From an uncultured Schlesneria sp. (GTDB lineage: Bacteria; Planctomycetota; Planctomycetia; Planctomycetales; Planctomycetaceae), in NCBI GenBank assembly GCA_903904835.1, contig CAIVEI010000175.1, forward strand, positions 1-64,000: a stretch of DNA of 64,000 nucleotides, read 5' to 3'. Below are positions 1 to 64,000 of the stretch, piece by piece; the stretch's first letter is position 1; each line of letters opens with the position of its first letter. Under the pieces are notes generated by a model. The model saw only the letters and a program-made list of their open reading frames with translations. It did no database searches and was not told where the DNA came from. A program made the position numbers and the translations under genes.

Positions 1-120
1 CAAGATCCCTCGCTTGCGCGTCGGGCTAATGTTTCGCGTTCTTTTGTGATCTTGGTTTCGCTTGATCGATGATGATCTTGTGTCGAATCGCAGAGAATGC
101 GTGAATAATCCTGGCTCGAG

Positions 121-1119
121 TCAAACCGAAGCCTCTCGAAGTCGTTTTGCCGCGTCTTCAGGGTAGACGGGATTGATGTAGAATCCGCTTCCCCATTCAA
201 ATCCGGCCACGCGCGTCAGTCGCGGAAAGATTTCAAAGTGCCAGCGGAAGTGTGGCAGTTCGGGCTGGTCGAACGGAGCTGAGTGAAGGACATAGTTGTA
301 CGGAGGATCGTCGAGAGCTCGTTCCTGTTTGCCGAGAACCGTTTTCATCACGTGACCCAGTTCGTCAATCGATTTTGGACCGATATTTTCGAAGTGGCTG
401 CTTTGCTCTTTTGGTAAAATCCAGGTCTCGAAGGAAAACCGACTGGCATAGGGACAGAAGGCGACGAACCCTGGCGTATCGAGTACGATTCGCGAGCCGG
501 TCGCCAGTTCCTGCTGGATCATTTCGTCGAAGATCGAGCGATGCTGATTATTGAAATATTCCTTGGCGCCCTGGATTTCTTCCCAGATCGCAATCGGCAC
601 GACAGGGCTAGCGATCAGTTGCGAATGCGAGTGTGGCAGTGACGCTCCCGCAAGGATTCCGTTGTTCTTAAAGATCAAGGCATGGACCAGTCGGCGGTCC
701 TGCTTCAGGTCAATCATTCGGTCACGATACGCGGCCATCACTTCGCGTACGTGATCGACACTCAGGCGCGAGAGATTGGTTTCGTTGTGCGGGCATTCGA
801 TGATGACTTCGTGAGTTCCCAGGCCGTTCATCATTTCGTAGATCCCCTCGCGACTCATTTCGAGCGAAGGTTCCATCTGAAGCGCAGGATATTTATTGGG
901 AACCACGCGAACTCGCCAACCCGGTCCATTCGCGACTGAATCGGGGCTTCGATAGGCCAGGAGTTCCGGCGGCGTTGAAGCTTCATTCCCTTCGGCAAAC
1001 GGGTCGAAATCGTTTCCCACGAGAAGCGGCGGCGCAACGGATTGCATCGGTCGCTTGGAGCGATCGGGGGCCATCACTACCCAGCGTCGCATCATCGGAT
1101 CTTTGCGCAATTCAGGCAT
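121..1119 (-). CDS. galT: galactose-1-phosphate uridylyltransferase
   Basis: 332 aa, normal length for the GalT branch of the HIT superfamily. It would transfer UMP between UDP-glucose and galactose-1-phosphate in the cytoplasmic Leloir pathway. The active-site HSHSQ is visible at residues 163-167 (nucleotidylated histidine H165), and the N-terminal [16 protein letters not shown] and C-terminal [12 protein letters not shown] blocks are typical of the family. It is followed upstream by glgA on the same strand (57 bases away), so the two probably form a sugar-nucleotide/glycogen unit. Some planctomycete relatives are annotated as ADP-glucose:phosphate adenylyltransferases or generic GalT, so substrate choice is inferred. 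The first 120 bases of the window hold no recognisable gene. Confidence 0.9.
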
Positions 1120-1175
1120 GTCGAAACCTTGTGAGGCGAACCGTCAGCCGATGGTCCCTCGATGAGTTCGGGCGA

Positions 1176-2684
1176 TCACGTTGTCTTGTTTTGTGATTGT
1201 TGCGATCGCTTCTTCATCGCGCGTTCGTAGATATGCAGATATTCGTCGGCACTACGCTTCCACGACCAGTCCCGTTTCATGCCTGTTTGTTGCAGTTGAT
1301 TCCATTTTTGTTTTTCGGCGTACATCGCTCGAGCCCGGCAGATATTCCAGAACAGGACATCGCTGCGAAACTCGCGAAATGAAAAACCATTCGCGGTTCG
1401 GTTGGCCAGGTTTTCGTCGCTCGCATCAATTACCGAATCGGCCAGACCGCCAACACTTCGCACGATGGGCACGGTTCCGTAGATCAGGCTGTACATCTGA
1501 TTGAGCCCACACGGTTCGAACTCACTTGGCATCAGGAAGGCATCCGATCCCGCCTCGATCTGATGCGAAAGGGGTTCATCGTAACCAATCGTTGTGGCAA
1601 CCTTCGATCGATGGTCGCTGGCCATTTTTAACAACATGTCTTCAAACCGTGCTTCACCGGAACCAAGAAAGACGAATTGAACATCCTGATCGAGCAGCAT
1701 GTGTGAGCATTGTTCAATCAACTGATAACCCTTCTGATGGGTCATCCGCGAGATACTTCCGATTAACATGACATTGGGACGTTCTGGCAGCCCAAGTCGT
1801 TTTTGTAATGCCTCTTTACATTCGGCCTTGCCATCGCTTAATGACGAGACTGAGTAGTTCTTCGTCAGATGGGGGTCGGTGGCCGGGTTCCAGACTTCCG
1901 TATCAACACCATTCAAGATTCCGAACAAATCGTCGTGTCGCGACGACAATGCCCCATTCAGGCCGCAGCCAAATTCGGGTGTCTGAATCTCACGCGAATA
2001 GGTCGGGCTGACGGTCGTCACCAGGTCGGCAAACGAAATACCCGTCTTCAGCAGATTCAAGTGGCCGTAGCATTCCATCTGACGCCAGTTGAAATACTTC
2101 CAGTCCAATCCCGTTAGCAGCATATCCCAGTGCCAGAACTGACCTTGAAACGCCATGTTGTGGATCGTAAAGATCGAAGCAGTCTGTTCGAAGCCGGGTT
2201 GATCCCGGTATTCGATTTCGAACAAAGCAGGGACAAGTCCCGTTTGCCAGTCGTTCGCGTGGACAATATCGGGATTCAGTCCCAGGACGCGTGTCGCTTC
2301 CATCACCGCACGGCTGAAGAAAATGAACCGTTCGCTATTGTCGCGGTAGTCCTGATCGTGTTCGACGTATAATCCTGAACGATCGAAGTAGATCGGCTGA
2401 TCGATCAGGTACACGGTCACACGGGAACCCGGCAAGGTCGACTTCAGAATCCGGCCTTCGACATGTTTCGGACCGACAGGAACGTGAACGGATAACCCGG
2501 TCGGCTCGATCACGGGACGATTTCCGCTACCGTTCTTCTGTATCACCTGAGGGTAGTAGGGGGTGATCAGGAATACGTCGTGACCGACATGAGCCAGCGC
2601 CTTGGGGAGCGCCGAGGCAACGTCCGCAAGTCCACCCGTTTTCGAAAACGGGACTGCTTCGGAACTGGCAAGTACGATGCGCAT
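1176..2684 (-). CDS. glgA: glycogen synthase (ADP-glucose, GT5)
   Basis: 502 aa, full length. It adds glucose from ADP-glucose to the growing alpha-1,4-glucan. The N-terminal substrate loop KTGGLADVASALPKAL (K15) is diagnostic of GT5 starch/glycogen synthases. The C-terminal Rossmann domain carries the E-x7-E region around SEFEPCGLNQMYSLIYGT. The start codon is the one that puts MRIVLASSEAVPFSKTGG at the N terminus, as in the whole family. It sits upstream of galT on the same strand, which suggests joint expression of glycogen-related enzymes. The C terminus is Lys/Gln rich and not conserved. Confidence 0.95.
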   Translation of the reverse strand: MRIVLASSEAVPFSKTGGLADVASALPKALAHVGHDVFLITPYYPQVIQKNGSGNRPVIEPTGLSVHVPVGPKHVEGRILKSTLPGSRVTVYLIDQPIYFDRSGLYVEHDQDYRDNSERFIFFSRAVMEATRVLGLNPDIVHANDWQTGLVPALFEIEYRDQPGFEQTASIFTIHNMAFQGQFWHWDMLLTGLDWKYFNWRQMECYGHLNLLKTGISFADLVTTVSPTYSREIQTPEFGCGLNGALSSRHDDLFGILNGVDTEVWNPATDPHLTKNYSVSSLSDGKAECKEALQKRLGLPERPNVMLIGSISRMTHQKGYQLIEQCSHMLLDQDVQFVFLGSGEARFEDMLLKMASDHRSKVATTIGYDEPLSHQIEAGSDAFLMPSEFEPCGLNQMYSLIYGTVPIVRSVGGLADSVIDASDENLANRTANGFSFREFRSDVLFWNICRARAMYAEKQKWNQLQQTGMKRDWSWKRSADEYLHIYERAMKKRSQQSQNKTT

Positions 2685-2970
2685 AAATCAGTGGCCTCTT
2701 ATTGTCGAACGATCGGCGAATCCTGCCGACAATTGTCAGTCCCGGTGGGATCAGGTCGCGAACAGGCAGCTTTCGATTTTCCAACCGTCCGCTTATCGGC
2801 ACACCCGTTACGGTTGCTTCAGATTGACATCCAGAGGCGTTCGAGTCGAGGGAAACGAGCCCCAGTCCGAGAGAAAACCGGCTGAAAAATGAAATTGCCA
2901 GTAAAATCCGCAGAACGCGAAATTGCCGTGACGGGGTTCGGTTAATCACTTGGAACGCATTTTTGACGAC

Positions 2971-3004
2971 AAAAACGGGCAGGGGATATAAAATCCTCTG
3001 CCCG
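2971..3004 (-). terminator. intrinsic terminator downstream of the CsrA-receiver gene
   Basis: An inverted repeat CGGGCAGGGGA / TCCTCTGCCCG (2976-2986 with 2994-3004) forms an 11-bp stem with one G-T wobble and a 7-base loop. On the minus strand it is followed directly by TTTTTG, the classical layout of a rho-independent terminator. It lies about 60 bases past the stop codon of the minus-strand gene at 3067-3807. The rest of the 2685-3066 interval shows no gene and should contain the glgA promoter. Confidence 0.8.
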
Positions 3005-3066
3005 AATAGGCGTCATTGCCTGCTCAATGTGCCATCCTGGCGATCAACTAAAGGCGGGGGAAATGA

Positions 3067-3807
3067 CTACAAAGCCACGGTTGACGGCATCTGGTGTTGA
3101 TGGATCGCTTCCACAAGCCGGTTTGGATTGAGAGGTTTTTCGAACCAGGCATTAATTCCATCCCGTCCACCCACCGTGACGCCAACCTCATCAGCCCGGT
3201 GTCCGCTCATTCCAAAAATGGTCAGGTCATTCAGTTTTGTGCTTTTGCGGATCATTGACAGCATTTGAGGGCCGTCGATCTTTGGCATCATCATGTCGAG
3301 CAGAACCACATCCGGTCGGGGCTCGGATGACGACAGCCTGACAAGTGCCTGTTCGCCGTCAGGTACGGTATCGACGACACATCCATCCATCCGCAGCAAA
3401 CCGGCCAGCAACTCGCGCTCGTTGTCATCGTCTTCCACGATCAACACTCGAGCCATCGGATGAGGATCTTCCGTGATCGCTTCAAGCGGAGCATGATTTC
3501 GATCGATTTCTTTCAATCGCGTCAGCATCTGCAGATAGGTCTGATGTGCACGATCAAGATCACCTCGGCTGACCAGTCGTTCATACATTTCGATAAACAG
3601 CGTGATCGCGTTCAGATCGTTCCTCAGTTTATGATTCGAGGGTGGCGGCTCCGAGGATGTGAGTAGTTCGCCGCGAATAATTTGAATGTTGGCCGGTGCC
3701 TGAATCCCCAGTCGGGTACGGTTACCGGTTGCTTGAAGAATTTTGACTGTGACACCGATCGTTGGGAATACGATCTCTTCGTCACATCGCCGAGAAACGA
3801 CGAGCAT
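3067..3807 (-). CDS. CsrA-like domain fused to a response-regulator receiver domain
   Basis: 246 aa from the ATG at 3807, chosen because AAGGA lies 8 bases upstream and because MLVVSRRCDEEIVF aligns with the start of CsrA. Residues 1-50 look like CsrA/RsmA, including the LGIQAPANIQIIRGEL segment that matches the RLGI-AP---VHR-E core of the RNA-binding dimer. Residues 55-105 form a helical stretch beginning HKLRNDLNAI, which resembles a histidine-kinase H-box/dimerisation helix. Residues 115-240 are a complete receiver: acidic triad EDDDN, phospho-acceptor in VLLDMMMPKIDG, and Lys in FEKPLN. CsrA is normally a free 60-70 aa protein that binds GGA motifs in mRNA. Here RNA binding may be controlled by phosphorylation. 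It is divergent from the CheB-CheR hybrid kinase, a plausible partner. The function is inferred; the domains are seen. Confidence 0.8.
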   Translation of the reverse strand: MLVVSRRCDEEIVFPTIGVTVKILQATGNRTRLGIQAPANIQIIRGELLTSSEPPPSNHKLRNDLNAITLFIEMYERLVSRGDLDRAHQTYLQMLTRLKEIDRNHAPLEAITEDPHPMARVLIVEDDDNERELLAGLLRMDGCVVDTVPDGEQALVRLSSSEPRPDVVLLDMMMPKIDGPQMLSMIRKSTKLNDLTIFGMSGHRADEVGVTVGGRDGINAWFEKPLNPNRLVEAIHQHQMPSTVAL

Positions 3808-3863
3808 GATGGAATTCCTTTTCTGGAGATGGACCATTTCCATCTCACGCCTGGATCCTTGGC

Positions 3864-3882
3864 GGAATCGTTCAACGATTCC
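3864..3882. promoter_or_regulatory. perfect palindrome in the divergent intergenic region
   Basis: GGAATCGTT-C-AACGATTCC is a perfect 9+1+9 inverted repeat 57 bases upstream of the CsrA-receiver start. It lies in the 319-base interval (3808-4126) shared with the divergent giant kinase gene. It could be an operator or an mRNA hairpin in the leader. No other structure was recognised in the interval. Confidence 0.35.
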
Positions 3883-4126
3883 TGACCGTCCTTGACGGGC
3901 CCCCCCGACATCGTGCCGGCTACGGCAGTCTCTTCACTGCATTAACCCCACCAATACAATGCCAGATGAAATGAAAAAGTCAAGATGAAATTGGATAAAC
4001 TTATCTGTAACGCTTGCTCTGTCATTTCGAATTGTAAAAATGGGACGATGAATTACGGGTTGAGGCGGTTTTCGGGACCGTCATTCCGGACGATCTGTCG
4101 TCACGCTCGATACGGAGATTTGGCGT

Positions 4127-7100
4127 ATGTCCACAAGTGAAATACTGGCCAATCAATCACCCACGGTCGAATCGGTTCCGACCTATATTGTCGGGATCGG
4201 GGCTTCAGCCGGTGGCTTGGAAGCTCTTGAACGACTGTTCGACAGGATGCCAACCAATACGGGAATGGCATTTGTCGTTGTCCAGCATCTCTCTCCCGAC
4301 TTCAAAAGTCTGATGGATGAGCTGTTGTCGCGTCGAACGACACTTCCCGTCCATCGGGTTGAGGATGGGATGGTAGTCGAGCCGGATTCGATCTATCTGA
4401 TTCCGCCTCGGCGTGAAATGATTTTTTCGGACGGAAAGCTGTTGCTGACTGAAGTCGATCCGCATCAGGGACTGACGTTGCCGATCGATTACTTCTTCCG
4501 TTCGCTGGCTCAAAGTTGCGGTCGTAATGCGATTGCAATCGTTCTTTCGGGGACCGGCAGTGATGGTTCACGTGGCATCCAGGATATTCATCGTGCCGGC
4601 GGTCTCGTCATTGCCCAGACCGGACGCTCGGCGAAATTTGAAGGGATGCCTGGCGCAGCTCGGGAAACCGGTGTCGTGGATCTCTCGCTCGATCCAGAAG
4701 ACATTCCGACGGCACTTGTGCAGTATGGTGTCCGTCACGATATCGGCGACCTGGCGGCCCAGTTCGAAACGGTCCCCGCCGACGAAGAAGGACTGGCAGC
4801 AATCCTGCGTCTGCTGCGAGATCAATATGGAATCGACTTTTCGTTCTATAAGCTCAACACCGTCGTACGGCGAACAGAACGACGGCTGCAACTGACTCGT
4901 ATCGATTCGGTCAAAGACTATCTTCAACGATTAGAGCGTGACCCGGTCGAATTGAATGCCCTGTATCACGACCTGCTGGTTGGGGTCACACGTTTCTTTC
5001 GTGATGAAGAAGCCTTCGATCGACTGGGCGAAGAGATCGATCAGTCACTGAAGAATCACGAACCGAATACAGAGTTTCGAGCGTGGATTGCGGGCTGTGC
5101 GACGGGCGAAGAAGCGTATTCGATCGCCATCCTGCTTGACGAACGAATTCTCGCCAGCGGCAAAGACATTACTGCTCGTGTTTTTGCCACCGATGTGCAC
5201 CGCATCTCGTTAGACCAGGCGGGGCACGGAGTCTACAGCCAGGAGAGTATCGGCAATATTTCGCCCGATCGGCTGGTGACGTATTTCACTCAAAATGAAC
5301 GGGGCTTCACGGTCAATCAACGAATCCGGCAGATGGTTGTGTTCGCCCCGCACAATATCATCAAGGATGCTCCGTTCACGCGAATGGAACTGGTGACTTG
5401 CCGTAACCTGTTGATTTATCTGCAACCCGGCGCACAGAAGAAGGCGTTGTCGCTGTTTCATTTCGGACTGAAGGCCAATGGGATTTTGTTTCTTGGTCCG
5501 AGCGAAAGTACGGGCGAACTGGATGACGAGTTCGAACCGATGGACCGCCATTGGAACATCTATCGCAAGCGACGGGATGTCCGACTCAATTTTGAACTGC
5601 GACCAACGCTGGCGACATCGGGTCGATCGTTAAGAGCGTCGGGATTGCCGGAATATATCACGCCTGCGGGACGCGGAATCGATTCTCATATTGCCGGAGC
5701 TTACGACGCATTGCTGGCGGAATTTATGCCGCCCGGTCTGTTGATCGACAGTTCTAATCGATTGCTGCATGTCTTTGGTGATGCCGGCAAGTACCTTCGT
5801 CATCCCTCGGGGCGAACCAGTTTTGACGTTTTAGATTGCATGGAATCGCCGCTCAAACTGGCGGTCGTGGGTGCGATCCGGCGAACTCAAACCACTCAGC
5901 AACCCGTCCACCTCAGGGGTTTGACGGTTGACGATGAAACGCTCGATCTGGGAATTCGACCGGTCATTAATTTGAAAGTCGATGTCATCGATTACCTGAT
6001 CACGTTCGTTCCGAATAACGATCAGCAGAGGCATGTTCTTCCCGAATCAGAAACCTGGATCGACATGCAGCATGTTTCTGGCCGCGAGATCCAGGAACTG
6101 GAAGGGGAACTTCGTCGCGCGAAAGAAAATACCCAGGCACTGATTGAAGAGTTAGAAACCAGCAACGAAGAGCTGCAGGCGACGAATGAGGAACTCGTCG
6201 CGTCAAACGAGGAATTGCAAAGCACGAACGAAGAACTTCATTCCGTCAATGAAGAGCTTTACACGGTCAACGCGGAACACCAGCGCAAGATCCAGCAGTT
6301 GACCGTATTGACCGACGATATGGAAAACTTGCTGCATAGTACTCAGGTACATACGCTCTTTCTCGATCGCCAGCTTCGAATTCGCCGGTTCACGCCTCGG
6401 ATTGGTGAGATCTTCAGCCTGGTGCAGCACGATGTCGGTCGATCGATCGAGGCGTTTCATAATCGACTTCAATACACCAATCTGTTAAACGACCTGCGGC
6501 TGGTCCTGTCGACTGGCGAGCTTCAAGAGTCTGAAATCCAGAATGCTGGCGGGCACTGGTTCCTGATGCGGATTCTCCCTTATCTCACCGAGAAGGGGAG
6601 CGAAGGTGTTGTCCTGACGTTGACTGACATCGACGTCGCCCGTCGGGCTCAGATGAACCTCAATTGTGTCATCGACTTCTTCCCGAATGCCGTTGTCGCC
6701 ATCAACGATAAAGGGTTGATCCAGATCGTCAATCAACGAACGCAATCGATCTTCGGCTACGAAGCGTCAGAAATGATCGGTCAGCCGGTTGAGATGCTGT
6801 TGCCGGAACGACGACGGGAAAAGCACCAGCTTGATCGCGAAGAATACGCCAAAAATCCAAAACCTCGCGAGATGGAACGACTGGATGAACTCTATGCACT
6901 TCGTAAAAACGGCGAAGAATTCCCGGTAGAAGTTGGCCTGAACTCGATCAAAACCGAGAAGGGTCTGTTGATCATCTCATCAATCAACGACATCACAGTC
7001 CGTCAGTCGACGCAACTGGAACTCGCCCGGCGCGAACAACAGTTGCGACTGGTGATCAACGGCGTCCCGATGCTGATCGCCTATATCGACACCGATTTTG

Positions 7101-8536
7101 TCTATCGTTATGCCAACGATTACTACTGTGAAAAGCTGGGGCTGACGCCGGACGAGGTTTGTAATAAGCGAGTCCAGAGTATTTTAGGTGAAGCGATCTA
7201 TGCTCAAAAAAGACCTCTTCTGGACCGAGTCTTCGCAGGTGAATCCGTCACGGCGGAATTGCAGAGGTTTTTCCCCACAGATCCGCCGGATCAAGACAAC
7301 TGGATTCTTGCTCATTACGTTCCCGATCGAGACGAAAAAGGGGTCGTTCGCGGATGCTTTGTCGCGATGAATGATATTACCGAACTGAAGGAACTGGTCG
7401 CTTCAAAACAGAAACAAGTCGAACAGCGAGATCTGTTTTTGGCGACACTTTCGCACGAACTGCGGAACCCATTGGGTGCGGTGACTTCGGCACTGAGATT
7501 ACTTCAGTCGGGTCGAGACAATTCTGATCTGCTGCAGAAGACCCTTGCGGCGATTGATCGCCAGACGAGCCAGATGACGGCGCTGCTCGATGACTTGCTG
7601 GACGTATCACGCGTCACCAAGGGGAAGATTGAACTCCGTCGATCCCCTGTCGAGCTGCAGCATGTCGTTCGCGAATCAGTCGAATCGGTCATGCCGATGT
7701 TTGAAAAGCGCAACCAGCAGGTCAAAGTCACGATCGCCAATGGACCAGCCTGGGTGAACGGCGACGCTGTTCGATTGCGTCAGATTGTGATTAATCTTCT
7801 CACCAACGCCGCCCGTTACAGTCCGCCGGGGGAAACGATTTTCGTCTCGTTGGAAACAGAGTCGAATACGTCAGGGTGCATCCGGGTTAAGGATCATGGG
7901 ATCGGGATTCCTCGCGAGATGCAGGAACGGATCTTTGAGCCATTCGAGCAGCTTCGCCGGACTCACAACGAGGCTTCGGAAGGGCTTGGTCTGGGTTTGT
8001 CGCTATCACGTCGACTGGCCGAACTGCACGGTGGCAACGTCACCGTATTCAGTCGGGGTGATGGTCAGGGCAGCGAGTTCACTGTTCATGTGCCACTGAT
8101 CGATCCTCCGCATGATGACGGTGATTTCCAGCATTCCGACCCTGAACCGGTGGTCGAGCGACCCCGTTCGATTGCTCTTGTGGAAGACAACGAAGATGCC
8201 CGTGACCTGTTACGGCAGCTTCTGGAGTTCGAGGATTTTCAGGTGGAAGTGGCCGCTGATGGCCTCAGCGGACTGGAACTGATCCGAAAGAAACGGCCAC
8301 AAGTTGCGATCATTGACATCGGTCTGCCCCGCATGGACGGCCACGAGATTGCCCGGACACTTCGTCGCGAAGGGGTGACAACTATTCTCATCGCGCTCAC
8401 AGGCTACGGCCAGGATTCCGATCGAGCGGCAGCACTCGTTGCCGGTTTCGACGAGCACGTCACCAAGCCAGTCGATTTCGACGCGCTGGTCCGATTGCTG
8501 GAACGAGTCGTCGCCACAAAGATGAATCAGAAATAG
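4127..8536 (+). CDS. CheB-CheR-PAS hybrid histidine kinase with receiver
   Basis: 1469 aa multi-domain sensor. Residues 18-200 are a CheB methylesterase domain with triad S27 (IGASAGG), H54 (QHLSPDF) and D146 (GTGSDGSRG). Residues about 215-490 are CheR, with the SAM-binding [10 protein letters not shown] and CRNLLIYL motifs. About 640-720 is a heptad-like coiled coil with SNEELQ/TNEEL repeats. Three PAS-like domains follow (about 730-1090). HisKA has H1110 (LSHELRNPL), then a HATPase with [10 protein letters not shown] and [10 protein letters not shown], and a C-terminal receiver with D1397 ([11 protein letters not shown]). No transmembrane segment is evident, so it is probably cytoplasmic. 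Such CheB/CheR-kinase proteins couple methylation-type chemistry to phosphotransfer; the actual input is unknown. A small membrane-protein gene follows 21 bases downstream. Confidence 0.93.
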
Positions 8537-8557
8537 TCCGAAAACGAAAGCGAACCG

Positions 8558-9061
8558 ATGTCATCGCCAATTTCTCCAAAGCCGGTTCGCCCAAGTCGGA
8601 ATCCATTGCGCTGGATCGCGCTGTTTGGAATCGTAATGTTCGCGATCGCCCCGTGGCTGACGGCACTCGATCTGATTCGTAAGGACGGGACTACAGACCA
8701 GTATCCGGGCTGGCCACTTTTGTTATTCGGCTGGCTCGGGGTTTTTGGTGTTCTTGATTTGAAGTTTTACGCAGTGGGCTGGCTGGCAAATCCATTACTC
8801 ATCATTGGATCATTGCTTCTATTGTTTGATCGTTTTGATAAACGAAGACTTGCCACGATCGTTCTTTTTGCTGCAGCGATGTTCTCTGTCGGCGGTTTCC
8901 TGCTGAAGGAAATCATGATGGACGAAGGAGGAAATACGGCGGCGGTCACCGGGCACAACATCGGCTTCTGGCTATGGCTGGCAGCGATCTGGTTCAACTT
9001 CCTCGTCGCACTTATCGTTCAGTCACTACCTGTTTCCCGACCCGCCGAGACAAACCAATGA
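8558..9061 (+). CDS. small integral membrane protein, unknown function
   Basis: 167 aa with four or five hydrophobic segments (roughly residues 14-34, 48-64, 65-87, 93-111, 128-155) and a positively charged N terminus, so an inner-membrane protein. No family motif was recognised. It begins 21 bases after the hybrid kinase stop codon on the same strand, so it is probably co-transcribed and may be a membrane partner of that sensor. This is inference from position only. Confidence 0.75.
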   Translation: MSSPISPKPVRPSRNPLRWIALFGIVMFAIAPWLTALDLIRKDGTTDQYPGWPLLLFGWLGVFGVLDLKFYAVGWLANPLLIIGSLLLLFDRFDKRRLATIVLFAAAMFSVGGFLLKEIMMDEGGNTAAVTGHNIGFWLWLAAIWFNFLVALIVQSLPVSRPAETNQ

Positions 9062-9318
9062 CCGTCGCGGGTACGTGAGCTTAATAAATCCGACATCGGC
9101 GAATGGTAACGAATCCCTAATGTGTTATGGTTAAATCGTTTTGACCACGGAGTTGGCCGTCGAAATGCTTTGTTGGTTCAAGGGTCGTCAGTTTGCTGTC
9201 TTCGTCTCATAGCCTCCTTCTGGCGGCTTAAGCAGAGCTCTCAGTGTCTTTGTCTCGGGCCGCTGACAAGATTTTCGACACGGTATTCTCACACTTCTTT
9301 CATTTGGCGGAAACTACA

Positions 9319-10443
9319 GTGACCGGACGCATCTATATGCTGGATGGCAAATCGAGCTTAACGCCGATGGAACAGTCGCCCTACGATTCCGAACGCCTTC
9401 TGCAAGAGTTACTCGCAAACCATCCAGATATACTCGCGGGCGAGCAGATCAATAGCAAAAATCCGCGCCGTTGGCTGTTGGTGACCCGTGAGATGACTGT
9501 GCCAGACGAAATCGACGGCGCCGGGCGATGGTCCCTTGACCATCTCTTTCTTGATCAGGAAGGCATCCCCACGCTCGTTGAAGTCAAGCGGAGCAGTGAT
9601 ACCCGCATCCGGCGTGAAGTCGTTGGCCAGATGCTGGACTACGCTGCAAATGCGGTTGCCTATTGGCCAGTGGAAGAAATCCGCGCCGTTTTTGAATCTC
9701 GCTGTGAATCCGAAGGCCTTATCCCAGCCAACGAACTCACCAACCTTCTGGGAGAAGGCCACGACCCGAGTGCCTTTTGGCAGCAAGTGAAGACAAACCT
9801 TCAAGCAGGACGTATTCGACTTGTCTTTGTCGCGGATGAAATTCCCAATGAACTGCGTCGAATCGTCGAATTTCTCAATAAACATCTTGATCCAGTGGAA
9901 GTGCTTGCCATTGAAATCAAACAGTTTATCGGCGGCGGCATGAAGACGTTGGTGCCACGTGTCATCGGATTCGTCGATAAAGATCCGGGTGGCGGCAGTA
10001 AGTCGTTCCCCAAAACCATCTCGGAATCCGATTTCTTACGAGAGTTGAATTCCAAACTCTCTCCTTCGGAATCGCACGTGGCCATCTCAATTCTAGATTG
10101 GTCACGTCGGCACGGATTGGTCGATAATTTCACGATGTATCAGCGTGGAGCAGCATTTATGCCCGAAGTGCGTCGTGGGGATGGCGTTTACCCCTTCCAC
10201 GTACAAACTTGGGGAATGCTGATGGTTTCGATGAGTTCATTGAGACGACACCCACCATTCGATGATGTTTGCCGTCGCGACGAACTTCTCGCGAAGCTGC
10301 AGCAATTACCTGGTTTGATCGCGACGGAAAAAGCGCGAGACGGCTTCCCGATGATTTCATTGAAGCACATCGCTGAAAAGCCGATTCTCGACAAGACGCT
10401 TGAAATTTTAAATTGGATCGTGACTTTGATTCAGAACTCGTGA
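9319..10443 (+). CDS. PD-(D/E)XK nuclease-like protein
   Basis: 374 aa from the GTG at 9319, preceded by GGAAA; this start gives VTGRIYMLDG as N terminus. Residues about 66-105 contain LDHLFLDQEGIPTLVEVKR: an acidic residue, then E-x-K, followed by a helix with RREVVGQMLDYA. This is the signature of PD-(D/E)XK restriction-type or NucS-like nuclease folds. The C-terminal half is mixed alpha/beta and not recognised. It stands alone, convergent with the PIN gene (46-base gap), in a neighbourhood that resembles a small defence or toxin-antitoxin patch. DNA cleavage is an inference from the motif. Confidence 0.7.
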   Translation: MTGRIYMLDGKSSLTPMEQSPYDSERLLQELLANHPDILAGEQINSKNPRRWLLVTREMTVPDEIDGAGRWSLDHLFLDQEGIPTLVEVKRSSDTRIRREVVGQMLDYAANAVAYWPVEEIRAVFESRCESEGLIPANELTNLLGEGHDPSAFWQQVKTNLQAGRIRLVFVADEIPNELRRIVEFLNKHLDPVEVLAIEIKQFIGGGMKTLVPRVIGFVDKDPGGGSKSFPKTISESDFLRELNSKLSPSESHVAISILDWSRRHGLVDNFTMYQRGAAFMPEVRRGDGVYPFHVQTWGMLMVSMSSLRRHPPFDDVCRRDELLAKLQQLPGLIATEKARDGFPMISLKHIAEKPILDKTLEILNWIVTLIQNS

Positions 10444-10489
10444 ACTGCGGCTGACTGTAGTTCTTCGATTCTGGAGACAAAAAAGTCCA

Positions 10490-11080
10490 TCATTTGCCTG
10501 CTAAATGTGAAATCCACCATGTGGCTTCGGGTGAATTCGGGCGGGGGACAAACTTTGCAAACCTTTGAATCTTCAACAGCGCTTCGGTGATTTGCAGCTT
10601 TGTCGCTTTTGTGTTCCTCGCCCATTGTTTCAGAAGCTGTGCGGTTGTTAACACGGTCACGCCAGCCTGATTTGCAATGGATGTTGCTGGTCGGTCGTCT
10701 GTCGCAAGTGACCAGCCGCGATTCTTGGCAATCGCAAGGCATGCCGCTTCGCCGTCGTCGAGCTTCGTGGCGTACGCGATAAAAAGAGATGTTTCTTCGA
10801 CGCCCTCGACATCACAACGGTTTAGAACGCCTGTTTTGAAATAAGGATTGAGGTTGATCGGGGATTTGAACAGCTTTGACGGGTCGTCAAGTTCCGGTTG
10901 GAGCAAGTACATGCTTTCCGCGGCGATGATTTGGGCCACGTGGAGAACCGCACCTGTTGAAGAAACATTCCCCGATGATGTCACTTTCAACTTTGTCTTT
11001 TGTACCGACGGCTTTGAGAGAACATCTTCCGCCGCGAGTAAGTTGATCAGGCAACAAGCGTCGATCACGACATTGTTCAT
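10490..11080 (-). CDS. PIN-domain protein, probable ribonuclease
   Basis: 196 aa. The N terminus NNVVIDACCLINLLA has the first conserved Asp of PIN domains. DDGEAACLAIAKNRG and LATDDRPA carry the later acidic residues, giving the D-E-D-D set that binds metal. PIN proteins are typically VapC-type toxins of 130-150 aa; this one has an extra C-terminal helical part. It is encoded 15 bases after the HTH/ImmA-IrrE gene on the same strand, and that protein would be the regulator or antidote. RNase activity and toxin function are inferred. Confidence 0.75.
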   Translation of the reverse strand: MNNVVIDACCLINLLAAEDVLSKPSVQKTKLKVTSSGNVSSTGAVLHVAQIIAAESMYLLQPELDDPSKLFKSPINLNPYFKTGVLNRCDVEGVEETSLFIAYATKLDDGEAACLAIAKNRGWSLATDDRPATSIANQAGVTVLTTAQLLKQWARNTKATKLQITEALLKIQRFAKFVPRPNSPEATWWISHLAGK

Positions 11081-11095
11081 CCCCTGAATGTCTCC

Positions 11096-12316
11096 TTACC
11101 TGGTCTCAGCGAGTAACGATCGATGAAACTCGAACTGAAGGTTATGCCGCTCGCCGTCATCCTCGATATGCTGATTCGTCAAACATTGGGCGACCATTTC
11201 TCTGGCCGCCACGGGGTCACAGCGCAAGTACCGGGCGAGTTGCCCTTGGCTGATTTCACCTTCTTCAAACACCTGAACAGCCAGATATAAATAACGTTCG
11301 GGGTAAGGAAGATCGTCTGGGGGATGTGCGGGTAGTTCCAGTAACGACACCGCTGTTTGAGGGGTGAGTCCCGATTCCTTGAGGCTTTGCCAGGTGCCAC
11401 GAGGGGTCAACCCCAGTTGTTCGAGTCGAAGACACATCGCTTCAACCGAGACAAAGTAAAAGTGGCTCAGACGACAAAGATCTGATACCTGAAAGTCACC
11501 GGTCGTCGTCACGATCGAGTTGAATCGGTGCTGAATGGAACTGGAAGGCATTAAAAAACTGAGAGCGAAACACTCAGCAAAACGCTCGTTTGCCGGCTTG
11601 CGGCCGTCGTAACTCAGGTGATCGATCTGAGGTTTGTATCGGTCCACAATGAAATGGCCGTATTCATGAAGCATGGAAATTCGACGTCGGGTTGCAGGAT
11701 GCTTGCGGTTAATCAGGACGCAGCAGCCGAGATCCGATAAGTAGGCGAACATCCCTGCAATGGACGACGGCAGCTCCCCATAGAAAATTCGCAAACCGAC
11801 GTCCCATTCGAGGATCTTTCTCAAGTGGATCACGGGCTGGTCACCCAGTCCAAGTCGATTTCGCTCTTGAATCGCAATCGACTCTGCAAGTTGAGCGACG
11901 TCGATGCGGGATGCCAAGTTCACTTCCGGTGGGTAGTTGAATCGAAGTGGTGACTTGGTACGGTCTTCAAGGTCGCGGTAGTCCTCGGCAAGTCTTTGTA
12001 ATTCATCGATTCCGGCGAGAAGCTCTGGCTCGTCTTTTCCCTTCATTTTTTCGGCGACGGCCCGAAGGTGTGTCTGAAAATCCATAACTGGTTCACCTGG
12101 ACGCACCAATTCATGAACGCGACGACCAAGGAAATTGGCGATGATTCTGATTTCCTCAGGCTGAAGCTCGCGATCACCTTTTTCGATCGCGATGTAAGTT
12201 GGACGACTAAGCCCCAAGTGTGATGCGACTTCTTCTTGAGTTTTTCCCCGTGCTTTGCGCGCCTGCATGATTCGAAGGCCGAGTGTCCGGGGATCGATTT
12301 CTTCAAGCGATTGCAT
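11096..12316 (-). CDS. XRE-family HTH regulator with ImmA/IrrE metallopeptidase domain
   Basis: 406 aa. Residues 12-72 form an XRE/Cro helix-turn-helix (RIMQARKARGKTQEEVASHL). Residues about 140-280 are a COG2856-type peptidase with zinc motif HEYGH at 217-221 and a downstream acidic residue in ANERFAECFALSFLMP. Proteins with this layout repress mobile-element or toxin genes and cleave a repressor, or themselves, in response to stress. The C-terminal 100 residues are helical and unrecognised. It lies between a small upstream gene (3-base gap) and the PIN gene (15-base gap), forming a three-gene unit with the look of an atypical toxin-antitoxin module. Confidence 0.85.
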   Translation of the reverse strand: MQSLEEIDPRTLGLRIMQARKARGKTQEEVASHLGLSRPTYIAIEKGDRELQPEEIRIIANFLGRRVHELVRPGEPVMDFQTHLRAVAEKMKGKDEPELLAGIDELQRLAEDYRDLEDRTKSPLRFNYPPEVNLASRIDVAQLAESIAIQERNRLGLGDQPVIHLRKILEWDVGLRIFYGELPSSIAGMFAYLSDLGCCVLINRKHPATRRRISMLHEYGHFIVDRYKPQIDHLSYDGRKPANERFAECFALSFLMPSSSIQHRFNSIVTTTGDFQVSDLCRLSHFYFVSVEAMCLRLEQLGLTPRGTWQSLKESGLTPQTAVSLLELPAHPPDDLPYPERYLYLAVQVFEEGEISQGQLARYLRCDPVAAREMVAQCLTNQHIEDDGERHNLQFEFHRSLLAETR

Positions 12317-12319
12317 TTG

Positions 12320-12685
12320 TCACTCTTCCTGCTGCGATATCCAAAATCGCCACGCCATCGCGTGGCGAACCCCTCTTGAGAATGTGTCGATCATTGCTGA
12401 TGAATCGATAAAGTCACGCGATTCCTTGTCAGCCGGGTTCGCAACTCTCCAAGGCAAATTCGCCCCTTCGCTCCTTGTTTTTGATTTTACAATGTCAATG
12501 AAGTGTGTCAAATTCGATAAAAAATGTAAATCGAATGGCGGCGTCGGTGGACGCAATTGAATCAGTCGCACGGAAAAGGATGTCGCGTCGCAGGGCGAAG
12601 ACTCTCGTGTCGCGGTCAAAGGAACGCTGGTGATCGTGAAATGATCGTCCACCGACACGCGGCCTCGTTTTACGATAACGGGCAT
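12320..12685 (-). CDS. hypothetical protein at the head of the HTH/ImmA-PIN unit
   Basis: 121 aa from the ATG at 12685 (MPVIVKRGRVSVDDHF). The start is supported by AGGA 8 bases upstream; that AGGA overlaps the TAG stop of the preceding esterase gene, a layout typical of translational coupling. The stop codon is 3 bases before the HTH/ImmA gene. No domain was recognised. The C-terminal SSAMIDTFSRGVRHAM segment could be a helix. The tight packing on both sides supports a real gene, but the lack of a known family keeps confidence moderate. Confidence 0.5.
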   Translation of the reverse strand: MPVIVKRGRVSVDDHFTITSVPLTATRESSPCDATSFSVRLIQLRPPTPPFDLHFLSNLTHFIDIVKSKTRSEGANLPWRVANPADKESRDFIDSSAMIDTFSRGVRHAMAWRFWISQQEE

Positions 12686-12695
12686 TCTTGGAATC

Positions 12696-14771
12696 CTATT
12701 TTTCAAGAATGGGCTGTTGCCATGCTTCGTCGAAGTAGCCTGCGCGAATGACTTTTTCGGGAAAATCGGGTGCCGAGGGCTGCCATTGGTCTGCACTGGA
12801 TTCAATCTTCATGACTCCCCAGTCACCAAGACGCGGGAAAAGGAGATAGTTGAATGCTGCGAATTCTTTCTCGTGGAATGTGTGGCCGCTGTTGATGACG
12901 ATGTAGCGATCCTTGTTGAGGGGGCTGGCGCTGATGAGGGCTGGAGCGTGATCGGCTGAAGAAAAAACTCCTTCGCCAATCGAAAGACTTTCGGGGGTCC
13001 ACTTCAGCGGCAGGCTGGGTAATGCTTTGGCGATCCAGGAATTGCTGCCGGGGTCGCCGAATAAAATCAGATGTTTATCAGTGAGGTCGCTTGCTGTGAT
13101 TTCATTGTCGTTCTTAACAGGCAGATCGCCGCGCATGTAACGAGCCCATTCATACTCGAACCGTCGCAGATTGGCCGCTGCCCATGCCTGGATTTCGGGA
13201 TTCCAGGGCTTTCCGGTGCCGCGTACACAAACGAAGGGGGCGCTGAAGGCGTCGTCAATCGGCCCCTGTAGTCCTGGTCGTTTTCCGCTGAGTCCGACTG
13301 AGACTTGCGAGCCGAGGGATTGCCACTGGCCATCTTGCAGCGCAAACACGAGCGCCGTGTCCGACTTCGGCAATGCCAATTCATTTCCTGCAATTCGTAG
13401 TTTCGCTCCGTCCGTCTGCAGTATCGGAGGATGAATCGCGAACTTTGTGATGTTCTTGATCTTCGTGATTTCAATGCTGCCATCATCGGTAACGCTCGCG
13501 TTGAACTCGGCGCGGGCGTAGTGCTGCTTCAATCCGAGCAGTTCGACCCAGTGACAACGATTGTACTTCAGTGTCCATGTGACGAACCTTAACTTTCGCG
13601 GTGCATGGTCGAGACCCTTCGCGGCAGACTCGCCAATCCGCCGCATCTGCTCGGCATGAGTGACCGGATCGATGACATGTCCGGTGCCGGGAGAGATCAG
13701 GTTCACCATTTGCAGACCTTCTTTCGCAAAGGCCTCGCCCATGATGACGTGTGCCTGAAAGAAGATGTCCTGGTCGCCGATGGCTGCAATTGCGGGTACG
13801 ACCCCGGCATTTGCGGCGTAGTCGACCGAGTCGAGCATGTGCAGCCCCAATTCCTGATGTTCGGGAAGCGGGCCAACCTTGATGAACGATGGGATTGGTG
13901 TCTCGGAAAAACGATGCGTGTCGACGTAGCCGCAATATGGTCCAAGGGCGACAAAGCGGTCCGGATGCTTCAGTCCCAGATGCCATGTCCCCGAAGCTCC
14001 CATCGACATGCCACGTAGAACAATCCGATTGCGATCGATGTTGTAGTTACGGCAGACCGCTTCGATGGCTTCGAACACGTCGGTTTCACCGGCCCAGCGA
14101 TAGCAGTTCTCGACCCGACCCAGTGGATGCAATTCAATGTAATTGACCTCAGGTGCGGGCGTTCCATTGTCATCCCCTTGATCGAAGCGGGCACCGAATC
14201 GAAGTTCGCTCATCCCCACCGGTTTGGAACTTCCATGAAGCACGACATCGAGTCGCATGGGTCGAGTTCCATCGTAGCTCTGCGGGATAATCACGCCATA
14301 GGGCTGAGTCGATCCATCGACAGCAGAGACATATCCGCGCAGCACGCTCCCCTTTTTCGTCGTCCAGGGAGTTACGTTTGTGGCAATGGATTCGGCACGT
14401 TGTAAGCCACGGGCCAGCGACTTATTCAGCAACTCGACATCCTTCGTCGTCAGCGACTGGTCATATCGCAAACCCCAGACGGCTCCTTTGTGAAAGACCT
14501 CGGCGTCGGCGAGCAGATCAGGATTTGCTGGTTTCAGTTGTGCGAGTCTGGTCTCCAATTGCCGTACCGCTTCTTGCGGTTCTGCTGCTGCGGCAGAGGC
14601 CGCCACAAGGAAACTACCGAAGATGAGGAAATAGACACTGATCTCAGCGAATTCCCGAGTGGAAGGCCATGCCTGGGATTTCGATGCGTGGAATGTACTT
14701 TGATAGTTTGAAGCGCAATACACTGAATTGTCCTTCATTCTTGTGGGGACATTCAGCCTATCGGACGTCAC
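12696..14771 (-). CDS. secreted alpha/beta hydrolase (prolyl-oligopeptidase-like esterase)
   Basis: 691 aa in the longest frame; ATG at 14738 is an alternative start. A hydrophobic segment VYFLIFGSFLVAASAAAA near residues 46-62 looks like an internal signal peptide, so the enzyme is probably exported. The catalytic serine lies in GMSMGASG after RNRIVLRG, as in phospholipase/carboxylesterase-like S9 proteins, and the His is likely in GTGHVIDP. The region past about residue 400 is a beta-rich extension without a clear family. Planctomycetes carry many such exported hydrolases near sugar-degrading genes. Its stop codon overlaps the ribosome-binding site of the next gene. Confidence 0.75.
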   Translation of the reverse strand: MTSDRLNVPTRMKDNSVYCASNYQSTFHASKSQAWPSTREFAEISVYFLIFGSFLVAASAAAAEPQEAVRQLETRLAQLKPANPDLLADAEVFHKGAVWGLRYDQSLTTKDVELLNKSLARGLQRAESIATNVTPWTTKKGSVLRGYVSAVDGSTQPYGVIIPQSYDGTRPMRLDVVLHGSSKPVGMSELRFGARFDQGDDNGTPAPEVNYIELHPLGRVENCYRWAGETDVFEAIEAVCRNYNIDRNRIVLRGMSMGASGTWHLGLKHPDRFVALGPYCGYVDTHRFSETPIPSFIKVGPLPEHQELGLHMLDSVDYAANAGVVPAIAAIGDQDIFFQAHVIMGEAFAKEGLQMVNLISPGTGHVIDPVTHAEQMRRIGESAAKGLDHAPRKLRFVTWTLKYNRCHWVELLGLKQHYARAEFNASVTDDGSIEITKIKNITKFAIHPPILQTDGAKLRIAGNELALPKSDTALVFALQDGQWQSLGSQVSVGLSGKRPGLQGPIDDAFSAPFVCVRGTGKPWNPEIQAWAAANLRRFEYEWARYMRGDLPVKNDNEITASDLTDKHLILFGDPGSNSWIAKALPSLPLKWTPESLSIGEGVFSSADHAPALISASPLNKDRYIVINSGHTFHEKEFAAFNYLLFPRLGDWGVMKIESSADQWQPSAPDFPEKVIRAGYFDEAWQQPILEK

Positions 14772-14837
14772 CTCGTGTTGCCAGTTGGCGAGTGCACGTC
14801 AGCGGCAGATTGGGATTCAGATTGATATTGATCTGCT

Positions 14838-15539
14838 CTATGGACTCCCCGTCACCTTCTCAAAAGTGACGAGATAGTTCTCTTTCAAGAGGTCGCGTTC
14901 TTCACGCACCTTTTTGAATCCCGATTTGACGATTTCTGACTCAAACACTTCTTGTCCTGCTCGAACGTGGTTCATGACCCAGTCGGTGCTGGTCCCTTCA
15001 ACACGGCGGAATTCAACGAGAATGACTCGGCCACCTGGTTTTAATGCCCGGTGAAGCGAGTCCATCGTTTTCAGTGGATACTCGAAGTGATGGTACGTAT
15101 CACAAATGAAAGCGACATCAATTGATTCGGGAAGCAAGTTGGTTGAATCCGCAGTACCACGTAAGGTTTCGATGTTGAGCATTCCCGCCTCGCGACTCGT
15201 CTTCTCGATGTGATCAAGAAACGTTTGTGCGATATCCACAGAGATGACGCGCCCCTCTTTACCGACAAGGGGAGAGAACATTCGGGTGAATAGCCCTGTT
15301 CCTGCACCGATATCGGCGACTGTCTGACCTGGCTGGACTTTGCACGCTGCGACAATCTCTTTGCGAAGTGCAAATACTTCGCGGCTTTCTATTTCGAATC
15401 GCCCCTGAAATTCTTTCACATCCGGATTACGGAAAGTGTCGTTGATCCCGGGCTTCACGCTTTGCTCTTGCGCCGTCGTCATTTGCACGAACAGCAAGCT
15501 ATTAAGCATGAACAGTGTCAGAGAAACGGTACGAAACAT
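14838..15539 (-). CDS. exported class I SAM-dependent methyltransferase
   Basis: 233 aa from the ATG at 15539, which gives a signal peptide (MFRTVSLTLFMLNSLLFVQMTTAQ); the upstream 90 codons in frame look non-coding. SAM-binding motif I is VADIGAGTGLFTRMF, motif II VISVDI, and FICDTYHHFEYP with LKPGGRVILVEF complete the fold. An exported methyltransferase is odd, because SAM is cytoplasmic, but proteins of this type with a signal peptide recur in planctomycetes. It lies 97 bases downstream of the CoA-disulfide reductase gene on the same strand and may belong to the sulfur locus. Substrate unknown. Confidence 0.8.
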   Translation of the reverse strand: MFRTVSLTLFMLNSLLFVQMTTAQEQSVKPGINDTFRNPDVKEFQGRFEIESREVFALRKEIVAACKVQPGQTVADIGAGTGLFTRMFSPLVGKEGRVISVDIAQTFLDHIEKTSREAGMLNIETLRGTADSTNLLPESIDVAFICDTYHHFEYPLKTMDSLHRALKPGGRVILVEFRRVEGTSTDWVMNHVRAGQEVFESEIVKSGFKKVREERDLLKENYLVTFEKVTGSP

Positions 15540-15636
15540 TGAGGCTCGATCCTTACTGAACTTAATCCAGATCCCGGAACATCGAAATTGAAAAGAGGCG
15601 TCGTCATTCACTGTCTGGTCGATCAATGCTTTGCAG

Positions 15637-17286
15637 TCACTTGGCGGGGTAAAAGAGTTTATACGTCTTGTAGCCGCCGCCGATGTTCGCTGCTGAGAAT
15701 CCCTTTTGCACAAGAATTCTGGTTGCGATGTAGCCTCGCTGACCGACCTGACAATAGACGGCAATCTTCCGGTCTTGTGGAAGTTCTTGCAAGCGCGATC
15801 GTAAATCATCGACCGGGATGTTCACGGCTCCGGGAATGTGGCCGTTCGCAAATTCCTGCGCAGTCCGAACGTCTAAAAGAAAGGGTTTGTCCGCAGAGGA
15901 GTCTGCCAATACTGTTTCGAGATCGATTTGCGGATGCTCACCTCGTAACAATCCACCCGCTACAAACCCCAGCATGTTGATCGGATCTTTGGCCGATCCA
16001 AATTGCGGAGCGTAGGCCAGTTCCATTTCTTCCAGATCGAACACGGTCATTTTCGCTTGAATCGCAACGGCGAGGACATCAATCCGCTTGTCGACACCTG
16101 CCCCACCTGTTCCTTGTGCACCAAGAATCTGGCCTGTTGTCGGATCAAAAAGAAGCTTCAGCACCATGCCTTCGGCACCAGGATAATAACCGGCGTGGTG
16201 TGCCGGATGAATGTAGACTTTGCGGAAGGGACGGTTTGCTCGTCGTAAGACTTTTTCCGAAGCGCCCGTCATGGCTGCGGTACGGTCGAAGAAGCCGAGG
16301 ATCGCGGTCCCCTGAGTTCCACGGTATTTCATCGAACGACCAAACACATTGTCAGCGGCGATCCGTCCCTGGCGGTTGGCTGGTCCCGCCAGCGGGACTT
16401 GAGTCTTCTCGCCAGAAATCACATCATTGACTTCAATCGCGTCCCCCACCGCGTAAATGTCCGGGTCGCTCGTTTGCAGGTAATCGTTGACGCGAATCCC
16501 ACCACGCGGCCCAACTTCCAGGCCCGCGTCGACTGCCAGCTTATTTTCGGGACGCACGCCGATTCCGAAGATGACGAGTTGGGCTGTCAGCCGTTGACCG
16601 GAACTCAGGCAAACAGACAGTCCTTCGGCGCTCTGCTCAATCGACTCGGCAGACTGGCTTAGTAATAGCGTGACCCCTTTGTTTGCCATCGCTTCGACGA
16701 TGGGGCTCGTCATTTCCTTGTCGAATGGCGTGAGAATCTGGTCATTCTTCTCGACGACAGTTGTCGAGATGCCGAGTCGAGCGAGGTTCTCGGCGAGTTC
16801 CAGACTGATGAAGCCACCTCCCAGAAGAACGGCCTGTTTCACATGACTATTCACCCGCGACTTGATCTGGTCAGTGTCTTGCAGGTTCCGTAACGTGAAA
16901 ACGCCGGGCAGGTCAATGCCTGGTATCGACGGACGAAAGGGAGCCGCGCCAGTCGCGAGAATAAGCTTATCGAACGATTCCTCATAGACTTGTCCGGTTG
17001 CCAGATTTCGGACACGAACCTTTCTGGCGGCGCGATCAATCGCTTCGACCGATGATTGAGTACGGACATCAAGCTTGAATCGAGATCGCAAACGCTCGGG
17101 CGTCGTGACGAGTAACTTATCACGATCCGCAATCTCACCCCCGATGTAATAGGGAAGGCCGCAATTGGCGAACGAGACATCCGGTCCGCGTTCAAACACC
17201 ACGATTTCAGCGTCTTCCGAAAGTCGACGTGCCCGAGCGGCGGCCGATGCGCCGCCAGCCACTCCACCGACGATCAATAGTTTCAT
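15637..17286 (-). CDS. CoA-disulfide reductase fused to rhodanese (CoADR-Rhd)
   Basis: 549 aa. Residues 1-440 form an FAD/NAD-dependent class III disulfide reductase: GGVAGGASAAARARR nucleotide loop, single redox cysteine C42 in SFANCGLPYY, and the second dinucleotide fold AVLLGGGFISLELAENL. Residues 455-549 are a rhodanese domain with active cysteine C512 (YCQVGQRG). Enzymes of this architecture reduce CoA persulfide or disulfides and handle polysulfide sulfur. AAAGGA lies 8 bases before the ATG. It is in a minus-strand block with a YgaP-like rhodanese, an ArsR regulator and a sulfite oxidase, consistent with sulfide/persulfide detoxification. Confidence 0.92.
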   Translation of the reverse strand: MKLLIVGGVAGGASAAARARRLSEDAEIVVFERGPDVSFANCGLPYYIGGEIADRDKLLVTTPERLRSRFKLDVRTQSSVEAIDRAARKVRVRNLATGQVYEESFDKLILATGAAPFRPSIPGIDLPGVFTLRNLQDTDQIKSRVNSHVKQAVLLGGGFISLELAENLARLGISTTVVEKNDQILTPFDKEMTSPIVEAMANKGVTLLLSQSAESIEQSAEGLSVCLSSGQRLTAQLVIFGIGVRPENKLAVDAGLEVGPRGGIRVNDYLQTSDPDIYAVGDAIEVNDVISGEKTQVPLAGPANRQGRIAADNVFGRSMKYRGTQGTAILGFFDRTAAMTGASEKVLRRANRPFRKVYIHPAHHAGYYPGAEGMVLKLLFDPTTGQILGAQGTGGAGVDKRIDVLAVAIQAKMTVFDLEEMELAYAPQFGSAKDPINMLGFVAGGLLRGEHPQIDLETVLADSSADKPFLLDVRTAQEFANGHIPGAVNIPVDDLRSRLQELPQDRKIAVYCQVGQRGYIATRILVQKGFSAANIGGGYKTYKLFYPAK

Positions 17287-17372
17287 CTTGGAATTCCTTT
17301 GTTGAGGTTGGCGAGGGCCTTTTCAAACTTCGAAGAGAGGACTTTGTGCCACGGCATCGGACTTCTTCGGGT

Positions 17373-17403
17373 CTGCAACTTGACTGATTGAGTCAAGTTG
17401 CAG
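17373..17403. repeat. palindrome, 13-bp stem, derived member of the GTGCCACTG repeat family
   Basis: CTGCAACTTGACT (17373-17385), a 5-base loop, then its exact reverse complement. The centre (TTGACT...AGTCAA) matches the repeat at 24392-24427. It lies between the YgaP-like gene and the CoADR gene on the minus strand. Confidence 0.6.
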
Positions 17404-17477
17404 GATTTCTTCCAAAGTAGCCATCATCGCTCCGATGGAGTCAGTTTTTGTAAGTTGAGGATGGTGCGCCATAACCC

Positions 17478-17536
17478 GTAGCATGGGCTTCAGCCCGTGC
17501 GACACAACATCTTATGCGGGCTAAAGCCCACGCTAC
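17478..17536. repeat. paired palindromic units (GTAGCATGGGCTTCAGCCCG type)
   Basis: Two oppositely oriented copies of a roughly 22-base unit, GTAGCRTGGGCTTYAGCCCG, at 17478-17500 and 17514-17536. Each is itself palindromic (GGGCTT.AGCCC) and together they form one long hairpin. This looks like a REP/MITE-type intergenic repeat inside the 17287-17840 gap, which contains no convincing gene. Confidence 0.7.
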
Positions 17537-17768
17537 AAAAACTGACAGCCTTTCCGCGTGATGAGCATGGGTCGAAAACGGTTCAAACGTTGTCTTAGCT
17601 TCGGGGCAGATACCTTGTCCAAATTTCTGATTTGAAAACAAGCTGATTGGTATTTGCTTGGTTCTCGAACAATGCTCATTTCGCGGAGCGATGATGGCTA
17701 CTTTGGTCTGAGGCAAAGCCTCTTTAGAGTCTTCGGAGACGCAGTCTCTTCGCCTTCATCCGGTACAA

Positions 17769-17808
17769 AGTGCCACTGTATGACCGAAGAGGGTCATACA
17801 GTGGCACT
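17769..17808. repeat. 17-bp perfect palindrome of the GTGCCACTG family
   Basis: AGTGCCACTGTATGACC (17769-17785), loop GAAGAG, then its perfect reverse complement (17792-17808). The upstream sequence CTTCGGAGACGCAGTCTCTTC (about 17733-17753) also resembles the inside of the repeat at 48484-48596. It lies just after the stop of the YgaP-like gene. There is no T-tract on the minus strand, so a terminator role is unproven. Confidence 0.75.
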
Positions 17809-17840
17809 CGAATTTGGAAGATTGATAAGACACGGGGGCT

Positions 17841-18401
17841 TCAGCGCGTACAACAAGCTGCGGAATCCTTGCTGCACTGATTCCAAGGCATACGTGCCAG
17901 CATCATTCCCATCCCGCACGTGTCGGTGATCCCGGCGAAGACAAGCCCCGCTCCGATGAACGCGGAAAGTCCGACAAATGCAGGGTGAACAAACCAGGCG
18001 AGGATCGCACCAAGCAGAACAAGTGATCCCGCTGCGATGCGGACCTGGCGTTCCAGCGACATCGCCTTCTTGCCACGGACGACGGGAAGACCCGCTGCGA
18101 CGCACGCCGTCGTTCCCCCCTCGACATTGACGACGTTCGAGAATCCCGCCTTCACGAACTTCTCACACGCTTGTTGACCTCGCCCCCCGGATTTGCAGAT
18201 GACGTAAAGGGGTTCATGAGACGACCCGTTCCGGGCCTGCATCAAAGCATTGACGTCAAGCTGATCCAATGGAACGTTCCGGGCGACGTCGACATGCACC
18301 TCCCGATACTCGACTGGCGTGCGGACATCGATCAGTTCGATCTTCTTTCCGCCTTGGCAGAGGTTTGCGAGTTCTTGTGGCTTGATGGTCGTGACGCTCA
18401 T
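17841..18401 (-). CDS. YgaP-like rhodanese with DUF2892 membrane tail
   Basis: 186 aa. Residues 1-110 are a rhodanese with active cysteine C69 (VICKSGGRGQQ). Residues 115-165 hold two hydrophobic helices of the DUF2892 type (IAAGSLVLLGAILAWF, LSAFIGAGLVFAGIT). The layout equals E. coli YgaP, a membrane-bound sulfurtransferase that moves persulfide sulfur. It is preceded 92 bases upstream by an ArsR-type gene, as ygaP is by ygaV, and followed by CoADR-rhodanese. The C terminus ends in cysteines (DSAACC), which could carry sulfane sulfur or bind metal. Confidence 0.9.
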   Translation of the reverse strand: MSVTTIKPQELANLCQGGKKIELIDVRTPVEYREVHVDVARNVPLDQLDVNALMQARNGSSHEPLYVICKSGGRGQQACEKFVKAGFSNVVNVEGGTTACVAAGLPVVRGKKAMSLERQVRIAAGSLVLLGAILAWFVHPAFVGLSAFIGAGLVFAGITDTCGMGMMLARMPWNQCSKDSAACCTR

Positions 18402-18493
18402 GAGCTACTCCTTAAATTCATTCTTTGGTTGTTGAAAGGCATTTCAAAAACGGGGGCATGTCTCGGTGTGATGATCACTTTAGCAAAAACGGA

Positions 18494-18817
18494 TCAATTG
18501 CATTTGCCGCCGAATCGGGCCTCAATGCATGTCATGATGTTTGCCAGGTGAGTTTCAATAATCTGGTAGTACGCATTCCGACCTTCTTTCTCGTTGACCA
18601 GAAAGCCGCACCGTTGCATCAGTCGCAAATGTTCTGAGGCCATATGGCTGGGAATTCCACATGATTCGGCCAGTTCCCCTACGGTGTACCGTCCCTGAAG
18701 CAGCATCTGGACCATACGAAGCCGATGCGGATGAGCCAGTATTTTCAAGCATTCTGCCGCTTGCGTCATGGCATCTAAAGAAGTCAGTTTCAGTGGTTTT
18801 TTGGCTTCAGTCGTCAT
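18494..18817 (-). CDS. ArsR-family regulator, YgaV/BigR/SqrR-like
   Basis: 107 aa from the ATG at 18817, chosen because GGAG lies 8 bases upstream; the longer frame upstream runs through the operator palindrome. Winged HTH: ALAHPHRLRMVQMLL-type helix, then VGELAESCGIPSHMASEHLRLM as recognition helix and NEKEGRNAYYQI as wing. Cysteines C23, C53, C70, C97 and C106 are present. C53 (helix 3) and C97 (last helix) lie where SqrR/BigR-type persulfide sensors place their dithiol switch. Together with the downstream YgaP-like and CoADR genes this suggests sulfide/persulfide sensing (inference). Metal sensing by the cysteines is the alternative. Confidence 0.85.
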   Translation of the reverse strand: MTTEAKKPLKLTSLDAMTQAAECLKILAHPHRLRMVQMLLQGRYTVGELAESCGIPSHMASEHLRLMQRCGFLVNEKEGRNAYYQIIETHLANIMTCIEARFGGKCN

Positions 18818-18840
18818 TCGTCGTTCTCCAGTACTCAAAT

Positions 18841-18860
18841 ATATCGGAATGTTCCGACAT
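18841..18860. promoter_or_regulatory. probable operator of the ArsR-type regulator
   Basis: ATATCGGAATGTTCCGACAT is a 20-base inverted repeat with one mismatched pair; the inner 14 bases TCGGAATGTTCCGA are a perfect palindrome. It lies 24 bases upstream of the ArsR start codon, where an autoregulatory ArsR site would overlap the promoter. Confidence 0.65.
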
Positions 18861-18965
18861 GTCAATGAGTTTTTCTGGAGGTCATGTAGGAATTCAGGAC
18901 GAGCCTCACGTGCCACGCCGCGAAAGGGGGCAATTTCCGCTGGTTAAAGTTGGTTTGACTACAGT

Positions 18966-19220
18966 CTTTGTCCCGGAGGGACTTCAGCATGTAGCCGGTG
19001 GTTGAGCGAAGCGACACCACCGGGTGTCGGACGGAAATATCTTGAATCCTGGAAGGATTCCAGAAAAACGAGGCTGATCGATGGCGATCGGTTGAAAGCA
19101 GAAATGTCTGAACAATGTTTCTGGCATCCTTCCAGGATGCAAATTCGAAAACCGTTCGTAAACCGGTGGTGTCGCTTCGCTCAACCACCGGCTAATTGCT
19201 TTAGTCCTTCCAGGACAAAA
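18966..19220. mobile_element. MITE-like element with long terminal inverted repeats
   Basis: About 255 bases with no coding capacity. The left arm (18992-19023) and right arm (19163-19194) are exact 32-base reverse complements starting TAGCCGGTGGTTGAGCGAAG. The homology extends outward with a few mismatches through TTTGTCC-GGA-GGACT to the outer ends (about 18966 and 19220). Inside is a second inverted pair around CCTGGAAGGATTCCAG and its partner near 19127-19139. It fills the gap between the ArsR promoter and the sulfite oxidase gene. Confidence 0.75.
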
Positions 19221-19314
19221 AACATTCTAAAAAAATCATGATTTCTTTCTGTGGAAAAATCGATTTGCGCATGAGGTTTCCCCTTCGTTTCAGAGGCTGC
19301 GCTGTCACCGTCGC

Positions 19315-20505
19315 TTACCCCCGTTTCAGATTCACTTTGTGCCAGCCGTTGAATTGATAGCCCTTGTAGTTCCACGGATTTTGCTCGGGCTGGGTTTCGC
19401 CGCTGGTGTCCGTCGCACGGACGACGAGACTGGTTGTTGTCTCTGTTAAAGGGATTTCGACTGACCACAGCACCCAGCAGTAATCGCTGACGGGTGATGT
19501 CACTTTTGCCAGCTTCCAGGTTTTTCCACCGTCGGCAGAAACTTCGATCTTCTGCACGTTACGACCCGTGGCTCCGTTGGTCAGGGCGAACCCTTTGACG
19601 TTGATCTGATTGCCGCTGACGGATGCTTCTTTTCCTGGAACGCAGATGACCGAATTCAAGATGAATTCATAGATTGGTGACGTCTTGGCAATGAGTTCGG
19701 CGTTGTCTTCGGGAACCAGTTTATAGACGTCGGCCACGAAATGGTTGGGCGAAGGACGGTCCGAAACGGTGATCTTGTGCAACCATTTCACGCTTCGGGC
19801 ACCAATGAAGCCCGGAACGATGGTCCGCAGAGGAAAGCCGTGCGACGGCGTCAATGGTTTCCCGTTCATTTCAGTCGCCAGCAGGCTTGAACCTGTGGCT
19901 GTGGTGACTTGAGCTTTTTCGATGGGGATCGAACCACCGAAGGGAAAAGTGATGTTTTTTTCAACGACGTCATCACGTCCTTCGAACCAGACGTGTTTGG
20001 CTTCGGTTTTGACGCCAACAAATTTCAGGACATCGGCGAGTCGGATTCCTTGCCACTCCGCATTCCCGATGGCGCCGGCTTCCCATTGGATTCCGCCAAC
20101 TTTCTTGATGGCAGCAAACTCGCTGCGTCGGTTGCCTGCACAGGTCAACGTCGCGGTGGTTTTCGCTTTCGGAAATCGGTCCATCAGTTCGGCAACGGTA
20201 AACGTCAATGGCTTATCGACCATGCCGTCGATGGTGAGCTTTAAATCCTTCGAGGCGATTTCCGGTACGTTGCCATGGCTGCGTACAAAAAACGAATCGA
20301 CCGGAGTGATCCAGTTTTCAACCAGTTTATTCAGCGGCGGTTCGCCATTAAATGGGACTGCTTGACGTGCAATCAGATCTGCTGATCCGAAAGGATTCGG
20401 CGGTGATTCCTGTGATCGAGCGATGCGCGATCCAATGGACCATGCCAGAACACCAACAGTACCATGACGAAGCAGATCGCGTCGGGAAAGAAGATCGAGC
20501 GACAT
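19315..20505 (-). CDS. sulfite oxidase-family molybdopterin oxidoreductase
   Basis: 396 aa from the ATG at 20505, where MSLDLLSRRDLLRHG starts a twin-arginine-like export signal; GAAGG lies upstream. The molybdenum-binding cysteine is C122 in LTCAGNRR. The segment LTPSHGFPLRTIVPGFIGARSVKWL is the family's pterin-binding loop, and the C-terminal 110 residues form the Mo-co dimerisation (Ig-like) domain. It would oxidise sulfite to sulfate, or a related oxyanion, in the periplasm. It lies upstream of the ArsR-YgaP-CoADR block and fits a path from sulfide or persulfide to sulfate. The electron acceptor is not apparent nearby. Confidence 0.9.
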   Translation of the reverse strand: MSLDLLSRRDLLRHGTVGVLAWSIGSRIARSQESPPNPFGSADLIARQAVPFNGEPPLNKLVENWITPVDSFFVRSHGNVPEIASKDLKLTIDGMVDKPLTFTVAELMDRFPKAKTTATLTCAGNRRSEFAAIKKVGGIQWEAGAIGNAEWQGIRLADVLKFVGVKTEAKHVWFEGRDDVVEKNITFPFGGSIPIEKAQVTTATGSSLLATEMNGKPLTPSHGFPLRTIVPGFIGARSVKWLHKITVSDRPSPNHFVADVYKLVPEDNAELIAKTSPIYEFILNSVICVPGKEASVSGNQINVKGFALTNGATGRNVQKIEVSADGGKTWKLAKVTSPVSDYCWVLWSVEIPLTETTTSLVVRATDTSGETQPEQNPWNYKGYQFNGWHKVNLKRG

Positions 20506-20541
20506 GAGAATGCCTTCAAGGAAGTTGATTGTTGCTAAGTC

Positions 20542-20591
20542 GGAATTGGGTAAGAAAGTTAACGACAATAACGATCGATAGACCCAATTCC
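20542..20591. repeat. inverted repeat in the divergent intergenic region
   Basis: GGAATTGGGT (20542-20551) and its exact reverse complement ACCCAATTCC (20582-20591) flank 30 bases, just upstream of the sulfite oxidase start. It could be an operator pair or a hairpin in the leader. Confidence 0.4.
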
Positions 20592-20661
20592 AAGAGATTA
20601 GCGGCGAGGCGAGTTAAAGCGAATGCTCTTGGCAGAATCATCAAAGTTGATCCTCCGCCTG

Positions 20662-20688
20662 TGAATTTCGATGAGAATGTCGTATCAT
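20662..20688 (+). promoter_or_regulatory. putative promoter of leader RNA copy 1
   Basis: TGAATT (20662-20667), a 15-base spacer and TATCAT (20683-20688). The same layout, TGATTA - 15 - TATATT, lies at 36278-36304 before the paralogous copy. Both end 7-8 bases before GTCGG, so transcription would begin at or next to the structured RNA itself. Confidence 0.5.
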
Positions 20689-20696
20689 CTTTTCGC

Positions 20697-20806
20697 GTCG
20701 GAAGACAAGCGAACGGCAGCCATCCTTTGGTGGCGCCGGTCAGTAAGAAAGCGTAAGCCGACCAACGGGAACTTTTTCACAGAAGTTCCCGTTGGTCGGC
20801 TTTTTT
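20697..20806 (+). ncRNA. candidate riboswitch/attenuator leader RNA, copy 1
   Basis: GTCGGAAGAC at the 5' end pairs by GTCGG with CCGAC at 20758-20762 (P1), and by GAC with GTC at 20739-20741. The central hairpin has CGGC/GCCG (20714-20717 with 20735-20738) and CCATCC/GGTGG. The 3' motif GCGTAAGCCGACC runs straight into an intrinsic terminator: AGCCGACCAACGGGAACTT pairs with its full complement and six T follow. CCGAC therefore belongs either to P1 or to the terminator, which is a switch architecture. The next gene is the lmo0937-like protein 106 bases downstream. Confidence 0.75.
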
Positions 20807-20827
20807 CGTTTGATCTGGTCGCTTTGA

Positions 20828-20854
20828 ACACACACACACACACACACACACACA
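20828..20854. repeat. (AC)13 microsatellite
   Basis: 27 bases of pure AC repeat between the attenuator terminator and the start codon of the lmo0937-like gene. The paralogous leader at 36421-36500 lacks it. Length changes by slippage could alter spacing in the 5' leader. Confidence 0.95.
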
Positions 20855-20912
20855 TCTGGTCGCGAATGTCCCGGTCAGTGATTCGAAGTCGATTTGAGAA
20901 CGGAGAAAACAA

Positions 20913-21062
20913 ATGCTGGAAACAATTATCGTCGTGCTCGTGATTCTGTGGTTACTGGGGATGGTGGCGTCGGTCACGGCTGGGGGCTTGATCCATTTGC
21001 TGCTGGTGGTCGCCGTCGTCGTGATCTTATTGCGGGTTATCGGGGGCCGGGCGCCTGTCTAA
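20913..21062 (+). CDS. small membrane protein, lmo0937/DUF5670 type (copy 1)
   Basis: 49 aa, two hydrophobic segments (TIIVVLVILWLLGMV and IHLLLVVAVVVILLRVI) separated by the conserved TAGGLIH turn. GGAG lies upstream of the ATG. The family is small, widespread and commonly found among stress-induced genes, but has no known biochemical role. A near-identical paralogue is at 36501-36650 with the same kind of leader RNA. It is followed 50 bases later by a hybrid sensor kinase on the same strand. Confidence 0.85.
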   Translation: MLETIIVVLVILWLLGMVASVTAGGLIHLLLVVAVVVILLRVIGGRAPV

Positions 21063-21112
21063 CCATCACACCTGTTGTCTCTCCACAAGGAACTTCTGCG
21101 AGTGAATAATTT

Positions 21113-24100
21113 ATGCCGATGCTAGAAGCGCAACACCTGACGGCCCTGATCATCATCGCCAATGAGGAACGGCGGTATTCACTGGACAAGCCACTTCGTC
21201 GAGTCGGTTTTAAAATCCGAGATGCCACGAACGGAGAAGACGGTCTTCGTCTGGCAATGGAAACGCCAGATCTGATTGTGCTTGATCTTCACCTTCCCGA
21301 TATGACGGGATTCGAGGTCTGTTGTCGCCTCAAGGCCCATGCCGCGACGGCCAACATCCCCGTGCTGCATCTTTCCGATGCACCTGTCGAAAGCAGTGAG
21401 TTTTCCCATCACATGGAACGGGGTGACGAAGCCTATCTGACATATCCGGTGGAAGAAGTTGAATTACTTTCTTTCGTGAACACTTTGATTCGCGGTCGTC
21501 AGGCCCAGCGACAGTTCAGCAGCTTTTTAGAAGCCGCACCCGATGCTGTTGTTATCTCTGAAGAGAATGGCAAAATCGTCCGTGTGAATGGACAGACCGA
21601 ACGAATGTTTGGCTATCTGCGGGAAGAGTTGATTGGCAAAGAGGTCGAGCTTCTGTTGCCCGAGCGGCTTCGAGACGATCATCGGACGCACCGAGCCTGT
21701 TACTCGACGAATCCCACCACTCGCCCGATGGGAGCGGGTCTGAATCTGTCAGGTTTGCGGAAAAACGGCACTGAGTTTCCCGTGGAAATCAGCCTCAGTC
21801 CGATTCCCGACCATGAAGGGATACTCATTGCCTGTGTGATTCGAGATGTGACCGATCGCAAGCGGGTGGAAGTCGCTCTTGAGAAGAAGAACGAACGGCT
21901 GCATTTGCTTTTGGAAACAGCGGGGATGCTGCTGTCCGCCGCCGATCCCGACGCGATGCTGCACGACCTGCTCACCAAGTTAGGTCCGCATATGGGTTTG
22001 GACACGTACTTTAACTTCAGAGTCGATGAGAGTGGAGAAGCCTTGAAGCTGGTCTCGTCCGAAGGTGTCTCTGAAGAGTCCATTCATGCGAAAGAGAAGT
22101 TGGAGTTCGGTCAAGCGATCAGCGGTGCCGTCGCCTTGTCTCGCCTGCCCATCGTGGCGAATAACATCCAGCAGTCCGATGACCTGAATACCAGGCTTGT
22201 CAAAATCATTGGCCTGCGTGCCTATGTCTGCAACCCGATGATCTTCGACAACATCCTGCTGGGTACGCTTTCTTTTGGAAGCCGGACGAAAGATGAATTC
22301 GACCCGGACGAAATGGCTTTTCTGCAAACGATTACCCATTATGTCACGGTGGTTTATGCGAACCTGAGGACGCAAGCAGCGGTACGTGAAAGCGAAGAGC
22401 GGCTTCGGTTCATCCTGGAATCGATACCTCAAAAACTTGTTACCACCAAGCCGGACGGAAGCGTGGACTACTTCAATCCACAGTGGATGGAGTACACCGG
22501 CTTGACGTTTGAACAAATTCGGGATTGGGGATGGAAGCAGTTCATCCACCCCGATGACGTAGACGATCACATCCGAAGTTGGCTGTACGCTACGAATACT
22601 GGCGAAGTCTACGAACACGAGAGTCGGTTCCGACGCGCCGATGGTGAGTATCACTGGCACGTCAGTCGTGGCGTACCGATGCGTGACGAATCAGGCCAGA
22701 TCATCATGTGGATAGGGGCCAACACAGACATTCATGGAATCAAGCTGGCAGAAATGGCGATGATGGATTCGGAGGTCCGTTATCGGCGACTGTTCGAGAC
22801 TGCCAAAGATGGCATCCTGATTCTTGACACGGAATCCGGGCGAATCACAGACGCCAACCCTTTCATGAGCGAACTGTTGGGGTACTCGCATGAACATTTC
22901 TTAGGGAAGGAACTGTGGGAGATCGGACTGTTCAGCGACAAAGCAGCCAATGAGGCGGCGGTCCGAACCCTTCAGGCCGCAGGCTACATTCGTTACGAAC
23001 ACCTGCCACTGGAAACGAATACGGGGCTGACGGTTGAAGTGGAGGTTGTCGCCAATGCCTACCATGAAGACAACCACAAGGTGATTCAGTGCAACATTCG
23101 GGACATCACGGAACGCAGCCGATTGGAGACAGAACGGAACCGCCTGGAAATTCAGATGCGGGAGCAAGCCGTCGCATTAGAAGACCTGCACCGCCGCAAA
23201 GACGAATTCCTGGCGATGCTCAGTCACGAACTCCGCAATCCGCTTTCTCCCATCGCCAGTGCTTTGCAACTTCTTGGTCTTCAAAAGAACGAAGATCCAC
23301 TTCAGCAAAAGGCCCGCACGATCATCGAGCGTCAGGTGGGACAACTGACTCGTCTCATTGACGATCTGTTGGAAGTTTCTCGGATCACCACGGGAAGAAT
23401 CCACCTTCAACAGAAACGGGTAACACTGAATGTGATTGTGGAACATGCGGTCGAGACAGTTCGTCCATTGATTGTCCGACACCAGCACGCCCTCACCGTG
23501 TCGTTATCGAAGGAACCGATCTGGGTCTTCGCCGATGCGGCTCGACTGGAACAAGTCGTCATCAACTTGCTGACCAATGCTGCCAAATTCACGCACGATG
23601 CGGGTCACATCTGGCTGGAAGTCCAGCAAGAAGACGACGAATGTGTCTTGCGAGTGAAGGATAACGGGATTGGTATTGCGCCGGAGATTTTGCCACACAT
23701 TTTCGACCTGTTCACGCAGGCGGAAAAGTCGCTTGATCGTTCACAAGGGGGGTTGGGAATCGGGCTGGCTCTGGTACAGCGTATCGTCGAAATGCATAAA
23801 GGACGAGTCGATGCCATCAGTAAATTGGGAGAGGGAACCGAGTTCGTTGTGCATTTGCCGGTCATGATCGCGACGGCAAATCCACCTATAGAAATAGAAA
23901 ACGAAAGCAGACAGAAGGACGATCGTTCCCTGCGCGTATTGGTTGTGGATGACAACGAGGATGCTGCTCAGATGATGGGGATGCTGTTGTTAAAATCAGG
24001 GCATGAGGTTCTTACGGTTCATGACGGTCCATCCACATTGACTGCTGCGCGAGATTTCTGTCCGAATGTCGTGCTGCTGGATATCGGATTACCGGGAATG

Positions 24101-24298
24101 GACGGCTTCGAGGTCGCCAGGAAAATGCGAGAACAGGAAATCTTCAAGGATGTGATCCTGGTCGCCATGACCGGATATGGGCAAGATTCAGACCGGCAGC
24201 GTTCCAAAGAGGCCGGTTTCGATCATCATCTGGTCAAACCTCCTGATTTCAACAAATTACAGCAAATCCTCGCGACCGCCTTAGTGAAAAGAAACTAA
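21113..24298 (+). CDS. hybrid histidine kinase REC-PAS-GAF-PAS-PAS-HisKA-HATPase-REC
   Basis: 1061 aa, no transmembrane segment. Receiver at 8-125 with D58 (IVLDLHLPDMTG); its first acidic cluster is missing (LIIIANEE), so it may be degenerate. PAS at about 135-255 (FLEAAPDAVVISEENGKIV). GAF at about 265-420. PAS at about 425-545 and 555-675. HisKA with H705 ([12 protein letters not shown]). HATPase with NLLTNAAKFT and GLGIGLALVQ. C-terminal receiver with D990 (VLLDIGLPGMDG) and K in LVKPPD. Likely a cytoplasmic phosphorelay sensor with receivers at both ends. It follows leader RNA copy 1 and the lmo0937-like gene; a similar RNA/small protein/kinase order recurs at 36312-38387. Confidence 0.93.
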   Translation: MPMLEAQHLTALIIIANEERRYSLDKPLRRVGFKIRDATNGEDGLRLAMETPDLIVLDLHLPDMTGFEVCCRLKAHAATANIPVLHLSDAPVESSEFSHHMERGDEAYLTYPVEEVELLSFVNTLIRGRQAQRQFSSFLEAAPDAVVISEENGKIVRVNGQTERMFGYLREELIGKEVELLLPERLRDDHRTHRACYSTNPTTRPMGAGLNLSGLRKNGTEFPVEISLSPIPDHEGILIACVIRDVTDRKRVEVALEKKNERLHLLLETAGMLLSAADPDAMLHDLLTKLGPHMGLDTYFNFRVDESGEALKLVSSEGVSEESIHAKEKLEFGQAISGAVALSRLPIVANNIQQSDDLNTRLVKIIGLRAYVCNPMIFDNILLGTLSFGSRTKDEFDPDEMAFLQTITHYVTVVYANLRTQAAVRESEERLRFILESIPQKLVTTKPDGSVDYFNPQWMEYTGLTFEQIRDWGWKQFIHPDDVDDHIRSWLYATNTGEVYEHESRFRRADGEYHWHVSRGVPMRDESGQIIMWIGANTDIHGIKLAEMAMMDSEVRYRRLFETAKDGILILDTESGRITDANPFMSELLGYSHEHFLGKELWEIGLFSDKAANEAAVRTLQAAGYIRYEHLPLETNTGLTVEVEVVANAYHEDNHKVIQCNIRDITERSRLETERNRLEIQMREQAVALEDLHRRKDEFLAMLSHELRNPLSPIASALQLLGLQKNEDPLQQKARTIIERQVGQLTRLIDDLLEVSRITTGRIHLQQKRVTLNVIVEHAVETVRPLIVRHQHALTVSLSKEPIWVFADAARLEQVVINLLTNAAKFTHDAGHIWLEVQQEDDECVLRVKDNGIGIAPEILPHIFDLFTQAEKSLDRSQGGLGIGLALVQRIVEMHKGRVDAISKLGEGTEFVVHLPVMIATANPPIEIENESRQKDDRSLRVLVVDDNEDAAQMMGMLLLKSGHEVLTVHDGPSTLTAARDFCPNVVLLDIGLPGMDGFEVARKMREQEIFKDVILVAMTGYGQDSDRQRSKEAGFDHHLVKPPDFNKLQQILATALVKRN

Positions 24299-24391
24299 TA
24301 ATCCCAAAGCGATTGTCAGCTATTTGTCATGTCAGCATTAGCCCGCGCAGACAATGCCGTGACGCATGTTTCTGCTTTCTTCGTCTCGATA

Positions 24392-24427
24392 TGCCACTGC
24401 TTGACTGAAGAGAGTCAAGCAGTGGTA
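24392..24427. repeat. palindrome of the GTGCCACTG family
   Basis: TGCCACTGCTTGACT (24392-24406), loop GAAGAG, and AGTCAAGCAGTGGTA (24413-24427); one mismatch in a 15-bp stem. Same family as 17769, 48484 and 56955. It lies in the 24299-24645 gap after the hybrid kinase. Confidence 0.75.
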
Positions 24428-24569
24428 CGGTTTTCGAAATGACCTTGCTGTCTCAAAAATACGTCAAAGAGTTGCGGGGATGGGCATCTGCAATTAACCC
24501 CTGGCTGAGCATAACCGGCAGACACTACTACTTTTGTTTAGCCAATCAACCTCAATTCGGATAAACTGA

Positions 24570-24598
24570 TTGTTATTACAAGGAAAAAGGAGTACTAT
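24570..24598 (+). promoter_or_regulatory. putative promoter of leader RNA copy 2
   Basis: TTGTTA (24570-24575), 17-base spacer and TACTAT (24593-24598), a fair housekeeping-type promoter. A related TTGCTA - 16 - TAGGAT lies at 28680-28707 before copy 4. Both are followed by about 40-45 bases of extra leader before the ATCGG motif. Confidence 0.5.
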
Positions 24599-24645
24599 AT
24601 GACGAGTTGAAAAGGTGCTGAGTCAGCAACTCTCTTTCAACAGGG

Positions 24646-24757
24646 ATCGGAAAACTGGATAAAAAGCAGCCCGGCTAATATCGGGAGGCTCGTTAGTAAG
24701 TAAGCCGACGCAATGGAATACCTTTGGGTGTTCTGCTGCGTCGGCTTTTTTGTTTTT
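24646..24757 (+). ncRNA. candidate riboswitch/attenuator leader RNA, copy 2
   Basis: ATCGGAAAAC begins the element. AAC pairs with GTT, and AGC pairs with GCT around the hairpin CCCG/CGGG. The 3' motif AAGTAAGCCGACGC leads into the terminator stem AGCCGACGCA...TGCGTCGGCT followed by six T. The upstream bases 24607-24640 can form an extra hairpin (TTGAAA/TTTCAA around TGCTGAGTCAGCA). The next gene is the DUF3309 protein, 103 bases downstream. Confidence 0.75.
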
Positions 24758-24860
24758 CCGTCCCGTGCGTTGAGTCGACGGGAATCGTCTCTGGTGTTTC
24801 CACGCGTTGTGGATGGATTCGGTCTACCGTCCTGGTCTGATAGAAAAAAGGAAAACGGAA

Positions 24861-25016
24861 ATGCTTGGTACGATCCTGCTCGTGATTTTGATTCTGATGC
24901 TTCTTGGTTCAGTACCTGCCTGGCCCCATAGCAGAAACTGGGGCTATGGTCCAAGTGGTGGGCTGGGGACCATTTTTGTGATTCTGCTGATTCTGGTCTT
25001 GCTCGGCCGTGTCTGA
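24861..25016 (+). CDS. DUF3309 small membrane protein
   Basis: 51 aa: hydrophobic TILLVILILMLLG, the family hallmark PAWPHSRNWGYGPSGG, then a second hydrophobic segment GTIFVILLILVLLGR. DUF3309 proteins are short, widespread in environmental bacteria, and have no known function. GGAAAA lies upstream of the ATG. It is preceded by leader RNA copy 2. A broken paralogue lies at 37058-37213. Downstream, 25076-25102 has a GC-rich hairpin (GCAGC..GGG / CCC..GCTGC) without a T-tract. Confidence 0.85.
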   Translation: MLGTILLVILILMLLGSVPAWPHSRNWGYGPSGGLGTIFVILLILVLLGRV

Positions 25017-25194
25017 GAATCGCTTCAAGCCGTCAATAGTTGTCGTGTGATCTACAGACCGCACAAGCTGATGCGCAGCAGGGGTTCTTCCCCGTGCTGC
25101 GGATTTGAACCGGCGTATTCAATTCAAATACTGACACACTCATTGCATCGCGCTGAACGCCCGATGTTCACAGCAGACGACAGGTTGGGTTCTT

Positions 25195-27897
25195 ATGGCA
25201 CAGATCGGATTCTGGATCCATTTAGATCAGCTCAGTTCGTCGTATTTCGTGATCATCATCGTGCTGCTGTTATTTGTTGCAGCCGGAGTCCTGTTAAGGA
25301 TTGGCCTGATCGGCTGGTGTGTCGGTATTTTTGCGAACCTGATGCAGTTGAGCATTCGGAACGGATTCGGGGTGTGGCGACAATTGTTCGCGTGGGCACC
25401 CTGGCCGTTATTTCTGTCCATCATGATTGGTTGGCTCGTCCTGGGGTGTCTGGCTGTTCGCAGTCTGCCTGCACTCACCGTCATTTGTGCGTTAATTCCA
25501 TTGTTCATGGGACTGACGGCGTGCCTGGCTTATATGATGATCGACTTGGAACGATTCGCTGTGGCTCGTGGCAGCAAATCGGTGCATAACCCATTAGAAG
25601 GACAAGAGCTGGCAGTAAATCTGGTTCGATACGGTCAAGCCGTGGGGGTTCCCCTGCTGGTCTCAGCAACCGTTGGAATGGTTGGTGGATTTGCGCTGCT
25701 GAATTTCGGCCTGTACGAGACGATCGGGAGGAAGTGGTATGCCATTGCGAATGGGCAGGCCGAACCGACTTATGTTGACTTCGTGGCCAACGCATTGATT
25801 GTGCTGCTGAAAATTGTTGACCTGCTGGATTTTGCCAAGGCGAGCCGTCTGCTTGAGGTCGCGTACGTGCATCAAGCAGCGTGGCCCTCATCCGCATTAA
25901 TGGTCATGTTCCGGATGTTTTTTACGCTGGTGTTATTGCAACAAGTATTCGCGTCCGTGCGTCAAGGTCAGGTCCTCTCTGCGACAATTTCAGACTTATG
26001 GAATCCCCACGAGCCAATCCACAGGAGGGCTCAGCATGCTTTTCCACAACACGGTCCGGGGGCCGTTGGTCCGCTTCTGATTTCGCTGGGGAACGTGACG
26101 TCCTTAACGAAAGAGCAACGTGAGCGAATACCGTCGATGCTGGCGGCCATCGGACCTACAGCCATTCCGTCCCTGGTTCGCCACCTTTACGATGGACCTG
26201 ATCATGTTCGAGCCATCGTGGCGGCTTCACTTGGTCACCTTCGAGTTCGCGAGACAATCCAATTACTTGTCGTCTTGAGTGACGACCCCAGCGAAATCGT
26301 TCGGAAGAGTTTGGTCGAATCTTTAGGAATCATCGCCAGTCCCGTTTCGAGTACCACCGACCAGGAACAGGCTTATCCTCAGTTGGTCGACTGGCGATGG
26401 TCGGTCATGAGATGGAAGACGAAGCTCAACCCTCTTTCACCTGTCGAGGCCGTGGCGCTTGCGGTCAAGACGCTGCTGAATGCCTTGGGTGATGATTCAT
26501 TGGCGGTACGGGGTCACGCCGTCAGAGCACTCGGACAAATCGGATCCCCTGCGTCATCTTCATCATCAGGGTTGATTTCCATGCTGAAGGACGAAGATGA
26601 AATGGTACGGTGGGAAGCCATTCAAGCCGTCGCAAAAGTTGGTGGGGCGGTCGCTCAGATCGTCGACGCGCTGATTGACTTGCTGCAGGATGCGAGCCCC
26701 TTGCTGAGAAGTGCAGCCGCCAGAGAGCTAGGTTCATTTGGCGAGGCCGCCGCGCGGGCGTTTCCGTCGCTCGTTCCTTTACTTCAGGATCGAGAAGTTT
26801 CCGTTCGAGAATCCGTGGCCGAAGCCATTGGTTTGATCGGTCATCTCGATGATCAAGCCATCCAAGCGTTGGTTCTGGGATTTGGAAGTCGGGATACTGT
26901 CATCCGGGCTCAGACAGCAGAAGCCCTGGGAACGATTGGTGTGTCGGCCAGTGAGACCGCTTCAGCACTGGTAAAAGCACTCGGTGACAAGAACGACACG
27001 GTTCGAGCAAAGGTCGTTCAAGCTCTTGGTAAAATTGGCGAAGATGTGGCTGACGTGGCCTTGCCAGGACTGATACGAGCACTTCAGGATCAAGACAACG
27101 TCGTCAGCTCGCTCGCCGCCGAAGCACTCGGTCAGATGGGGGAATCTGCAGACGCCGCCATTCCGTCACTCGTCCGCTCATTGCATCACATCAACCCTGA
27201 AGTGCGCGCCAGCGCTGCGGAATCATTGGGAAGGCTTGGCGTCGATGTTGCGGGAGCACCGGCGGCTTTACAGGTTGCTTCCCGGGATGAAGATGCTGAC
27301 GTTCGAAGTCAGGCAATTCATGCGTTAGGGATCATTCAGGAACCAACAATCACGATCAAACAGGCTGTTTACGTCGCGCTGGAAGATTCCGATGCGGAAG
27401 TCCGAACCGCCGCAGTCATAGCGCTTTCTCGCTGGGGCGAACTTGACGAAGCACCGCTCGCCATCTTTTTGACGTTACTGGGGGACGCGAACGAGAATGT
27501 CCGCATGAATGCAACAAAGGTTTTGCCTGCTGTTACCCGACCAACGCCAGCCGTCATTGAATCCTTATGCGTTCGTCTCAATGACGATACGGAACTTGTC
27601 CAATCGCTTGCGGCCCATGCGTTGGGGGAACTTGGTCCAGCAGCCTTAGCCGCCGAAGCCGCATTGTTACATGCGGTCCAGACAGGCGGCATTACCGTCC
27701 GCGAAGAGGCGATCAAAGCATTATTATTGATCAGTCCGTCCTTGAGTTCGGTTGCAATTGATGAAAGCGAAGAAGAGCAAAAGGCTCAAAAGGCTATTGA
27801 CGAATTGCAAGAAAATGAAGGTCAGACTCAGCCAAGTCCTGGAAACGAGCTGACCAATATTGATCCCGCCATCATCACAATTGTGATTGATTCCTGA
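25195..27897 (+). CDS. membrane protein with C-terminal HEAT repeats
   Basis: 900 aa. Residues 15-260 contain about six hydrophobic segments (for example FVIIIVLLLFVAAGVLL, ALTVICALIPLFMGL, VSATVGMVGGFALLNF, MVMFRMFFTLVLLQQVF). Residues about 300-840 are a long series of HEAT/PBS-lyase-like repeats of roughly 31-39 residues, typified by VRAKVVQALGKIGEDV and VRASAAESLGRLGVDV. The tail (840-900) is acidic. HEAT arrays make protein-protein scaffolds, so this is probably a membrane-anchored scaffold. It stands 178 bases after the DUF3309 gene. Function unknown. Confidence 0.88.
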   Translation: MAQIGFWIHLDQLSSSYFVIIIVLLLFVAAGVLLRIGLIGWCVGIFANLMQLSIRNGFGVWRQLFAWAPWPLFLSIMIGWLVLGCLAVRSLPALTVICALIPLFMGLTACLAYMMIDLERFAVARGSKSVHNPLEGQELAVNLVRYGQAVGVPLLVSATVGMVGGFALLNFGLYETIGRKWYAIANGQAEPTYVDFVANALIVLLKIVDLLDFAKASRLLEVAYVHQAAWPSSALMVMFRMFFTLVLLQQVFASVRQGQVLSATISDLWNPHEPIHRRAQHAFPQHGPGAVGPLLISLGNVTSLTKEQRERIPSMLAAIGPTAIPSLVRHLYDGPDHVRAIVAASLGHLRVRETIQLLVVLSDDPSEIVRKSLVESLGIIASPVSSTTDQEQAYPQLVDWRWSVMRWKTKLNPLSPVEAVALAVKTLLNALGDDSLAVRGHAVRALGQIGSPASSSSSGLISMLKDEDEMVRWEAIQAVAKVGGAVAQIVDALIDLLQDASPLLRSAAARELGSFGEAAARAFPSLVPLLQDREVSVRESVAEAIGLIGHLDDQAIQALVLGFGSRDTVIRAQTAEALGTIGVSASETASALVKALGDKNDTVRAKVVQALGKIGEDVADVALPGLIRALQDQDNVVSSLAAEALGQMGESADAAIPSLVRSLHHINPEVRASAAESLGRLGVDVAGAPAALQVASRDEDADVRSQAIHALGIIQEPTITIKQAVYVALEDSDAEVRTAAVIALSRWGELDEAPLAIFLTLLGDANENVRMNATKVLPAVTRPTPAVIESLCVRLNDDTELVQSLAAHALGELGPAALAAEAALLHAVQTGGITVREEAIKALLLISPSLSSVAIDESEEEQKAQKAIDELQENEGQTQPSPGNELTNIDPAIITIVIDS

Positions 27898-27916
27898 CGT
27901 CGACGATCATCGCCAA

Positions 27917-28360
27917 TCACTTGGACATCGTTTTGCACGACTTTTCACATTTGCGGCATTCTTCGGCGCAGGCCTTCATATGGGCATCCATCGGGAAGGC
28001 TTCGCACGATTTCGCACATTGATCGCAACACTTGGCACAGCATTCGGCCATCACGGCGGCAAGCGGCCCGCCTCGCGCACAGACTTGAGCACAGGCGGCA
28101 CAACTTGTGGCACAGTCCTGACAGTACATCAGGCTGGCCAGGTGTTCCTTCTTGCCATCGGCCGCTAAGTTCGCGCAATGGGTTGAACAGTGGTCGCACG
28201 CTCGCTGGCAGTCAGAACAAGCTTTAGCACATTCTTGCATCGCAGCATGGGACTTCGATTCCGCTGCTTGAGTCTGATGGACAAGCACATCCGCGCCGAC
28301 AATCGTAAGACTGAGCGCCAAAATCGCAGCACCAAATCCGCAGGACATTCGATTCTTCAT
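27917..28360 (-). CDS. exported four-helix Cys-rich copper-binding protein (Csp-like)
   Basis: 147 aa from the ATG at 28360, with AAAAGG 8 bases upstream. A signal peptide (MKNRMSCGFGAAILALSLTIVGADVLVHQTQAA) is followed by about 20 cysteines spaced C-x3-C or C-x2-C along predicted helices (ECAKACSDCQRACDHC, CQDCATSCAACAQVC, ECCAKCCDQCAKSC). This is the pattern of Csp1 copper-storage proteins / four-helix-bundle copper-binding proteins, which load many Cu(I) ions via thiolates. It is transcribed from leader RNA copy 3, divergent from copy 4. Metal identity is inferred from the family. Confidence 0.88.
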   Translation of the reverse strand: MKNRMSCGFGAAILALSLTIVGADVLVHQTQAAESKSHAAMQECAKACSDCQRACDHCSTHCANLAADGKKEHLASLMYCQDCATSCAACAQVCARGGPLAAVMAECCAKCCDQCAKSCEAFPMDAHMKACAEECRKCEKSCKTMSK

Positions 28361-28437
28361 GATCAAGCCTTTTCCTTAAAATCTGTCATCTTGACACCAG
28401 CGCCAGAAATTGACGTCTCGATGCGAGCGACAGAAAC

Positions 28438-28541
28438 AAAAAACCGACGTGATCGAACACACTGATGTGTTCACTCACGTCGGTTTACTCTGAAACAAGC
28501 CCCCCGACACGGCCGGGCTGCTCTTTATCAAGTCTTCCGAT
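28438..28541 (-). ncRNA. candidate riboswitch/attenuator leader RNA, copy 3
   Basis: Read on the minus strand: ATCGGAAGAC at the 5' end (28541), AGC/GCT around the hairpin CCCG/CGGG, then AGAGTAAACCGACG. The terminator follows: AAACCGACGTGA pairs with TCACGTCGGTTT, and a run of T ends at 28438. All signature positions of the plus-strand copies are kept, with AAACCGAC in place of AAGCCGAC, compensated in the terminator's right arm (GTCGGTTT). The Csp-like gene starts about 77 bases downstream. Confidence 0.75.
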
Positions 28542-28752
28542 AATTGCCGCGAGTATGCTATCACGTTGAATGGGGAAAGACGACTGCTTGTTTGAAATCA
28601 AAATCCGTGACAGGCGATATATCCAAACGGAGATATTCCGTGTTTCCTTCCTTTTCTCTGAATAATTGTTCTTAAGTGATTGCTATTCTAAAAAAATCAT
28701 GTAGGATCAAATCAGTGAAGTGAGTCGAGGTGAAGCCTTATCTCCCTGCCAC

Positions 28753-28859
28753 ATCGGAAAACTAGATAGAAAGCAACTCGGCTTATACCGAGAGGCTGGT
28801 TACTGAGTAAGCCGACGCGATGAAATTCCTTTTGGTGTTTCATCGCGTCGGCTTTTTTT
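28753..28859 (+). ncRNA. candidate riboswitch/attenuator leader RNA, copy 4
   Basis: ATCGGAAAAC, AAC/GTT pairing, AGC/GCT around hairpin CTCGG/CCGAG, then GAGTAAGCCGACGC. The terminator stem AGCCGACGCGATGAAA / TTTCATCGCGTCGGCT is perfect over 16 bp and followed by seven T. Against copy 2 the hairpin changes CCCG/CGGG to CTCGG/CCGAG, a compensatory change. A TTGCTA-16-TAGGAT promoter candidate lies at 28680-28707. The next gene is the 61-aa membrane protein at 29025. Confidence 0.78.
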
Positions 28860-29024
28860 GTTTTTTAACTTGCAGCGATGGCTCATTAAAGAGTTTGAAG
28901 TTCGTAGCACATGATATTTCCTGTGACTATTTGTGATTCTCAGCACCAAAGCTTGTGGTCGAAGCGCTCTGGAAAGAGATCGCTCATTGTGACCAACGAC
29001 GTTTCAATTCACATGGGGTGACAA

Positions 29025-29210
29025 ATGCTAAATCTCGCAGTGACCGCTTTTCCGCTGGCGATGGCCGGAGATTCGTTGGCATACCTGTTAGTGGGCGGCG
29101 GCGTTATTGGGGCGATGGTCAGCATGGTTATCGCGAAAACGATTAAGCAAGTAAACGCATTTAGTCAGGATCACCGCCAAGCTAAATATAAGACGCGTGA
29201 CCTTGTCTGA
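29025..29210 (+). CDS. small single-pass or two-segment membrane protein
   Basis: 61 aa. LAVTAFPLAMAG could be a signal or first helix and AYLLVGGGVIGAMVSMVIA is a clear transmembrane segment, followed by a charged tail (KTIKQVNAFSQDHRQAKYKTRD). GGGGTGAC precedes the ATG. No family was recognised. It belongs to the set of tiny membrane proteins in this region that are preceded by the structured leader RNA (copy 4, 165 bases upstream). Confidence 0.65.
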   Translation: MLNLAVTAFPLAMAGDSLAYLLVGGGVIGAMVSMVIAKTIKQVNAFSQDHRQAKYKTRDLV

Positions 29211-29383
29211 CCGATCTGTCGGCCTGTTCTTTAGTTGCAGCGTCTGATTCCGGCGACCTATTGAATGAGTCACATCCGTCGTGCTCTTTCAGGTTGACAC
29301 AGTTGATCGCAGCGGAATGCTGTGGCGAGGGTGAGTCGATCGGAATAGGCATAGAGGTTTCTGACGAGTGAGGAGGTATTTCA

Positions 29384-29788
29384 ATGTCGACGCAGCAAGC
29401 TAACTCCAATAAGGCGATCAGGCTTCCGCTTGGAAACGCAATTTACCGTTCGATGACGTCGACCATCGTCAAGACTGATGCTATGGAGTTGACCCGGTGG
29501 GTACTTCCGGCTGGCAAATCGATTCCGACGCACAACGTTCCCGGCGAAATCACGGTTCAATGCCTTGAAGGGCGGGTCGCTTTCAAAGCGGGGGGAAAGA
29601 CCCAGGACATTAAGGCGGGTTATTTGCTTTTTCTTTCCGCCGGGGAGATTCATTCCGTCACCGCAGTTGAAGATTCTACTCTGCTTGTGACGCAGCTTCT
29701 GCCATCGATCAAGCCTCGCGAAAAGGTCGACGTCGTGCAAGAAGCGTCGGAAGAATCGTTTCCTGCCAGCGATTCACCAGCTTATTGA
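29384..29788 (+). CDS. single-domain cupin protein
   Basis: 134 aa. Cupin core: RWVLPAGKSIPTHNVPGEITVQCLEGRVAF, then LKAGYLLFLSAGEIHSVTAVEDS-type second motif with GEIHSV. The first motif keeps H and E (THN..GE). The C terminus DVVQEASEESFPASDSPAY carries an EASEESFPASD motif seen at the ends of several small stress-related proteins in environmental bacteria. AGGAGG lies 8 bases before the ATG. Probably a metal-binding small-molecule sensor or enzyme; the substrate cannot be told. Confidence 0.85.
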   Translation: MSTQQANSNKAIRLPLGNAIYRSMTSTIVKTDAMELTRWVLPAGKSIPTHNVPGEITVQCLEGRVAFKAGGKTQDIKAGYLLFLSAGEIHSVTAVEDSTLLVTQLLPSIKPREKVDVVQEASEESFPASDSPAY

Positions 29789-29883
29789 TGAAGGCGATGT
29801 GACTGTCAGAGTGAATGTCGCGATTTGGGCGATTTCATTGAACCTATTCCGAAAGAACTGCCCTAAATACCAGGAAACGACGA

Positions 29884-30543
29884 ATGATGTTTCATCGAAA
29901 ACTATTAATTGCGACGATCGTTTGTGGAATGTTATCGTTCGGCGCGGGGGCAAAAGCAGGGGTCATCTACAATAATCTTCCCCCCGTCACGACCTCAGGC
30001 GGCACGGACCCCTTTGCTGTGGATGGCCCATCTTTCAACTCGTTTTCCACTGGCAGCAGCGTTTCGGTCCTCACTGACGTGAAATTGATGCTCTCAGGTA
30101 CTCCAGGGGTTGCTCAATTCACAGTCAGTCTCCTTAGTGACTCATCAAAGAGTCCCGGATCGCTGCTGGCGACGTTGGGAACGTTTAGCGACGGTACCTT
30201 GACACCATCGGCGTCGGTCTACAACGTTCCTGTTGCAGCTTATGCGCTCGCTGCTGGTACACGCTACTGGGTCGAGTTGAATACGGCACCGACGGGTCCG
30301 ACTTCGAGTGTGGCCTGGGACTATGCCACAAATGCGACGGGCATTGGCGTGAGCGGGGAATACTGGGCCTACAATCCATCGGGCGTGCTTACAGTCACTG
30401 CAAATGCGGACAATAGTGGTCCTTTTCAGATGGAAGTGACGACGTCTGTTTCTTCGGCAGTTCCCGAACCCGGTACGCTTTATCAAATTCTGACGGCGCT
30501 TGGGATTGGCGTTAGTGCAATTGCGCGTCGTCGTATGGTGTGA
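29884..30543 (+). CDS. PEP-CTERM sorted surface protein
   Basis: 219 aa. Signal peptide (LLIATIVCGMLSFGAGAKAG), a beta-rich middle of choice-of-anchor type (YNNLPPVTTSGGTDPFAVDG...), and a C-terminal VPEPGTLYQILTALGIGVSAIARRRMV: PEP motif, hydrophobic helix and Arg cluster, as recognised by exosortases. AGGA lies upstream of the ATG. Unlike the other PEP-CTERM gene at 54201 it has no leader RNA copy. It is likely exported and anchored or released at the cell surface. Confidence 0.88.
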   Translation: MMFHRKLLIATIVCGMLSFGAGAKAGVIYNNLPPVTTSGGTDPFAVDGPSFNSFSTGSSVSVLTDVKLMLSGTPGVAQFTVSLLSDSSKSPGSLLATLGTFSDGTLTPSASVYNVPVAAYALAAGTRYWVELNTAPTGPTSSVAWDYATNATGIGVSGEYWAYNPSGVLTVTANADNSGPFQMEVTTSVSSAVPEPGTLYQILTALGIGVSAIARRRMV

Positions 30544-30757
30544 TCGTTATTGCCGGGCAACAGCGAGAAATTCAATCAGTCGACGCCGTCGACTTCGCCT
30601 GCCCGGAGCGAGTGGGGTTTGAATCGTGGTTGCGATTCAGGCCCAATGTCCGTGATGACCAGTTTCCCCTTCAGCCAGTGAAAAGGGCTGTGGAATACAG
30701 TCGCATGTTGCGTCTGTTAAAAGGTCATTACATTTTCTGAAACAGAGGAGCCGAAGA

Positions 30758-31816
30758 ATGAAGACTTGTGTAAATGTGTTATCTGTCGCCGCGTTATCGT
30801 TGAGCTTTCTGAGCTTGCAAGTGATTGCGGACGATAAAAGTGCCGATCAAAAGACGAATTCAGCGGTGACACATCATTTCCGAACGAGCGCGATTGAGGG
30901 GATGTCGGTCCGCAATCATGAGGACGAACACCTCGGTAAAGTGAAGGATCTGGTCATCGAGCTGGAGACTGGCACGATCGTCTACGCCGCTCTTGATTTT
31001 GGCGGATTTATCGGAATTGGTGACAAACTGTTCGCGGTCCCCTGGGACGCTTTCAAGCTTGAGGCCAATGACAAAGGAGAGCACCTTGTGCTGGCTACTA
31101 CGAAGGAAAAGCTCAAAAGCGCACCGGGCTTTGACAAGAGCCACTGGCCAGTCGCAGGCGACCCAGCCTGGTCGCATGTTGACAAGTTCTATGGTCCGTT
31201 GAAAACCGCTCAGCAATCGACAAAGCAGGTCGCCGCACTTGCCCTGTCCCAGCCAGAATCTGCCATGATTCCGGAATGCCTGGAAAAACTGAAGCTTTCA
31301 GAAAAGCAGAGTGAACAGATCAAGGGGATTATCTCCAACTACGACGAATCGATGAATATGGTTGCGAAGCAATTCGGCAGCCGTTATCTACAGACCATCG
31401 AGTTGGAATCGCAGTTGCTTGCCGCAATTGAAGATAATCTGACCGAACCTCAACGTGAGAAAGTCCGAAGTCATCGGCTGAAGACTGCCAAATATGAAAA
31501 GGCAGTTCAAGCAACAAACACTGCTCCGAATCAGGCAACGGCCAAGCCGGCCAACGCGCTCGACGATGCGCATGAAGGGGCTGGAGTGACACTCACTTCC
31601 GAGCAGGAAGAGGCAGCAGATAAGGTGGAAGCAAAATATCGATCTCAATTGCGTTCAATGAACCGCGATATTGAAGGGATGCACGCTCGACTGCTCTCCC
31701 TTTCAGCCTCCAGGATGGTGGCGATCGAAAAGGTACTCACCAAGGAACAGCTCACGGAGCTGCGAGATCATCGAAAGAGTGCACCAGAAGTCAAATTGGT
31801 CGTCGGTAAAAACTAA
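30758..31816 (+). CDS. exported PRC-barrel protein with helical C terminus
   Basis: 352 aa. Signal peptide MKTCVNVLSVAALSLSFLSLQVIA. Residues about 40-135 are a PRC-barrel (MSVRNHEDEHLGKVKDLVIELETG... FGGFIGIGDKLFAVPW), a small beta-barrel often found in stress and envelope proteins. Residues 165-345 are two helical segments with KLSEKQSEQIKGII and LTSEQEEAADKVEAKY, resembling Spy/LTXXQ-type repeats. It lies in the stress island between the PEP-CTERM gene and the Tyr/Gly-rich protein. Envelope-stress function is inferred. Confidence 0.82.
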   Translation: MKTCVNVLSVAALSLSFLSLQVIADDKSADQKTNSAVTHHFRTSAIEGMSVRNHEDEHLGKVKDLVIELETGTIVYAALDFGGFIGIGDKLFAVPWDAFKLEANDKGEHLVLATTKEKLKSAPGFDKSHWPVAGDPAWSHVDKFYGPLKTAQQSTKQVAALALSQPESAMIPECLEKLKLSEKQSEQIKGIISNYDESMNMVAKQFGSRYLQTIELESQLLAAIEDNLTEPQREKVRSHRLKTAKYEKAVQATNTAPNQATAKPANALDDAHEGAGVTLTSEQEEAADKVEAKYRSQLRSMNRDIEGMHARLLSLSASRMVAIEKVLTKEQLTELRDHRKSAPEVKLVVGKN

Positions 31817-31930
31817 CCGAAGAGGTTTGGTTTAACTGTCTTCAATTGTGTGGCATGGGACCGAAAACACCGCGTCCTGTGCCACATTTGTTTGTTTCGA
31901 TCAATTCCATCACTCATCCAAAAGGCATCT

Positions 31931-32275
31931 ATGATGAAACGACGGCTTTACTTGATGATTCTGCTACTGGGTATGCTCGTCATCACTGCTGGCGAGAGTC
32001 TTGCATACGGTCCGTATAACAACGGATATGGGCGAGTTGGCCCTGGTCCTCGCCGATATTACGGTTATGGAAATGGCCGTTATGATAACGAGTACGGCGC
32101 AAGAAGGGTAAACCCTTACAACTATTCCAACTATGGAACTGGCCCGTACGGTAATGGTTATATCGGCAACGGGTATGGATACGGAAATGGCTATGGTGGC
32201 TATGGAAACGATTACAATTACGGAAATGGATTTGTCTACCGAGGCCCATTAGGATTCGGACTTTCCATATTCTAA
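31931..32275 (+). CDS. secreted Gly/Tyr/Asn-rich low-complexity protein
   Basis: 114 aa from the ATG at 31931 (MMKRRLYLMILLLGMLVITAGESLAYG), with AAAAGG upstream; the start gives a clear signal peptide. The mature part is almost only G, Y and N, with repeats such as GNGYGYGNGYGGYGND and ends in GFVYRGPLGFGLSIF. Such sequences occur in sticky or amyloid-like surface proteins. Function unknown. Confidence 0.75.
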   Translation: MMKRRLYLMILLLGMLVITAGESLAYGPYNNGYGRVGPGPRRYYGYGNGRYDNEYGARRVNPYNYSNYGTGPYGNGYIGNGYGYGNGYGGYGNDYNYGNGFVYRGPLGFGLSIF

Positions 32276-32311
32276 AATGAACCAGTTGTGCATTGACGAT
32301 ACGAGATCAGG

Positions 32312-32363
32312 AGCCGACGTGATGGAATTCCCTTCAAGGCGTTCTGATGCGTCGGCTTCTTTT
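32312..32363 (+). terminator. terminator-only relic of the leader RNA family, upstream of mgtA
   Basis: AGCCGACGTGATGGAATTCC...GATGCGTCGGCTTCTTTT matches the terminator halves of copies 2 and 4 closely (GCCGACG, ATGGAAT, GTTCTG, GTCGGCTT) but the stem has mismatches. No ATCGGAA or central hairpin is recognisable upstream. It lies 35 bases before the MgtA start. Confidence 0.55.
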
Positions 32364-32398
32364 CGTCCCGGGAACTTTCTTTCGCCGTCTGGAACCAA

Positions 32399-35032
32399 AT
32401 GTCGCAAGCAAAAGTCTCTACGGCAGTAACGCAAGTTTCAAAAAACGTGATTGAATCGGCGGCGATGGAGATTGAAGCCGTTCTGATGAAGCTTTCGACA
32501 CGGCGCGAAGGGTTGACCAGCGACGAGGCTCGTACTCGATTTGCAAAGTATGGGCCGAATGAGCTGGCAAAAGACCAGCAGACGAGTCTGCTGATGCTGC
32601 TCTGGCGTGCGGTTCTCAACCCACTGGTGGTTCTTCTGTTGGTCCTGGCAACCATCTCGTTCGCCACCCGTGACCCGCGGGCCGGGATCATGATGTCGCT
32701 GATGATCGTGACAAGTGTCGGTCTGAGGCTGATCCAGGAAGCGAAAGCGGGACGGGCGGCGGCCAGGTTAAAAGCGATGATCTCGGTCACTGCCACCGTC
32801 ACTCGTGATGGCAAATCTCAGGAAATTGCTGTTTCCCAACTGGTTCCCGGTGACATGATCCAACTGGCGGCAGGGGATATGATCCCTGCCGATGTCCGTA
32901 TCGTGACGGCGAAGGATCTGTACGTGACTCAAAGCTCGCTCACGGGCGAGAGCTTGCCTGTGGAAAAGTTCGCGAACGTCAAGGAGGCTGGGACAACTGC
33001 GCCGATCGATCTGGCGAACATCGCCTTTCTCGGCACGAGTGTCGGAAGCGGATCAGCGACCGCAGTTGTGATCACAACCGGTAAAGAAACTTATCTTGGC
33101 GGTATGGCCCATACACTTTCCGATGTGCCACAAGAGACTGCTTTCGATAAAGGGATTGCTCAATTCACCTGGTTGATGCTGCGATTCATTCTGATCATGG
33201 TCCCTCTGGTCTTCCTGATTAACGGCTTTACCAAGGGGAATTGGGTGGAAGCCTTTTTCTTCGCTGTCGCGGTGGCCGTGGGACTTACGCCCGACATGTT
33301 GCCGATGATCGTGACGGTGTGTCTCTCAAAAGGGGCGCTGGAAATGAGCCGCCAGAAGGTAATCGTCAAAAGGATTAATGCGATTCAGAATCTGGGTGCG
33401 ATGGATGTGCTCTGCACAGACAAGACCGGCACGCTGACGATGGATCGCGTGATCCTGGAGAGACATTGCGACGTTGAATTGAAAGAGGACGATGGCGTGC
33501 TCGCGCTGGCCTATATGAACAGTCATTTCCAGACAGGATTGAAGAACGTCCTGGACCGCGCGGTGCTGGCCCATACTGAAGTCCACACTCATGCGAAGAT
33601 CCCCGATTATGCAAAAGTGGACGAGATCCCTTTCGACTTCCAGCGTCGCATCATGTCTGTTGTCGTCCGTACGCCCGAAGGTAAAGACCGAATTATCAGC
33701 AAGGGAGCACCGGAAGAGATCTTCCCTCGCTGTGCGAACTTCGTGCTCGCTGACAAACTCAACCCGATGGATCATCCGCATATCGAACAGTTGAAGAAAG
33801 AATACGAGACTCTTTCGGCCGATGGCTTCCGTGTTCTGGCCATTGCCAGTAAAGACATTGAGCCACGGGGTGCAGTCGTGGGGAACTCGACACCGTATTC
33901 CACGAAGGACGAGCGCGACCTGATTCTGAACGGCTATGTCGCCTTCCTGGACCCGCCGAAGGAAACCGCTGCTGCGGCGATCAAGGCACTGCAAAGTCAC
34001 GGCGTGTCAGTCAAAGTTGTCACCGGTGATAACGATCTGGTCGCACGCAAGATCTGCAAAGAGGTCGGTCTCGACACATCGGTGATGTTGCTTGGCAGTG
34101 ATGTCGAGAAGATGTCCGACACGCAACTTGCTGATGCTTCTGAAAAAGCGACGTTGTTTGCTCGAGTCACTCCTGCTCACAAGCAACGGATCATCCAGGC
34201 TCTGCAATCTCGCAAGCACACTGTGGGGTTTATGGGGGACGGCATCAATGACGCTCCTGCGCTACATGCGGCGGATGTCGGAATCAGCGTTGATACGGCC
34301 GTGGATGTTGCCAAAGAGTCGGCCGATATGATTCTTCTGGAAAAATCGCTGATGGTCCTGGAAGCGGGTGTGGTTGAAGGGCGAAAGGTTTTTGCCAACA
34401 TCCTCAAGTATGTCCGCATGGGTGCCAGCAGCAACTTCGGCAACATGTTCAGTGTTCTCGGGGCGAGCGTTTTCGTCCCCTTTTTACCGATGGCCCCGAT
34501 TCAGATCCTGGCCAATAACCTGTTGTATGATATTGGCCAGACGACCATTCCGACCGATGATGTCGACCCCGAGCAAGTCGAAAAGCCACGCCCCTGGGAC
34601 ATTAAACGGCTGACCCGTTTCATTGTTTTTATTGGTCCGTGCTCATCAATCTTCGACTACACGACGTATTTTATGATGCTTTATGTCTTTAACTGCTGGA
34701 ACGTTTCCACACCCGCGGCTGCGGCTCGAAGTGCGAGTCTCTTTCAGACCGGCTGGTTTGTTGAGAGTTTGCTGACACAGACACTGATCATTCACATTAT
34801 CCGCACCAACAAAATTCCATTTCTACAAAGCCGGGCGTCCTGGCCGATGATGGTCATGTCTGCGGTGATCATGATGGCTGGAATCGCTATTCCTTTCACG
34901 TCGCTGGGACGTTCTCTGGGCTTCACGGCCTTGCCGTCGTTGTATTGGCCGCTGTTGGCGATCACGCTCGTGTGTTACGCAGTCTTGACCCAGTTGGTCA
35001 AAATGTGGCTGCTGAGGATCAGGTGGATCTGA
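32399..35032 (+). CDS. mgtA: magnesium-translocating P-type ATPase (P3B)
   Basis: 877 aa, close to the usual 890-900. N-terminal cation-ATPase domain (GPNELAKDQQTSLLMLLWRA), actuator TGES (QSSLTGESLPVEK), phosphorylation site D341 in CTDKTGTLTMD, hinge GDGINDAPALHAADVGISV, and a C-terminal membrane block of several helices. It imports Mg2+ (perhaps Ni2+) at the cost of ATP. LTPDMLPMIV in M4 is typical of MgtA/MgtB. The unusual upstream feature is the leader-RNA terminator relic. It may be regulated with the stress island. Confidence 0.92.
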   Translation: MSQAKVSTAVTQVSKNVIESAAMEIEAVLMKLSTRREGLTSDEARTRFAKYGPNELAKDQQTSLLMLLWRAVLNPLVVLLLVLATISFATRDPRAGIMMSLMIVTSVGLRLIQEAKAGRAAARLKAMISVTATVTRDGKSQEIAVSQLVPGDMIQLAAGDMIPADVRIVTAKDLYVTQSSLTGESLPVEKFANVKEAGTTAPIDLANIAFLGTSVGSGSATAVVITTGKETYLGGMAHTLSDVPQETAFDKGIAQFTWLMLRFILIMVPLVFLINGFTKGNWVEAFFFAVAVAVGLTPDMLPMIVTVCLSKGALEMSRQKVIVKRINAIQNLGAMDVLCTDKTGTLTMDRVILERHCDVELKEDDGVLALAYMNSHFQTGLKNVLDRAVLAHTEVHTHAKIPDYAKVDEIPFDFQRRIMSVVVRTPEGKDRIISKGAPEEIFPRCANFVLADKLNPMDHPHIEQLKKEYETLSADGFRVLAIASKDIEPRGAVVGNSTPYSTKDERDLILNGYVAFLDPPKETAAAAIKALQSHGVSVKVVTGDNDLVARKICKEVGLDTSVMLLGSDVEKMSDTQLADASEKATLFARVTPAHKQRIIQALQSRKHTVGFMGDGINDAPALHAADVGISVDTAVDVAKESADMILLEKSLMVLEAGVVEGRKVFANILKYVRMGASSNFGNMFSVLGASVFVPFLPMAPIQILANNLLYDIGQTTIPTDDVDPEQVEKPRPWDIKRLTRFIVFIGPCSSIFDYTTYFMMLYVFNCWNVSTPAAAARSASLFQTGWFVESLLTQTLIIHIIRTNKIPFLQSRASWPMMVMSAVIMMAGIAIPFTSLGRSLGFTALPSLYWPLLAITLVCYAVLTQLVKMWLLRIRWI

Positions 35033-35299
35033 CTGGGCTTTTGTCTGGTGAATAGCGCCGAGGGTGCTTTTGTCTACGGATTTCGGAGACCTTGCCAGTT
35101 GATGATTGCCAATCAGTTATTGGACTATCGTAGAACAGTCAGGCGAGCTTATGCCGTTGCAGCAACGTGTGACCATAACGGAAGAGGCATCTTTGCCTGC
35201 ACTTGATCGTTAAGCCATAAGTCTGACACACTCTTCGCCTCTCGCTGAATATTCTGGTGACTGACGTTGACCGTATGAGAGAGCGGTCGCATCCTGTTT

Positions 35300-35542
35300 T
35301 TATCGCTTAATTGTTCCGCTGGTCGGATTGGATTCGCTGACGGAAAGCGTTTTGTGTGTGTCGTGATGCGAGGCTGCGACCATGTCTGCGATGTAATTCG
35401 CTGAAGAAACAATTGCCAGGCAAATCGCTTTGGATTCGTTCGTCAATTGTTCGAAAACGATGCCGTGTTCGTTGCACCGTTGAAAAAAATAATTTTCCGC
35501 ATCGCTCAACTCAACATCGTTGACATGTGTCGCCCGAGTCAC
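35300..35542 (-). CDS. small hypothetical protein
   Basis: 80 aa from a GTG at 35542, selected because AAGGAG lies 8 bases upstream; the longer frame upstream is not needed. Sequence begins VTRATHVNDVELSDAENYFFQRC and contains a helical SKAICLAIVSSANYIADMVAASHHD. No family recognised. It is the only plausible gene in 35033-35935. Confidence 0.5.
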   Translation of the reverse strand: MTRATHVNDVELSDAENYFFQRCNEHGIVFEQLTNESKAICLAIVSSANYIADMVAASHHDTHKTLSVSESNPTSGTIKR

Positions 35543-35935
35543 GTTGCCCTCTCCTTTCCAGACGGCTTGATTACAGGAAAATCTCTCCAATCGCGTACGT
35601 CATTCGAGCGGGGTGAGTTCGAATAATCACGCGAATGTTGTCACGTCTTCGGATTTTAAAAAATGCATCAATCGTCGGCAAATCTAAACTGAAAGGTTGT
35701 CACCACAACCCGCAAAACATCCTTCATTCTTTGAATCGTTGACAAGGGAATGGGTGAGCCTTTCAATTCTGATCGTGGCTCTTTCGCCACAAGCGTGGCA
35801 TGGATAATCCTTGTTTTGTTCGATAGACTTCCGCGCGATTCTGCGAGAGGAATCACTCAGGAGTCTGCAAACGCAAAGTCTTTGCAAAAGTGAAAACCAG
35901 GCGACCGACGGACCACAACAGAAAGTGAGCAAACA
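35543..35935. other. intergenic stretch without recognised features
   Basis: 393 bases between the small minus-strand gene and the plus-strand gene at 35936. Only weak overlapping frames are present, without a good ribosome-binding site or family likeness. It should contain two divergent promoters. Confidence 0.5.
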
Positions 35936-36268
35936 ATGGCGAAACAAAAGTCAGGGTCAACAAAGCAACAGACGCACGAAGCGGGCGGAGACGCGTTGGA
36001 AGCGGCACAGGCGAAGAAAGCCGGTGCCAAGTTCGAATGGCATTTCGGCCGAGTTACTCGACTGGGGCATTTCGCGATTCCCGGAGGTCACGGCGTGACG
36101 ATCGTCTGGGAGGAAGGTGGTGTGACCTCACAGCAAGGCGATATCAATGCCGATCAATGGGAGATCTTCAAGCTGGCGTTCATGAGCACGGGCCGCATTG
36201 CCGTTCTGAGCGACGCGGAGGGTGAGGGGTGGATGTACGATTACCGGTATCTGGAAGCGGTCCGATGA
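35936..36268 (+). CDS. hypothetical protein
   Basis: 110 aa. Charged, low-complexity N terminus (AKQKSGSTKQQTHEAGG), then a compact hydrophobic/aromatic part (FEWHFGRVTRLGHFAIPGGHGVTIVWEEGG ... WMYDYRYLEAVR) that looks like a small beta domain. No family recognised. It ends 44 bases before leader RNA copy 5. Confidence 0.65.
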   Translation: MAKQKSGSTKQQTHEAGGDALEAAQAKKAGAKFEWHFGRVTRLGHFAIPGGHGVTIVWEEGGVTSQQGDINADQWEIFKLAFMSTGRIAVLSDAEGEGWMYDYRYLEAVR

Positions 36269-36277
36269 GGCTGCCTG

Positions 36278-36304
36278 TGATTATCGAGCAAGAAGCGGTA
36301 TATT
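36278..36304 (+). promoter_or_regulatory. putative promoter of leader RNA copy 5
   Basis: TGATTA (36278-36283), 15-base spacer, TATATT (36299-36304), 7 bases before GTCGG. It shares spacing and GTGA.T..TCGA / CGGTAT-like bases with the promoter candidate of copy 1. Confidence 0.5.
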
Positions 36305-36311
36305 CACTTCA

Positions 36312-36420
36312 GTCGGAAGACAAATGAACGGCATCCGCCATTTGGCGGGGCCTGTCAGGGAAAAAGCGTAAGCCGACCAACCGGAACTTTTTAACAGAAG
36401 TTCCAGTTGGTCGGCTTTTT
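36312..36420 (+). ncRNA. candidate riboswitch/attenuator leader RNA, copy 5
   Basis: GTCGGAAGAC pairs GTCGG with CCGAC and GAC with GTC. The central hairpin is GGC/GCC plus CCGCCA/TGGCGG. The 3' motif is GCGTAAGCCGACC, then terminator stem AGCCGACCAACCGGAACTT / AAGTTCCAGTTGGTCGGCT and five T. Compared with copy 1 the central stem has changed (CCATCC/GGTGG to CCGCCA/TGGCGG) while pairing is kept. The lmo0937-like copy 2 follows 80 bases later. Confidence 0.78.
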
Positions 36421-36500
36421 GCATTTGGACTGGGCGATTTGCGCAAGTCACGCATGTCGCGACTGATTGTTCGAAATCGATTTTAGAACTGGGAAAACAG

Positions 36501-36650
36501 ATGCTTGAGACAATTATCGTCGTACTCGTGATTCTGTGGTTGCTGGGAATGGTCACTTCCGTCACAGCAGGCGGATTGATCCATTTGCTGCTGGTCGTCG
36601 CCGTGGTCGTCATTTTATTGAGGATTATCGGGGGCCGGTCGCCCATCTAG
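36501..36650 (+). CDS. small membrane protein, lmo0937/DUF5670 type (copy 2)
   Basis: 49 aa and only four residues different from the paralogue at 20913-21062 (T for A, I for V, S for A, I for V). Same two hydrophobic segments and TAGGLIH turn. It follows leader RNA copy 5 and precedes the 76-aa membrane protein by 43 bases. The near identity of both gene and leader points to a recent duplication of an RNA-plus-gene cassette. Confidence 0.85.
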   Translation: MLETIIVVLVILWLLGMVTSVTAGGLIHLLLVVAVVVILLRIIGGRSPI

Positions 36651-36693
36651 CGGTCTGAGTCTGTTCGCTCGATTACTTAAGGAGTTCGTTTCC

Positions 36694-36924
36694 ATGAATA
36701 ATAAAGCCCTCGTATTTGTCGGTGTCGTTCTCATCGCAGCGGGAGCGATGGGGTTGTTCTATCGGGCCATTCCGTATACCAGCCGCGATGTCGTGATTGA
36801 TGTGGGGCCGCTTAAAGCCACGGCCGAGACGAGCAAGACCTGGCCGATTCCGCCAATCCTGGGAGGATTAGCGATTGTTGCCGGTATCGTTGTTGTCATT
36901 GCTGGTGCAAGAAAGGCGGCTTAG
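36694..36924 (+). CDS. two-segment small membrane protein, DUF3185-like
   Basis: 76 aa with hydrophobic ALVFVGVVLIAAGAMGLFY and PILGGLAIVAGIVVVIAGA, joined by a polar loop containing DVGPLKATAETSKTWPIPP. Good spacing from AAGGAG to the ATG. The layout is like DUF3185 and related stress-island proteins; function unknown. Probably co-transcribed with the lmo0937-like gene. Confidence 0.75.
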   Translation: MNNKALVFVGVVLIAAGAMGLFYRAIPYTSRDVVIDVGPLKATAETSKTWPIPPILGGLAIVAGIVVVIAGARKAA

Positions 36925-37057
36925 CTCGAAAGCATTGGGAGTCGACCGGCGGACGTTTGGGCGAACACGAAGCCGGTTTTCTTCAATGTGCATTCCGAAT
37001 GCAGCGATGCTCAAATCGTAAGTCAGCGTCGTTTTTGTGGGAAAAAGAGAAATGGAA

Positions 37058-37213
37058 ATGCCGGGTACGATGCTGCTCGGGATTTTGATCCTCGCGTGAA
37101 GCATCGCATTGCCGACCTGCCCCCACCGAAAATCTTGGGGTTATGGTCGTCGTGGTGAACTGGGGCCACGATTCTTGGTTCTGCTGACTCTCTTGCTTAT
37201 CAGCCTCATCAGA
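37058..37213 (+). pseudogene. broken DUF3309 gene
   Basis: Reading from ATG at 37058 gives MPGTMLLGILILA, then an in-frame TGA at 37097-37099, then SIALPTCPHRKSWGYGRRGELG and a hydrophobic tail. This aligns along its whole length with the intact DUF3309 protein at 24861 (MLGTILLVILILM.., PAWPHSRNWGYGPSGG). The hallmark PHR-SWGYG is kept, while the stop and the lost glycines show decay. The spacing of a normal gene (AGAAATGGAA upstream) remains. Confidence 0.75.
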
Positions 37214-37256
37214 GACTCGCAGCATCTGGTTCTGTTCGAATCGATACAACGAAGGA

Positions 37257-38387
37257 ATGCTGCAAACGATGAACACTGCTCAACAATTAGCGGCACTCGT
37301 CAAACAGGAACTTCAGGATTTACTTTCGAGATGGCGGCAACAAGTGCGGGAACTTCCCTGTGCGCGGCACCTTGATATCCCAACGCTCAATGACCATATA
37401 CCAACAATACTTGTCGAATTGGCAACGGCGCTCGAATCCGATACCGGCCAGACGATCCCTGAATCGCTCCACGAAGAGAGTGCCCCCGCTCATGGTGTTC
37501 AACGTGTCGAAGATGGATTTGATATTGAAGAGGTGGTTGCAGAATACAATATCCTTCGGGGTTGCATTCACGATCTTGGTGATCGCCACGGAGTGAGCCT
37601 GCAGGGGCGACCTTTTCATATCATTAACCGTGTCTTTGATCATGCGATCGGCTTGGCACTGCAATCTTACGCGACTCAGCGTGCGATGGAGGTGCAGCAA
37701 CGCCGGGAAGAATACCTCGCGTTTGTTGCCCACGATCTTCGAACTCCTTTGAGTGCGATTTCTCTTGCTGTGCAAATCCTTGAGCTGACAATTCCTGAGC
37801 GGGAAATTGTCCCCGAAGCGGCGAAGATCTTTAATGCCTTGCGTCGCAACGTGACGCAACTCGAAAAACTCGTCGACAAGGTCCTCGAGGAGAATGCGAA
37901 TCTTAAGGCTGACACTGGACTCAAACTGGAAAAACGAGAGTTCGACTTGTGGCCGCTTGTCGAGTCACTGATTCGCGATCTGCATCCCTTGGCAATGACT
38001 TCCAAGACTCATTTGATCAATCAGGTTCCAGACGATTTGATTGTTTTTGCAGATGCAAGTGTGTTGAGGCGGGTCTTTCAGAACCTAATTGCCAACGCCA
38101 TCAAATACACCCCGGAAGGTGAAGTGACTGTGGGGGCAAAAGTACAGTCTGCGGAAGAAAGCGTTGAGTGCTGGGTGACTGACACTGGGAAGGGAATCTC
38201 GAAAGAGTATCTCGATCGGATCTTCGACAAAGGAGAATCCGATCCGAATAGTGAAGGGGGATTCGGGCTGGGGCTTGCCATCGTAAAGGTGTTTACCGAG
38301 GCGAGTGGTGGCCAAGTGACAGTCGAAAGCCGGGAAGGAATCGGATCGACCTTCCGATTTTCACTTCCGAACAAAATGAATTTGTAA
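37257..38387 (+). CDS. sensor histidine kinase with RsbRD-like N-terminal domain
   Basis: 376 aa; ATG at 37269 is an alternative start. Residues 10-135 are helical and resemble the RsbR/RsbT co-antagonist N-terminal (RsbRD_N) sensor region (LLSRWRQQVRELP... EVVAEYNILRGCIHD). HisKA has its histidine in FVAHDLRTPLSAI; the HATPase has NLIANAIKYTPEG, DTGKGI and GGFGLGLAIV. No receiver and no transmembrane segment, so a soluble kinase. It closes the cassette leader RNA 5 / lmo0937-like / 76-aa protein / DUF3309 remnant. A stressosome-like input is inferred from the N-terminal domain. Confidence 0.88.
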   Translation: MLQTMNTAQQLAALVKQELQDLLSRWRQQVRELPCARHLDIPTLNDHIPTILVELATALESDTGQTIPESLHEESAPAHGVQRVEDGFDIEEVVAEYNILRGCIHDLGDRHGVSLQGRPFHIINRVFDHAIGLALQSYATQRAMEVQQRREEYLAFVAHDLRTPLSAISLAVQILELTIPEREIVPEAAKIFNALRRNVTQLEKLVDKVLEENANLKADTGLKLEKREFDLWPLVESLIRDLHPLAMTSKTHLINQVPDDLIVFADASVLRRVFQNLIANAIKYTPEGEVTVGAKVQSAEESVECWVTDTGKGISKEYLDRIFDKGESDPNSEGGFGLGLAIVKVFTEASGGQVTVESREGIGSTFRFSLPNKMNL

Positions 38388-38678
38388 ATTGGCGAATGTC
38401 AGCAGGCAACTGACTATCCAACCGACTTAGAGTGTACAACTCGCATGCCTTTTCACATCTACTAACACTTGGTGCTCGTTCGCTTGTCTCTCTATTTCCG
38501 GAGGATGTACTTCCCGCCGTCTGCAAACTTTTTCGAATTAACTGCCTTATCGCACGGACAGTGGCCGCGGGTTATTGAGTTCGTCGTTGTTATGAAAGTG
38601 ATTTGTCAAAGATTCGCTCGTGAGCATCTTAAGAAAGCTCGAGGGGCTTTTTCACGGCCTTTCTGGTATCATCGTCAC

Positions 38679-39029
38679 ATGATGAAACCAAATTCCCCAA
38701 GGTGTACCCTCGTGCCAGACGTTAGAGAGACCGCTGACCTGCTATTAAAGAGCTTTCTCGACAAAGTGTCTGGTCCGCTGAAAAACGCCAAGATCGATCT
38801 CGTGACAGATGGCCAGTTACTGCCGGGTAACAACAATTCCTTCAGTTGTTCGGTCGAGTTGACGCAGGGTGCGAAGAAGCTGCCCCTCGAAAAGATCTAC
38901 GTCAGCTTCAGCAATTTTCCAATGGTCAAATTCTTCGGAAGAACCTGGACTGAGTTTGAAGGTGCCTCTGGAATCGCTCCCTTCGTGATTTGCATTCAGG
39001 ACCATTTTCGTCACATGAAAGCGTCGTAA
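38679..39029 (+). CDS. hypothetical protein
   Basis: 116 aa from the ATG at 38679; a longer in-frame start (38469) exists but its first 70 codons look non-coding. The product is mixed alpha/beta (VRETADLLLKSFLDKVSGPLKNAKIDLV ... FSCSVELTQGAKKLPLEKIYVSFSNFPMVKFFG). No family recognised. It lies between the RsbRD-type kinase and the ArsR gene; the gap 38388-38678 shows nothing else. Confidence 0.5.
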   Translation: MMKPNSPRCTLVPDVRETADLLLKSFLDKVSGPLKNAKIDLVTDGQLLPGNNNSFSCSVELTQGAKKLPLEKIYVSFSNFPMVKFFGRTWTEFEGASGIAPFVICIQDHFRHMKAS

Positions 39030-39210
39030 GAGAAATCGACTGGCCGCAGTGCTTCGTGAGGCGGAATTCCGCCTGACAAAATTGATGGTGAGTCATTCGA
39101 GGATTACCCGTCGCACTAGCATCTCATTCGATTGTGGCTTTCTAATTTGCTACCTATCATCCGCTCGTTGATTTTGAAATTGTTGACCACTTCAAACAGC
39201 AATTCTGCCG

Positions 39211-39555
39211 GTGAGCAACGTGAAGAACGACGGCTTCCAATCCAGATCATGCTCTGAACAATTGAAAGCACTTGCCGATCCCATTCGGTTGAGGATCATT
39301 GATGTTCTTCGTCAGGGGGAAATGGCGGTTGGCGATATTTCAGAATTATTGGACGTTGAGATTGCGACAATCTCGCATCATTTAAAAATTCTGAAAAAAG
39401 CTCGTCTTCTCGAATGCAAACGCGAGGGGAGATTCATCATCTACAGCCTGAGTCCCGGCCTGCTTCAACAGTGCCCGAAGTCGACGAAGCAATTTCTCAA
39501 TCTTGGCTGTTGCCGAATCGAAGTTCCAGGCAACGAGTCTGATGAACGAGGTTGA
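39211..39555 (+). CDS. ArsR-family metalloregulator
   Basis: 114 aa from a GTG. Winged HTH: LKALADPIRLRIIDVLRQGEMAVGDISELLDVEIATISHHLKILKKARLL with wing CKREGRFIIYSL. C16 and C83 and a C-terminal vicinal pair C99-C100 (LGCCRIEVPG) could bind metal or arsenic. A possible operator TTTGAA - 12 - TTCAAA spans 39173-39196 just upstream. It is near two CadI/ArsI-like genes, so an arsenic or soft-metal response is a reasonable guess. Confidence 0.82.
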   Translation: MSNVKNDGFQSRSCSEQLKALADPIRLRIIDVLRQGEMAVGDISELLDVEIATISHHLKILKKARLLECKREGRFIIYSLSPGLLQQCPKSTKQFLNLGCCRIEVPGNESDERG

Positions 39556-39652
39556 ACTCCGGGCTTTACTCACAACATGTTGCCTGTCGTCGCTCGTTCA
39601 TTGAGGGGAATGATCAAAAGCGGTGATTTGCAGACGACCGTTATGTCGGGGT

Positions 39653-40138
39653 TTAGAACAGGAGCTTTGCATTGTCGATTTGAATGGGATCGAGTGTATT
39701 CTCGCCAGCTTCAATAGTAACGATATGTTCGAAAACCTCTGGGTTGGCAAATGCGCCGCCTAACCGATCCTGAGACAACGGTATCGAAGGATCCTTCGGC
39801 ATGCGCACGAGTACATGGTACTCGCCGGCGGGATTACCAGGTTTCGGGTATTTCGCAATGTCCTGATCATAGACGGTCAGTTGAAACAAACCCTCTTTAT
39901 CGACGCGCGCCATGGGAGCAGGCACGTCTTCCGTGTCAGGTGCGAGCGTAATCCATGCATCAGCGGCAGGTTTGCCGTTGATGAGCAGGGTACCGGACAC
40001 CGAGTAGACTTCCTTCTTTTCGGCGTTTCCGTTGCAGCCAGTCAGCAATGTTGAAAATCCGAGGGCGCACAACGTCACCCAATGGATCGTGGGCACTTTA
40101 TTGAAGCTTAGAGCGCGACGAGAGTTCAGGCTTGTCAA
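39653..40138 (-). CDS. planctomycete lipoprotein with transthyretin/carboxypeptidase-regulatory-like domain
   Basis: 161 aa. Lipoprotein signal with lipobox LLTGC (STLLTGCNGN). The mature part (VSGTLLINGKPAADAWITLAPD ... GLFQLTVYD ... PAGEYHVLVRMP) is the beta-sandwich found in many planctomycete lipoproteins that accompany DUF1559 proteins. It lies 38 bases after the dioxygenase-like gene on the same strand. Role unknown. Confidence 0.85.
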   Translation of the reverse strand: MTSLNSRRALSFNKVPTIHWVTLCALGFSTLLTGCNGNAEKKEVYSVSGTLLINGKPAADAWITLAPDTEDVPAPMARVDKEGLFQLTVYDQDIAKYPKPGNPAGEYHVLVRMPKDPSIPLSQDRLGGAFANPEVFEHIVTIEAGENTLDPIQIDNAKLLF

Positions 40139-40176
40139 TTCAAGACTCCTTGGGGAGATTTGTTTCTCGATGCAAT

Positions 40177-40962
40177 TTACAAGAAGTAGGTGTCGGTTTT
40201 CCCATATTCTGCATACTTGCGTTTAAGCCAGATATGAAATTCCTGGTAATGGGAATCTCGTTGATCGCCGCCATCGGATCTGGCGTTGTAACTGAGGTAC
40301 AACTGCCGCCGCCATGATTCGGACTGATTGGCTGCCGAGCGGTGCGGCAACATCCCGTCGAACACAGCCAGATCGCCGGGTTGCAAGCAGAGTCTGATAC
40401 CCTGGGTCCCTTCCACAGCGGCGAGGGGAAGTTCGTGATACTCTCCATCCATGGCGGACAGAAATCCGTTCTTGTGTAAACCGGGAAAGACTTCCGTTGC
40501 GCCGTTCTCGTCCGTTGCAGGATCGATGGGGATCAGGACTGTGACGAAACTGCGTGGAAAGCTTTTCCACCCGATGTAATCCTGGTGAAGCCCATAGCCC
40601 TTTGCTCCTGGCGGTTTGAAAATCAACTTGTCTTTGAACAAGCACGCCTCTTCGCCGTAAAGAGCAGAGACAATCTCCAGGACGCGCGGATCACGAGCCA
40701 TTTGTTCGATTGTCGGACTGAGATCGATGATCGGGTCAAAACAGTCGAAGCGACATTCTTCGGTCAGGTGGTGGTTCTGCCAGCGACACCGAAGGTTCTT
40801 GTTGTCGATCAGGTCGGTCCGTTGCAATACCCGATTGGCCTCTTCGGAAATTGCATTTATCTCATCAGCGCTGAATATTCCGCGTAAAACAGCCAATCCC
40901 GTCTCTTGGTATTCATCGATGATCTGTTGATTGACGGCAGCCGTGTGAAATGTGTCTAACAT
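40177..40962 (-). CDS. phytanoyl-CoA dioxygenase-family Fe(II)/2-oxoglutarate enzyme
   Basis: 261 aa from the ATG at 40962 (MLDTFHTAAVNQ). The iron triad HxD is in GLHQDYIGW and the distal His in GMLPHRSAANQ; the 2-oxoglutarate Arg is likely in WRRQLYLSYNA. The fold and length fit the PhyH family, which hydroxylates small molecules. It is divergent from the DUF1559-led operon and shares the intergenic region with palindrome ATTCTCA-N6-TGAGAAT. The substrate is unknown; an arsenolipid-type or lipid substrate is only speculation. Confidence 0.85.
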   Translation of the reverse strand: MLDTFHTAAVNQQIIDEYQETGLAVLRGIFSADEINAISEEANRVLQRTDLIDNKNLRCRWQNHHLTEECRFDCFDPIIDLSPTIEQMARDPRVLEIVSALYGEEACLFKDKLIFKPPGAKGYGLHQDYIGWKSFPRSFVTVLIPIDPATDENGATEVFPGLHKNGFLSAMDGEYHELPLAAVEGTQGIRLCLQPGDLAVFDGMLPHRSAANQSESWRRQLYLSYNARSDGGDQRDSHYQEFHIWLKRKYAEYGKTDTYFL

Positions 40963-41097
40963 TATTTCGAGGCCTTCCCTTGTGATAATTTCTTGACCAT
41001 GCAAGATTTGGTTGCCAGTCATGCACGCTTTGACAACTGAAATCGAGACATGGCCAATGCTGCGACGCTTGAACTCGGCATTCAGAGGGGGTAAAAC

Positions 41098-41117
41098 ATT
41101 CTCACGTTACTGAGAAT
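41098..41117. promoter_or_regulatory. inverted-repeat operator candidate between divergent genes
   Basis: ATTCTCAcgttacTGAGAAT, a perfect 7-bp inverted repeat with 6-base spacer, lies 68 bases before the DUF1559 start and 136 bases upstream of the dioxygenase start. It is the only strong palindrome in this region, so it may bind a dimeric regulator, for instance the ArsR protein of 39211. That assignment is inference. Confidence 0.55.
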
Positions 41118-41184
41118 ATTAGATTGTCAGCCCGCCGAAAACAACCCGCCAAGTTTGTCATCACCTGCTTTAAGGGCACCTTCC

Positions 41185-42126
41185 ATGCTGCGTCGCCGAG
41201 GATTTACGTTAATCGAATTGTTGGTCGTCATTGCAATCATCGCCGTCTTGATTGCCTTGTTACTGCCAGCCGTCCAGCAGGCACGTGAGGCCGCAAGACG
41301 AACACAATGCAAGAACAATCTCAAGCAACTCGGACTTGCTCTTCACAATTACGAAGGGACATTCACCGTCTTTCCGCCGAGCAGCATCAGCCCCTTTGGA
41401 AAAGGCGTTTGGAACTATCCGGGGACGGGTCCCGCTGACCCCAACATTCGACTTCACAGCTTTGCGAGTTTGATTCTGCCGTATCTGGATCAGAGTAGCA
41501 TTTACAATGGGCTGAATTACAGTATTTCGGCCCTCGATCCCTCGAATTTGCAGTTCGCTTCAAAATCGCTTCCCGCGTATGTTTGTCCAAGTTTCAGTGG
41601 GCAGAGATACAGCAACGATGCTCATTATACGGGTGCTCCCCTCAGTTCAACCAACTACGCCATTCGCAACTATGCTGCCCTTGGGGCAAAGACAGTTGTG
41701 GGTCTGTCGGGGGCGACGCCTGCAGAAGGCATACTTTATCCACAATCAAAAAACGGGTTTCGCGACATCACAGACGGCAGTTCGAACACGGCGATGCTTG
41801 TCGAGACCCGCGAGCAGGGAGCGTCTGTCTGGATCGATGGAACCAGCGCTGCATTGGCCGGTCGCTGGTTTAATCCGACCAGCATCAATCCTCCGTATGG
41901 CGGAAACACGAATGCCATCAACTACACGCCCTATTTCATTTCCACCCCCCTTTACGGCTTCGGCAATACCATTGATCAGACATGGGGGCCATCCAGTCAA
42001 CATGTTGGCGGAGCACATCATCTTATGGCGGATGGTGCTGTAAGGTTTATTTCGCAGAACCTCGATGTGAACACGTATGATGCGTTGATTACACGTGGGG
42101 GTGGCGAAGTGGTTGGCGATTTCTAA
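41185..42126 (+). CDS. DUF1559 pseudopilin-like protein
   Basis: 313 aa from the ATG at 41185, with AAGGG upstream. Type IV pilin-like N-terminal (RRRGFTLIELLVVIAIIAVLIALLLPAVQQAREAARR) with the cleavage site G-F and the H-x9-DG motif near the C terminus (GGAHHLMADGAVRF). DUF1559 proteins are hallmark secreted proteins of planctomycetes and often precede lipoprotein or enzyme operons. It is the first gene of a plus-strand run to 51395. Confidence 0.93.
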   Translation: MLRRRGFTLIELLVVIAIIAVLIALLLPAVQQAREAARRTQCKNNLKQLGLALHNYEGTFTVFPPSSISPFGKGVWNYPGTGPADPNIRLHSFASLILPYLDQSSIYNGLNYSISALDPSNLQFASKSLPAYVCPSFSGQRYSNDAHYTGAPLSSTNYAIRNYAALGAKTVVGLSGATPAEGILYPQSKNGFRDITDGSSNTAMLVETREQGASVWIDGTSAALAGRWFNPTSINPPYGGNTNAINYTPYFISTPLYGFGNTIDQTWGPSSQHVGGAHHLMADGAVRFISQNLDVNTYDALITRGGGEVVGDF

Positions 42127-42157
42127 CGTTTTGTGAAACTTGGAGGGGCCGTGACCA

Positions 42158-43423
42158 ATGGCAGAAAGGCAAGCGATGATCAGGCCAATATTGATTTGCA
42201 TGATTGCGGCGATTTCTGCGGAATTGGCCACCGCAGGTGACTGGCCGCAATGGCTTGGCCCACAGCGGAATGGCTCGTCGGTCGAGAAAGTCGAATCCTG
42301 GACCGTCGATCCACCCGTTGTCTGGCGAGTCGATGTGGGGTCTGGATACAGCTCGCCCGTTGTGGCCGGGGGTCGCGTCTTTATTCATGCGCGAGTGGAT
42401 CCGCTTCAGGAAGAAGAGGTTGTTGCCTTTGACGCTTTAACTGGCAAAGAACAATGGCGAGAAAAATATTCTCGTCCTGCGTACCTCAGTGCTGTTGGCG
42501 GAGGTCCTGCGGCAACGCCGACTGTGGCTGGGAACCGAGTCTACACCTATGGGATTTCGGGAGTTTTAAGTTGTCACGAGGCTGATACCGGTAAGCGACT
42601 TTGGCAGCGCGATGTCTACCGTGATTTCAAAGCGGCAGTTCCGCGTTTCGGTGTCTGTTGTTCGCCGCTCGTCGTGGGAAATCATGTTGTTATCAGCGTC
42701 GGTGGTAAAGAGACGGCGCTGGCCGCATTCAATGCATTGACGGGCGAACTGGCGTGGCAGGGGTTCGATGAACCGGCGAGTACCGCGTCACCAATTCTCT
42801 TTCGCGCTCCGGGACAGGATGTCACCGACCAAACGGCGCTGTTTGTGACGTCGCTCCGTTTACTGGCAGTTGATCCGCTGGATGGACGATTAAGTTGGGA
42901 GGCGCCTCTGGTTTTTAAACCGTCTGGTCCCGCACCGACACCACTTGCGGTCGGCGATGTTCTGATCACGTCGAATTCCAACGACGGCACGATTGCCACT
43001 CGAATTACTCAGTCGACCGACGGAGTTCGCTCGGAACATTTGTGGACGAAGAAAGAGATTGGCGGTTATTTCTCGAGCGGTGTTCGCTGCGGAGATCAAA
43101 AGGTTTGTCTTGTGACAAATGTCTTAAATCCCCTTCCCGTGGCGTCACTACGCTGTCTGGATGTCAGCACTGGTGAGGAACTCTGGAACGTTCCCGCCAT
43201 AGGCTATTTTCATGTAGGAGTGATCCAGGTGGCTGATAACCGGCTACTGGTTCTGGACGATGGAGGAACGCTGAAGCTTTTCCAGATTGATGACAAAAAG
43301 TGTGTTCAGCTTGCCAAAGCGACGGTTTGTAAAGGGACGCTCGTGACGCCGGCGCTTTCGAATGGCCTGCTGTTTGCCAGGGATGGTACGGAACTCGTCG
43401 CTGTTCGAGTGGGGACTCCATGA
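42158..43423 (+). CDS. exported PQQ/BamB-like beta-propeller protein
   Basis: 421 aa; ATG at 42176 is an alternative start. Signal peptide (MIRPILICMIAAISAELATAG). The mature part has propeller repeats with the WRVDVGSGYSSPVVAGGRVFIHARVD and VVAFDALTGKEQW pattern typical of PQQ-repeat proteins, and WPQWLGPQRNG at the start, the usual planctomycete N-terminal. No PQQ-binding dehydrogenase residues were recognised, so it is probably a binding or scaffold protein. It overlaps the next gene by 4 bases (ATGA). Confidence 0.88.
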   Translation: MAERQAMIRPILICMIAAISAELATAGDWPQWLGPQRNGSSVEKVESWTVDPPVVWRVDVGSGYSSPVVAGGRVFIHARVDPLQEEEVVAFDALTGKEQWREKYSRPAYLSAVGGGPAATPTVAGNRVYTYGISGVLSCHEADTGKRLWQRDVYRDFKAAVPRFGVCCSPLVVGNHVVISVGGKETALAAFNALTGELAWQGFDEPASTASPILFRAPGQDVTDQTALFVTSLRLLAVDPLDGRLSWEAPLVFKPSGPAPTPLAVGDVLITSNSNDGTIATRITQSTDGVRSEHLWTKKEIGGYFSSGVRCGDQKVCLVTNVLNPLPVASLRCLDVSTGEELWNVPAIGYFHVGVIQVADNRLLVLDDGGTLKLFQIDDKKCVQLAKATVCKGTLVTPALSNGLLFARDGTELVAVRVGTP

Positions 43424-44712
43424 GTCTTGCGGCACCGACCATCGCACCCGATCAGGTCGCAACGTCGGCGGAGCGACGAATCTATTACGGTTGGGTCAAT
43501 CTGTTGATGGCATCCGTCGCGATGACCGCAACGCTACCGGGTCGTACGCATGGGCTGGGATTAATCACCAGGCCATTGACCGAAGACACCGCATTGAATG
43601 TCAGTGAAGCTCTGTTTAGTCAGCTCAACTTTTGGGCCGTGTTGATTGGAACCGCCATTTGCCTCCCTGTCGGAAAGGCGATTGATCGATTTGGCGTCCG
43701 TCAGGTTTTAACTGCGGTGGCGGTCGTGCTGGGCTTATCCGTAGCCGGTCTGAGTCAGGCGACGAATTGGATTTGGTTATTGGTGACTTTGACCCTTGTT
43801 CGAGGTTTTGGCCAGGGTGCATTGTCTGTCGTCAGCATGGCGATGATTGGGAAGTGGTTCACCCGGCGGTTGGGAATGGCGATGGGTCTGTTCTCAGTCC
43901 TCTTGGCGATCGGTTTTATTAACACGACTGTTGGTACGGGCTATGCGGTTTCGACGTACGGCTGGCGAGTGACTTGGCTGGCGATCGCCGCCTGTCTGGT
44001 TTTCGGCCTGGCCCCCCTGGGTTGGTTGATTGTGCGTAGCAGTCCAGAAGCAATGGGACTGTCGGTGGATTTAGCGGGCGATATCAAGGAAAGCGTTGAC
44101 GAAGTGCCACTTGATCTGCCAGTGTCAGGCGCCTTGCGTTCGCCCGCCTTCTGGGTGTTCACGCTCGCTGCCGCAATGTTCAATCTGACCTGGTCTGCGA
44201 TCACGCTGTTTCAGGAATCGCTGCTGGTCGAACGCGGTTTCAATCACGACTCGTTCATTCTCGTGATGGGGTTGCTTGTCGCGGCGGGGTTACCCGCGAA
44301 TCTGTTAACGGGATGGCTTGCGACTCCTCGGCGAATCGGCGCGATCCTGGCATTCGGTATGCTGGTTCTGGCAGGATCGCTGGTGGCATTCCCGTGGATG
44401 ACAACCAATACGCAGTTGATGTATTACGGAACGGCCCTCGGCGTTTCTGGCGGGATTATCACGGTGATTTTCTTTTCGGCATTCGGTCAGGCATTTGGTC
44501 GTACGCATCTAGGAGCGATCCAGGCGATTGTGCAGGTGGTCTCCGTACTTGCGTCCGCTGCCGGTCCCATTCTGCTGACGGGAAGCAGATCTTACGCTTC
44601 GACTTCACTTTTCTTTTATGTGGCTGCGGCCTTCGCAATTGTACTCGCCGGGTTGGCGATCGTTCTGAAGCTGCCGTCTCGAAAAATGACTCCCGAGCCG
44701 GGTATGACTTAA
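43420..44712 (+). CDS. MFS transporter, OFA-like
   Basis: 430 aa with about twelve hydrophobic segments. GVRQVLTAVAVVLGL and KAIDRFG after segment 2 fit the MFS loop motif (D-R-x-G). RRLGMAMGLFSVLLAIGF and ASGVSGGIITVIFF-type second half. It resembles oxalate/formate antiporter-type MFS proteins. It overlaps the PQQ gene by 4 bases and lies just before two CadI/ArsI-like genes (11-base gap). Export of an arsenical is possible but unproven. Confidence 0.85.
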   Translation: MSLAAPTIAPDQVATSAERRIYYGWVNLLMASVAMTATLPGRTHGLGLITRPLTEDTALNVSEALFSQLNFWAVLIGTAICLPVGKAIDRFGVRQVLTAVAVVLGLSVAGLSQATNWIWLLVTLTLVRGFGQGALSVVSMAMIGKWFTRRLGMAMGLFSVLLAIGFINTTVGTGYAVSTYGWRVTWLAIAACLVFGLAPLGWLIVRSSPEAMGLSVDLAGDIKESVDEVPLDLPVSGALRSPAFWVFTLAAAMFNLTWSAITLFQESLLVERGFNHDSFILVMGLLVAAGLPANLLTGWLATPRRIGAILAFGMLVLAGSLVAFPWMTTNTQLMYYGTALGVSGGIITVIFFSAFGQAFGRTHLGAIQAIVQVVSVLASAAGPILLTGSRSYASTSLFFYVAAAFAIVLAGLAIVLKLPSRKMTPEPGMT

Positions 44713-44723
44713 AGAGGCCTGTC

Positions 44724-45806
44724 ATGACAGAACTTGTGATCCTGCCAGATTCCACCTCGGTGTCGACGGACGTTGGGCCCGTTCGGTTCCACTTGTCGTT
44801 GAATGTTTCGAATCTGGCAGCCGCGATTGACTTTTATCGTGTCCTATTCAACAGACCTTCCGCAAAACAACATGATGATTACGCAAAGTTCGACCTGGAT
44901 CATCCGCCCGTTGTTTTTTCGCTTGTTCCAAGATCGCCCGGACAGGGTGGGTCTCTCAGTCATCTCGGTCTGCGAGTCGCTGATCCTGCAATACTTGATG
45001 TCTATCGGTCGCGGCTTGAAGCGGCGGGGATTTGCACATCGAATCAGGAAGGGACGGTTTGTGGCTACGCACGCCAGGATAAACTTTGGCTGCGTGATCC
45101 TGACGGAAATTTCTGGGAAATTTATCACATTGAAGAAGACATCCCACCCGATTCGGTTCGGCAAAGTCTATCGGGAACCGAGGCTCGTATTCCCGAACCC
45201 GAATTCCCCAAAGTTTGGGAACATTACATTACGGGCCCGTTCCCTGAACGCATTCCATGCGAAGATCAGACGCTCGATGAGGTCCTGCTGACGGGAACCT
45301 TTAACGCGGATATAAGCGATGAATTGCTCGCAGGAATTTTACGAGAGTCGTTTCGAGTTCTGAAGCCGCATGGCAAGGTGACGACGCATGGGCTGATGGG
45401 AACCAAAACCGTACAAAACAAGACGCCGGGTCTTCCTGGGTTAGCAGCGCTCGTTCAGCGCATTCCCGGCCATCAGGATGTCTTGGAGCGATTGAAAACT
45501 GCGGGTTTTGCCAAACTTGAGATCGTCAAGTTTACGGACAAAGCCTGGTTTGAGTTCGATGGCGTTCCGCTTCGCGAAGTCAAGATCGCTGGATATCGAC
45601 CGCTCATTGAATCAGAAGTCACGACGCGGACGGCTCTTTACCGAGGTCCCTTTGCTCGACTTGTCACAGATGATGGCAACTGCTTTGCTCGCGGAAAGCG
45701 AATAAGTGTTTCCAACACCGCCTGGAAAATGCTTCGGCAAGGTTCATCAGCAGATTCATTTGTTTTCTTTGAAACCGGTACGAACTCTTCCTGCTCTTCA
45801 AAGTGA
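44724..45806 (+). CDS. CadI/ArsI-like VOC protein fused to a methyltransferase-like domain (copy 1)
   Basis: 360 aa from the ATG at 44724. Residues 18-140 are a VOC/glyoxalase fold: FHLSLNVSNL, HDDYAKFDLDHPPVVFSL, GGSLSHLGLRV and DKLWLRDPDGNFWEIYHIEED, which closely follow CadI/ArsI proteins. Metal ligands are expected at His in FHL, His in SHLGL and Glu in WEIY. ArsI-type C-As lyases have a vicinal CC at the position that here reads VCGYAR, so one cysteine is missing. Residues 180-350 look like the second half of a class I methyltransferase (LTGTFNADISDELLAGILRESFRVLKPHGKV) without an obvious SAM loop. A paralogue follows. Confidence 0.75.
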   Translation: MTELVILPDSTSVSTDVGPVRFHLSLNVSNLAAAIDFYRVLFNRPSAKQHDDYAKFDLDHPPVVFSLVPRSPGQGGSLSHLGLRVADPAILDVYRSRLEAAGICTSNQEGTVCGYARQDKLWLRDPDGNFWEIYHIEEDIPPDSVRQSLSGTEARIPEPEFPKVWEHYITGPFPERIPCEDQTLDEVLLTGTFNADISDELLAGILRESFRVLKPHGKVTTHGLMGTKTVQNKTPGLPGLAALVQRIPGHQDVLERLKTAGFAKLEIVKFTDKAWFEFDGVPLREVKIAGYRPLIESEVTTRTALYRGPFARLVTDDGNCFARGKRISVSNTAWKMLRQGSSADSFVFFETGTNSSCSSK

Positions 45807-45818
45807 AAGGAGTGCACA

Positions 45819-46853
45819 ATGCCAGTGGCTGCGACCCTCGATCGTGCTGGTGCCGTCTGCCAGGACGTGACCGAGTTTTTCCACGTTGGCTTGAACGTGA
45901 GTGATCTGGGCCGGGCCGTACGGTTCTACACAGCTCTTTTTGGGCAATCACCAGCCAAGCAATATGTGGACTATGCGAAGTTCGAAGTGACCGAACCGCC
46001 GCTTGTTCTCGCGCTCTATCCGAACCCGCAGTCGCCCGGTGGTTCTTTGAATCATTTGGGGCTTCGACTGCGAGATTCTTTGCAGTTGGTGGAAATGCAA
46101 CGCCGCCTGGAAGAGGCGGGAATTTCGACTCAGCGACAGGATGAGGTGGAATGTTGCTATTCCCGGCAAACCAAATTCTGGATCACAGATCCTGACCGAA
46201 ACCTATGGGAAATTTATACGTTTCACGACGATATCGAGCATTCAGGATTCGACGACGCTCCGATCAGATCCAGGGTGTCGACACCGCGATCAATTTGGGA
46301 GCATCATCTGAAAGAGCCCGTTCCCAATCGATTGTCGTTCCTCGAAAACTCCTTGGACGAAGTGCGCCTTGAAGGAACGTTTAATGCGTTGTTACCAGAA
46401 GAAACGATGCAACAATTGCTGACGGAAGCGGGACGCGTGCTGAAAGAGGGAGGGCGAATCGTCGTTCATGCTCTCGTGGGTGATCGCGCGTTTCCTGGAA
46501 CACCGCAGCTTCCGGGAATGGCTTCAATGGTGGAACGTGTGCCGTTGGAGACTGAGCCATCGGAATTATTAAGACAGTCGGGATTCGTTGATATCCATTT
46601 CGAAAAACTGGGAGACATCCATTGTTTTCAGGTCAATGGTGTCGAATTGCGAGAACTTCGACTGACTGCAATTAAATCTGGTCATCGCCACGAAGGACTC
46701 GTCACGGTCATTTATAAAGGTCCGTATTCCGAAATCGAACTCGATGATGGACTTGTTTTGAAGCGAGGCGAAACGATATCAATTTTGAAGTCGGTTGCAG
46801 ATCGCATCAGGTCTGGACCTGCGGCTGACGCATTTGGGCTGGTACAGGTTTAA
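45819..46853 (+). CDS. CadI/ArsI-like VOC protein fused to a methyltransferase-like domain (copy 2)
   Basis: 344 aa, a tandem paralogue of the preceding gene (12-base gap). The VOC part has FHVGLNVSDLGRAVRFYTALFG, VDYAKFEVTEPPLVLAL, GGSLNHLGLRL and KFWITDPDRNLWEIYTF. It keeps the vicinal cysteines of ArsI (VECCYSRQ), the site that binds trivalent methylarsenite. The C-terminal part repeats LEGTFNALLPEETMQQLLTEAGRVLKEGGRIVVHAL and VNGVELRELRLTAIK. The pair could be a C-As lyase and a diverged partner. The role of the C-terminal domain is unknown. Confidence 0.78.
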   Translation: MPVAATLDRAGAVCQDVTEFFHVGLNVSDLGRAVRFYTALFGQSPAKQYVDYAKFEVTEPPLVLALYPNPQSPGGSLNHLGLRLRDSLQLVEMQRRLEEAGISTQRQDEVECCYSRQTKFWITDPDRNLWEIYTFHDDIEHSGFDDAPIRSRVSTPRSIWEHHLKEPVPNRLSFLENSLDEVRLEGTFNALLPEETMQQLLTEAGRVLKEGGRIVVHALVGDRAFPGTPQLPGMASMVERVPLETEPSELLRQSGFVDIHFEKLGDIHCFQVNGVELRELRLTAIKSGHRHEGLVTVIYKGPYSEIELDDGLVLKRGETISILKSVADRIRSGPAADAFGLVQV

Positions 46854-46870
46854 AGTTCTGGAGAGACGTG

Positions 46871-48463
46871 ATGACGCTCGATGTCCGAACGCTGCTCTGT
46901 GCCATGGCATTCGCCGGATTTGATGTGACTCCGTCACTTCACGCTGCCGATCCATTCGATCCACAAACGCTGGCAGCGAAGATCGACGAGCGGATTAACA
47001 CGGTTATTGCGTCAAACTCTGAAACAACCTCTGAACCGGCGAGCGATCTCGAATTCCTTCGGCGGGTGACTCTCGATCTGACAGGACGTATTCCCACGGT
47101 CCATGAAGCGCAGGTGTTCGCGTCCGATCAGCGAGTGAACAAGCGGGATGTGTGCATCGAACAATTGCTTGATCGTCCAAGACATGCGGCACATTTGTCG
47201 CGAGTCTGGCGTGACTGGCTTGTTCCTGAACTCGCGACGATTCCCGAAGCGCGATACTTTCAAACCGGGTTCGAAGCATGGCTGGCCGACAAATTTCGCG
47301 AACAGACCGGCTACGATCAGATCGTTCGAGAACTGATCTCGGTTCCACTTCCGAGCAATCGAGAACAGGCAGAGCACGTTTTTCGCGAGGTGAATCGTCC
47401 TAATGCACTTGCCTTCTTTGCTGTCAAAGAAGCACAACCTGACAAGCTGGCAGCAACTGCGACGCGGGCATTCCTTGGAATCCAACTTGAGTGTGCTCAA
47501 TGTCACAGCCATCCGTTCGCCGAATGGACTCAGGAGCAGTTTTGGAACCAGGCGGCTTTTTTCTCAGGAATTGAACGACAGGGGAATGGCTTGTTTGCTC
47601 CTCTCACTGAAGATCCGAAACGGCGATCGATCTCGCCGGGTGAAGGAAAACTGTCTGTTGAACCGGCTTATCTGTTTGGTAAAGCCTCTCCAGTTGATCC
47701 GGCTGTCGGGAGCCGTGTCCAGTTTGCAGCGTGGTTGACCGGCCGAGAAAATCCGTACTTCGCGCGTTCCGCCGTGAATCGGGTCTGGGCGTTACTGTTT
47801 GGCATTGGCCTGGTTCAGCCCATTGATGACTTTCACGGAGAAAACCCGCCAAGTCATCCAGAAATTCTGGACGAACTGGCAAATTCGTTTATCGCATCAG
47901 ACTACAGCGTCGACGACATCTTCCGCGTTCTTTGTCGTACGAAAGCCTATCAGAGATCAAGCCGCTGGAATTCTGCGGCTGTGCCCGATCCCAGGTTGTA
48001 TACACGCATGCTGACGAAGGGGCTGTCAGCCGATCAAGCGTGGGACAGCCTGTCGCTCGCGGTTGGATGGACAACCTCCAGTGATGAACGGGACGGCGCG
48101 GCTTCCGAGCGCTCCATCGGTCGTCGCCGGTTCCTCGAACAGTTTTCTCCCCGAAGCTGGCCTGCCGAACCTGAAACATCGGTCAGTCAGGCTCTTTCTT
48201 TAATGAACGGCGAATTGCTGAACCGAGCGACCAACATTGAGCAGTGTCCAACGTTGATTGCCGTCGCCGAAACTCCAGGCTGGGCGGATGACGAACGCCT
48301 GGCCAGCTTGTATTGGGCCACGCTCAACCGTCCACCGAATAATTTTGAGTTGGAGCGACTGCGTCAGTTCGTGGCCGTGCAAGGTACCGAACAGCGAGCC
48401 GCTCGTTACGAGGATATTTTATGGATGCTGCTCAATAGCAGTGAATTTCGGCTAAATCATTAG
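46871..48463 (+). CDS. DUF1549/DUF1553 exported protein
   Basis: 530 aa from the ATG at 46871 (GGAGAG upstream; GTG at 46868 is an alternative). Signal peptide ends near LHAAD. DUF1549: FLRRVTLDLTGRIPTVHEAQ and ECAQCHSHPFAEWTQEQFW, containing a CxxCH motif like a haem c site. DUF1553 follows (FARSAVNRVWALLFGIGLVQP, NPPSHPEILDELANSF). In planctomycetes this protein nearly always pairs with a DUF1501 protein, as it does here. Function unknown; a surface-bound enzyme is usually suspected. Confidence 0.92.
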   Translation: MTLDVRTLLCAMAFAGFDVTPSLHAADPFDPQTLAAKIDERINTVIASNSETTSEPASDLEFLRRVTLDLTGRIPTVHEAQVFASDQRVNKRDVCIEQLLDRPRHAAHLSRVWRDWLVPELATIPEARYFQTGFEAWLADKFREQTGYDQIVRELISVPLPSNREQAEHVFREVNRPNALAFFAVKEAQPDKLAATATRAFLGIQLECAQCHSHPFAEWTQEQFWNQAAFFSGIERQGNGLFAPLTEDPKRRSISPGEGKLSVEPAYLFGKASPVDPAVGSRVQFAAWLTGRENPYFARSAVNRVWALLFGIGLVQPIDDFHGENPPSHPEILDELANSFIASDYSVDDIFRVLCRTKAYQRSSRWNSAAVPDPRLYTRMLTKGLSADQAWDSLSLAVGWTTSSDERDGAASERSIGRRRFLEQFSPRSWPAEPETSVSQALSLMNGELLNRATNIEQCPTLIAVAETPGWADDERLASLYWATLNRPPNNFELERLRQFVAVQGTEQRAARYEDILWMLLNSSEFRLNH

Positions 48464-48483
48464 TGTGTTGTCAAGTCTTAAAG

Positions 48484-48596
48484 TTCGGGTAGTGTGCCAC
48501 TGAATCGGAATCTTCGGCAACGCAGTGTCTTCTCGATTGTCGAGGCAACCCAAAGAGCACAGGGTGACCGAAGATGGTCATCCAGTGGCACCCGAA
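48484..48596. repeat. 113-base element of the GTGCCACTG repeat family
   Basis: It begins TTCGGGTAGTGTGCCACTG and ends CAGTGGCACCCGAA, so the ends are inverted repeats. The inside has CTTCGGCAACGCAGTGTCTTC and GACCGAAGATGGTC, both matching the repeat at about 17733-17808. It separates DUF1549 from DUF1501 in the operon without a T-tract. Confidence 0.75.
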
Positions 48597-48651
48597 TATT
48601 GTGATTGGACCACGCACTAGCCAATATCTTAGATAAGAATTAAGGCGAATC

Positions 48652-49971
48652 ATGTCTAGTTTCAATCAGATTTCACGGCGACGAAGTTTGCAGGCAATCA
48701 TGGCCGGCACGTTGGGAATTTCAAACTCGGGCTGGCTGCCGCAACTCGCCACTGCGGCGGCAGATGATCCCCTTCGGAAGCGAAATTGTATTTTGCTTTG
48801 GATGAATGGCGGTCCCAGCCAGACAGATACTTTTGACCCGAAGCCAGATCATCCGAACGGTGGTCCCTTCAAGACGATATCGACATCGACTGCGGGGTTG
48901 TTCCTGAGCGAACACCTGCCGAAGCTGGCGACTCATTCGAATGACCTGGCCGTGATTCGATCGATGGAGACTCGTGAAGGGGATCACGGACGTGCGACAT
49001 TCCATTTACGAACGGGCAATCTGCCACAAGGAGCAATCCAGTTCCCAGTGCTCGGGGCACTAGTCGCTCATGAGCGACAGCAAAACCTGGATCTTCCTGG
49101 GTACGTGAGTGTGACGACACCTCGATTGTTTTCTCCTGAATCGATTTCCGCCGGTTTTTTGGGTCCCAAGTTCTCACCGCTCATGGTGGGGCAGCGAGAC
49201 GCGACGCTCGGCTTTCAAGCCGAATCCGGTGGTACGTCGCTCAAGGTTCAAGACTTGGAACGACCACGGCGAATTGATTCTCTCAGGTCGCAACAACGAC
49301 TTGATTTGCTGGCGGACCTGACGGAGGAATTCATGGGAACGCATCCTGGGTTGGGAACGTCCGGTCATCGCTCAGCCTACGAACAGGCAAACCGATTGAT
49401 GAAGCCCGAAGCGGCTCGCGCGTTTGACATTGATGACGAACCGGCTGCGCTGCGCGATCAATATGGAAGAAACCGGTTTGGCCAGGGATGCCTGCTCGCG
49501 CGCCGCTTGATCGAGCGAGGAGTTCCTTTTGTCGAAGTGACGCTCGGCGGCTGGGATACGCACGATGATAACTTTACGCAAGTTGCAAATCTTTGCCGTA
49601 CCCTCGATCCGGCCTGGTCGACCTTGCTGGACGATCTTCGGTCGCGTGGGCTTTTGGAGGAGACCCTGGTTGTCTGCATGGGTGAATTTGGTCGTACTCC
49701 TGGTATCAATCCTCGACAGGGGCGTGATCATTATCCCAATGCCTGGAGCGTCGTCCTGTCCGGCGGTGGCGTAAAGGGCGGTTCCGTTGTTGGTCGAACA
49801 AGTCGTGACGGAATGACTGTCGAGGATCGGTCAACATCGGTCCCTGACATTCTGGCGACAATTCTGTTGGCGTTGGGACTCGATCCCAAGAAGCAAAACA
49901 TGTCCAACGTGAATCGGCCAATTCGCCTGGCAGATCCCGATGCAAAGCCCGTCACGGAGATTTTGACGTGA
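48652..49971 (+). CDS. DUF1501 exported protein
   Basis: 439 aa. N-terminal [14 protein letters not shown] looks like a twin-arginine signal. Family blocks: [98 protein letters not shown]. DUF1501 proteins resemble sulfatase/alkaline phosphatase-fold enzymes (D, H and GWDTH metal ligands). Partner of DUF1549 upstream. It overlaps the EF-hand gene by 4 bases (GTGA). Confidence 0.92.
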   Translation: [439 protein letters not shown]

Positions 49972-51395
49972 TCTTGATATTGTTCAGTCTCACGTTGTTC
50001 GGAGCAGAACCGACAGGCCCCGTCCTGCGGATTCCCGGCGAGACATCGACGAGCACGATACATTTGTCGGTATCTTATGGCGGAAAAACCGCTGACGATG
50101 CCTGGTCCGAATTTCTCGATCGTTGGTCGGATCGGTTTGATATCAATCGTGACGGGAAGTTAAGTCGCAGTGAAGCCGAGGCCGTTCCAGCCCTGTCAAA
50201 TTCAACGGGTTCAATCATCCGCGTCGATTTTTCCGGAGCAGACCTGAATGTCGATGAGTTGGTCAGCAGGGAAGAGCTTCAACTTTTTTATCAAGCTCGT
50301 GGCATTTGCAGCGTCAACGCGGCAATAACGGCACCGGATCGTTCCGCGATCCAAACGGGCGACATACTGTGGAAATTGCTCGATCAAGATCACGATGGTC
50401 GATTGTCTGGTGATGAACTTGCCGCGTCTTCACAGTTATTGAATCGTTGGGATCTCAATGAAGACGAATGCCTGAGCGTCGATGAGCTGAAAACAAAAAC
50501 TGTTTCAAACGTTTCCCAAACGTGGCCCCAAATCGAATGGTTGCTCACACAGAAAGTCACTGCAGTTTCGGAAACGATTCCGATTCAGCTCGATGCGTTG
50601 AATCGGGATTCTTCCGATGGTCGAACTTCAGAAGCTTCCGTCATCGTCGGACTCGAACTTCTGGGCCGAAAGCGTCTACGAGTTCGACTCCCTTTGGTCA
50701 ATGTCGTTGTGCAGCTTGCAGAAGGTTCGGTGCAGAAGATTATTGCCGGGCAGCAGTATTTGATCGGTGAAATCAACAGCTCGCAATCGGCCGGTGCGGG
50801 GATTGAAGCGAGCCAAATAGAATCCGGCTCAACAACTGAATGGCTTCTACCACTTTTCAAGGTCGTGGATTCAGATCGTAATGAGAAACTGAGCGAGTTG
50901 GAAATCAAGTCGTTTGTCGCCTTGCTTGCTGAAGGGGCCGCTGCACAGTTATCGATCGTCTCGACGATACGGGGCCGCAATCTATTCGACCTGTTGGACG
51001 GTAATGCCGATGCGCAACTCGACTCGAAAGAATTGAACGCGGCAAAAGACCTGATCAACGAGTCGGCGCGCAATAAAGTGTTGCCTAAGCATGTCAGTGG
51101 ACTCTCGCAGGAAGACATCCCGTTGAGTCTGGTCATTGATATTCGGCGCGGTCCCATTTCTGGTCGTTTCGGACGACTGCGAATTGCCACGCGTCAAGTC
51201 GAATTACGGCAACATTCAGCACCGATGGTTCTGCCTCGTTGGTTTACAGCCATGGATCGGAATCGAGATGAGACACTTTCGCGATCGGAATTCATTGGGC
51301 CTCCGCAACGCTTTAGGGAGCTTGATCGTAACTCGGATGGACTGATCACGAGTGACGAAGGACTCTTCGTGTCGCCGGAAAGTCAGGCGAGATAA
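49968..51395 (+). CDS. exported EF-hand calcium-binding protein
   Basis: 475 aa from a GTG that overlaps the DUF1501 stop. Short signal peptide, then about seven EF-hand loops: DINRDGKLSRSEA, DQDHDGRLSGDEL, DLNEDECLSVDEL, DSDRNEKLSELEI, DGNADAQLDSKEL, DRNRDETLSRSEF and DRNSDGLITSDEG. Loops with missing acidic residues (NEDECLS) may not bind Ca2+. Last gene of the DUF1549-DUF1501 group; probably a calcium-dependent surface protein. Confidence 0.85.
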   Translation: MILILFSLTLFGAEPTGPVLRIPGETSTSTIHLSVSYGGKTADDAWSEFLDRWSDRFDINRDGKLSRSEAEAVPALSNSTGSIIRVDFSGADLNVDELVSREELQLFYQARGICSVNAAITAPDRSAIQTGDILWKLLDQDHDGRLSGDELAASSQLLNRWDLNEDECLSVDELKTKTVSNVSQTWPQIEWLLTQKVTAVSETIPIQLDALNRDSSDGRTSEASVIVGLELLGRKRLRVRLPLVNVVVQLAEGSVQKIIAGQQYLIGEINSSQSAGAGIEASQIESGSTTEWLLPLFKVVDSDRNEKLSELEIKSFVALLAEGAAAQLSIVSTIRGRNLFDLLDGNADAQLDSKELNAAKDLINESARNKVLPKHVSGLSQEDIPLSLVIDIRRGPISGRFGRLRIATRQVELRQHSAPMVLPRWFTAMDRNRDETLSRSEFIGPPQRFRELDRNSDGLITSDEGLFVSPESQAR

Positions 51396-51751
51396 GAAAG
51401 TCAAACGCGTTTCATTTTGATTTGAACCACGATTTCAATTGGGACGCCTGAGTTGTGTCCAATCATCTTTCAGAGAACTGTCACGGGAAAACGACGTCAA
51501 GGGTTTAATAAAGCGCTGAAAACCTGAAGTTCCACCGGATCAGAGTCTACTCACCAGTTTCGTCATAATCGGCATGTCTGCTGCCACCGCTTCATTTTGA
51601 CATGACGATTCTGAAATCCACTCCATTCGCTGCGTGATACGTCCATCCCATTTCAAATGTCGTGGAATGTTTGTTCTGCCCGTGCCCCAAGTGACGGATT
51701 TCCGGGCGACAACCAGCACGTTCACAGCTCGCAATTGGAAGGGTATTCACA
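51396..51751. other. intergenic stretch without recognised features
   Basis: 356 bases after the EF-hand gene. No convincing gene, repeat or strong hairpin was seen. It must hold the end of the long operon and the promoter of the next gene. Confidence 0.5.
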
Positions 51752-52288
51752 ATGCGTCGACTCATTCGCTCGTTCGCTTTTTTCATTTCAATGACCACAA
51801 TTTTCGTCAACACTTACGCCGAAGACGAACCCGCGGCACCAACGATTACTGATTCGGTCGTCGCGGCAGTGCCATCAGTTGCTGATTCTGGCGTCACGGC
51901 GACACCGCCTGCGGCCGAAACGCCGTCAGCGACTTCTGCCACGCCCGCTCCAGCCATCCGGATTCTTGATCTCTCCGGTTGTTGGAATGGTTCCTGGAGC
52001 AGTTGTGTTAACGGTCACAACGGCCCGATGCGTGCCAGTTTCACTCGGTTGTGCAATGGAAATTATGAGGTCACATTCGCGGGCCGTTTCTGCAAGCTGA
52101 TTCCATTCCGCTATAAAACGACACTTAATGTGACTGGCTATTCGGACGGTGTCGTCTATCTTTCCGGCAGCCAGAACCTCGGCCCGATTTTCGGCACGTT
52201 CACATACAATGCCTGGGCCAATGACCGTCAGTTCGTCTCGGGATACAGTGCCAGCAAGGACCAGGGACAATTTGTTCTTTCACGTTGA
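51752..52288 (+). CDS. secreted protein of unknown function
   Basis: 178 aa. Signal peptide (MRRLIRSFAFFISMTTIFVNTYA), then an Ala/Pro/Ser/Thr-rich linker, then a compact beta domain from residue 75 (LDLSGCWNGSWSSCVNGHNGPMRASF...). The four cysteines CWNGSWSSC, RLCNG and RFCKL suggest disulfides. No known family, although the SGCWNGSWSSC opening resembles lipocalin-like or adhesin-type domains. Confidence 0.7.
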   Translation: MRRLIRSFAFFISMTTIFVNTYAEDEPAAPTITDSVVAAVPSVADSGVTATPPAAETPSATSATPAPAIRILDLSGCWNGSWSSCVNGHNGPMRASFTRLCNGNYEVTFAGRFCKLIPFRYKTTLNVTGYSDGVVYLSGSQNLGPIFGTFTYNAWANDRQFVSGYSASKDQGQFVLSR

Positions 52289-52321
52289 AAACGTTCCGCG
52301 TTCAATTGCGCATTAAACGCC

Positions 52322-53986
52322 TCAAGGTTTCAAATCCCACTGCTTGAGTTTCTTCACTGCCGTTCCGTACGGGCCGAGTTGGTAAACCGCAGCTTTCGTT
52401 GGTGAGAACGCGAACGGTGCAAACGGTTCGGCGAGCAACTGGTCGAGATAGTCCTTCGTGGCGACGCCGGTACTGACGTGCGGGTTGAAGTTCTCACCCG
52501 ACATTTTCGGCACAAACGTAGACACATAATCAATGAGTGCCGCGTCGTATGCAGGATTGTCGTGAGGAGCGGTGAATGCGCCGATGGGGCCGGTGTTTAA
52601 TATGAATGGCTTCGCGGCGGCGATGATCTCTGCCTGCAGCTTCAGTATCTCGGGAGTTGGTTTTGCGCAGGTTCCCGCGAGTCCCGTTGCGCCAGCCGGT
52701 GTGTAGTAATGCTTGAATGCCTCCAGCTTTATTTTGTTGACATCGGCATGGGCAAGCACCTTTTCTACTACGGCATAAACCTTGTCCAAATCGGCGGTAG
52801 GAACAAAACACTGTAGCATCGTGATGTGCGGACGATGAGTCGCATCCAAGGCGAAACCTTTAGGGAAGACTTTCAACAGCCGGGCATTTACTGCACCTGC
52901 ATGCTCGATCATTGTCGCGTCGGGTTCGAGCAGGATGTCAATTGCCGTGACAGGGGATTGCGCGACTGAAAAGACCTGCTTCCAATCATTTTTCATACTG
53001 ACGACTGTCCAATCATTTTGTTTTGCCGTTTCATCAAGGGCCGGTGGAAAGGCTCCCAATTTAACGTCAGGCAAGCCGCGTGCTGGCCCATACGCGTATT
53101 CGCGTGCCGAATCGTCGTGCAATACCAGCAGCATGAACCTTTTGCCGCTGCCCCCTTGTGTATATTCGAGCATCTGCCGGTCGCCATCAGAGTTGCCGAA
53201 GGCGGCAATGGGCCTGCGTCCGATGTGTTGATGGATGCCGACCGGCTTGCCATGTTTATCGTCAACAAAGTTCAATTCCGGCAGACGCAAAAGAACAGGC
53301 TGACCATCACGCACGTCAAACTTTGTCTTGATGCTGCTGCCGATGACCTGTTCGGGTGGTATCCCATAAACCATCTCAGACCAGGGGCGCATGAATTCGA
53401 TCCCGCCACCCGAGACGATGAAGTTTTTAAAGCCATTCGCTTTCAGATACGCGAGGACTTCAAGCATCGGTTGATAGACGCATTCGGTGAACGGTTTCTG
53501 GTACTTTGGATGCTTGGCAGTCGCGAGCCAGTCCTTGACGATCTTTTCAAATTCCACCGTCGTCATCCCGGCATGTGTTGCCGAGACGATTTCGAGCAAC
53601 GCGTGTTCGCCACCCGAGAGAGCGGTTTTCAAATCACCCTTAAGCAATGAAGCGAATGGCTCCTTCTCTTTCCATTCGGGATGTTGCGGCGCGAGCGCCT
53701 TGATACGGTCCAAGGTGAAAAACAACTGAACTGGTATGGGTTGCTCGCACCAGAGAGTGCCGTCATTGTCAAACGTCGCGATCCGTTCTGCGACCGGCAC
53801 AAAATCGGGTGAGCCCGGTTTGGTGACCTTTTCGACAAAAACGATGATCGACTGTTTGGCTTTGCCGTCGTTCCAGGAGGGGAGTGGATCATCAGCTCGC
53901 GAATTCGTTGGAGCGAGCGACAACACGAAAGCAAGGAAGGCTGTAACGAGGTATGGTTTTCGCGTTGTTGTCATGGTTGTAATCAC
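52322..53986 (-). CDS. exported HAD phosphatase fused to a 2H phosphoesterase-like domain
   Basis: 554 aa. Signal peptide to about residue 31. Residues 60-330 are a haloacid-dehalogenase fold: motif I FDNDGTLWCE (D73, D75), motif II SGGGIEFM, and GNSDGDRQML as motif IV, as in secreted phosphoserine phosphatase-like HADs. Residues 345-550 carry the two H-x-(T/S) motifs of 2H phosphoesterases, RPHITML and NPHVSTG, about 135 residues apart, in a fold like 2'-5' RNA ligases/cyclic phosphodiesterases. An exported HAD-2H fusion is unusual; it could process phosphorylated nucleotides or sugars outside the cell. Confidence 0.8.
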   Translation of the reverse strand: MITTMTTTRKPYLVTAFLAFVLSLAPTNSRADDPLPSWNDGKAKQSIIVFVEKVTKPGSPDFVPVAERIATFDNDGTLWCEQPIPVQLFFTLDRIKALAPQHPEWKEKEPFASLLKGDLKTALSGGEHALLEIVSATHAGMTTVEFEKIVKDWLATAKHPKYQKPFTECVYQPMLEVLAYLKANGFKNFIVSGGGIEFMRPWSEMVYGIPPEQVIGSSIKTKFDVRDGQPVLLRLPELNFVDDKHGKPVGIHQHIGRRPIAAFGNSDGDRQMLEYTQGGSGKRFMLLVLHDDSAREYAYGPARGLPDVKLGAFPPALDETAKQNDWTVVSMKNDWKQVFSVAQSPVTAIDILLEPDATMIEHAGAVNARLLKVFPKGFALDATHRPHITMLQCFVPTADLDKVYAVVEKVLAHADVNKIKLEAFKHYYTPAGATGLAGTCAKPTPEILKLQAEIIAAAKPFILNTGPIGAFTAPHDNPAYDAALIDYVSTFVPKMSGENFNPHVSTGVATKDYLDQLLAEPFAPFAFSPTKAAVYQLGPYGTAVKKLKQWDLKP

Positions 53987-54120
53987 TTCACTTCGGTGGA
54001 CGAGCTGTTTCTGACGCTGTGGAATCCGGTCGAAACTTTAACTTGAGTCGCTGTCGGAAGACAACGACTTTTATAACTCCTTGTCCAATTTCAGACGTGG
54101 TTTAGGAATTTGTAAATGCC

Positions 54121-54159
54121 AGCAGGGACAGGTCAAATCTCATTTGACCTGTCTCTGCT
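54121..54159. repeat. 18-bp palindrome downstream of the DUF3494 gene
   Basis: AGCAGGGACAGGTCAAAT, a 3-base loop, and ATTTGACCTGTCTCTGCT; one mismatch in the stem. There is no T-tract on either side, so it is listed as a repeat rather than a terminator. Confidence 0.7.
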
Positions 54160-54200
54160 ATCCCCTGGAACGGAGAGTTTGGATTTCTGCGGCCTGAGAA

Positions 54201-55076
54201 TCAAAGGCAAATCGCCGTTTTTTGGATGGCGGAGACGTATCGTTTTCTCAACAAGAACAGGGCCACCATTCCCGATGTGAGGAGGGCGAAGGAACCGGGT
54301 TCGGGAACAGTAGACGAACCTACCGGGACGATGTTGCCCAGGCTGTCGTACATCAGACCGCCGCTCAGCGTGCCGTAGTCAGGAGGGGGAGAAAACTGTG
54401 AAAGAGTGTTGGAGTCCATCGTCACGGCCCCTGTCTCCGCCAAGGCTCTGCCGTTGTCAATCGTTGCGCCCGAGTTAAGTGTGATGTTGGCGAATGCCAG
54501 GATATTTCCCTTAAACGCGGTCGTGGTTCCGAGGGTCGCTGAACTGCTGACCTGCCAGAATAGTCCGTTGTCAGTCCCGCCGTGAGAGCCGACGTTGATC
54601 ATATTTACTGACGAGGCGATGGCGGTTGTGAGGGCACTTCCGACTTGAAACACCCAGTATGCGTTATTGTTTCCTTGAGCATCGAGAGTCAGCGTTCCCG
54701 TTAACTGCGCCTCACTATCAAACCTGTAGACTCCTGAAGTGAGTGACAGCCCGCCGAGGTCTTGTCCGGACAAGTTTTGATTGGGGGTCATGGCCTGCAG
54801 GCCGTTGTAAGCCTTCGTGACGTCGGTCTGGGCCAGTCGTGCAACGGCATCATCGGCGTGGTACGTTCCGTTAAGCGTGATGGAACCCGTCCCCGTAATC
54901 GCGCTGCCGGCTGAGACCCCCACGTTTCCAATGATGAAGGTCAGGCCGGTATTGGTCACTGTCGAACCACCAAGCACGGTGAAGTTCTCGGCCGATTCAA
55001 GAATTCCGGCTGCGGCGGGGAGGGCCAAAGCCGAGAACGCCACAAGTGACAAGGGGATCAAGTAAGCAATTCGCAT
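54201..55076 (-). CDS. DUF3494 ice-binding-like PEP-CTERM protein
   Basis: 291 aa. Signal peptide ends near LPAAAG. Residues 30-240 show the DUF3494/ice-binding beta-solenoid pattern (FTVLGGSTVTNTGLTFIIGNVGVSAG, AYNGLQAM, LTSGVYRF, LTLDAQG, NVGSHGGTDNGLFWQV, TALFKGNILAFANITL). C-terminal VPEPGSFALLTSGMVALFLLRKRY is a PEP-CTERM tail. It follows leader RNA copy 6 by 35 bases, the shortest distance in the family. Binding of ice is not implied; many relatives are adhesins. Confidence 0.88.
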   Translation of the reverse strand: MRIAYLIPLSLVAFSALALPAAAGILESAENFTVLGGSTVTNTGLTFIIGNVGVSAGSAITGTGSITLNGTYHADDAVARLAQTDVTKAYNGLQAMTPNQNLSGQDLGGLSLTSGVYRFDSEAQLTGTLTLDAQGNNNAYWVFQVGSALTTAIASSVNMINVGSHGGTDNGLFWQVSSSATLGTTTAFKGNILAFANITLNSGATIDNGRALAETGAVTMDSNTLSQFSPPPDYGTLSGGLMYDSLGNIVPVGSSTVPEPGSFALLTSGMVALFLLRKRYVSAIQKTAICL

Positions 55077-55111
55077 TTCGAAGTCTGCTGAAAAAAGTTG
55101 TCAAACTCAAC

Positions 55112-55218
55112 AAAAAACCGACGTGGCAGAGCACCCAGATAGGGGGGGGCCACGTCGGTTTACGCCTCACCAAGCAAGCCGGTCGATCCGGGTTGCTTAT
55201 TGATAGTTGTCTTCCGAT
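55112..55218 (-). ncRNA. candidate riboswitch/attenuator leader RNA, copy 6
   Basis: Read on the minus strand: ATCGGAAGAC at the 5' end (55218), AAGCAA/TTGCTT around hairpin CCGG/CCGG, then GGCGTAAACCGACG. The terminator stem AACCGACGTGGC/GCCACGTCGGTT ends in six T at 55112. The loop contains a run of C (eight G on the plus strand). The helix flanking the hairpin is six base pairs here. It precedes the DUF3494 PEP-CTERM gene. The remaining gap 55219-55577 shows no further structure. Confidence 0.7.
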
Positions 55219-55577
55219 GTTGAATAAGACAATAGGATCTGAAGATCAAATGTAATTTGAAGCTACTGTTATTCGTTGCGAATTGCAAATTTTAACTGAG
55301 AAATCTCAATGATGAGCGAATCGAACGTATTGGTTCAAGTGATCGATGATGGCAAACGAAGGTTCGATTGGATGTTCGAAGGGCTCTCGTTCGGTTTGAT
55401 TCTCTATGAAAGTTACGGTCGCGTCTGGATGCAAAAAGTGTCGTCCAGTGTTATAAACACGTCGTGCGAAAACAGGTTATAGAATCGTTCATCGACGCCT
55501 GTTTGCTGTTGCGTGTCTTTTCGTTCGCGCGATGTGTCAGTGATCGACAAGAGGTGCTTTGCTTCAGGAAGCCGGTA

Positions 55578-56855
55578 ATGTATCACGGGCTGCGTTTCTA
55601 TTTGTTAATTGCGTTACCGCTACTCAGCGGAATGGAACCGGTATCTGGGCAGGAGTGGACGCGATTTCGTGGTCCCAACGGGACTGGCGAAAGTGAAGTC
55701 ACTTCGATTCCGGCAAGTTGGACTTCCAAAGATTACAACTGGCAAATCAAGCTACCGGGCGTCGGACATTCCTCTCCGGTCCTTTGGGGCGATCGTCTCT
55801 TTCTGATGAGCGGCGATCCAGCGACCGCGACTCGTTATTTGCTGTGCTACGATTCGGCGACCGGACGTCAGTTATGGGAACAAAAATTCGAGTCTTCGAC
55901 GTACAAACTTCACGCCCAAAGCAGCTACGGATCGAGCACGCCAGCCGTCGATGCTGAACTTGTCTATTTTGCCTGGGCCGAACCCAAGAATACGATTTTG
56001 ATCGCTTTGACCCACGACGGAAACGTTGTTTGGAAGAAGGACTTGGGAACATGGTCCAGTCAACACGGGTTCGGCACATCACCAATCATTGTGGATGACC
56101 TGGTCATCGTGTCGAATTCACAGGAGCTGCCCGACCCTCGAAGCACGGAGCCGCTGCCACAAAGCTTCATGATGGCGTTTGATCGGAAAACGGGCGAGGA
56201 ACGTTGGCGGACGCCACGAAAGACCGTCAGTACCTGCTATTCGGTCCCAGCGATCTTCCAGCCTCTCGAGGGTCCGAAACAACTTGTTTCGATCAGTACC
56301 GGCGACGGGATGTATGCTCTTGATCTCCAGACTGGAACGGAATTGTGGTCAAACGTTTTGTTCGACAAACGGACCGTCAGTTCGCCTGTCGTCAAACAGG
56401 ATTTGATTTTCGGCAGCACCGGATCGGGTGGGGGTGGTACGTACCTGGTCGCGGCACGAAGTGATGGAAAGCAAGCCGCGCTCGCATACAAAATTGCTAC
56501 TCAAGCGCCATACGTTCCCACAGCAGTGACACGAGGTGACCTTGTGTTTTTTGTGTCGGATGGCGGAATTGCCTCGTGCCTGGATCTCGATTCGGGCACG
56601 ATTCACTGGCAAAAACGGATTGGGGGGAACTATTCCAGTTCTCCCGTTCGTGCGGGCGATAAGCTGTTTCTTGTGGCGATGGACGGAGAAGTTGTCGTGC
56701 TTGCAGCAGAAAAGGAATTTCAGGAACTCGGTCGAGTGCCACTTGGCGAAGGCTGCCGTTCGACACCCGCGATCGCAAACGGCTGCTTGTACCTGCGCAC
56801 CTTTTCGCAACTTATGTCGATCGGTGGTCCGACACGGGAACCGTTGCGACCATAA
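55578..56855 (+). CDS. exported PQQ/BamB-like beta-propeller protein
   Basis: 425 aa from the ATG at 55578 (AGGA upstream; 38 in-frame codons upstream are probably non-coding). Signal peptide MYHGLRFYLLIALPLLSGMEPVSGQ, then WTRFRGPNGTGES, the common planctomycete start, and propeller blades with LLCYDSATGRQLWEQKF, VVWKKDLG, AFDRKTGEERWRT and CLDLDSGTIHWQKRIGGNYSSSPV. Paralogous in type to 42158. Function unknown; often next to DUF1549/DUF1501-type genes. Confidence 0.88.
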   Translation: MYHGLRFYLLIALPLLSGMEPVSGQEWTRFRGPNGTGESEVTSIPASWTSKDYNWQIKLPGVGHSSPVLWGDRLFLMSGDPATATRYLLCYDSATGRQLWEQKFESSTYKLHAQSSYGSSTPAVDAELVYFAWAEPKNTILIALTHDGNVVWKKDLGTWSSQHGFGTSPIIVDDLVIVSNSQELPDPRSTEPLPQSFMMAFDRKTGEERWRTPRKTVSTCYSVPAIFQPLEGPKQLVSISTGDGMYALDLQTGTELWSNVLFDKRTVSSPVVKQDLIFGSTGSGGGGTYLVAARSDGKQAALAYKIATQAPYVPTAVTRGDLVFFVSDGGIASCLDLDSGTIHWQKRIGGNYSSSPVRAGDKLFLVAMDGEVVVLAAEKEFQELGRVPLGEGCRSTPAIANGCLYLRTFSQLMSIGGPTREPLRP

Positions 56856-56954
56856 GTCGGAGACCCGGCCAAATCTGGTTGAATCGGATGGTGCCCTGAA
56901 ATGCAACGCCGTGAAGGATTTTTCTTCGAGTAAACACGGGTTCCAGGGAAAACC

Positions 56955-57053
56955 GTGCCACTGCTTGACGGTCTGACGTCAAGCAGTGCCGAGCGACACG
57001 GCGAGCGTCCATTTCAAGACACTGCTTCTCCCAAGACTCCGAAGCAGTGGCAC
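56955..57053. repeat. 99-base element of the GTGCCACTG repeat family
   Basis: Outer ends GTGCCACTGCTT and AAGCAGTGGCAC are inverted repeats. The left half holds a perfect 12-bp hairpin (CACTGCTTGACG, loop GTCTGA, CGTCAAGCAGTG, 56959-56988). It lies in the 56856-57243 gap before metY; nothing else is recognised there. Confidence 0.75.
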
Positions 57054-57243
57054 TTCAAGATGAAGTCGAAGGAAAAATCCTACACGGCGTTTTTGGAAAC
57101 GGCGGGTGACTTTCGAAATGGACTTCGCCACCGGTACTATCTGGTTGACGGAGAATTGCATTTTCTGGACTCGAGACAGTTGAGGTGACTTAAGTCAATC
57201 GGCCAGGCATCCGTTAGAGATACACACTGAGGAATGTTCATCT

Positions 57244-58539
57244 ATGTCGTCTGACAGGACACGCAAATTTGGATTCGAAACCCGGATGCTGCACGCGGGT
57301 CATATTCCCGATCCGCACGTTGGTGCTCGCGCGGTTCCGATCTACCAGACCACGTCCTACGTCTTTCAGGACGCGGAGCAAGCTGCGGAGCTTTTCGACC
57401 TGAAGCTGTACGGCAATATTTATACTCGCATCAGCAACCCAACGACCGCCGTGTTCGAGGAACGTCTGGCCTCGCTCGAAGGTGCCACCGGAGCCGTCGC
57501 TTTGGCGAGCGGTATGGCGGCCCAGTTCGCGGTTTTCATGACGCTGTTGGAACCGGGCGATGAAATCGTTGCGTCGGCTCACCTTTACGGTGGCTCGGTC
57601 ACTCAGCTGACTCACACGCTCAAGAAGCTTTCGATCAAGGTGCACTACGTCGATCCAAGCAATCTCAAAGCATGGGAAGAGGCGATCACACCCAAAACGC
57701 GGTGTCTTTACGGGGAAACAATTGGCAACCCCGGCGGCTCGATCCTGGATCTTGAGGCTCTTGCCGTCCTGGCCGATAGCAAACATATTCCGCTGATCAT
57801 CGACAACACTTTTGCTACGCCGTTCCTGTGTCGCCCGATCGACTGGGGCGCGACGATCGTCACTCATTCGGCGACGAAATTCATCGGCGGGCACGGAACA
57901 AGCATTGGCGGAGCCGTTGCCGATTCGGGCAAATTCAACTTTGCTCGGTTCCCGTCGATCGCCGATCCGTCACCGTCGTATCACGGGCTGCGGTTCTTCG
58001 ATACGTTCGGACACTATGGCTTTCTGATGAAGCTGCGAGTGGAAACATTGCGCGACACGGGCGCGTGTATTTCGCCGATGAACTCCTTCCTGTTGATTCA
58101 GGGACTGGAAACGCTTTCGCTACGGATGGAACGCCACGTGAGCAATGCTATGGGTGTGGCTAAGTTTCTTGCCGAACACCCGAAGGTGGCTCGCGTGAAC
58201 TACGCAGGGCTGCCTGACAATCCATATCATGCACTCGCACTCAAGTATCTGCCGAAGGGGCCGGGGGCGGTGTTTTCGTTTGACCTGAAGCCGATCGGTG
58301 GCGACGCACGGGAAGCGGGCCGACGCTTTATCGAAAAGCTCGAACTCTTCTCGCACCTGGCCAATGTCGGTGATGCTCGAAGTCTGGTGATTCATCCGGC
58401 ATCGACGACGCATCAGCAGTTGAGCGACGAGGAACTGGCAGCGGGGAGCGTTGGCCCCGGCCTTGTGCGATTGTCCGTGGGACTGGAGACCTTGGAGGAT
58501 TTGATATGGGACTTGGATCAGGCGCTAGCTGCTCTATAA
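57244..58539 (+). CDS. metY: O-acetylhomoserine sulfhydrylase / homocysteine synthase
   Basis: 431 aa, full length for the Cys/Met PLP-dependent family. N-terminal GFETRMLHAGHIPDPHVGARAVPIYQTTSYVF, PLP-binding lysine about residue 211 in THSATKFIGGHGTSIGG, and LVIHPASTTHQQLSDEEL near the C terminus. It makes homocysteine from O-acetylhomoserine and sulfide. The CoA-binding protein gene overlaps its 3' end, a common pairing, and both lie in a genome segment with a sulfide-handling locus further upstream. Confidence 0.93.
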   Translation: MSSDRTRKFGFETRMLHAGHIPDPHVGARAVPIYQTTSYVFQDAEQAAELFDLKLYGNIYTRISNPTTAVFEERLASLEGATGAVALASGMAAQFAVFMTLLEPGDEIVASAHLYGGSVTQLTHTLKKLSIKVHYVDPSNLKAWEEAITPKTRCLYGETIGNPGGSILDLEALAVLADSKHIPLIIDNTFATPFLCRPIDWGATIVTHSATKFIGGHGTSIGGAVADSGKFNFARFPSIADPSPSYHGLRFFDTFGHYGFLMKLRVETLRDTGACISPMNSFLLIQGLETLSLRMERHVSNAMGVAKFLAEHPKVARVNYAGLPDNPYHALALKYLPKGPGAVFSFDLKPIGGDAREAGRRFIEKLELFSHLANVGDARSLVIHPASTTHQQLSDEELAAGSVGPGLVRLSVGLETLEDLIWDLDQALAAL

Positions 58540-59039
58540 GCCTTAACACTGTTTTGACACCGGAGCAGCAGGCCCTCTACCAGGACCCTGACTGCATTCG
58601 TGACATCCTGAGTCGAACAAAGACCATTGCCATTGTCGGCCTTTCGTCAGAACGACAGAAGGCGAGTTACTTCGTTGCCACTTATCTGATTCGCGAAGGA
58701 TACCGGGTGATCCCCGTCAATCCGCGCGGCGGCACGATCCTCGGCGAGACGGTCTACCCGGATCTCAAAAGCATTCCCGAGAAGGTCGACCTGGTCGACG
58801 TGTTCCGACCTTCCGCCGAGGTTTCAGCAATCGTCGATCAGGCGATTGAGATCGGAGCGATGGCCGTCTGGACGCAACTACGGATCATCAATTTCGAAGC
58901 AGCCGAAAAGGCCAGGGCGTCTGGGTTATTGGTCGTGATGGACAAATGCGTCAAGATGGAGCACGGTCGCTTCTCCGGCAGCCTTCACTGGGCCGGCATG
59001 AACACCGAACTCATCTCAGCCCGCCGAGCGAAACGCTGA
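58506..59039 (+). CDS. CoA-binding domain protein (YccU-like)
   Basis: 177 aa from the ATG at 58506, which overlaps metY by 34 bases; a TTG at 58554 is an alternative start that would remove the overlap. CoA-binding fold: TKTIAIVGLSSERQKASYFVATYLIREGYRVIPVNPRGGTILGETVYPDLKSIPEKVDLVDVF, then AVWTQLRIINFEAAEKARASGLLVVMDKCVKMEH. Proteins of this family often sit next to metY and may assist CoA-linked or sulfur steps; the exact role is unknown. Confidence 0.88.
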   Translation: MGLGSGASCSISLNTVLTPEQQALYQDPDCIRDILSRTKTIAIVGLSSERQKASYFVATYLIREGYRVIPVNPRGGTILGETVYPDLKSIPEKVDLVDVFRPSAEVSAIVDQAIEIGAMAVWTQLRIINFEAAEKARASGLLVVMDKCVKMEHGRFSGSLHWAGMNTELISARRAKR

Positions 59040-59306
59040 TCCTGATCGGTCGATCGCGGGCTCGCAACGCATCGCACAATCCCAATTGAACCTTGATCTT
59101 CAAAGTGTCCTCAAATCGAATTAATGCTAAATCGTTCAAGGCGATTTTGTGGTTGAAATCGTCCAAACGCTGTATGATTTAGCCCATCTCGCCAACCAAT
59201 GGCTGGGTGGTGCGGTACGAACGAACTGGTCTTCGTGTTTTGCGACATCCGCAATTTCAGCCGCCGATCATCTCGAACAATAATACGATTGGAGTTTTCG
59301 CAATCG

Positions 59307-61457
59307 ATGCCGCCCGCCAAAACGAAATCACTCAAACGCTGTTCTGTTTTTCTGAGTTATGCACACGAGTCAAACGAACATAAGGAAAAGGTCTATGGAT
59401 TGGCGGCCAGCCTCAGGCGAGATGGATTTGAGATCTTAATTGATATTGAGAAGAAGTCTCAGGAAGACTGGCCACTCTGGATGCAGCGTCAACTGAAATC
59501 GGCAGACTTCATTCTTTGCATTTGCACGAAAGTGTATCTCGAGCGGTTCGACCACGAATCGCCAGCTAATATTGGCCTCGGAGTCGGTTGGGAAGGCGGA
59601 CTCATCCGAAGAATGCTCTACGCTGAGAACCAACAGATTGACCAAATTTTTCCGGTCTGCTTTTCTTCCGATGACGAGCAATTCATCCCGATCACAATAG
59701 ATGGCAATAACCGATTCACCGTTTGCAACGATGTTGCCTATAAGCAATTGCTTCGGAAGCTCTTGGGAAAGCCGGAATACCAGTTGCCTGAAGAAGCGAT
59801 TGTCGCACCACCATTGACGATCGAATCAACGATCGTTGCACCCCTGTTTATTCGACCTGACAATTCGGAAATCGACCCCAAGATACGGCCGGCCGATCAA
59901 AGCGTGGCGATCAAAAACGATCACGCCTCCGAGATTACCGAGTCGAGTCCGATCAAGCACGGCAAATATGTGATTTTAAAATCGCTTCCATCCGGCCTAA
60001 TATCGAGTCTCGAAATTGCGGATGATAAGCAGTTGGATCGGAAAGTTGTGATTAAGTTGCTTGTCAGACCCGAAGATGAGATGCATTTTAAAGCTGAAGT
60101 TCGCGAGCTCTCACGGGTTGGTAAACACCCGAACATAGTGTCGGTCTATGGGGCTTGGCTCGATGACAAAGATCCTCACTACGTGCGAGAATACATTGAG
60201 GGGCAATCACTCCATCACAAGCTTCGCAGCGACGGCAAGGCAAATCTTACAATTGATTTCGTCCACCAGGTGCTCATTACCATAGGGGACGCGATGATAT
60301 TCGCCATGCAAAAAAATGTCTTCGATTTGGGTCTCGAACCCGAGAAAGTGCTGGTTCGTGCCAATGACTTGAACTCAAATTCGGGTCTCGTTTCAAACTA
60401 TGGGATCGTCGTCTCACCGGGCTCTGGTGGCAGCGAATATGTCAAACATGAACTGCCGCAACGGCTTTCCAGGGAGAGGCAGTTTTACGTCCCTCCAGAG
60501 TATTTCCACGATAACCTCACGTCGGTCAACCCACACCGGGCCAATCAGTATCGACTCGGCATTCTCGGGTACGAGATGCTTGTTGGTAGCAAAGATTTTT
60601 TCGATATCGCGGGGAGACAGAAAGATCCTTCCAGCGGGGAAATCAACTGGCCGCCACTCAAATCTGTTGATAATACTGAACGGTTCCCACGGTTCCTGAG
60701 GGACGCTATCGATCGTATGATCAAGCGTGATCCAAAAGATCGGTATCCAACTCTTGAAGATGCCGTCGAGGCAGTGGCGCGTCGCGATGTACTCGTCGAA
60801 GTCGCCCGCGATAGTTTCCGAAGAATCATCGACAAGGACGACTCTACGAGATTCTTTCACGAGTTTTACACCCAACTGTTGAAGAATAAGAACATTAAAA
60901 AAATATTTGACAGCGCGGGCTTCCCATCTAATAAGAAAAATGTAATCGACAGCCAGAAAAACTGGGTTCGTCAATACGGCTTGCTCAAAGAGGCCATAGT
61001 ACTTTTGTTTGCACACAGTCTCCTCAAAGAAACCGACGAGCCAACTGTCTTGTCGCGGATCTGCGAAACTCACGCCAAATTTATGTCAATCGAGTACTAC
61101 GACGAATTCCGCGAAAAATTGCTCGAATCTGTCGTGAAATTCGATAAGGGAACCGACCCGCGCAAGTTGGAATCTGCATGGCGACAGGCCATCGAGCCAG
61201 GATTGAGCTACCTCAAGTCGCGATTCTCCTCGGCGCAGCAGGAATCCGAATCAGGACGCGACGGCGGTCGCTTAGACGGTTATGAGAAAGTTCGCGCCGA
61301 AAGCCGTCAGCAGGGTGTACTTTTAGGTCGAATTGCCGTTCTTCAGGAGCTTCTCGGTGTTGACAGGACCTCCTCGGATGAATTATCCGAGTTCGATGAC
61401 GAACGGTTATCCGAAATCGCGAACGAGTTGCAAAGCCAGCTCCCAAATCGTCGTTGA
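59307..61457 (+). CDS. SEFIR - pseudokinase - globin fusion protein
   Basis: 716 aa from the ATG at 59307 (GGAG upstream; 36 further in-frame codons are probably not translated). Residues 12-150: SEFIR domain (TIR-like), VFLSYAHESNEHKEKVYGLA, FEILIDIEKKSQEDWP and SADFILCICTKVYLERF. Residues 215-490: protein-kinase fold with Lys K250 (VVIKLL) and KHPNIVSVYGAW, but the HRD loop reads FDLGLEPEK and DFG reads NYG, so it is probably a pseudokinase. Residues about 495-645: globin-like helices (SFRRIID, FFHEFYTQLL, IKKIFDSAGFP, LLKEAIVLLFA, ICETHAKFMS, EYYDEFREKLLESV, SAWRQAIEPGLSYL) with proximal His at H589. The tail is coiled-coil-like. It may transduce a haem, O2 or NO signal through the SEFIR domain. 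Confidence 0.8.
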   Translation: MPPAKTKSLKRCSVFLSYAHESNEHKEKVYGLAASLRRDGFEILIDIEKKSQEDWPLWMQRQLKSADFILCICTKVYLERFDHESPANIGLGVGWEGGLIRRMLYAENQQIDQIFPVCFSSDDEQFIPITIDGNNRFTVCNDVAYKQLLRKLLGKPEYQLPEEAIVAPPLTIESTIVAPLFIRPDNSEIDPKIRPADQSVAIKNDHASEITESSPIKHGKYVILKSLPSGLISSLEIADDKQLDRKVVIKLLVRPEDEMHFKAEVRELSRVGKHPNIVSVYGAWLDDKDPHYVREYIEGQSLHHKLRSDGKANLTIDFVHQVLITIGDAMIFAMQKNVFDLGLEPEKVLVRANDLNSNSGLVSNYGIVVSPGSGGSEYVKHELPQRLSRERQFYVPPEYFHDNLTSVNPHRANQYRLGILGYEMLVGSKDFFDIAGRQKDPSSGEINWPPLKSVDNTERFPRFLRDAIDRMIKRDPKDRYPTLEDAVEAVARRDVLVEVARDSFRRIIDKDDSTRFFHEFYTQLLKNKNIKKIFDSAGFPSNKKNVIDSQKNWVRQYGLLKEAIVLLFAHSLLKETDEPTVLSRICETHAKFMSIEYYDEFREKLLESVVKFDKGTDPRKLESAWRQAIEPGLSYLKSRFSSAQQESESGRDGGRLDGYEKVRAESRQQGVLLGRIAVLQELLGVDRTSSDELSEFDDERLSEIANELQSQLPNRR

Positions 61458-61504
61458 ATGTTGAGTCCGTTTGCAGAGAACAAAGCCGCCATTCTACGTT
61501 TGTC

Positions 61505-62215
61505 CTATCTGCCGGTGAAATCAAGTGCCTCCCAGCCAAAGTTGAGTAAAGGTTTCGCATCCCGTGCGAGGGCGACTAATTGATCAACGAGGCTCGGTCG
61601 GGAAATATCGGCAGCAGAAAGTTCACGGCGGACAACCCAGTTTTTGAGTTTTAAAACCTCCGCTAACTTCGGAGAGGCACCCTCGAAGCCCCTGGGGACC
61701 CGCACAAGAGCCTCGTCGGTGGCAAGCGGTAAATCGGCTTTCAGGAGCGCGCGTTCGACTTTTCCCCATCCAGCCTGTTGTGCGACCAGTCCCTGGCGTA
61801 ATGCCAGCAGAGTCGGAGGTTCGGGGCAGTAGAACCCTGCTGCTACAAAACTTCCTGCGGGATCAATATGAACATAGAGCACGCCGGGAGAATGCTTTTC
61901 GCCGTCTCTTGTCAAAACAGCGCTGGCGTGAGTTTGGTAGGGCCTTTTGTCCTTAGAAAATCGAATATCGCGATTGATGCGGAACAGGGCGCGCTGAGGA
62001 TCGCCGTACAGAGGAAGCTTGTGTTTTTTCAATTGTGTTGACGTGTCGACAACAAGCGACTGTAAAGGACCTCGCACGTACTGCTCATAGCGGGCCTTGT
62101 TCGCGGCGAACCATTCCTTGTTCTGGTTGCTGTCGAGGTCTCGAAAAAAGGCGATCGATTCAGGTCGAAAGCCCCCAAAAGGGGGTAGTGTCATTTGTTG
62201 ATCTGTTTTTGACAT
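61505..62215 (-). CDS. DUF2461 family protein
   Basis: 236 aa with family blocks FRPESIAFFRDLDSNQNKEWFAANKARYEQYVRGPLQ, ALFRINRDIRFSKDKRPYQTHASAVL and GVLYVHIDPAGSFVAAGFYCPEPPTLLALRQGL. DUF2461 (TIGR02453) proteins are widespread single-domain cytoplasmic proteins of unknown function. It is a monocistronic minus-strand gene between the SEFIR fusion and the glycosyltransferase. Confidence 0.9.
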   Translation of the reverse strand: MSKTDQQMTLPPFGGFRPESIAFFRDLDSNQNKEWFAANKARYEQYVRGPLQSLVVDTSTQLKKHKLPLYGDPQRALFRINRDIRFSKDKRPYQTHASAVLTRDGEKHSPGVLYVHIDPAGSFVAAGFYCPEPPTLLALRQGLVAQQAGWGKVERALLKADLPLATDEALVRVPRGFEGASPKLAEVLKLKNWVVRRELSAADISRPSLVDQLVALARDAKPLLNFGWEALDFTGR

Positions 62216-62627
62216 GAAATAAAATCTTTCTTGATTATCGATGCCGGTGCACAGGCTTGGCCGAGTTGATCAATATTGAAGACGAGCGACTGCTTCGGCA
62301 CCCATGTTTGTACAAAATGAAAGTTTCAGGGAACAGGTTCAGGTCGAAGGCGTGAGACCGACATTGCTTGTGGGTCGCAGTCGAATCAAAAAGGAGCAGG
62401 TCCCGTTTTCCAGATGCTTTGCCGCTTCTTCGTATCCTGCTATTCTGATTTCGCAAGCGGGGCTTTGTCCCTGTTGTCTGGTCGTGCGATATTACTCGGT
62501 TTCCACCAAGCCGCTGACCGTCAAGCGGAACAGGGGAGCTCCAGGTGAACCGCTGCCGATTTGACCGTGTGGAAATCTCGTTCTCATGCCGGGATCGCGC
62601 CGGAGGCAACATTTAACATGAGTGTTC
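62216..62627. other. intergenic stretch, nothing firm
   Basis: 412 bases between DUF2461 and the glycosyltransferase. An 86-codon plus-strand frame (62304) lacks a good ribosome-binding site and shows no family likeness. GGAGG at 62602 precedes a tiny frame ATGAGTGTTCATG... (MSVHDNQR, stop at 62642-62644) that overlaps the start of the next gene. Confidence 0.4.
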
Positions 62628-64000
62628 ATGACAACCAACGCTAATCCAAATGCGCGAACCTTGCCGTCACTTCCTCGGCGATCGGCTGCTCGTCAGTTTT
62701 GGTGGATCATCGCAATCTGCTTGATCATACAGGGCGCGCTTGCTGTCGATTGTGCACGAAAGTGGACGCCGACTCACGACGAATTCTGGCATTTACCGAT
62801 CGGCCTGCGGATCTGGAAAACGGGGCGATTCGACGATGACGTGATTAATCCACCGCTCGTTCGACTTTGGGCAGCGATCCCATTGGTGATCGGCGGAGCA
62901 AGCACGAGTGCCGATGACGCGCGTCAGGAATTCGGAGACATCGGTAAAAATTTTTGGAAATCGAATGGCGAAAAAGCCCGGTTCTGGTTCTTCCTGGGCC
63001 GCCTCATGATTATCCCGCTCGCAGCATTATCGGGGTTGGTCATCGCCATCTGGACACGAGCCTGGTACGGCGAACGCTCGGCCATCCTCGCGGTGCTGTT
63101 GTGGGCCTGTTGCCCGACCGTATTGGCAAATTCGGCGATCGTCACTCACGATTTACCGCTCACGGCCGGATGGCTGGTAACACTCTTCACGTTGGTCCGC
63201 TTTGCCGAAAAACCATGCTGGAGACGATCCCTTCAATTTGGAGCCGCGCTGGGAATTGCGATACTGACCAAAGTGACCGCGATCGTTTTGATCCCATTGT
63301 GCATCGTGCTGTGGTTTGTTCTCAGGTTCAAATCGTCGGTTTCCACCACGATGAATGTTCCCCTGGCGGAAGGTCAAACTCCTCTGACAGATATGACTCC
63401 GGTTCCCAAAAAGATGGTTCTGGTCGCTCAATGGGTGGCAGCATTTGGACTTGCCGTTTTTCTGATCAACGCCTGCTATCTGTTTCATGGAACCGGTCGA
63501 ACAATCGCGTCGCTGAATTTTGTCAGCCCCCAAATGAATGCCATTCAGCAATCGTTGTCATGGGTTGGCTGGCTACCCGTTCCGTTCCCGACCGATTTCA
63601 TTGCGGCGTTTGATCGACTGGCACAAGACCTGGATCGATTGCATCCTGTCTACCTCGACAACACCTGGAGCAGTCAACCATTCAAGTCGTACTACGCAAA
63701 GGCGCTGGCCTACAAACTTCCGCTCGGTACGATCGTCCTGATCCTGTTCGGTTTTGTCGGTGTGTTTTGGCCACGTCCAAGTTCTGAGGATCGTCGCCGA
63801 GCATTATTTCTTTTGATTGCGGCGGTCACGCTTCCCATTCTTGCCAGCGGGTCAGCGAATCAGATCGGGATCCGTTACATCCTTTCGACATTTCCCGTCC
63901 TTTTTATTTTCGCGGGCCAGGCAGCTCGTTGGCTGGCCTATCCGAGAATCCCCACGATTTTCAACGTATACCTCCGGCGTGTGGTCTGGGCATTAGTGAT
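62628..64000 (+). CDS. GT39-like membrane glycosyltransferase (partial at window edge)
   Basis: 457 codons are visible and the frame is open at the window end. Start at ATG 62628 (GTG at 62622 is the alternative). An N-terminal membrane helix (FWWIIAICLIIQGALAVD) is followed by the acidic motif THDEFWHLPIG, typical of the GT39/PMT-like (ArnT-type) GT-C glycosyltransferases, and by many hydrophobic segments (PLAALSGLVIAIWT, AVLLWACCPTVLANSAIVTHDL, VAAFGLAVFLINACYLF, IVLILFGFVGVFW). It would transfer a sugar from a lipid-linked donor outside the membrane; acceptor unknown. Confidence 0.85.
   Translation, partial: MTTNANPNARTLPSLPRRSAARQFWWIIAICLIIQGALAVDCARKWTPTHDEFWHLPIGLRIWKTGRFDDDVINPPLVRLWAAIPLVIGGASTSADDARQEFGDIGKNFWKSNGEKARFWFFLGRLMIIPLAALSGLVIAIWTRAWYGERSAILAVLLWACCPTVLANSAIVTHDLPLTAGWLVTLFTLVRFAEKPCWRRSLQFGAALGIAILTKVTAIVLIPLCIVLWFVLRFKSSVSTTMNVPLAEGQTPLTDMTPVPKKMVLVAQWVAAFGLAVFLINACYLFHGTGRTIASLNFVSPQMNAIQQSLSWVGWLPVPFPTDFIAAFDRLAQDLDRLHPVYLDNTWSSQPFKSYYAKALAYKLPLGTIVLILFGFVGVFWPRPSSEDRRRALFLLIAAVTLPILASGSANQIGIRYILSTFPVLFIFAGQAARWLAYPRIPTIFNVYLRRVVWALV

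Follow-up and report, generated by a model that had tools for sequence, protein, structure and literature searches.

The window analysed here, a stretch of 64,000 nucleotides from an uncultured Schlesneria sp., contains six similar sequence elements preceding different genes, which raises the question of whether they represent a regulatory leader RNA and, if so, how such an RNA might act. The initial annotation had described them as six copies of one structured leader, and all six were located in the window sequence with the same positions and strands (Table 1). The motif GTAARCCGAC occurs exactly six times in the window, and 13 matches were obtained with up to one mismatch, compared with a mean of 4.8 in shuffled sequences and with none of 100 shuffles attaining 13. 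The motif TCGGAARAC is ordinary on its own (50 matches versus 47 expected in the window), and it is the combination with GTAARCCGAC that is unusual. The covariance-model check that had been suggested along with the annotation was run with a model of 34 copies (alignment A3), taken out of 60 listed units and including three copies from the window, and yielded E-values of 1.3e-29 to 3.6e-12 for the six window copies. The copies outside the training set, at 20698, 36313 and 55217, obtained E-values of 2.2e-12, 5.6e-13 and 3.6e-12 in the window search; they are divergent and reached just 0.008, 4.4e-5 and 6.4e-5 when the whole genome was searched with an aptamer-only model. Three kinds of further candidates were rejected, namely a seventh window copy at 32256, which is a terminator without a rod, the sequence TCGGAAGAC at 54054 (12.9 bits, E 0.19), and antisense matches of the model, which correspond to terminator palindromes. 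A lone terminator of the same type is located at about 32311-32366 in the window and counts against the reading of the element as a switch.

Table 1. Features of the six leader RNA copies in the 64-kb window.
Feature	Position	Strand	Basis and remarks
Copy 1 rod/aptamer	20698..20761	+	Sequence and covariance models; divergent subtype with longer 3' joining strand
Copy 1 intrinsic terminator	20757..20804	+	Covariance model and folding; 5' arm begins within the CCG of the rod
Copy 1 gene, lmo0937/DUF5670 membrane peptide, 49 aa	20913..21062	+	Family search
Copy 2 predicted promoter TTGTTATTAC	24570..24598	+	Consensus only; TTGTTA, 17 nt, then TACTAT
Copy 2 5' hairpin P0	24606..24641	+	Arms read by eye; group statistics
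Copy 2 rod/aptamer	24647..24708	+	Sequence and covariance models
Copy 2 intrinsic terminator	24704..24749	+	Covariance model and folding
Copy 2 gene, DUF3309, 51 aa	24861..25016	+	Family search
Copy 3 rod/aptamer	28480..28540	-	Sequence and covariance models
Copy 3 intrinsic terminator	28439..28484	-	Covariance model and folding
Copy 3 gene, cysteine-rich, weak Csp1 copper-storage match	27917..28366	-	TIGR04401, 32 bits, curated cut-off 100
Copy 4 predicted promoter TTGCTATTC	28680..28707	+	Consensus only; TTGCTA, 16 nt, then TAGGAT
Copy 4 rod/aptamer	28754..28815	+	Sequence and covariance models
Copy 4 intrinsic terminator	28811..28856	+	Covariance model and folding
Copy 4 gene, 61-aa hydrophobic protein	29025..29210	+	Without family match (Pfam, NCBIfam)
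Copy 5 rod/aptamer	36313..36376	+	Sequence and covariance models; divergent subtype, same as copy 1
Copy 5 intrinsic terminator	36372..36419	+	Covariance model and folding
Copy 5 gene, lmo0937/DUF5670 membrane peptide, 49 aa	36501..36650	+	Family search
Copy 6 rod/aptamer	55155..55217	-	Sequence and covariance models; divergent subtype
Copy 6 intrinsic terminator	55113..55159	-	Covariance model and folding
Copy 6 gene, ice-binding-like (DUF3494) PEP-CTERM protein	54201..55076	-	Family search

The six window copies are part of a large family of leader RNAs that is far bigger than six. A scan of planctomycete genomes, likewise suggested at the outset, detected 22 sense copies in the Schlesneria-like genome itself with the aptamer-only model, and the full model recovered the same 22 with their terminators. 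The richest relative contains up to 27 copies, and the seven copy-richest genomes carry 8 to 27 each. The copies of the own genome are partly clustered, with six on contig C175, six on C70 and three on C22, and the distribution within the phylum is patchy (15 of 392 genomes). Weak aptamer-only matches in the phylum genomes G389 and G189 (E 0.0064 and 0.0086) were taken as chance hits, since no such terminator follows within 60 nt. When 84,980 genomes were scanned with the exact consensus, 76 stretches matched, the title of each naming a planctomycete taxon, and judged by these sequences the RNA element looks like one known so far only from Planctomycetes.

The conserved part is a rod of about 62 nt, composed of helix P1 (CGG/CCG), an AAR/AAR purine loop, P1b (ACU/AGU), P2 (UAA/UUA), P3, an A.G-rich loop and P4. 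A sequence-only alignment (A8) of 90 of the 101 reference copies, from which 11 divergent or hard-to-align copies were excluded by hand, contained 93.3% paired cells and changes on both sides in 15 of 17 pairs; none of 500 shuffles attained any of five measures, and slid controls remained below the observed value on each. The reference set lacks rows outside 56-63 nt or more than 90% identical, neither A8 nor model R2 includes copies 1 and 5 or the subtype of copy 6, and the alignment A6 was built from a subset of 100 loci. A tree-based covariation test, which is a custom script with a heavy-tailed null and not R-scape, and for which two of 132 rows were dropped as near-identical, yielded significant pairs in P3 (19-44, E 5e-7), P4 (24-39, E 8e-4; 28-35, E 0.013; 26-37, E 0.044) and the terminator; these three helices also account for each of the 17 pairs with E<0.5. 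P2 is merely suggestive (14-49, E 10; 15-48, E 6; 16-47, E 210), and P1 (E at least 190) and P1b (10-53, E 14) have no significance of their own because they are nearly invariant, an invariance that in P1 is largely imposed by the exact fetch patterns, one of which is satisfied by 94 of the 132 rows. Rare compensatory changes occur in P1 (G3A/C60U and G4A/C59U, one copy each) as well as in P1b (C9U/G54A in two copies, U10A/A53U in eight). The unpaired AAR/AAR segments and their flanking bases are strongly conserved across genomes, to a degree that the fetch patterns exaggerate. The 5' leader thus contains what is expected of a riboswitch aptamer, a conserved domain with covarying helices, the significance of which is carried by P3 and P4.

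These data support the initial view of a structured leader with compensatory changes and modify its helices in part. The CGG/CCG core, the helix of AGC/GCT type and the variable stem-loop were retained. The proposed RAC/GTY helix was discarded: its pairs form at chance level (7-48 in 124 of 131 copies versus 122.8 expected, 8-47 in 108 of 132 versus 108.0, and 9-46 in 122 of 132 versus 122.2), two-sided change is found in none of the three, and the ACU/AGU and UAA/UUA helices take its place. The postulated TCGG/CCGA pairing was reduced to the three base pairs CGG/CCG, and the outer pair U1-A62 was rejected as part of P1, being paired in 100 of 132 copies versus 100.5 expected.

An intrinsic terminator follows each of the 22 rods of the own genome, and the 8-nt tail after the terminator holds five to eight T residues in the 132 copies. 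Folding of these copies assigned P1 a mean probability of 0.98 in the nascent rod (above 0.5 in 131) and of 0.001 in the full-length RNA, in which the terminator pairs exceed 0.9 in 130 copies; P1b reaches a modelled probability of just 0.65 in copy 1 and 0.62 in copy 5. The folding model accordingly predicts two mutually exclusive folds, the rod with P1 and the terminator, and in this model an expression platform excludes the aptamer, in agreement with the earlier proposal that the CCG is common to the leader hairpin and the terminator. The competing folds average -21 and -28 kcal/mol, and 121 of 132 copies have a terminator that exceeds the rod in stability, so that the 3-bp P1 might simply be displaced each time. 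Upstream of the rod, the promoter pattern TTGCTATTC-N15-18-TANNNT was found in 66 of 132 copies versus 10.5 in shuffles, a partly circular comparison since the consensus was derived from 60 of the same copies, and a 5' hairpin (P0) with z < -1.5 was detected in 61 of 132 copies versus 15 of 132 for a control stretch.

In 77 of 99 cases the leader and the longest ORF downstream share a strand and in 22 they lie on opposite strands, compared with 41 of 99 on the same strand upstream. The genes that mostly follow on the same strand are of stress type and encode MpsC, ice-binding, Csp-like, BON, CsbD, DUF3309, lmo0937 and KaiC proteins as well as kinases. In the window, the annotated lmo0937/DUF5670 genes (twice), DUF3309 and DUF3494 with PEP-CTERM were confirmed, the Csp-like assignment corresponds to a weak Csp1-family match and the 61-aa protein belongs to no family. 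By BLAST, 92 of 132 copies were assigned to 33 reference proteins, which are the downstream ORFs themselves, so that single-member families are self-hits, and 40 copies remained without assignment. In the tally, window copy 1 and L071, both lmo0937 copies, stand under the following PAS kinase because the longer protein scores higher. MpsC was assigned to 13 copies, ten of them checked with Pfam, in several distant lineages, and one more copy is located on a phage-like contig, a recurrence that suggests a specific physiological link. The downstream genes point to no single ligand.

The reading that we favour, with a probability of roughly 0.55, is that of a cis-acting leader RNA representing a putative transcription-termination ON switch of a stress regulon. 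RNA polymerase would first transcribe the optional P0 and then the rod. The CCG strand on the 3' side of P1, together with the bases that follow it, would double as the 5' arm of the strong terminator. Without an effector the terminator would displace P1 and transcription would halt; an effector gripping the conserved lower rod would keep P1 shut, the base of the terminator beside the U-tract could not form, and the gene would be read. Regulated read-through and the ON polarity are deduced from this arrangement, and the effector is presumably a global small molecule or ion and not a protein. One signal would in this way turn on 8 to 27 dispersed transcripts per genome in the seven copy-richest genomes. 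More tentatively, the RNA might be a new riboswitch class with a global stress signal as ligand, perhaps an unknown nucleotide messenger or an ion, which would use RNA to run a general stress response in bacteria devoid of (p)ppGpp synthesis by RelA/SpoT and, in several copy-richest genomes, of a clear c-di-GMP synthase. To our knowledge, little is known about the coordination of stress genes in Planctomycetes, and one RNA preceding up to 27 transcripts would provide a direct handle on both regulon and signal; a ligand, if found, would indicate a signalling molecule in use throughout a phylum. Besides the defined structure, the analysis yields a list of targets and two covariance models.

The annotation had recognised no named riboswitch class, and a search of Rfam 15 at the gathering cut-off likewise returned no family in the window and, in 20 further loci, a single tmRNA that does not overlap a copy. 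A permissive Rfam search of two stretches gave sub-threshold matches only, the best of them, to mir-5984, covering the terminator hairpin in copy 1 with 31.7 bits versus a cut-off of 95. The ligand of crcB is fluoride and that of pfl is ZTP. In both motifs an intrinsic terminator overlaps with the 3' portion of the conserved domain, the stabilisation of which raises expression (PMC2864571), an ON-type arrangement that the leader shares; unlike these motifs, it has no Rfam match at the cut-off and is modelled as a single rod without a junction. The same publication lists Rhodopirellula-1 (2010), which has no Rfam number, as probably cis-regulatory in Planctomycetes and also in Proteobacteria, where our exact-consensus scan found no copy (PMC2864571). 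On this comparison, which is based on a table row, the leader RNA and Rhodopirellula-1 may be identical; our literature search found nothing on this RNA. GEMM-I c-di-GMP riboswitches occur repeatedly within one genome, preceding unrelated genes, as in Geobacter-type regulons, and the leader resembles them in this respect, which suggests a global signal, but it matches neither GEMM-I nor GEMM-II at the Rfam cut-off. T-box, PyrR, ANTAR and ribosomal-protein leaders govern termination or translation, and the leader differs from them in lacking an Rfam match at the gathering score and in gene context. The RAT elements of BglG/SacY/LicT are short rods with internal loops that overlap the 5' arm of a terminator, whereas the present rod is about twice as long.

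Candidate effectors were examined by searching 17 genomes, ten copy-bearing and seven copy-free, for the respective protein domains. The RelA/SpoT synthase domain was detected in none of the ten copy-bearing genomes and in one of the 17 overall, a copy-free one (positive control 11 of 14), and (p)ppGpp is therefore an unlikely effector. GGDEF matches were marginal and partial in four copy-bearing genomes, G000, G001, G002 and G005 (best E 3e-6, 4e-5, 1.5e-4 and 2.4e-4; three just above the curated cut-off), the own genome among them, and strong in the other six. Since a strong match is missing in these four, c-di-GMP is a doubtful effector. Five of the tested genomes carry at least 16 copies, and these four are among them, a further difference from GEMM-I; the fifth, G013 (16 copies), contains both a strong GGDEF and an ANTAR domain. 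The c-di-AMP synthase domain DAC was present in all 17 genomes, including the seven copy-free ones, and hence is not discriminating.

The same terminator switch might be operated by a dedicated RNA-binding protein that binds the rod, either an antiterminator or a terminator-promoting factor in the style of LicT/SacY, PyrR or ANTAR. With its purine-rich internal loops and without a junction, the rod is similar to the protein-binding hairpins of known antitermination systems, and ANTAR is present in three of ten copy-bearing genomes (G013, G022 and G334, the first two copy-rich), with no match in 14 control genomes. The domain is absent from the other seven, however (G000, G001, G002, G005, G011, G015 and G372, including the own genome), and the BglG-type CAT_RBD was found in none of the 17 genomes (control positive in 4 of 14), so that CAT and ANTAR antiterminators are unlikely. 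A CsrA site, the GGA in TCGGA, is disfavoured by the loss of GGA in six of 132 copies, five of which keep the P1 pairing. Altogether, we regard protein control of the rod as unlikely.

Compared with our ON-switch reading, an arrangement without any switch, in which a promoter and a brief terminated transcript (either an sRNA acting in trans or a terminator serving as insulator) precede genes by accident, appears improbable. It would fit the full unit, in which a structured RNA and a strong terminator follow a predicted promoter and a 5' hairpin, as well as the lone terminator near 32311 and the 22 of 99 ORFs on the opposite strand; the same-strand bias and the recurrence of MpsC in distant lineages and on the phage-like contig argue against it. 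Slightly less credence is given to a physical sensor, in which temperature or ionic strength tips the balance of rod and terminator without a dedicated effector. The ice-binding, BON, CsbD and DUF3309 genes of cold and osmotic type and the two competing folds are consistent with it, but the AAR/AAR segments and their flanks are more conserved than pair stability requires, even if the fetch patterns exaggerate this. That the element is a mobile repeat, a MITE- or REP-like cassette without regulatory role, is hardly credible. Its clustered copies and patchy distribution might suggest mobility, but one copy (28740-28860) used as query was unmatched among 72,556 plasmid records, and homology is limited, by eye, to promoter, leader and terminator, with arms that vary in sequence and keep their pairing.

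The leader RNA represents a real and sizeable cis-regulatory family that has so far been found only in the Planctomycetota. A covariance model restricted to the aptamer, a rod-like leader hairpin of about 62 nt, yielded 22 sense copies in the 8.18-Mb genome of the uncultured Schlesneria sp. (G000), and the same 22 copies were recovered along with their terminators by the full model of rod and terminator. The copies are clustered, with six on the contig carrying the window, six on contig C70 (72.5-87.8 kb) and three on contig C22 (66.1-73.2 kb). Matches at E<=0.001 were obtained in 19 of 59 relatives, and the genomes contained 27 (G005), 21 (G000, counted with stricter filters), 17 (G001), 16 (G002), 16 (G013), 12 (G022), 8 (G015) or fewer copies. 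An even sample of the phylum gave matches at E<=0.01 in 15 of 392 genomes, two of which (E 0.0064 and 0.0086) are probably due to chance. Scanning 84,980 genomes with an exact pattern that fixes 29 positions, allowing two bases at three of these, resulted in 76 stretches, each titled with a planctomycete taxon (Schlesneria, Planctomyces, Planctomicrobium, Planctomycetaceae, Pirellulales, Roseimaritima, Phycisphaerales and MAGs labelled Kuenenia). As the scan misses copies deviating from the pattern, confinement to the phylum can be stated solely for the exact consensus.

The six window copies proposed in the initial annotation are present at their places, three being of one type (24647, 28540 on the minus strand, 28754) and three divergent (20698, 36313, 55217 on the minus strand). 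Each is directly adjoined by an intrinsic terminator CCGAC...GTCGG-T(5+) and followed by a gene on the same strand, and all were matched with E values of 1.3e-29 to 3.6e-12 by a model whose 34 source copies comprise three from the window. Within the window, TCGGAARAC alone occurs at chance level and GTAARCCGAC beyond it; only the combination of the parts is unusual. The copies at 28540 and 28754 point away from each other within a shared intergenic region (28439-28856), and similar divergent pairs are present in relatives (L056, L062, L073). A short (AC)n run (20828-20854) separates the terminator of the copy at 20698 from its gene. A lone terminator with the arms GCCGACG...CGTCGGC follows a tyrosine/glycine-rich ORF at 32311-32366, so this terminator type is also used without a rod.

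Structural elements of the rod (numbered 1-62), deduced from 132 sense copies
Element	Positions	Sequence or frequency
P1	2-4/59-61	CGG/CCG
Purine-rich 3x3 loop	5-7/56-58	AAR/AAR
P1b	8-10/53-55	ACU/AGU
Loop between P1b and P2	11-13/50-52	
P2	14-16/47-49	UAA/UUA
A17.G46, then 18/45	17/46, 18/45	A17.G46 in 112/132
P3	19-21/42-44	
A22.G41	22/41	85/125 copies
Second pair beside A22.G41	23/40	G.A or A.G in 68/124
P4	24-28/35-39	variable loop

In a sequence-only alignment of 90 copies, 93.3% of the cells were paired and 15 of 17 pairs displayed two-sided changes, values that were reached by no shuffle and exceeded those of slid controls. A purpose-written tree-based null assigned significance to P3, P4 and the terminator pairs, and none to P1, P1b and P2 taken singly. 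Judging from the aligned copies, P1 and P1b are supported by rare compensatory changes within otherwise near-invariant pairs, namely G3A with C60U (L107) and G4A with C59U (L186) in P1, and C9U with G54A (L058, L105), U10A with A53U (eight copies) and A8G with U55C (L128, a locus outside the 132) in P1b. G4A without a compensating change (L102) and the variants C59A (L077) and U55A (L199) count against these helices, and the near-invariance of the rod ends is partly a matter of selection, since 94 of the 132 rows satisfy the pattern used for fetching. The RAC/GTY helix of the initial annotation was not borne out, as paired counts gave no excess over expectation. The structure of the divergent copies at 20698, 36313 and 55217, which the 90-copy alignment leaves out, relies on the alignment to the full model and on single-sequence folding, with modelled probabilities of 0.94, 0.88 and 0.995 for P1 and 0.65, 0.62 and 0.91 for P1b, respectively.

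When the modelled transcript ended at the rod, the mean P1 probability was 0.98, with values above 0.5 in 131 of 132 copies. Upon addition of the terminator it dropped to 0.001 across the 132 copies, and the lowest terminator pairs reached 0.99 (above 0.9 in 130/132). The terminator was the more stable fold in 121 of 132 copies, and termination is therefore the default at equilibrium. Read-through would need something that holds the rod, which, together with this default, implies a putative ON polarity. According to these models, the leader RNA would work like a terminator-overlapping ON riboswitch or an antiterminator, and it is a candidate member of the riboswitch class proper.

Possible effectors and partners were assessed by domain searches in 17 genomes, ten with and seven without copies, whose estimated completeness of 91-100% means that a gene absent from an assembly would be misread. 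CAT_RBD was found in none of the 17, and ANTAR in four, including the copy-bearing G013, G022 and G334 and none of the other seven copy-bearing genomes, that of the window among them. A RelA/SpoT domain was missing from 16 of the 17 planctomycete genomes, the sole match residing in a copy-free genome (control positive in 11/14); the absence of this domain and the size of the regulon make the nature of the signal an interesting question. Strong GGDEF matches occurred in 13 of 17 genomes, including G013 with its 16 copies. The Schlesneria-like genomes G000, G001, G002 and G005 (21, 17, 16 and 27 copies) contained marginal matches only (E between 3e-6 and 2.4e-4, three of the four barely exceeding the cut-off), and c-di-GMP thus appears doubtful as effector. 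For GGDEF, the agreement of these four related genomes lessens the risk of such a misreading. A c-di-AMP synthase is encoded in all 17 genomes, so that c-di-AMP is a possible effector and the distribution of the enzyme not telling.

Neither the window copies nor those of 20 further loci matched an Rfam 15 family at the cut-off, and no description of the leader RNA was found in the literature searched. The Rhodopirellula-1 candidate, graded as ambiguous as an RNA and without Rfam number in a 2010 survey (PMC2864571), may be a distant or partial description, as judged by its survey entry; its listing in Proteobacteria besides Planctomycetes speaks against identity, as the exact-pattern scan gave no proteobacterial match. 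The planctomycete terms looked for are absent from the available part of PMC8632094.

An optional hairpin, P0, lies directly 5' of the rod, with z below -1.5 in 61 of 132 copies versus 15 of 132 for the stretch further upstream. The promoter-like motif TTGCTATTC-N15-18-TANNNT precedes 66 of 132 copies (shuffles: mean 10.5, largest 17), in a test that is partly circular because the consensus was drawn from the same copies. The longest ORF within 900 nt past the terminator was on the same strand in 77 of 99 copies, compared with 41 of 99 upstream. BLAST grouping of the downstream genes assigned 92 of 132 copies (40 unassigned) to families whose representatives are supported by Pfam: MpsC (13 copies), Csp-like (7), ice-binding (7), DUF3309 (6), BON (6), PAS proteins (6 in two groups, lmo0937 coming first in two of the six), CsbD (4), small response regulators (4), KaiC (4, two groups of 2), lmo0937 (3), FtsX (3), type III polyketide synthase (2), TspO (1), DUF4142 (1) and others. 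These families are mostly linked to stress, envelope or signalling. Of all targets, MpsC, identified by Pfam in 10 of its 13 copies and by BLAST in the other three, spans the most distant hosts, with Phycisphaerales and Roseimaritima records among them. Rod, terminator and MpsC also occur on an IMG/VR contig (L260, 2402-2934, minus strand) with a GpA-type terminase match, and this terminase-like gene suggests that switch and target reside on a phage or prophage. Downstream of the window copy at 36313, a histidine kinase with an RsbRD_N domain, which is of the general stress type, is encoded at 37257-38387. A HAD-type hydrolase fused to a 2'-5' RNA ligase superfamily domain is encoded at 52322-53986 on the minus strand.
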